A stretch of DNA of 21,710 nucleotides from a virus. The DNA is taken from positions 1 to 21,710 of IMG/VR virus record IMGVR_UViG_3300027854_000014; one strand, 5' to 3'. The position numbers and the translations under genes were made by a program. Below the pieces are notes generated by a model. The model was not told the origin of the DNA and made no database searches. It saw only the letters and a list, made by a program, of their open reading frames with translations. Shown here one piece after another: positions 1 to 21,710 of the stretch (positions are counted from its first letter, which is position 1; each line of letters starts with the position of its first letter).

Positions 1-968
1 ACCGCCAGAGGCATAGCATAGCTGTAACCATCCATGGTGCCTAACGAAGAAGCGTACACCGTGGCAACTGTCCAAGGAGACCCGGCGCTCGGAGTGTTTC
101 CAACATTGTTTGCCGCCGTGCTGTAGAACAACTGGCTGCCGAAGGTGACAATGGCATTCACCGCGTAAGAAGTTGTGGCATTCCAAAGCGGGAAACCCGC
201 CCGCCAAACTGCCGAATCTCCGGTGATGGGTCCTAGATTGGCGAATTGGTACGCTGTGCCTGGAATAGGAGATGCTTGGCCCGCTTGAGCTTGTGTCGCT
301 AGTGGAACACCGAAAGCTGATGTATCTGAAGTGTCAGGGTCCAGACCATACTTGTACTTCGAAAAATCGTAGTTCAGTGAAACGTTCTGTATGTTGAGAC
401 GCCACTGGATCTGGGCACGTTGAGTGGTGTTGATTCCCAAGAAAGGATCAGCTGTGTCGTTCGGAATCATTTCAGCATTGGAAGGATCTGGATTGACGCC
501 GCCGTAAGGGTAGAAATAGAGCAGGCCCGTCTGAGGATCCTTGAAGTAGCCTGTACCCCCAACCGAATCCAACGCTTGATACCAGATTTCCAGGAACACA
601 ACGAAAACGCTGGCATCTTCAGCCAAAGTACCCGGTGCCCAGAATGAAGGAGGAGGTAAGACCACGCGATTCAGATTCAAATCGGCTGACAAGTTGCCAG
701 CGATGTGAACCACTTCACCGTTGAAAAGAACATCAAAAGCTGGTATGAAGAAGGTGTTTGGAGTGAACGAGTTAAACTGAAAAGGAATGTACGTGACTCC
801 ACCAGAAGTGGTGAACTCTAGGAGACTCTTTCGTTTCAAATCTTGTAGATCCTGCACTAAATCGATATCCGCGTCGGATATCTCGTGGTCGTGTTGACCT
901 ACGATGGTGGCTAAACTTTTCCCACTAGGATCTAAAGTTCGGCTAACAGTGGTTGGATAAGTTTTCAT
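1..968 (-). CDS. Partial phage tail-fibre/baseplate-like structural protein with CBM5/12-like module
   Basis: The frame is open from the ATG at 968 to the left edge (at least 322 residues), so the C-terminus is missing. I translated it by hand and found no stop. The N-terminus has the segment GQHDHEISDAD (about residues 24-34) and a helical DLVQDLQDLKRK. A beta-rich region follows with VFLEIWYQ near residues 127-134, a style I associate with large phage baseplate or fibre attachment proteins. Residues about 260-302 (W262, Y-A-V-N-A-I-V, LFYS, GNTPSAGSPW with W299) follow the W..Y..GD.V...G..Y.......P....W pattern of carbohydrate-binding module family 5/12. That suggests polysaccharide or cell-surface binding. 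The RBS is weak (GAGA about 10 bases upstream). The stop of the HNH gene lies 3 bases before this start, so translation may be coupled. Structural role is inferred; exact position in the virion is unknown. Confidence 0.75.
   Translation of the reverse strand, partial: MKTYPTTVSRTLDPSGKSLATIVGQHDHEISDADIDLVQDLQDLKRKSLLEFTTSGGVTYIPFQFNSFTPNTFFIPAFDVLFNGEVVHIAGNLSADLNLNRVVLPPPSFWAPGTLAEDASVFVVFLEIWYQALDSVGGTGYFKDPQTGLLYFYPYGGVNPDPSNAEMIPNDTADPFLGINTTQRAQIQWRLNIQNVSLNYDFSKYKYGLDPDTSDTSAFGVPLATQAQAGQASPIPGTAYQFANLGPITGDSAVWRAGFPLWNATTSYAVNAIVTFGSQLFYSTAANNVGNTPSAGSPWTVATVYASSLGTMDGYSYAMPLA
952..959. repeat. 8-bp repeat shared by the fibre gene start and the HNH start
   Basis: GTTGGATA at 952-959 recurs at 1666-1673. 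Both copies encode Tyr-Pro-Thr on the minus strand, in the same frame: codons 4-6 of the fibre-like gene and 2-4 of the HNH gene. Confidence 0.35.
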
Positions 969-971
969 TCG

Positions 972-1676
972 CTAGTTTTCTCTACTTATGTGTTTGAAAA
1001 TCCGTTTGACTTGTTCCAAAAACTGATCCACAGGGAGAGCCATTTTCATCCTCTGACAAAGTTTGCAACAAGAAACCACATTTTCCACCACGTAGTCATC
1101 CGAACTATCAACCCTGTCCACTCCACTGTATCTAAACTCAAAGTTCTTTCGTTTTTCCAAGTTCGAAGGAACTAGATTGCAATAATGACAATTCCCCCTC
1201 AGAAGATTGTGGAACTGATCACTCGATAATTCCCAAGACAATCCTCGTTCTGTGGCTTGTTTCTGGTATTGTTTAAGGAGAGATTTTTCTACTTTATCCG
1301 GGGTAGTATTGTATCTCGCCACTCCTCGTAATAATGATCTAGACAAACAGCCACAACTCTGAACACTCCCTGATCGAAGATTCCCACTTCCGACTTCCTT
1401 GTAATTTCCACAAGAGCATTTACACTTCCAATAAGCATCGCCTTTTCGCCGTGTTCGAGAAATCACTTCCAATCTTCCAAAACTTCGTTCCCGTAAGTTT
1501 TCTCCTAATTTCTGAAAAAATTTTGTGTCCGATATTTTCTGCTTTGTATCTTCAGAACGAAGTGCCCCCCGTTGATTTCTCCCTCCCTTTGCAGCCCCTA
1601 AACGTAATCTCTGTTTACTTTCTAGAGTGAAGGTACGAACTCTCTTCGTGATTGGTGGGGCAATTGTTGGATACAA
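972..1676 (-). CDS. HNH-type homing endonuclease with NUMOD3-like and Cys-rich modules
   Basis: A 234-residue protein. Module order: a basic N-terminus with a NUMOD3-like helix (RSEDTKQKIS, 40-49); a Cys-rich module (FGRLEV at 67-71, then KCKCSCGN at 84-91, NLRSG, SCGC at 107-110); and a C-terminal HNH/zinc fold with C163-x2-C166, GVDRVD (185-190) and C204-x2-C207. The D-R-V-D...Y...N-V pattern is typical of phage HNH nucleases that cut DNA and spread their own gene. The only plausible start is TTG at 1676. No ATG or GTG lies between it and the upstream in-frame stop, and AGAGAGG sits about 7 bases upstream as an RBS. The gene lies directly before the tail gene starting at 968 and diverges from the plus-strand gene at 1716. 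A sample line is about 38% GC, lower than nearby structural genes. Activity is not proven by sequence. Confidence 0.85.
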   Translation of the reverse strand: MYPTIAPPITKRVRTFTLESKQRLRLGAAKGGRNQRGALRSEDTKQKISDTKFFQKLGENLRERSFGRLEVISRTRRKGDAYWKCKCSCGNYKEVGSGNLRSGSVQSCGCLSRSLLRGVARYNTTPDKVEKSLLKQYQKQATERGLSWELSSDQFHNLLRGNCHYCNLVPSNLEKRKNFEFRYSGVDRVDSSDDYVVENVVSCCKLCQRMKMALPVDQFLEQVKRIFKHISREN

Positions 1677-1715
1677 AGCGAAAACCTCTCTGACTAAAGG
1701 GAAGAAAGTCTTTAA

Positions 1716-2273
1716 ATGGCGTCATACAACTACTTAAATCAATCTATGGTTGCATCTCAGCTAATAGAGCTGAAAGACGACGATTCTTTCTACAACCCCT
1801 CACTTGGGCACAATGGATTTGCCTGGAACGGACTTTTTTATACGGACGGAGTGCAAGGAGTAGATATCATCGGCTCGCAATCCTTTCAGTATGCCTCTTG
1901 GTTTACCGAGGCCGAAACACCGGGGCCGTACCGGAGCGCACAGGCAAACTTTCCTACTGCCGGCCTGGTCCTGCTATCCAAGGTTGCTCTGACGATCCTG
2001 GACGAATCCACCTATCCGAATTTGACTCTGTGGATGCAATTTCTTCTAGCTGATCTGTACCTTCTTTCGAATAACTTCACGCAAACAAATTCTCAACCAA
2101 GCACTATCGGGTACACTCCGAGTGGACTGGCTTACGCTGACGGTGTGATTTCGGTAATCTACGCTCCCGATGAAGGGGCCGAAAACATCTTGCCTGGGAC
2201 CGGACCCGCTTCTACCATGGTTCTGTCGATTGACTTCGTGCAAGATCAAGCATATCTGGACGTAGCGACCTAA
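1716..2273 (+). CDS. Hypothetical protein upstream of the endolysin
   Basis: A 185-residue protein I do not recognise. There is no signal peptide. A hydrophobic stretch near residues 83-118 (GLVLLSKVALTIL, LWMQFLLADLYLL) looks like buried helices or strands rather than a clear membrane segment. The rest is rich in Gly, Ser, Thr and aromatic residues, as in phage structural or appendage proteins. The start ATG has only a purine-rich GGGAAGAAAG upstream, about 9 bases away. It ends 13 bases before the endolysin start, so the two form a plus-strand pair facing away from the HNH gene. It could be a minor virion protein or a lysis accessory; neither can be chosen from sequence. Confidence 0.65.
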   Translation: MASYNYLNQSMVASQLIELKDDDSFYNPSLGHNGFAWNGLFYTDGVQGVDIIGSQSFQYASWFTEAETPGPYRSAQANFPTAGLVLLSKVALTILDESTYPNLTLWMQFLLADLYLLSNNFTQTNSQPSTIGYTPSGLAYADGVISVIYAPDEGAENILPGTGPASTMVLSIDFVQDQAYLDVAT

Positions 2274-2286
2274 CAAGGAGAAACAA

Positions 2287-2727
2287 ATGCCCAATCCTCC
2301 AATGATTTACTCCCAAACTGGGGAGCATTTAACCCAGCAGTTCGAATCTTGCAAACTCGTTGCTTACCTGGACAGTAAAGGAGTTCCTACGATTGCGTGG
2401 GGGCACACTGCCGGGGTTAAACTCGGGGACACTTGCACGCAAGCTCAGGCTGACGCATGGTTGATGCAAGATATTCAATGGGCAGCCGGAATAGTGAATC
2501 GGGTTGTAACCATTACACTTACGCAGGGAGAGTTCGACGCGCTAACCGATTTCGTCTTTAACGATGGGAGTGGTAACTTCGAATCCAGCACATTGCTCAG
2601 GGATCTAAATGCAGGTAACATACTCGCCGCCGCCGCGCAGTTCCCGCTCTGGGATCATTCCGCTGGGCAAGTAGTCGCCGGATTGCTTCGTCGCCGGTTG
2701 GCTGAAGAACAGGAATTTAACTCTTAG
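2287..2727 (+). CDS. GH24 phage endolysin (lysozyme, T4/P22 type)
   Basis: A 146-residue muramidase expected to hydrolyse the MurNAc-GlcNAc bond of peptidoglycan at the end of infection. The catalytic triad E20, D29, T35 keeps exactly the E-9-D-6-T spacing of T4 lysozyme (E11, D20, T26). Flanking motifs LVAYLD, GVPTIAWGHT and GVKLGDTCT fit the family. FNDGSGNFESSTLLRDLNAG (91-110) and GLLRRRLAEEQEF near the end match the C-terminal lobe. The length is close to other single-domain GH24 endolysins. No signal peptide or SAR segment is seen, so export would need a holin, which is not evident nearby. The RBS AAGGAG lies 7 bases before the ATG, in the short gap after the 185-residue gene. It converges on the 2867-3343 gene. 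Confidence 0.95.
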   Translation: MPNPPMIYSQTGEHLTQQFESCKLVAYLDSKGVPTIAWGHTAGVKLGDTCTQAQADAWLMQDIQWAAGIVNRVVTITLTQGEFDALTDFVFNDGSGNFESSTLLRDLNAGNILAAAAQFPLWDHSAGQVVAGLLRRRLAEEQEFNS

Positions 2728-2814
2728 TGCTAATTGGAGGACAATGGCGATGCATCCATCTTGACGAACTATCGAACTTAAGTACTCAATCAGGTGACTG
2801 GCACACCGGACCAG

Positions 2815-2843
2815 ATCACACACGTCCGCAAACGTGTGTGGAT
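2815..2843. terminator. Hairpin in the convergent junction after the endolysin
   Basis: A perfect 9-bp stem (2817-2825 with 2832-2840) around a 6-base loop, in the 139-base gap between two converging genes. Neither side has a run of T, so it is not a classical intrinsic terminator. It may block read-through in both directions or protect mRNA 3' ends. Confidence 0.5.
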
Positions 2844-2866
2844 AGGATCATTGCCGAGGTATCGTA

Positions 2867-3343
2867 CTAGCTGGCGATCCGGGAAAGACGAGCCTCTTGG
2901 CCATTCTTTATGGTGGCGTATTCTTCCGCTCGTTCCCTCGATTCCGGGCCTGAGAAGATGGTCACGTAGACTTTGCCCTCGTTTTCATAGTCGATTGCTT
3001 CTACTCGCCAATCACCCGGAGTCTGCCTGTCTTCAACAGCGATCCATGTCATAAAAGCTCCTTCCTCTCCACAGGATTCGCATTCTCTGCCATTGGACGT
3101 ACTCGCGTCGTTATGGTTACCATCGCATCCGTCACAATCGTGCGGTTCCGGTGATCCAGGCAACGATTCTGGGCTCGGTGGCTGCTCTAGGTGTTCGGTG
3201 TCCACGTTCTGGGCCTGATTGATACGGGCGAAGAGGTTGAAGGCCAGACCACATTCCTCTGGTGGCAAGCCCGCGCCGGTATGGGAACGAACCACGTGCA
3301 GCAAATAGTCGAACAACTCGTCAGTCAGCAGAATAACCCTCAT
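2867..3343 (-). CDS. Hypothetical Cys-rich acidic protein
   Basis: A 158-residue protein with no recognised family. Residues 1-45 are helical (TDELFDYLLHVV). The middle (50-95) is Pro/Ser-rich and acidic, with two knuckles, C70-x2-C73 and C88-x2-C91, that could bind one zinc. Residues 98-150 look like a small alpha/beta domain (WIAVEDR, GKVYVTIFSGPE). The RBS AAAGGAG is about 12 bases before the ATG, a little far. It follows the lysozyme-like gene by 26 bases on the same strand and is probably co-transcribed with it. An open plus-strand frame over part of it (2794-3054) has no family features and no credible RBS. Function unknown. Confidence 0.65.
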   Translation of the reverse strand: MRVILLTDELFDYLLHVVRSHTGAGLPPEECGLAFNLFARINQAQNVDTEHLEQPPSPESLPGSPEPHDCDGCDGNHNDASTSNGRECESCGEEGAFMTWIAVEDRQTPGDWRVEAIDYENEGKVYVTIFSGPESRERAEEYATIKNGQEARLSRIAS

Positions 3344-3369
3344 GTTGGCTCAATACTCCTTTCCTCCGA

Positions 3370-3813
3370 TCAGATACAAAATTCACGAACTTGGTCACCG
3401 CTGACTTGAGTGTCCGAGAAATACTCATCCAAAGTCGCGGAAGGAGACACCCCAAGTTCTCGAGCGACGATTCTTCCCCAACGGTGATCCCCGGCGTAGG
3501 TCTTAGAGACTTGATCGATAGTCATGTCCAAGCGATAATGCTTAGACTCACCCGAAGCTAATCGCGCGATTTGTTTTCTTAAAGCAGACCAACCTTCGGC
3601 GTCGCTTTTGAAACGGATGTAATGGCCCTTCCGTTTGATGTCGCCGGGGTTATGGAATCGTGTAGGAAGGGTGTTTCTTAGACCGAAACCTTCAGCCTTT
3701 GCGATGGCATGGGCGAAAGCATCGAGCTTGTGTTCATCCATAGTCGAAACTTGGCCGTGGGCAACTACGGTCAAGCACAACGAGATGAGTAAAGCAAAAA
3801 GTGTTTTCGTCAT
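3370..3813 (-). CDS. Exported lysozyme-like peptidoglycan-hydrolase candidate
   Basis: A 147-residue protein. Residues 1-20 form a signal peptide: basic start, hydrophobic LFALLISLCLTVV, then A-H-G before Q21. The mature part has AIAKAEGFG (36-44, candidate catalytic E41), TRFHNPGDIK (51-60) and EGWSALRKQI (73-82). This pattern (A.a.aEGf...n..PtR..NPGdi...F....eGw.AL..qi) is seen in small lysozyme-like or transglycosylase-like proteins of phages and bacteria. The expected product would act on cell-wall glycan after secretion. The RBS AGGGTGA lies about 5 bases before the ATG. The gene starts just beyond the terminator of the tail block, so it probably has its own promoter, which I could not identify. 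Enzyme activity is inferred from motif similarity only. Confidence 0.7.
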   Translation of the reverse strand: MTKTLFALLISLCLTVVAHGQVSTMDEHKLDAFAHAIAKAEGFGLRNTLPTRFHNPGDIKRKGHYIRFKSDAEGWSALRKQIARLASGESKHYRLDMTIDQVSKTYAGDHRWGRIVARELGVSPSATLDEYFSDTQVSGDQVREFCI

Positions 3814-3846
3814 ATATCACCCTACGAGATAGAGTTGAGAATCAGC

Positions 3847-3881
3847 TAAAAACAAACAGCGCGATCCATGTAGAATCGCGC
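3847..3881 (-). terminator. Intrinsic terminator of the tail operon
   Basis: On the minus strand, GCGCGAT pairs with ATCGCGC (7 perfect GC-rich pairs, 3875-3881 with 3859-3865) around a 9-base loop and is followed by TGTTTGTTTTT. It lies 25 bases after the stop of the 970-residue gene and so closes the tail block. Confidence 0.75.
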
Positions 3882-3905
3882 CGTCTTGTTCGTGTTTTGA
3901 ATAGT

Positions 3906-6818
3906 TTAAAAGGTCATGTTAAATCTCGACGGAATGTGAGGCTCCCAAATAAAAGTGTCCGAGGAAATGGCGCGTCCGACGCAAATGATCCACTGGACCG
4001 GTGTGGATCCGCTTATGAGGCTCTCATAGTCCTGGGTCATCTGGCCGTTAGGTCCTACAAAAAGCAATCCACCAACCGTCCAGTTCAATACTGGATTTGT
4101 GGTGATCTGATACCCTCCGCCGTAATATGTGGCGACGGTAGCATTCTCACCACTGACAACATTTGCCAGCACGACTCCATCAGCGAATGGGAAGACCGTA
4201 TTTCCGTCAACTTGCAACACAACGGTCGGGTCTATCGGAATAATGACTGCCGGTGAAACGTTGTACTCGATGTGGACGACCGTCAAAGCTGGGATAACTT
4301 CGCCCGCCGTAAAGGTTTTGGCCACGTCAGTCTGCACAATCGGGATAGACGGGCCGGGAGTAGGTGAGGACTGAATCATCCCGAAATAGCTTTGAGGTAG
4401 GATCTCGGAATCAGAAAGACCATTGTTTACAAACACCTGTACTATGTCACCTGTATTAAAATTACCAGCGAAAGAGAACTGGAGAGGTACGGAATCATCG
4501 TTGGTTGTCAAATCGTAAATCGGATTGCCGTTCTGAGTTACAATCAAAGTCAAGACACCAGGGTTACTTCCTTCGGTCCAATATAGTTCACCAAATCCAG
4601 CGTATGCTCCAGCAGACTGAACAGTGAACGTGGTGTAGGGGAAAGGAGAAGGATCCACATTGCCGGTAACGTCAAACACAATTTGGTCAAACTCAACCGC
4701 CGTGCCGGTTACACCAGCGGGTACGGACGTGGTGGTTGCCGAAGATTCGACTTGAAATCCAACCTGAGCCGCCTGAGCCGCCGCAATAATGTTGTTTGAG
4801 GTTGCAATCTGAGTGGCAATCTCTGCTAGAGTTGCCTGCAACGATGTGTTAAGAGCTGCATATGACAGGTTCAAACGCAGCATCGCCATCTGCACCGTCA
4901 TAGGTTGCTGTTGTATGTCCGGGCGCGAGAGGAAAGCAGTCGGATCAAGAGCATATCCGGGGTTCGTCCAACCACTGTCCGCTACGCTAGGAGCAGCAGC
5001 ACCCGTAACGGTCAGGACCGGAGCCACTGGGATGTTTAACAGCGGGGTACCCGGCGTCCACAAGCGATTCCTCGAAGCCACGTCAGACTTGATGATAGCG
5101 TAATCAGTCGGATCCCCTAGTGGGTCAATAGCGGAGTCTAGAGCGTCCGGGTAGGTCACTACAAAGTCCAACAGGTACGGATCTTGCGCCAAGAGGACTA
5201 TAAGATTGTCGTTGAACTCACGCCAGAATTGCGTGTAACGGTCCACCGCCGTTGCCATGGCAAACGAATTGAAAGTGAAGCGAAATTGCGGGCTGCTAGA
5301 TTGAAACGTAGGATCGTTCGCAATGTTAGCCATTGCTTCAGCAACAACGATGGCCATATTCCCCGCAATCGAAGAAGGGAACGAGCAAGGAGTTGGGAAT
5401 TGTGCGGTACCTTCTCCCAAAATCACCGTGTTTATAGGAGCAAGAACCAAAGTTGTGGGGCGGTAATCCAGGTCAAAGCCAGTGAACCCACTCAAATAAG
5501 AAGGGTCCGCACTAGAATCCCAAGTTGTGTTACGAGTGTACCCCAACAAGGCCGCTTCGATGTAAGAAAGTCGCCATAGGAGATTCGCCAAAACAGAAGG
5601 AGCCATCTGCGTCAAAGTAGCTATCAAAGGAATGGAAGGCGGGGCGTCTACCACCGTGCCGGTAGCAGCATTCCAAGGCACCGGAGTTTGCTGGAGATAG
5701 GCCACTGATGGAACTATGAAGCTGGTGTAAACTACCTGAAAATTTGGTATCCAGACCCCGCCGCGCCCGGTGCGCGTAGAGTTCAAATAGAGAAGCCATT
5801 CGGCTGTAAGATTCGGATCATAGTTCGAAGCTACAATCTGTCCCAAGTTGCAGTTTGCGATCAGAGAAGCTCGAAGCGCAGCTTGCCGAGCGGTGAGATT
5901 GGGATTGCCATAATCAGGGTCGGAAGGTTCAATCACATTGCCCCGCGTAGCTGGAACAATAGACACAACGTTGTCTTGGTACATCTGAGGAGGCAGAGCG
6001 TAGTTGTTTATGATTGTGCTAGGATCCGGGAGACTTCCAAGCATGGAAGAATTCGGGTTAAAATTGTCACTCAGATCCGCTCCCGGCAATGGCTCTTGCG
6101 AAAGAGTTACAAAAGTGTTTCCACTGTACTGCACAACCTGTGCCGGGATATTGGTGCCGAGGACTCCCAATGCGATTAGGTCAGACAGAACTGAGTTTAC
6201 AATAGTACATTGACTAAACGAAAAGTTGAGTTTGAACTTAGGCACTGTGGTAAGAATCTTTAAGAAAGAAGACAAAGGCGAGAAATTAAAGCCATTCCAG
6301 TGAAAGAAGCCGTCAAGCAGCTGTGGTAGAGAAGGGATCCGGGGTAATCCCCAGTTGCATACACTGTTCAACAGATTGGCTACAGCGTTCAAGTTTGCTT
6401 GAACCATCTGAATCAGGTTCTGTTCCATGGTCGTAAGGATGGTGATGTTCTTTAAGACCGTCGCTATCAGCAGCGTACCTTCTTTTTGAAACTTTTGAAC
6501 CTGTTGGATGATGGTGATGGCGTCTGCGATGTACTTCGGCTTACGAATGGCTGTAGGAAACTCGCCATCCGTCGCTAACAGGTGCATCTTCAACCAAGTT
6601 TGCACCCTGGACTGAAAAACTAAAATTTTCTGCTGAAGTACGTGCTGGGCATCCGAGATGCTCTTCTCTAGTTTCCGGCCATCTTCCAACGCCTTGTGAT
6701 AGAACTGCTCAACTTCTGGGTCCCCAAGAACGTTGAATTGATTAATCTTGCCCTGGACTTTGATGGGCCAGAGATCCGCAGGGCTGGTGGGAGACAAAGG
6801 TCCTATTAGTGTGGGCAT
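3906..6818 (-). CDS. Large tail/baseplate structural protein, family unknown
   Basis: A 970-residue protein. Residues about 30-170 are strongly helical with heptad-like Leu/Ile/Val spacing (LEKSISDAQHVLQQKILVF), suggesting a coiled-coil base. The long middle part is rich in Asn, Pro, Thr and aromatic residues and gave no family match. Residues about 830-970 are beta-rich, with FTAGEVIPALTVVH, GLLFVGPNGQMT and ICVGRAISSDTF. This resembles small beta domains repeated at the ends of phage tail and decoration proteins. The start overlaps the stop of the spike gene by one base (TAATG), implying translational coupling, and the gene is last in the operon before the terminator. Order after hub and spike suggests a baseplate wedge, arm or adhesin; this is inference. 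Confidence 0.8.
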   Translation of the reverse strand: MPTLIGPLSPTSPADLWPIKVQGKINQFNVLGDPEVEQFYHKALEDGRKLEKSISDAQHVLQQKILVFQSRVQTWLKMHLLATDGEFPTAIRKPKYIADAITIIQQVQKFQKEGTLLIATVLKNITILTTMEQNLIQMVQANLNAVANLLNSVCNWGLPRIPSLPQLLDGFFHWNGFNFSPLSSFLKILTTVPKFKLNFSFSQCTIVNSVLSDLIALGVLGTNIPAQVVQYSGNTFVTLSQEPLPGADLSDNFNPNSSMLGSLPDPSTIINNYALPPQMYQDNVVSIVPATRGNVIEPSDPDYGNPNLTARQAALRASLIANCNLGQIVASNYDPNLTAEWLLYLNSTRTGRGGVWIPNFQVVYTSFIVPSVAYLQQTPVPWNAATGTVVDAPPSIPLIATLTQMAPSVLANLLWRLSYIEAALLGYTRNTTWDSSADPSYLSGFTGFDLDYRPTTLVLAPINTVILGEGTAQFPTPCSFPSSIAGNMAIVVAEAMANIANDPTFQSSSPQFRFTFNSFAMATAVDRYTQFWREFNDNLIVLLAQDPYLLDFVVTYPDALDSAIDPLGDPTDYAIIKSDVASRNRLWTPGTPLLNIPVAPVLTVTGAAAPSVADSGWTNPGYALDPTAFLSRPDIQQQPMTVQMAMLRLNLSYAALNTSLQATLAEIATQIATSNNIIAAAQAAQVGFQVESSATTTSVPAGVTGTAVEFDQIVFDVTGNVDPSPFPYTTFTVQSAGAYAGFGELYWTEGSNPGVLTLIVTQNGNPIYDLTTNDDSVPLQFSFAGNFNTGDIVQVFVNNGLSDSEILPQSYFGMIQSSPTPGPSIPIVQTDVAKTFTAGEVIPALTVVHIEYNVSPAVIIPIDPTVVLQVDGNTVFPFADGVVLANVVSGENATVATYYGGGYQITTNPVLNWTVGGLLFVGPNGQMTQDYESLISGSTPVQWIICVGRAISSDTFIWEPHIPSRFNMTF

Positions 6819-9217
6819 TATACGTCCAACCCGTCTCCAAGGCTGTTTTCGCCACTGGGTGTTCTAAATCCTTCTTGATTTCCAGTAGTCGGGGATTCAT
6901 TCACGACCTGCGCATTTGTCTTGCTGAATAAATTCGTCTGTTTCAAGAAGCGATCCGTTTTTGCAATGCTGCAATAAGTGTCACAATCTGTGATTATGTC
7001 CCCCGTGCAGTTGTATTGGAGATGCCCTTGATGAGAAATGTCTACATCTCCTATGATGTTTAGACGCATAGCCTTTCCTGCCGCATTTGGTAGGATAGTG
7101 ATTTCTATCCCACCATCGAGGGCTGCTGTAACGGAGCGCCCCTGATTGTCTTTTCCTAGTGCCACGACAAGTCCACCTGCTAAATCCATGAGCAACGATT
7201 GACCTGACGTCAGATTCTTCCCCAATCGCAATAGAACATCTTGCACCGTATGGAGATCGAAAGATAACCCCGAAGCATCCATGTTAGTTACGGGAGGACC
7301 ACTCGAAATGTAGGGAGCTTGATTAAAACTGACTGAAGTTCCAGCGTTCGGCGGCGGAGTTCCTACCTGCGTTAGATCGTGGAATGCGTAGACGTTGTCA
7401 CCTGCACCGTAAGTTGGCCGCCCTGGAGACTTCGAGTCCATACGAGCTGGGTCAGTAACATCCCAGACCTTTACTCCCGGCCCATCCACGTAGCCGTTGT
7501 AAAAATGCCGACGTTTTGCAAGAGGGCTACGGGCACCCAAACGAACAATCGCCGCGCCATCCATGGCAGCTCGCAGAGAAACGTTTTCAAACCCAGTCTT
7601 ATTTGCAAGATCACCAGGATCACCGGGTCCGTACTTCGATTTCTTCCAGTATTGCAAGGTCCGGGGCAGAACTTTATCCTTTTGGCCTCGCATCTGGGTA
7701 AGGACCGTGCGTCTGTTTGCACCCGTGGGATTGGGTAGCGATGTGTCATCTGCACCCAACCGAAGAACTGTTTGTCCCAACGCCTGGAGATCGATAGCGT
7801 CTTCCTCGTCACGATTCTTTCCTATGACCAGTTTCAAAGAACCGACCAAATGACCTTCCAACGAGCGGCCCGCGCCGTGTGGATGTTCATAATTTCCACT
7901 CAAAGGGATGTTTTCCTTTGGGAGTGTGGATCCTATTTCAAATGAGGTGAGACCCTCTTTGGTGACATCTAAACGTGTAGTGTTGTATTCAGCTGGGAAT
8001 CGAAAAGCCAGCGCTGAAGCGGCGAGTCGCGCTTCCGTATGGTCCATGGAATCCACAACTGGCTTATAACTGGACTGCACATCACTTCCAAAACGTCCTG
8101 CTGAAGTGTAAGGAAACAAGACCGGTTTGAGGGGATAACCGTAAGTGTCGGTGTCAAACAAATTGTATCCAACCAAAGTGCCCGCTGTTCGTTCCAAAAT
8201 GAAAGCACGGCGTCCAGGAGTGACCCCGTCACCAGTTGTAGGTCCGACCGCTTTCAATGTTCGCGAATTTGGATGATCTACACCTTGGTTGATGGCGAAG
8301 GATTCATTATCATGGGAAATGACAAGGCTCGGACCGGTCGCGCCCGTAGCACCCACGGTCGTTTGGACGATAGTGGTACGCGCCCAAGGATCCGCGATCG
8401 TTCCCAACGCTGCATCGAAGAGAGCCGTCTCCAGGATTTCGTAAGGCAGTGGATAGTCTAACGAATACTCCTGCACACGTTCGGTGACTTCCGCAAACGG
8501 AATGATGTCTTGGGCATTTGAAACGTATCGATCCGAGAGGTTGGCTCCCGGCTTGAGATAGACCACATATTCCTTGGATCCATCTGGCAAAACACGGGGT
8601 TTAACTGGACCAGTCGCGCCAGTTGTCCCACCGGGACGATTGATAGGTCCGTTGAAACTGAGGCTCGCATCGGTGTAAGTAACCCGACGACCAGTCATCT
8701 GGACCCAAGTATGGCGATCGGCGTCTACTTTATCTCTTGTGAGGTCCTGGCCGCTGCGGTCCCATCCGCTATCCATCAGTTCGCTATAACCATTCGTGTA
8801 CGTTGCGGTTTTTTGACCGGGGTAGGCTTTCCGGTAGGTTCCGCGCTTGCGATATTGAAATCCTTCTACACCTTCCGCACCACGAAAGGCAATAGAGTCT
8901 TGGGCACGAAGAGACTCCGAAACTATGTATGAAACGATACCAACTTGAGAAAATCCACCGGCATAGAACAACGGAGCAGCCAGGCAAAACGTGCCGGTTT
9001 CGGGCATCTGAACATCGGTGCTATCCAGTCCCGAAGCGTTAGCAGGCATGACCGAAACATCAGCAAAAATCAAATCGTTTCGCAGGTCTAACAAAGAGCA
9101 GACCTTGTGTTCATAATCTACTGAAAGCACCCTAGCCACAAAGAGCTGGGACTCGTTCTGCGCCCGCGTCTGCTGGTTAGGGTCTTGCCGGTACATCAAT
9201 GAGTTTTCACCGGGCAT
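6818..9217 (-). CDS. Baseplate central spike-like protein (OB fold plus beta-strand repeats)
   Basis: A 799-residue protein. Residues about 24-100 fit the N-terminal OB fold of gp5/gpV baseplate spikes (FVARVLSVD, VCSLLDLR, PETGTFCLAAP, GIVSYI). Residues about 640-760 show short alternating strands with repeated GG and GD turns (DLAGGLVVALGKD, GRSVTAALDGGIEI, GDVDISHQGHLQY, GDIITDC), like the beta-helix of membrane-piercing spikes. Two collagen-like stretches, GTTGATGP near 197-204 and GATGATGP at 289-296, flank an inserted domain. No lysozyme motif like that of T4 gp5 is seen; wall cutting may instead come from the transglycosylase fusion at 13791-15146. It follows the hub gene by 2 bases with no RBS of its own, so coupling is likely. 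The family call rests on fold-like patterns, not close identity. Confidence 0.7.
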   Translation of the reverse strand: MPGENSLMYRQDPNQQTRAQNESQLFVARVLSVDYEHKVCSLLDLRNDLIFADVSVMPANASGLDSTDVQMPETGTFCLAAPLFYAGGFSQVGIVSYIVSESLRAQDSIAFRGAEGVEGFQYRKRGTYRKAYPGQKTATYTNGYSELMDSGWDRSGQDLTRDKVDADRHTWVQMTGRRVTYTDASLSFNGPINRPGGTTGATGPVKPRVLPDGSKEYVVYLKPGANLSDRYVSNAQDIIPFAEVTERVQEYSLDYPLPYEILETALFDAALGTIADPWARTTIVQTTVGATGATGPSLVISHDNESFAINQGVDHPNSRTLKAVGPTTGDGVTPGRRAFILERTAGTLVGYNLFDTDTYGYPLKPVLFPYTSAGRFGSDVQSSYKPVVDSMDHTEARLAASALAFRFPAEYNTTRLDVTKEGLTSFEIGSTLPKENIPLSGNYEHPHGAGRSLEGHLVGSLKLVIGKNRDEEDAIDLQALGQTVLRLGADDTSLPNPTGANRRTVLTQMRGQKDKVLPRTLQYWKKSKYGPGDPGDLANKTGFENVSLRAAMDGAAIVRLGARSPLAKRRHFYNGYVDGPGVKVWDVTDPARMDSKSPGRPTYGAGDNVYAFHDLTQVGTPPPNAGTSVSFNQAPYISSGPPVTNMDASGLSFDLHTVQDVLLRLGKNLTSGQSLLMDLAGGLVVALGKDNQGRSVTAALDGGIEITILPNAAGKAMRLNIIGDVDISHQGHLQYNCTGDIITDCDTYCSIAKTDRFLKQTNLFSKTNAQVVNESPTTGNQEGFRTPSGENSLGDGLDV

Positions 9218-9219
9218 AA

Positions 9220-12054
9220 TTAGGGTTTCAACAGATTCTTGAAATCATTCACAAGAGTATCTGTAGTGGTTGCCGTGTTATTTTGAATCGCAATCTTTAT
9301 CTCCTGTAAGGTGTTAGGTGAAGGTGCAGGCGTTCCAGTGAGGAACACATTCACCACATTGGTCACTTGGTTCTTCAGTGCCAATTCTATCGCCGCGTCT
9401 GAACCCGCTGCTGGTACGTTATCAGGTTGAGCCTTCATGGTTAATGAGGTGTCTCCTCCCGGTGCATTCGGTTGTGTCCATACCAGTTCAAACGAAGAAT
9501 CATTCGCCAGAGCATTTGAAACGTCCTGTTGTTGCTTTAACAATACCGACGAAGCCTCTGAGCTAGGGTTAATCAAACCTGCAAACAAAGCGGTATCCGT
9601 TAAGGTTATCTGTGCGGCAGCTTCTGGGCTAACGTTATCCACAAGTTTCCCTTCACGAGTTTCCTTGTAGGCTTGTTTCAGACTCTTCCAACGTCCTAGC
9701 GGAAAAACACTGACAACTTCATAGCCTTTCTCATCGGTGAACGGTTGATAGTAGACGATCTTCTGAAAGTACCCGGATGTCATGCCACTCTCGGCAGCAG
9801 AGGATCCACTACTTCCCGGAGTCGCGCCCGCCGCGCTAGTGGATGCAGCGGGACCGGTTGGTCCTATTATGTTGTTCGCGCTGAAATAGGGGGTGTTGTT
9901 CGGTCCATCAGTGTCAGGTTGCACCCGGTAACTGTGGGCTTTTGTGTCCCCCCGCGTAGACCAATCAGTTCCCATGTGGTTCTTGTACCAATCGGCCAAC
10001 GCCGTCGATTCTGCATTCACCGGGGCATCCGATGCAAGAAGTTGAGTTGGTGTATCCCCATTAAAGCACACAGCGGGATTGTTGGATGGGGTGGACGCAT
10101 TTGTAGAACTACGAGCTGAAGCTCCGGGAAGGTTACTCAAAAATGCATTCGTGCTCGGACTGAGAGGATTGAAAGGAGTACTTTGATCCGGTGGATTAGT
10201 CCACTTCATCACCAAGTTGGGCTGCGTAGTCAAAACTGATTGACCACTTGCCTGCACCGACGGGAACATTGGCCGTTTGCGGAGTGTGTCTAGCATAATG
10301 GTCATTGTCGCTGTTCCTGAGATCGCGTAATTGATACCAATCGACTTTACGTACCCATACATGTCTTTATGCGGAAGGTACATTGGGAATCCGAGGTGTA
10401 ATTCAGGGCGCATTGGGATTGTAAAAGTGTAGGTCCGGAACCCTCGATTTGAACGTACCAATTCGTTCACAGCGTAAGCATACATCAAGAACTTGTCGCT
10501 CTGTTCAACCCACGGTATAGCTCTGGCGGGTTGTTCGCGTAAACCAAAGTGAGAGAGTTTCGGAAGATCTATGTGAGAAGCTGTAGCCTTTAGTGAGTCT
10601 TGAATATCCAATTGGAATCCGCGTGAGAATGTTCCCCTGATGGACATGCGGGTATTTTGAACTGCTCCTTCATCTTCAGTTTCACTTTCACTAATAATCT
10701 CATCCAGATATACCACAAATGGATTGGTACCAACCGTCACATTATCAATGGGTGATTTGCCGAGAGTTGCATCGTTAGAAGGGGCTGGAGCTAGATTGGT
10801 CACGTCCAAATTGTACAACGGTGCTTTGAAGATTATCTCGCCATTAAGATCTTGGAATCCCTCGAATCCTATGGTATGAAGAATGTTACGAATGCGTTCC
10901 AGACGCGATGTGATAGTGCCGTTGACCAAGTTGACACTCCCAACTTTGAAATCCGGAGTGTACCCGCGAATTGAAGAAACAAATGTATCACGTATAGGAG
11001 CAGTGACCGAGGTTGTGCTGTATGTGGATTCTGACGTGACTCGGTATTTATCCGCTTTGTTGTGTTGGTGTTCGTTGTACTTTGTCACCGTGTTGATGTT
11101 AACCCCTTCAGCCACCAAACTGCCCAAGTAACCCATCACATGAACATCCCTAAGGAGGCTGCTCAAAATCGCTTGCCACTTCACACAATAGTTAGCCTTG
11201 ATTCCATCGGCGTAAATCTCCCCTGCTATGGTCTGACTCTTGTTAGCAATTGTGTTGAGTTGGAAACCTTCGAATGTCACACCCCGACAAAAGGTATCCG
11301 CGATTTGCTCATATGGGTCCAAAGCCCATTGATTGGTCTGAAAAATCTCAGCCGTTCTGTTAGAGTTAGAAAGTAGCGCCGGGTGGATGTCTATTTGCAT
11401 CATTTCCAAGAAACGCAGGATCCCTCTGACTTGGATTGAGATTTCTAGAGTTTTGCCATTGTCAACATGCGAAATGTGGGTAGATAAACCCTTAAAAACT
11501 CTGTAGTAAATAGTGTTTCCAGTAGACGAAAACCAATAACCTTTGGCAAAAACTTGGACCTGTGTCATACTCTGGATGAGATTGTTTCCACCCGGAGATT
11601 GGAAAAGATGTGCTGCGTAATTGGGGATAGACAATCCTATAGAGCCACTTGGGAGCAAATTGTCAACATCATAACCCACGTTGAAATTCTGGACGTAATT
11701 GTTAAAGTTGACAATGACCCCTTGTGCAACGCTGCCCGCGCTAGGCTGCGCTCCGTTGGGGTTCAAGTAAGGGTTAATAAGATAGGGAAAACCGTCCAGA
11801 TACACAATGATGTCCGGAGCAGTTTTGTTGATGGTCCGTTCTTGAACTGTCTGGATAAAATTTCGGATCTTGTTGGCAGCGGGGCCAAAAGGCACACTGT
11901 TGGTTCCACTTGTAGGAGTGAACACATTAGCTCCAGGCGGAGTTGTAGCGGGGACCGTAGCATTTGGTGCGGGTATCGATGTGGGCACCGAGACGTTCAC
12001 CAAACTCGTGGTAGGAGGATTTGATAATGGCGAGTTGGAAGGAGTAGAAGGCAT
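9220..12054 (-). CDS. Baseplate hub protein (gp27-like)
   Basis: A 944-residue protein. Residues 1-58 are low-complexity Pro/Thr/Ser. Residues about 75-230 look like a tail-tube-like beta domain (DIIVYLDGFPYLI, ISIQVRGILRFLEMM). The signature is at 549-595: RPELHLGFPMYLPHKDMYGY then VKSIGINY and T-M-T-I-M-L-D-T-L-R-K-R. This corresponds to the hub segment where p.L.iG.p.yi....yYV..i.h....G....T.l...R is conserved. After a Gly/Ser/Ala linker (730-760) comes a C-terminal segment with DEKGYEV and GRWKSL (774-792) and a helical tail. Its position between the baseplate paralogue and the spike gene fits a hub that holds the spike. The start abuts the preceding stop (TAAATG). T4 gp27 is about 390 residues, so this protein is much larger. 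I am fairly sure of a hub role, less so of each domain. Confidence 0.75.
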   Translation of the reverse strand: MPSTPSNSPLSNPPTTSLVNVSVPTSIPAPNATVPATTPPGANVFTPTSGTNSVPFGPAANKIRNFIQTVQERTINKTAPDIIVYLDGFPYLINPYLNPNGAQPSAGSVAQGVIVNFNNYVQNFNVGYDVDNLLPSGSIGLSIPNYAAHLFQSPGGNNLIQSMTQVQVFAKGYWFSSTGNTIYYRVFKGLSTHISHVDNGKTLEISIQVRGILRFLEMMQIDIHPALLSNSNRTAEIFQTNQWALDPYEQIADTFCRGVTFEGFQLNTIANKSQTIAGEIYADGIKANYCVKWQAILSSLLRDVHVMGYLGSLVAEGVNINTVTKYNEHQHNKADKYRVTSESTYSTTSVTAPIRDTFVSSIRGYTPDFKVGSVNLVNGTITSRLERIRNILHTIGFEGFQDLNGEIIFKAPLYNLDVTNLAPAPSNDATLGKSPIDNVTVGTNPFVVYLDEIISESETEDEGAVQNTRMSIRGTFSRGFQLDIQDSLKATASHIDLPKLSHFGLREQPARAIPWVEQSDKFLMYAYAVNELVRSNRGFRTYTFTIPMRPELHLGFPMYLPHKDMYGYVKSIGINYAISGTATMTIMLDTLRKRPMFPSVQASGQSVLTTQPNLVMKWTNPPDQSTPFNPLSPSTNAFLSNLPGASARSSTNASTPSNNPAVCFNGDTPTQLLASDAPVNAESTALADWYKNHMGTDWSTRGDTKAHSYRVQPDTDGPNNTPYFSANNIIGPTGPAASTSAAGATPGSSGSSAAESGMTSGYFQKIVYYQPFTDEKGYEVVSVFPLGRWKSLKQAYKETREGKLVDNVSPEAAAQITLTDTALFAGLINPSSEASSVLLKQQQDVSNALANDSSFELVWTQPNAPGGDTSLTMKAQPDNVPAAGSDAAIELALKNQVTNVVNVFLTGTPAPSPNTLQEIKIAIQNNTATTTDTLVNDFKNLLKP

Positions 12055-13191
12055 TTAATTTGGTCTCACAAATATTGATGTAGATGAAAGAGGGTTGTAA
12101 ATGTCCTGGGTAGGTGATTGATCCATAGAACTTGTATTAGAAGACACACAATTCATGGTTACATATTCGTACGCATTGGTGGCTGAAGCCACAGTAGGAG
12201 CTGCGCTACCAGAAGAGGGTAGACTCGCTATTGAAGGTGAAACTCCCGGCGAAGAAGCAGTTTGTCCCGGCGCATACCCGGCTGCCGGCTGACCCGGTGT
12301 TATTGCCGATGGCGAAGATTCAGCTTGCGTCTGCTGTTGATCGTAGGCCCGATAGATCCCATATGTGTGCCCTCGTTCTACCTCGTTGTGGATGCTATCC
12401 AGCCAGGGGGAATCAGGACGGAAACGTTCTTTCCATGCTATAAACGTGATAGTGAAATTAGCCAAAAATGGTTTTTCTGCATCCTGGGAAACTGTCAAAT
12501 TATCAAACATGCCTGACCAGAAAAAATTCCCAACAACCAGCTCAACGTCTTGGTGCATTTTGATGCGACGACGCGTGAAATCTGGAGTAGACAACGGCCC
12601 TTCTCCTAGCTCCTCTCCTTCAAACCAATAGCCGTTGTTCTCGTATACCATCACCAACTGAGTTAGATTCCGGTACGACTCGGAGAACGGTTGGTAAGCA
12701 TCTGTGAGACCCGCTGAAAAATATTGCCCCGCCGTTTGCCCGCTAAGTGAGATCTGAACCATGTCTTCACCCCAGACACCGAACTGCCAACCCTCACGAG
12801 TCAGAGATTGAGCATCCACCGTTGTACGTGTAACAGACATAGTTGCTGGATTCACAAGGAAAGAAAAGATTCCAGCTTCAGCAGGATATGGATTTCCGTT
12901 CGCAAGTCCTCGATGCGGGATACGGATCTGTATGTATTCATAGAGATTTAAGGCCGTCCGATCATCAGGAGAAATACGGAAATCTTCGGTTTGTATTTCA
13001 GGAGCAGTGCTCGGAGGCCGCCCCGTCTTTTGGGCGTTGGCGATAGATTGATTTTGAAGAGAGGTAAGATTCTGATAGTTTGGTATGAAACGCTTCTCGC
13101 CACGGATGGGCAACTGCAAAGGTGAGATGCCAGCGTTCGCTGGAGTTGTCAGCGCAATTTCACTGAAATCGTTTTGGTTCTGACTGGCCAT
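12055..13191 (-). CDS. Baseplate/tail-tip protein, paralogue of the 13791-15146 C-terminal domain
   Basis: A 378-residue protein. The core, about 108-260, carries FLVNPATMSVTRTT, REGWQFGVWGEDM (132-144), SLSGQTAG, then WSGMFDNLTVSQDAEKPF (225-242) and FTITFIAWKER (246-256). The same layout occurs in the C-terminal half of the upstream transglycosylase fusion, so the two are duplicated and diverged. Residues 285-350 are a Gln/Ser/Pro/Ala-rich flexible tail. The hub follows directly (TAAATG). Its start lies immediately after the HNH stop, and the RBS AAAGGAAA is inside the last codons of the HNH gene. I infer a ring component joining the tube end to the hub. A LysM-type baseplate protein such as gp53 is an alternative, but no clear LysM motif was seen. 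Confidence 0.7.
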   Translation of the reverse strand: MASQNQNDFSEIALTTPANAGISPLQLPIRGEKRFIPNYQNLTSLQNQSIANAQKTGRPPSTAPEIQTEDFRISPDDRTALNLYEYIQIRIPHRGLANGNPYPAEAGIFSFLVNPATMSVTRTTVDAQSLTREGWQFGVWGEDMVQISLSGQTAGQYFSAGLTDAYQPFSESYRNLTQLVMVYENNGYWFEGEELGEGPLSTPDFTRRRIKMHQDVELVVGNFFWSGMFDNLTVSQDAEKPFLANFTITFIAWKERFRPDSPWLDSIHNEVERGHTYGIYRAYDQQQTQAESSPSAITPGQPAAGYAPGQTASSPGVSPSIASLPSSGSAAPTVASATNAYEYVTMNCVSSNTSSMDQSPTQDIYNPLSSTSIFVRPN

Positions 13192-13194
13192 TTA
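13187..13194. repeat. 8-bp repeat at the start of the baseplate gene and the HNH gene
   Basis: GCCATTTA recurs at 13763-13770 and also at the start of the transglycosylase fusion (15143-15149 region). Because TAAATG junctions are common in this operon, part of this match is expected. Confidence 0.25.
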
Positions 13195-13767
13195 TGAAAG
13201 TTTCCTTTCTAGGGCACCAATCAACAATTTCAATTCTTCTAGTGAAGCGTTACTTTTCATGGTATTTGCCTTTTTGGATATGATCCAGAAATTATCCTTG
13301 GTATACCCACCTTCATTTCTTATTCTGTCTACAGTAGGACTATTTTCTTTTCCACCTCTTAATCCCATTGCTTTTACTAATGGGATGTCCAACACAGGGC
13401 ATTTGCTCGGTATCAAAATGTCATCCATAGTGAGTTCAAAAGGGATCCCCTTACGCTTCGCTCTCCATCGTGCCGAATTGAAAAGCACAAATTCTAACGT
13501 TTTACTTTTCCCGTGTGTTGTGTGACTTAACGACATTTTTCGTTTTGCTTCTTCAGAACGAGTTTTCCCCAAATTAGAGATAGCGCGGGTACATCCACAA
13601 CTTTTAGTGCCGTTTGTTGCTCCTAAGTTGTCACCGTTTATCACTTTAGTGGTTCCGCAATCGCAAACACAAAGCCAGAGCAGGATGCCCCGCTCATTCT
13701 TTCCTTGTAAAGACCTGGCCACTAATTTTCCGTATCTCTTATCTGTTCTATCAACAAAAGTTGCCAT
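13192..13767 (-). CDS. HNH-like homing endonuclease with Cys-rich and NUMOD3-like modules
   Basis: A 191-residue protein. Residues 11-59 form a Cys-rich module (RYGKLVARS, then C33-x-C35-x-C37-G, GDNL, SCGC at 56-59). A NUMOD3-like helix follows (RSEEAKRKMS, 70-79). The nuclease core has C-P-V-L-D-I-P-L (123-130), SPTVDRI (143-149) and GYTKDNFWIISKKANTMKS (154-172), a well-known phage HNH variant in which D.D/DRI and N..K replace the plain HNH. The RBS AAGGTGA lies about 9 bases before the ATG. The gene sits between the two baseplate paralogues, 23 bases after one and abutting the other. Two sample lines are 33-35% GC against about 50% in one line of the upstream gene, which supports recent arrival. 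It shares its modules, in a different order, with the HNH gene at 972-1676. Confidence 0.88.
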   Translation of the reverse strand: MATFVDRTDKRYGKLVARSLQGKNERGILLWLCVCDCGTTKVINGDNLGATNGTKSCGCTRAISNLGKTRSEEAKRKMSLSHTTHGKSKTLEFVLFNSARWRAKRKGIPFELTMDDILIPSKCPVLDIPLVKAMGLRGGKENSPTVDRIRNEGGYTKDNFWIISKKANTMKSNASLEELKLLIGALERKLS

Positions 13768-13790
13768 TTAAAGAATCACCTTCTCGTACA

Positions 13791-15146
13791 TTATACTGAT
13801 ACTCCCACTGGGGGTAACTCTAGTAAAGTGATAGTTCTTTCTATTTGAAAAACAAAATTGAAATGCCATTGATATGGATCTTTGGCATCTTGGGACCATG
13901 AAAGTGATTTGAAGTAGCCTAAAAAAGTGCTATCTTTCAAAGTCATAGCGATAGACCCGCGAGCAAACACATCGTTGTTTCTGCTGTGTCCTTGTTGACT
14001 GCTGACGCCTAACGTTGGAGACCAAGCCGAAATCCCGTCCATTTGATCCCCGGAAAGAGATCCAGTGCTGTTGTCCGTACGAAACCAAATGTTACCGTTG
14101 TTTTTGAACAAAGAGAGAAGTTCCACAAAGGCATCTTGGGCTGCTACCCGGAAGGAACTCGTGCTTCCTGAAGCCATTGGGCTTCCCTCAGCGTTGCTCA
14201 CCAAAACATCCCCGGCTGCGTCAGTCTCCAAAGCCCAGAACCCTTTGTTTAGGACCGCAATGAGATCCGTGCTTGTCTGTGCAGTGCTCAAGAAATCTGT
14301 TAACCCCAGCTGGTTCATGAAGACACCGGTGGTGCACGTACCTTCTATCATATCAGCTTGCATCCCCCACATAGTGACATGCCATCCCGTTCGCCCTTGC
14401 TGCTTGTTGTAAACGTGTTTGGAGGTCTTCTGGAAACTCTTTACCGAAGCGTTTAGTTGCACTTGGATAGGTTGCCCATGCGCTGTTCCATCCGCAGCAG
14501 ACTGGTTACACAATGCCACTCCTTCCTTGTTCTTTAGGATCATGACGAAAGAAACCGGAGTGACGAAGGAGCGAGCACGCTTGTTACCCGTGACTAAATT
14601 GGTATCTTGATACCATGGCGTGTTATCCAGATTTGTCGTGATGACAATGCCTGGAATGATGGCTTGCATCGCGGCTGGCGATACCTGAAGATTAGGCAAC
14701 GAGATAAAATTGGAGGGCACGTCACCCATGTCACCACCCAAAGCCGGATTAGTAGGGGTACTGAGAGTGCTGGCCGGATTACTTTGACTCACAGCTAAAA
14801 AATCAAGATAATTCTGATTTCCATACGCGCCCCACGCAGGACTAAAACTTCCACCTTCAGCTTGCCAAATTTGATAAGCTTCATTGAAGTTGGCCTGAGG
14901 ATCCAGGAAATTACTCAAATCCCCGTGTGCACCGTTGATTTGCATAAGTCCAACCGATCCCCCATGGGGATCATTCGGGTTGAAGTTATTCGGGATTCCG
15001 TCACTTTCTGCTTGTGCCACCGCCGCCGCTTGCTGCACAGCCACTCCCCGAAAGCCTGCAGCGTAAGCGAACTGCTGTAACTCTTGGTTACTGTACGCAG
15101 GTAACGGAACTGCGCCTGAAGGAAAAGTGATGATTGTGTTTGCCAT
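13791..15146 (-). CDS. Tail-associated lytic transglycosylase fused to a baseplate domain
   Basis: A 451-residue two-part protein. Residues about 18-115 form an SLT/GH23-like domain: AAAVAQAESDG with candidate catalytic E47, then GGSVGLMQIN (62-71) and YQIWQAEGGSFSPAW (91-105). This domain would cleave peptidoglycan glycan strands locally during DNA injection. After a Ser/Thr/Pro linker (120-145), residues about 195-440 hold a beta-rich domain with RTGWHVTMWGMQADM (252-266), GTCTTGVF and LGYFKSLSWSQDAKDPYQW (409-427). That domain parallels the 378-residue protein downstream. The start abuts the tape-measure stop (TAAATG), with AAGGAAG about 8 bases upstream inside that gene. An enzyme carried on a structural baseplate part makes sense next to the tape measure. 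Confidence 0.85.
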   Translation of the reverse strand: MANTIITFPSGAVPLPAYSNQELQQFAYAAGFRGVAVQQAAAVAQAESDGIPNNFNPNDPHGGSVGLMQINGAHGDLSNFLDPQANFNEAYQIWQAEGGSFSPAWGAYGNQNYLDFLAVSQSNPASTLSTPTNPALGGDMGDVPSNFISLPNLQVSPAAMQAIIPGIVITTNLDNTPWYQDTNLVTGNKRARSFVTPVSFVMILKNKEGVALCNQSAADGTAHGQPIQVQLNASVKSFQKTSKHVYNKQQGRTGWHVTMWGMQADMIEGTCTTGVFMNQLGLTDFLSTAQTSTDLIAVLNKGFWALETDAAGDVLVSNAEGSPMASGSTSSFRVAAQDAFVELLSLFKNNGNIWFRTDNSTGSLSGDQMDGISAWSPTLGVSSQQGHSRNNDVFARGSIAMTLKDSTFLGYFKSLSWSQDAKDPYQWHFNFVFQIERTITLLELPPVGVSV

Positions 15147-18100
15147 TTAGAAGACTTCCTTCCGTGAAGGACGTACAACTCCTACATGACTTTCGTTCGC
15201 TGAATTAGTCGGGAGCTGTTCTACCGGCGTAGAATGTTGGACATCAACTCCAATATTAGTGGTAGTGATGTGGTAAGTTTTACCCCCCACCACTACCTGA
15301 TCTGAAGCCGCTTGCAAAGCTGCTGTTGCTGATACAGCACCCGCTCCTGGAGTCACTGGCATCCAAGGGGGTTGTGCAGCCACACCAGGTAAGGTAGGAG
15401 TTTCGGCAGCAGAAGTGTCGGGAAAATCAGGGTTGCCGTAATTAGCTCCAAATCCCGGTGGCTTCTTTGCCGTGCCCCATGTGGTTGTCAGGAAATCTGC
15501 TATCTTAGTGACTGCTTCGATAAGCAAAAGGAAGCCACGCGCTAGTGCATCCTCCATTCTGTCCCCTGTTGTGAGAGTTGCTTTTGAAATATCCTCCGCC
15601 ATTTTATCAATATCCGATTGAGGAGGCGCGGTTAACTTATCGAATGCTTTTACAACTCCTGTATTGCTTAAAGCGTAACGCAACATATCCGGGTCGGTTT
15701 CCATGGCCTTCCGAAGTTCAGGACCCTTGAGGATATCTCCTGCAATGTCAGATACCGTTGAACGCATGTAATCCAACGAGGGTTTTGCTACTGCCGGGGT
15801 TAACTTGTTTTCTACAGCAAGCTCGAATGCCTTCTTGATAGTGTCTTCATTGAATTCTTCGGGGTGTTCTACCAAAGCCTTTCCAGTGGCTCCGGCTAAC
15901 AAGGAAAGAAGTCGTTGTAGTTGATCCGATACTGCCTTTGGATCTACACCAAGCTGCTGAGCTATAGACGCTGTCAATGCAGTAGTCGCATTTCCCTTAG
16001 CAACATCATCCAAAGTTTCATTGCTCGCCTTTAAGGTTGCAAAAATTCCTGCCATGTTAGTGGACTGTTTTGTGGTTGCATTACCCAACAATTTTGTCGC
16101 TTGGGCATAATCCAAGAAAGACTCTTTGCCAGTAGCAAATTTTTCAGCGTGTTCAGCCATCTCCATCTGACGTCGCAGATCTTCCAGCGCACCAAGAGCT
16201 GTTTTAGCATCTAGGCTTTCGGCTACCCGTTGACCTTTAGCGTCGAGACGAGTGTCGGAATTCAATTTTTGAATTGCCAATCGTACATCATCTACAGTTT
16301 TCAAAGAGCCTGCATCTAATCCTATTTCGGTCATCGCCCCGCCAGCCACAGTACGCTGCACTGCCACGCCAGCCTGCAAATCTTGAGCCATTTGGGTTTT
16401 CTGCTGTTTGCCCATCTGAGCATACAGAAAAGCTGTCTGTTCCAAAGATTTCTCAGGGCCGCCGATCAAAACTCCCATAGCCTCTTTCAGATCGTCATAC
16501 GAAGCAACCCCCGTACTGCTCAGCACTCTCAGGATACCAGTTACAGTATTAACAGATTTTCCCATCCGATCAAATTGAGAAGTAATTTCGTCAATAAGCC
16601 CGAGATACTTCGTGGTGGTAATGCCCGACGTCTTTATATCCTGTGTGAATTTATTGAAAAGAAGTTTGACCGATTCCTGACTTTGCTTAAACGTCAGAAG
16701 ATACTTAGCCGCCTCCGCCGCGCCCGCGCCCGGTTCCAGCCCTAACACCCTGCCTTCTATGTACCCTCTGGCTTGAACACCACCAATTGCCTTCGCTCCC
16801 CCGGCTAGTATCCCCGAATGTTCTCGTGCCTGTTGAAACATCAGCTCTGGCATCGAAACACCCAAATCTTCGATAGCTTGAACGATCTTGAGATTATCTT
16901 CTTTCCTAACACCCAAAGCACTGACAAAATCAGAGGTTAAATTCTGTTGAGCGGCCAACAACCTTTTTTCCGCGCTTGGCCCTGCCCCTGTGAACAATCC
17001 AGCTGTACCAAGAGTCTTGGCGAACTCTCTGTTGTTTTCAATGGCCATGTCGACCAACTTGCGTACTCCTTCCAAGAGTGCCAAAGGAACCGCTGCTGCG
17101 CCGACAACGCCCGTCACTTCCTCACCCGCGCCCGCGATACCTCCTAAAGCGCGCATCCCTATGCCAGTTCCAGCTCGTCCTCCTCCTGCTTCTAAAGTTG
17201 CGAGAGCCTGTTTGCCAAGAAATCCTCCTATCCCACCTTTCTCTGCACCGCCCGCTGTTCTTTCCAACAGACGATCCATAACTCCACCCAGCCCAGTTCT
17301 TCCTGATATTGGACCGGCAGCTCTGCCCTCAGGCGTAGCACGGAACGCGGGTATTCCTTTCTCCTCTATTCCGTATTTCTTGGCAAAATCAGCTTTAAGC
17401 TGCCCAAAACTTTTCGACCCTTCTTTTTGAACTTGCCGTCGCCAATTTCCAAGTTCGGTAGAAATTGCCCCGGCCTTCGCGAATTTTTCGAACATCCCGG
17501 ATCCCATGATTTTTGCCAGCTGTTGGATCCCGGTCGAAATCTTTCCTCCCCGGCCCAAGGAAGTTCCGAATTTGGACGCTTCGGACGTGGCCTGACGAAC
17601 ATTTTTAGCTATCTCCAGGAAGACATCGGGATCGATTTCCTGATTTGCGTCAGCTACTCCCTTCATGCTATCTTCCAGTTTTTCCAGCGCCCGCCCGGTA
17701 TGGGTGATAGCTTGTTGGAGTTTCCTGTTTTCTTCAACGTCGAAAATGCTGCCGGATTCTTGAAGTTTCTTTTGGGCTTTATACAGTTCGTCCAGGTACT
17801 TCTTAACTTCAGCATAGGATTTCTTACTCATACCAGCAAAACCCTGTGTGGCAAATTTCTTATTGATAGCGAGTACGTCTTTCAATGCATCTTTAACATC
17901 ATCAGTAGCATCCACAGCGTACTTGAGTTGTTCACGCCACTTCTCGAAGGTCTTTTCTACAATTTCAGCGGGTCTTTGAAGCGAACTTAGAGTGGAAGCG
18001 ACCTTCAAAAGATCGGCTGAGACTGATTGCATGGCATCAGCCATTTTCTGAACTTCTGGGTTTACAGAAGATGGAGTGCCGGTCCCGCTTTGGCTAAAGT

Positions 18101-18176
18101 TGTTCTCAGGTAACGCGGAACCACCGTATGACTTTACCGGGTCGTTTCCACCAGGGTTGTTGGGATCATCAGGCAT
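15147..18176 (-). CDS. Tail tape-measure-like protein
   Basis: A 1009-residue protein. Residues 1-40 are Pro/Gly/Asn-rich. Residues about 40-205 are nearly all helical and charged (VEKTFEKWREQLK, LDELYKAQKKLQE), as in coiled coils. Residues about 290-375 are Gly/Ala-rich and hydrophobic (GIGGFLGKQALATLEAGGG, GVVGAAAVPLALLEGV), like the membrane-interacting part of tape measures. The following 600 residues are again mostly helical, and the end is a short Pro/Ala-rich tail. Length, composition and position before the baseplate genes fit a tape measure, which sets tail length and enters the cell at injection. No peptidase or lysozyme motif was seen. No strong RBS precedes the ATG at 18176, which follows a 99-base divergent gap shared with the plus-strand membrane gene. 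Confidence 0.75.
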   Translation of the reverse strand: MPDDPNNPGGNDPVKSYGGSALPENNFSQSGTGTPSSVNPEVQKMADAMQSVSADLLKVASTLSSLQRPAEIVEKTFEKWREQLKYAVDATDDVKDALKDVLAINKKFATQGFAGMSKKSYAEVKKYLDELYKAQKKLQESGSIFDVEENRKLQQAITHTGRALEKLEDSMKGVADANQEIDPDVFLEIAKNVRQATSEASKFGTSLGRGGKISTGIQQLAKIMGSGMFEKFAKAGAISTELGNWRRQVQKEGSKSFGQLKADFAKKYGIEEKGIPAFRATPEGRAAGPISGRTGLGGVMDRLLERTAGGAEKGGIGGFLGKQALATLEAGGGRAGTGIGMRALGGIAGAGEEVTGVVGAAAVPLALLEGVRKLVDMAIENNREFAKTLGTAGLFTGAGPSAEKRLLAAQQNLTSDFVSALGVRKEDNLKIVQAIEDLGVSMPELMFQQAREHSGILAGGAKAIGGVQARGYIEGRVLGLEPGAGAAEAAKYLLTFKQSQESVKLLFNKFTQDIKTSGITTTKYLGLIDEITSQFDRMGKSVNTVTGILRVLSSTGVASYDDLKEAMGVLIGGPEKSLEQTAFLYAQMGKQQKTQMAQDLQAGVAVQRTVAGGAMTEIGLDAGSLKTVDDVRLAIQKLNSDTRLDAKGQRVAESLDAKTALGALEDLRRQMEMAEHAEKFATGKESFLDYAQATKLLGNATTKQSTNMAGIFATLKASNETLDDVAKGNATTALTASIAQQLGVDPKAVSDQLQRLLSLLAGATGKALVEHPEEFNEDTIKKAFELAVENKLTPAVAKPSLDYMRSTVSDIAGDILKGPELRKAMETDPDMLRYALSNTGVVKAFDKLTAPPQSDIDKMAEDISKATLTTGDRMEDALARGFLLLIEAVTKIADFLTTTWGTAKKPPGFGANYGNPDFPDTSAAETPTLPGVAAQPPWMPVTPGAGAVSATAALQAASDQVVVGGKTYHITTTNIGVDVQHSTPVEQLPTNSANESHVGVVRPSRKEVF

Positions 18177-18250
18177 AGCTTAGGCTCAAACTCAATTCAG
18201 AAACTTTATCTTCACCGAATCACTAGCTGTTTGGTTAAGTTCTTCCGTAG

Positions 18251-18267
18251 TATAAAGTGGAGAGAGG
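18251..18267 (+). promoter_or_regulatory. Possible -10 element and RBS of the membrane-protein gene
   Basis: TATAAA at 18251-18256 resembles a sigma-70 -10 box, but the hexamer 17 bases upstream (TGTTTG) is a poor -35. GAGAGG at 18262-18267, 8 bases before the ATG at 18276, is a convincing RBS and decides the start of that gene. The complementary strand reads TATACT over the same bases, so the site could also serve the tape-measure direction. Confidence 0.35.
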
Positions 18268-18275
18268 TGCATCGT

Positions 18276-18749
18276 ATGGAATACCAAGGAACAAAAGAAG
18301 AGCTGGGAGTATTGATGGTCGGTGAAGCTGCGGGCACAGCGGCCCGGTTTGCCGCTGATTTTGCCTTCGCTCGATTCATTTTGTTCCCAACCATTCTAGT
18401 AATTCTATTCATTTTGGGCCTTATCTTTGGATCCGTGTGGGCTGGAGCGGGCATAGTTCTCCTGGTCGTTGGTTGTGTGATCTGGATCCTTTGGGCTCTC
18501 TGTTCAAGTTTGTACCGTGCATTCGCGGGTTCTCCGGACCAAATTTTGAATAAATTCCTTTACAGTTTGCCTTCCGGCTCACGGGATGCGTACTACGAGA
18601 TTTTGTGGGAACAACGCGAAAGCCACCAAGCTGATATTATAGCGCAACACGTTGAACAGATCAAAAGAAATCCGGAAAAATTCCGGGAAGAGATAGGACC
18701 AATGCTTGAACCTCGCTTGGCAAAGGCACGACGTATGATGGTATGCTAA
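18276..18749 (+). CDS. Two-helix membrane protein of unknown function
   Basis: A 157-residue protein. I start it at the ATG at 18276, which has GAGAGG 8 bases upstream, rather than at an in-frame TTG at 18231. Two membrane helices are clear: residues 34-53 (FILFPTILVILFILGLIFGS) and 57-80 (GAGIVLLVVGCVIWILWALC). About 75 soluble helical residues follow, rich in Glu, Gln and Lys. A short soluble N-terminus with AAGTAARFAADFAFAR precedes them. The gene is the only plus-strand gene between the putative chaperone and the tape measure. It could be a moron changing the host envelope, a superinfection-exclusion protein or an unusual holin. For a class II holin it is long, and it is far from the endolysin. 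Function not recognised. Confidence 0.75.
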   Translation: MEYQGTKEELGVLMVGEAAGTAARFAADFAFARFILFPTILVILFILGLIFGSVWAGAGIVLLVVGCVIWILWALCSSLYRAFAGSPDQILNKFLYSLPSGSRDAYYEILWEQRESHQADIIAQHVEQIKRNPEKFREEIGPMLEPRLAKARRMMVC

Positions 18750-18760
18750 AAATGGACCGA

Positions 18761-18784
18761 TTACTCTTCCCGACGGAAGAATAG
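18761..18784. terminator. Hairpin in the convergent junction 18750-18785
   Basis: Stem 18765-18770 (TCTTCC) with 18775-18780 (GGAAGA), loop CGAC, extended by two further pairs after one mismatch. It lies between two converging genes. On the plus strand it is followed by ATAGTTTAAG, only weakly T-rich. Confidence 0.45.
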
Positions 18785-18785
18785 T

Positions 18786-19427
18786 TTAAGCCGCTGGAGC
18801 AAGAGCTTCAGGGACTTCTTTGAAGATATCCGCAACGGTTTCCCGAATTTGGGTTTTGGTGGCGTCTTCGATCTCCATAAGCGCATTTGCCATGAACCGT
18901 TTCTCAACCTCGGTCTGAGTAGCCGAGTCGGGGAATTTGGACAGCAGACGATCTTCTACCCGCTGGCAATGGGTCATGTAGACTTTCCACAACACCCCGA
19001 CCAACTCCTCTCCCCACCCCGTGATTACGTTGCGAAGCACAACTTGGATGTCCTTCTGCACGTTGTCTTTGGGATCTGTTACAATACGTTGAACACCCGC
19101 GAGCGTGCGAAGACTAAGCCCCGGCCCATCCCCTATCGCAATCCAGGATACGGCTCGCGAAAGGATCTCACACTTGACCCTTTGAGTCCAAGCATAGCCC
19201 TTCTGGCCTTCTACTGCCATCAAAGCTACCATTTCATCTTCAGTTGTGATGTTGGAAATCCGGAGTCGAATCTTCCGATTTGCTGATTCTAGAGTCAGGA
19301 TCTCTTCGAAATCCTCTATACCCATCCCAACCAACCCTGCGATCACTTCCTCTACGGATTGAGGAACAGCGACCTCTTTTTCCCCTATGGTATTTAGTTC
19401 ATCCTGGGCAAGTGTTGTATCTTTCAT
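18786..19427 (-). CDS. Putative tail assembly chaperone or other virion-assembly protein
   Basis: A 213-residue protein, no clear family. I start it at the ATG at 19427 because AAGGAG lies 6 bases upstream; an in-frame ATG at 19448 lies inside the GIY-YIG gene and lacks this support. The protein is acidic and mostly helical. It has a short beta segment (RKIRLRISNITTEDEMVALM) followed by a helical region ending in WIAIGDGPGLSL. This 'modified core, then idG' layout resembles chaperones that coat tape measures in tailed phages, and the next minus-strand gene downstream is the tape measure. I found no -1 frameshift extension: the next downstream gene is on the other strand. The C-terminus ends in Ala/Pro. 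Role is inferred mostly from position. Confidence 0.6.
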   Translation of the reverse strand: MKDTTLAQDELNTIGEKEVAVPQSVEEVIAGLVGMGIEDFEEILTLESANRKIRLRISNITTEDEMVALMAVEGQKGYAWTQRVKCEILSRAVSWIAIGDGPGLSLRTLAGVQRIVTDPKDNVQKDIQVVLRNVITGWGEELVGVLWKVYMTHCQRVEDRLLSKFPDSATQTEVEKRFMANALMEIEDATKTQIRETVADIFKEVPEALAPAA

Positions 19428-19428
19428 G
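19419..19428. repeat. Direct repeat copy A flanking the GIY-YIG gene
   Basis: ATCTTTCATG on the plus strand (CATGAAAGAT on the minus), identical to 20011-20020. It contains the start codon of the 213-residue gene. The two copies are 592 bases apart and bracket the endonuclease gene. Confidence 0.6.
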
Positions 19429-20019
19429 TTAGACTCCTTGGAGCGCAATTTGACGCTTCTCTTCGTTGTATTTCTTCAGTTTCTGTCGTATAACCGCTTT
19501 GGTCTCTTCGGAATGTGGAACTTTATGACTACCAGGTGGTGGTTTAATACCTAACCGGAGCATTGCAGTACTCATATTTTGAAGAGCTTCGGGAGTGGGG
19601 ACGTGCCCTAAATGGGCATCAACCATATTCTGGATACTTTCTTCAGAGTACACTCGATTCCGGTTGGCATCTCCTATCTTGACCTTTGTCTCTTCGGCAT
19701 GATGAAACCCAGATGTCCCATCGCCACCTTCAGTGAGGTTCCACCCGAATTCTGGGTTCGTTGCTTGATACTCCCTTATGTATCGAATTTCTAGAAGATT
19801 CAAATCCTCTTCAGAGTCAGCTGAAGCCAGAATTACCACCTGGAAATTCTTAAACCCATACTTAAGAATTGCCCGATGAACTGGAAATTGGCTACCATCC
19901 TTAGCCCAATACCAATGCTGTTGTAGGCGTTTTCTAAGAGCTTTGGTGGTTTTTCCAACATACACTTTTCGACCATAAGAAAGCAAGTATACGACCATAC
20001 AAGCTAACGGATCTTTCAT
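19429..20019 (-). CDS. GIY-YIG homing endonuclease with NUMOD3-like repeats
   Basis: A 196-residue protein. The GIY-YIG domain spans about 8-100: VVYLL (9-13) stands for GIY, KVYVGKT (18-24) for YIG, with conserved R31, H35, the catalytic Glu in LLEIRYI (E77) and GWNLTEGGDG (92-101). Behind it are about four NUMOD3-like helices at roughly 105-190 (HAEETKVKIGDANR, YSEESIQNM, PTPEALQNM, HSEETKAVIR) that bind target DNA. The start is uncertain: ATG at 20019 has no good RBS, and ATG at 19998 (residue 8) lacks one too. The TAA stop leaves one base before the 213-residue gene, whose AAGGAG lies inside the last codons here. A sample line is about 42% GC. Such genes are mobile and are not needed for virion building. 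Confidence 0.9.
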   Translation of the reverse strand: MKDPLACMVVYLLSYGRKVYVGKTTKALRKRLQQHWYWAKDGSQFPVHRAILKYGFKNFQVVILASADSEEDLNLLEIRYIREYQATNPEFGWNLTEGGDGTSGFHHAEETKVKIGDANRNRVYSEESIQNMVDAHLGHVPTPEALQNMSTAMLRLGIKPPPGSHKVPHSEETKAVIRQKLKKYNEEKRQIALQGV

Positions 20020-20020
20020 G
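20011..20020. repeat. Direct repeat copy B flanking the GIY-YIG gene
   Basis: ATCTTTCATG, identical to 19419-19428, placed at the start codon of the endonuclease as the other copy is at the start codon of the downstream gene. It could be a trace of how the element inserted or of a captured gene start. Confidence 0.6.
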
Positions 20021-20051
20021 GAAGGCAGCTCAATTGACCCAAATTGCTCCT

Positions 20052-20078
20052 GTAAATAGCCAGGTCCAAGTTATTTAC
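20052..20078. repeat. Inverted repeat in the divergent gap 20020-20110
   Basis: GTAAATA (20052-20058) and TATTTAC (20072-20078) are perfect inverted copies with a 13-base spacer. They lie in the 91-base gap between the divergent GIY-YIG and zinc-finger genes. It could be an operator; no good -10/-35 pair was found around it. Confidence 0.3.
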
Positions 20079-20110
20079 CTGATTTCATTAACTTTTGAGT
20101 AGAATAAACC

Positions 20111-20308
20111 ATGGAAGACCGGGACTACACCTTCTTCGGATTGGCAGTGACGCAGACCGAATTCGCTGCTTTGCTACGTTCAGTTGTTCAAGACCATAAA
20201 TGCCCGTTCTGTGGGAAACCTGCTTTCGTTCGAGTCGGGGTGATTTCCCACGCCAAGAAATGCAAACTTATCCCAAAGAAATACATTTTCCACGAAATTG
20301 CTTGGTAG
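20111..20308 (+). CDS. Small C2HC zinc-finger-like protein
   Basis: A 65-residue protein. Residues 30-51 carry C30-P-F-C33-G, then H47-x3-C51 (HAKKC), a spacing able to bind one zinc. The first half is helical and acidic (TQTEFAALLRSVV). The reading frame fills the gap between two minus-strand genes, and its stop lies inside a perfect hairpin. The RBS is weak (GAGTAG about 10 bases upstream); TAGAAT at 20100-20105 could be a -10 box but sits only 5 bases from the ATG. It may be a small nucleic-acid-binding or adaptor protein, or a moron. No family was recognised. Confidence 0.6.
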   Translation: MEDRDYTFFGLAVTQTEFAALLRSVVQDHKCPFCGKPAFVRVGVISHAKKCKLIPKKYIFHEIAW

Positions 20309-20316
20309 CAATTTCG
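20293..20316. terminator. Perfect hairpin at the convergent junction 20309-20321
   Basis: CGAAATTGCT (20293-20302) and AGCAATTTCG (20307-20316) form a 10-bp perfect stem with the 4-base loop TGGT, overlapping the zinc-finger stop codon. No T run follows on either strand. It probably blocks or stabilises both converging transcripts. Confidence 0.6.
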
Positions 20317-20321
20317 CTGAT

Positions 20322-21383
20322 TCATGAATATTTCCGCATTCTTTCTTCTCGAGAAGGCATAACTTCCCGTTCGTCCTGAGAAGGTGGCTTGTAGGCGGGT
20401 CGCCCTTCTTTGAGTTTCCGAGTACGCTCCCTGACCTCGGCTTCGGTGAAAATCGTCATAGTTTCATTTGAGATACCTAACCCGCCGCGCTTTTGTACGA
20501 GTTCTTCCAGCTTCCGCTGACGAGCTTCAGCCGCTTCGCGCAACTGTTTATTCAACTGTTGGAACACCTGTTCGTGTTTGTCCTTACCAGCGATGAAAGC
20601 ATCCATTTCTCGTTTTAGGTCTTCTATCGAATCCCCGGGATGTGCCCAACCGTCGTTGTAATCAATTTCCTTGCGGACCTGAATGATATTCTGCCAAGGT
20701 TCCACCGCGCCGGTGGCCATTTGACGAGCCAACGCTTTAAGTTCTGAAGCAATAGGCTCAGCATTTTTGCCGGCCCAGGGACGTATAATCAGAACCGCGT
20801 TGAAATTCTCATCCAACCGCTTCTTAGCTTGTTCTCGGTATGTACAAAGGGAAGCCCACAACAGGGCATGGTCTGACGGTGCGAGGATCTTGATTTGTTT
20901 TCCGTCCGGAAGAGTTACCAGCCGATCTTCAAAAGATGACAACCTGGATCCCTTAGCATGCCAGAGATTTTCCGAAGACATCGTAGAGACATATGCTCCT
21001 AAGTAAGAGTACAGACTTACGTCGTATTCCGTCATCCTCTTTACCATATTCAATAAACTGCGAATTTCTACTCCGGTAAACTCTAGAAGTTCTTCCCGTT
21101 TGAAAGTTGTTGCCAACCCTAGAAGATTCAAAATCAGATCTTCTTTGGAGTACACCCATCGATCAAGAATCTTTCGTTCCGAAGGTTGAACTCCTCGCAC
21201 CCAACCGATTTGTTTCTTATCAACGAAAAGAGGCCGGATGCGTGCACCTATGTCAACTAATTCTTCACAAGCATCTGTGATCTTCCCTCGTACTTTTTCA
21301 ACATACTCCAAAGGAGCCTGGAGAATCTGGCCCTGGTTGAGCTTATTCATCAGGTCCACTCCCGAAATCTTAACGGCTGACAT
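20322..21383 (-). CDS. Virion-assembly-region protein of unknown function
   Basis: A 353-residue protein I do not recognise. Residues 1-240 look alpha/beta with many helices (PLEYVEKVRGKITDACEELV, EDLILNLLGLATTFKREELL); two Trp-rich points stand at 61 and 141. Residues about 252-300 form a charged helix, probably coiled coil (EDLKREMDAFI, QLREAAEARQRKLEELVQKR), and the C-terminus is basic and Pro/Glu-rich. The start overlaps the previous gene by 14 bases, with AAAGAGG about 5 bases before the ATG. Its place two minus-strand genes before the putative chaperone suggests a tail or head-tail assembly factor. There is no signal peptide or membrane segment. Confidence 0.75.
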   Translation of the reverse strand: MSAVKISGVDLMNKLNQGQILQAPLEYVEKVRGKITDACEELVDIGARIRPLFVDKKQIGWVRGVQPSERKILDRWVYSKEDLILNLLGLATTFKREELLEFTGVEIRSLLNMVKRMTEYDVSLYSYLGAYVSTMSSENLWHAKGSRLSSFEDRLVTLPDGKQIKILAPSDHALLWASLCTYREQAKKRLDENFNAVLIIRPWAGKNAEPIASELKALARQMATGAVEPWQNIIQVRKEIDYNDGWAHPGDSIEDLKREMDAFIAGKDKHEQVFQQLNKQLREAAEARQRKLEELVQKRGGLGISNETMTIFTEAEVRERTRKLKEGRPAYKPPSQDEREVMPSREERMRKYS

Positions 21384-21710
21384 TAGGCCTCTTTCCTATA
21401 TTTCGCCTTCGGATCGGTGAAGGGACGGTCTTAACCGGAGCAGCCGGGGTCGGTTTGGGGAGAGGGCAACGGGTCAACCCTTTATCGTTCTGTGGCTCTG
21501 GTGTCGGAATTTTGGTCGCACCACGAAGTTGAGAAGCTTTCAAAATCTTTCTATCAACTTCGGCGGCCTCTGCCAACTCTTTCCTTCCAAAACGATTTTC
21601 CATGTTCTTCATGGCACGTTCCGTAGCGTCGTCGACTTCCTCTTCTTCCACCAAAACACGCTTGGCGTAGGCGGAAGGTTCAGGAGCACAATACAGCCCT
21701 GCCGTTTCAA
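21370..21710 (-). CDS. Partial charged, proline-rich hypothetical protein
   Basis: The reading frame is open to the right edge, so the 5' end is missing; at least 112 residues are present. It is not convincing to start at the TTG at 21654, because the coding-like frame continues upstream (L-Y-C-A-P-E-P-S-A-Y-A-K-R). The visible part has an acidic helix (EEEEVDDATERAMKNMENRF) followed by a basic, Pro-rich tail (PLPKPTPAAPVKT, PIRRRNIGKR), probably disordered. It overlaps the 353-residue gene by 14 bases, so the two are likely one transcript. No function can be given. Confidence 0.6.
   Translation of the reverse strand, partial: ETAGLYCAPEPSAYAKRVLVEEEEVDDATERAMKNMENRFGRKELAEAAEVDRKILKASQLRGATKIPTPEPQNDKGLTRCPLPKPTPAAPVKTVPSPIRRRNIGKRPNVSR

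What the first reader, a model, noticed from the sequence alone, without database searches (positions are those of the whole stretch)
972..20019. Three homing endonucleases each placed immediately before a structural gene
The HNH at 972-1676, HNH at 13192-13767 and GIY-YIG at 19429-20019 end 3, 0 and 1 bases before the start codons of the fibre-like, baseplate and putative chaperone genes. In at least two cases the RBS of the structural gene lies inside the endonuclease 3' end. The structural genes would therefore depend on endonuclease sequence for translation, which would tie the mobile gene to essential tail genes. Precise 5'-junction insertion by two nuclease types suggests a shared selection.
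Basis: partly seen in the sequence, partly recalled or inferred. Interest (0 to 1): 0.7.

Follow-up and report, generated by a model that had tools for sequence, protein, structure and literature searches.

The report
Nuclease genes docked at start codons
In a family of giant soil phages, selfish DNA-cutting genes tend to sit exactly against the start codon of a conserved phage gene, with the ribosome's landing site inside the intruder's own tail end, which may make the intruders harder to lose cleanly.

Summary
The window is a fragment of a jumbo phage related to the acidobacterial phage Tunturi_5. Three free-standing nuclease genes (two HNH from different lineages, one GIY-YIG) stop 3, 0 and 1 bases before the tail-fibre, virion-structural ("baseplate") and tail-assembly-chaperone genes. 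Tunturi_5 is empty at all three sites. The window alone proves little: 4 of 9 of its other co-directional gaps are equally short.

Relatives make the pattern significant. With start codons placed by conservation, 45 of 73 nuclease genes end within -8..+4 bases of the next start codon, against 139 of 515 ordinary gene pairs (p=1e-8), and 23 of 38 inserted nucleases against 21 of 83 other inserted genes. The 5' side shows no such excess. In an occupied/empty pair about 95-96% identical, homology resumes exactly at the start codon in two HNH insertions, and the old leader and ribosome-binding site are gone. Nuclease 3' ends carry better-than-chance Shine-Dalgarno sites.

Corrections: the GIY-YIG's RBS looks ancestral, HNH1's is weak, and preference for structural genes is not significant (p=0.10). 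The fibre site has been occupied repeatedly; in at least 11 relatives it holds a nuclease-less double Cys4-domain ORF. Verdict: new variant of a known kind.

The parts
972..1676 (-). HNH1: HNH nuclease gene (234 aa, TTG start) with N-terminal Cys4 (zinc-ribbon-like) domain at aa 61-113 and HNH domain at aa 124-230; stops 3 bases before the fibre ATG
   Evidence: AlphaFold model matches PacI (Foldseek prob 1.00, E 4.6e-3) and the Gme HNH nickase
2..968 (-). tail fibre gene, N-terminal 322 aa (runs off the window); homologue of Tunturi_5 gp247
   Evidence: 46% identity to PP885688.1 gp247
966..985 (-). HNH1/fibre junction GTAGAGAAAACTAGCGAATG: weak SD-like AGAGAA inside HNH1, HNH1 stop TAG, fibre ATG
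   Evidence: predicted anti-SD pairing -2.9, empty L016 -3.6, Tunturi_5 -5.6
1677..1715 (.). divergent leader between HNH1 and the plus-strand gene 1716-2273; in relatives without HNH1 the equivalent leader (about 42-90 bp) is directly upstream of the fibre gene
1716..2273 (+). divergent neighbour of the fibre gene (185 aa), conserved next to the fibre gene in essentially all relatives with enough flank
13192..13767 (-). HNH2: HNH nuclease gene (191 aa) with Cys4 domain at aa 8-62 and HNH domain at aa 87-190, of another HNH clade than HNH1; absent in L002 and Tunturi_5
13189..13211 (-). HNH2/structural junction AGAAAGGAAACTTTCATAAATG: SD-like AAAGGAAA inside HNH2, stop TAA, ATG; the TAAATGGC junction also occurs in nuclease-free Tunturi_5
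   Evidence: predicted pairing -4.9 vs 0 in empty L002 and -3.8 in Tunturi_5
13791..15146 (-). upstream tail lysozyme gene (SLT_3), homologue of gp256; its C-terminal tail is about 37 aa shorter than in the empty allele L002 but of similar length in Tunturi_5
19429..20019 (-). GIY-YIG nuclease gene (196 aa) with NUMOD3
18786..19427 (-). tail assembly chaperone gene, homologue of gp258
   Evidence: 47.6% identity, annotation
19425..19442 (-). GIY/chaperone junction CCAAGGAGTCTAACATG: SD AAGGAG encodes the last residues of the GIY-YIG ORF; same motif at the empty site of L003 (CAAGGAGTGTTTATG)
   Evidence: pairing -7.5, same in L003

Best explanation
The three genes are free-standing nuclease genes (homing-endonuclease type) that entered separately into gene junctions of a jumbo acidobacterial-type phage. 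In this clade such genes persist mostly when their 3' end lies flush with the start codon of the next conserved gene: the insertion replaces or absorbs that gene's leader, the last codons of the nuclease double as the next gene's Shine-Dalgarno site, and stop and start codons touch or overlap (TAATG, ATGA, TAAATG). Shown here: patchy presence, independent origins, flush 3' junctions above several controls, homology resuming at the start codon in close pairs, SD signal in nuclease 3' ends above chance. Inferred: that a functioning ribosome-binding site in the nuclease tail is what let these insertions survive next to needed genes, and that it makes clean loss of the nuclease costly.
For: Empty alleles: Tunturi_5 at all three sites, L002 for HNH2, L016-L018 for HNH1, L003/L004/L007/L008/L011/L012 for the GIY-YIG. 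Separate origins: HNH1 and HNH2 fall in different supported HNH clades, the third is GIY-YIG. Flush junctions: 45/73 vs 139/515, p=1.1e-8, robust to gap caps and window choice; one vote per gene family 48% vs 21%, p=0.002, and matched families 49% vs 22%, p=0.004; other inserted genes 21/83 vs nucleases 23/38, p=0.0004, with no difference on the 5' side (12/38 vs 27/83). Close pair about 95-96% identical, L046 vs L048: homology begins exactly at the ATG for the fibre-site and g2867-site HNH genes, and the old leader is gone. SD: -6.2 mean at flush nuclease junctions vs -2.8 inside nuclease ORFs (p=2e-14), and -5.8 vs -4.5 in nuclease-free copies of the same gene families (17 families, p=0.03).
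Against: A first, cruder gene caller showed only 38% vs 28%, so the effect depends on accurate start codons. About 40% of insertions are not flush (e.g. +18, +31, +127, -20). The GIY-YIG case in the window keeps an ancestral-looking RBS and HNH1 has a weak one. No homing, cleavage or translation was measured. Events at one site are not all independent.
Confidence: 0.62

Rival explanations
1. Ordinary gene packing: phage late operons are compact, insertions survive only at junctions, so any inserted gene ends near the next start codon.
For: 4 of 9 other co-directional gaps in the window are equally short; many empty junctions are themselves -1 to +3. With gaps capped at 50 and a -10..+10 window the excess is only OR 1.9, p=0.03.
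Against: The same genes without a nuclease are flush in 22% against 49%; other inserted genes are flush in 25% against 61%; the excess is on the 3' side only.
Confidence: 0.22
2. The nucleases are passengers: blocks containing nuclease plus leader were exchanged by homologous recombination between phages, and start codons are just where conserved coding sequence (and so recombination) begins.
For: In L046 vs L048 the fibre-site block includes about 156 bp of the neighbouring gene's 5' end; for the L047 GIY-YIG and L084 HNH the first 16-60 bases of the downstream gene also differ. Published work places nuclease genes at boundaries of exchange (PMC10448857).
Against: Explains transfer, not why the donor arrangement is flush in so many unrelated nuclease/gene combinations; other inserted genes would be moved the same way and are not flush.
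Confidence: 0.12
3. The nuclease genes are old, vertically inherited members of these operons, regulators rather than mobile elements.
For: The fibre site is occupied in 18 of 30 distinct alleles, and in 11 of them by a nuclease-less double Cys4-domain ORF; dN/dS 0.11-0.20 among three related ones.
Against: HNH2 and the GIY-YIG are found at their sites only in this virus; the GIY-YIG site otherwise holds other nucleases (L013 HNH, G017 GIY) or none. HNH1's sister allele L016 is empty; occupancy of the fibre site changes at least 4-5 times; fibre-site HNH domains are not one clade.
Confidence: 0.04

Closest known systems
Free-standing homing endonucleases of T4-like phages (seg GIY-YIG and mob HNH genes; PMC2988022)
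   Same: Intergenic GIY-YIG and HNH genes next to conserved phage genes, patchy among relatives, some with overlapping stop/start codons (T4 mobE start overlaps the nrdA stop, UAAUGA, with translational coupling suggested).
   Different: In the review the overlap and coupling discussed is between the nuclease start and the UPSTREAM gene, and the concern is displaced promoters. Here the regular feature is the nuclease stop flush with the DOWNSTREAM start codon, with the downstream SD in the nuclease 3' end.
HEG clustering near essential genes and 'HEG islands' (Barth et al. 2023, PMC10448857)
   Same: Nuclease genes concentrated near virion and replication genes, at boundaries of exchanged DNA.
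   Different: A search of that text for 'start codon' and 'overlap' found neither; junction-level placement was not what it analysed.
CapR of PLE satellites, a capsid-expression repressor derived from the DNA-binding domain of T5orf172 nucleases (discussed in PMC10448857)
   Same: A nuclease-less DNA-binding domain of nuclease origin kept for another role; compare the double Cys4-domain ORFs before the fibre gene.
   Different: CapR is satellite-encoded and of another domain family; no function is known for the fibre-site ORFs.
PacI-type HNH nucleases
   Same: Best structural match of the HNH1 model.
   Different: PacI is a restriction enzyme; only the fold and approximate domain layout are shared.

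Membership tests
HNH nuclease (HNH1, HNH2) | HNH-family sequence or fold | tested here: met
   PHROG HNH/endonuclease VII hits to 2.6e-16 (HNH1) and 8.8e-32 (HNH2); HNH1 model matches PacI and the Gme HNH nickase. No Pfam HNH model passes for either.
HNH nuclease (HNH1, HNH2) | Intact catalytic motif | tested here: inconclusive
   In alignment A2 both keep D187/R188, Y195 and N199, but HNH1 departs from the subfamily consensus DRxDNxxGY (DRVDSSDDY) and CN (CQ); HNH1 may be impaired.
GIY-YIG nuclease | GIY-YIG domain above the curated cut-off | tested here: met
   PF01541 30.6 bits vs 22.6, plus NUMOD3 27.5 vs 20.4.
Free-standing homing endonuclease | Own ORF between genes, not within an intron or intein | tested here: met
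   Intergenic in all three cases; no Rfam family (group I intron included) matches the window.
Free-standing homing endonuclease | Presence/absence polymorphism with empty alleles | tested here: met
Free-standing homing endonuclease | Cuts the empty allele and converts it in crosses | not testable with these tools
   Needs biochemistry or phage crosses; co-conversion-like tracts next to inserts were seen in L046/L047.
HEG island | Two or more nucleases bracketing cargo exchanged between otherwise dissimilar phages | not tested
   Three nucleases bracket tail genes in the window, but exchange of the whole block was not examined.

The most novel reading that the evidence does not exclude
Start codons of conserved genes act as docking points: the nuclease's recognition site straddles leader and start codon, so insertion exactly there both destroys the site (self-immunity, as for intron endonucleases) and installs a new ribosome-binding site encoded by the nuclease's last codons, so that the nuclease cannot be deleted cleanly. 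At the fibre gene the end point of this process is a nuclease-less, Cys4-domain protein retained as leader and possibly regulator.
Probability: 0.2. Interest if true: 0.75.

Novelty: new variant of a known kind. Interest (0 to 1): 0.52.

Why it matters
How selfish nucleases survive next to genes a phage cannot do without is usually explained by cutting specificity and by avoiding harm. If the nuclease's own 3' end becomes the ribosome-binding site of the next gene, precise loss is penalised, which would help explain persistence of nuclease genes and of their nuclease-less remnants in virion operons. The pattern gives a simple rule testable in any phage family (3' gap and SD in the nuclease tail), and supplies natural occupied/empty pairs for doing so. 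Tunturi_5, a cultured relative empty at all three sites, makes an experiment possible.

Tried and rejected
A crude codon-usage gene caller over 18 records gave only 38% vs 28% flush 3' gaps and was set aside because its start codons were unreliable; the conservation-based starts replaced it. An automated choice of start codons in pairwise comparisons picked internal starts in several cases; those rows were not used, the alignments were read instead. Looking for close relatives of the GIY-YIG site with the chaperone, the GIY-YIG and the upstream gene as queries found only the same virus in another sample, so that junction is compared only with relatives about 50% identical. Searches for close relatives of HNH1 and HNH2 gave only distant hits. 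Megablast against cultured phages gave nothing; only protein searches found Tunturi_5. The structure of the nuclease-less double-domain protein matched nothing convincingly in the PDB. Preference for structural genes was tested and is not significant. Truncation of the lysozyme tail by HNH2 was considered; L002 has a longer tail but Tunturi_5 a similar one, so it cannot be polarised. No intron RNA was found.
Full report
What the window is. It is an IMG/VR virus record of 21,710 bases. Gene order and sequence match the tail region of Tunturiibacter phage Tunturi_5 (PP885688.1, 308,711 bp, a jumbo myovirus of Acidobacteriota; PMC11924767): tail fibre gp247, virion structural gp255, lytic tail protein gp256, tape measure gp257, tail assembly chaperone gp258. 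The same virus was found in another sample (L001, 100% identical over the HNH2 and GIY-YIG junctions). Relatives at 76-86% (L002/L016/L018) and about 45-58% protein identity were fetched, and large parts of about 20 contigs were read.

The observation. The three nuclease ORFs, their strand and their distances of 3, 0 and 1 bases to the next start codon are as described. HNH1 and HNH2 carry an N-terminal four-cysteine domain and an HNH domain; the third is GIY-YIG with NUMOD3. They are unrelated insertions: the two HNH domains sit in different supported clades.

Is it more than chance? Within the window, no: 4 of 9 other co-directional gaps are within -8..+4. I therefore asked whether nucleases in the clade behave differently from other genes. 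Start codons were assigned by conservation between records, stops are exact, and 73 nuclease-to-gene and 515 gene-to-gene junctions resulted. Flush junctions (-8..+4): 62% against 27% (p=1.1e-8); without the fibre site 30/57 (p=0.0002); one vote per downstream gene family 48% against 21% (p=0.002), and in 31 families seen both with and without a nuclease 49% against 22% (p=0.004). Genes other than nucleases inserted between otherwise adjacent genes are flush in 21 of 83 against 23 of 38 for nucleases (p=0.0004), while the 5' side does not differ. Capping gaps weakens but does not remove the effect. My first attempt with a cruder caller did not see it clearly.

Breakpoints in empty alleles. The cleanest case is a pair about 95-96% identical in flanking DNA. 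L046/L047 carry four nucleases that L048/L049 lack. For the HNH before the fibre gene and the HNH before the g2867 homologue, homology resumes exactly at the ATG and the whole old leader, including its SD-like sequence, is replaced (for the fibre site together with about 156 bp of the divergent neighbour). A GIY-YIG overlaps the next start (ATGA) and the first 60 bases of that gene differ as well, as expected of a conversion tract. A fourth lies tail-to-tail with its neighbour. In the window, HNH1 against L016 resumes at the ATG and HNH2 against L002 within one base of it. For the GIY-YIG only distant empties exist; they carry the same SD (CAAGGAGT in L003), so this ORF most likely ends by reading through the chaperone's own RBS. 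In some other insertions sequence just before the start is also shared with the empty allele (L116, L120), so replacement and capture of the old leader both occur.

Ribosome-binding sites. Predicted pairing with the 16S tail at flush nuclease junctions averages -6.2 kcal/mol, against -2.8 at random positions inside nuclease ORFs (p=2e-14) and -5.1 at flush gene-gene junctions; in 17 matched families -5.8 against -4.5 (p=0.03). In the window the values are -2.9 (fibre), -4.9 (structural; 0 in L002, -3.8 in Tunturi_5) and -7.5 (chaperone; same in the empty L003). The anti-SD used is the standard bacterial tail; the host's own was not checked.

The fibre site over time. Of 30 distinct alleles, 12 are empty, 7 hold an HNH nuclease and 11 a short ORF with two four-cysteine domains and no nuclease domain, nearly all ending within -1..+3 of the fibre start. 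On the fibre tree the occupancy changed at least 4-5 times, and the window's closest relative L016 is empty. The nuclease-less ORFs share sequence including the linker KMEKRxSLVN, and where divergence could be measured dN/dS is 0.11-0.20 (three related pairs). So they are kept as proteins, at least in that group. The chaperone site was likewise hit more than once: GIY-YIG in the window and in G017, an HNH in L013.

Targets. Most nuclease-preceded genes are virion genes by Tunturi_5 homology (portal, baseplate, fibre, connector, tail), but exonuclease, SbcD, phosphoribosyltransferase and ATPase genes are hit too, and the preference over other conserved genes is not significant (18/30 vs 17/45 families, p=0.10).

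Known and new. Free-standing nucleases next to conserved genes, and at boundaries of exchange, are known (PMC2988022, PMC10448857, PMC7344957). In the texts I could search I found no report that they end flush with the downstream start codon and carry its SD; the library holds open-access papers only, so this is not proof of novelty.

Limits. Contigs are metagenomic. Junctions at one site share history. Gene and start assignment is my own. Nothing about cleavage, homing or translation was measured; dependence of the tail genes on nuclease sequence remains an inference from anatomy.

Noticed in passing
L019, L022, L025, L027, L030, L032, L034, L042, L044, L051, L053, directly before the fibre gene: A nuclease-less ORF with two four-cysteine domains (alignment A1) sits against the fibre start codon in at least 11 relatives; dN/dS 0.11-0.20 in one group. 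Possibly a domesticated nuclease-derived DNA-binding protein.
   Followed up: partly
L046/L047 versus L048/L049: Two phages about 95-96% identical in flanking DNA differ by four nuclease genes within about 8 kb (three HNH, one GIY-YIG), a natural system for studying nuclease gain.
   Followed up: partly
L110:2896-3618: Downstream of this GIY-YIG gene the conserved start codon of the tail-terminator homologue seems lost; the reading frame now starts inside the nuclease ORF (about -52), so the nuclease may supply start codon as well as RBS.
   Followed up: no
window 20111-20308 (+): Small plus-strand ORF (65 aa) with a zinc-finger-like CPFCGKP...HAKKC motif between the GIY-YIG gene and gene 20322-21383; present in L001 only.
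   Followed up: no
window 18455-18785: 331-base gap without a clear gene between the chaperone gene and ORF 18212-18454, in an otherwise compact operon.
   Followed up: no
divergent leader, window 1677-1715 and equivalents: Leaders between the fibre gene and its divergent neighbour share a GACTTT..CCCTA(C/T).. element in many empty relatives and Tunturi_5, perhaps a shared promoter.
   Followed up: no
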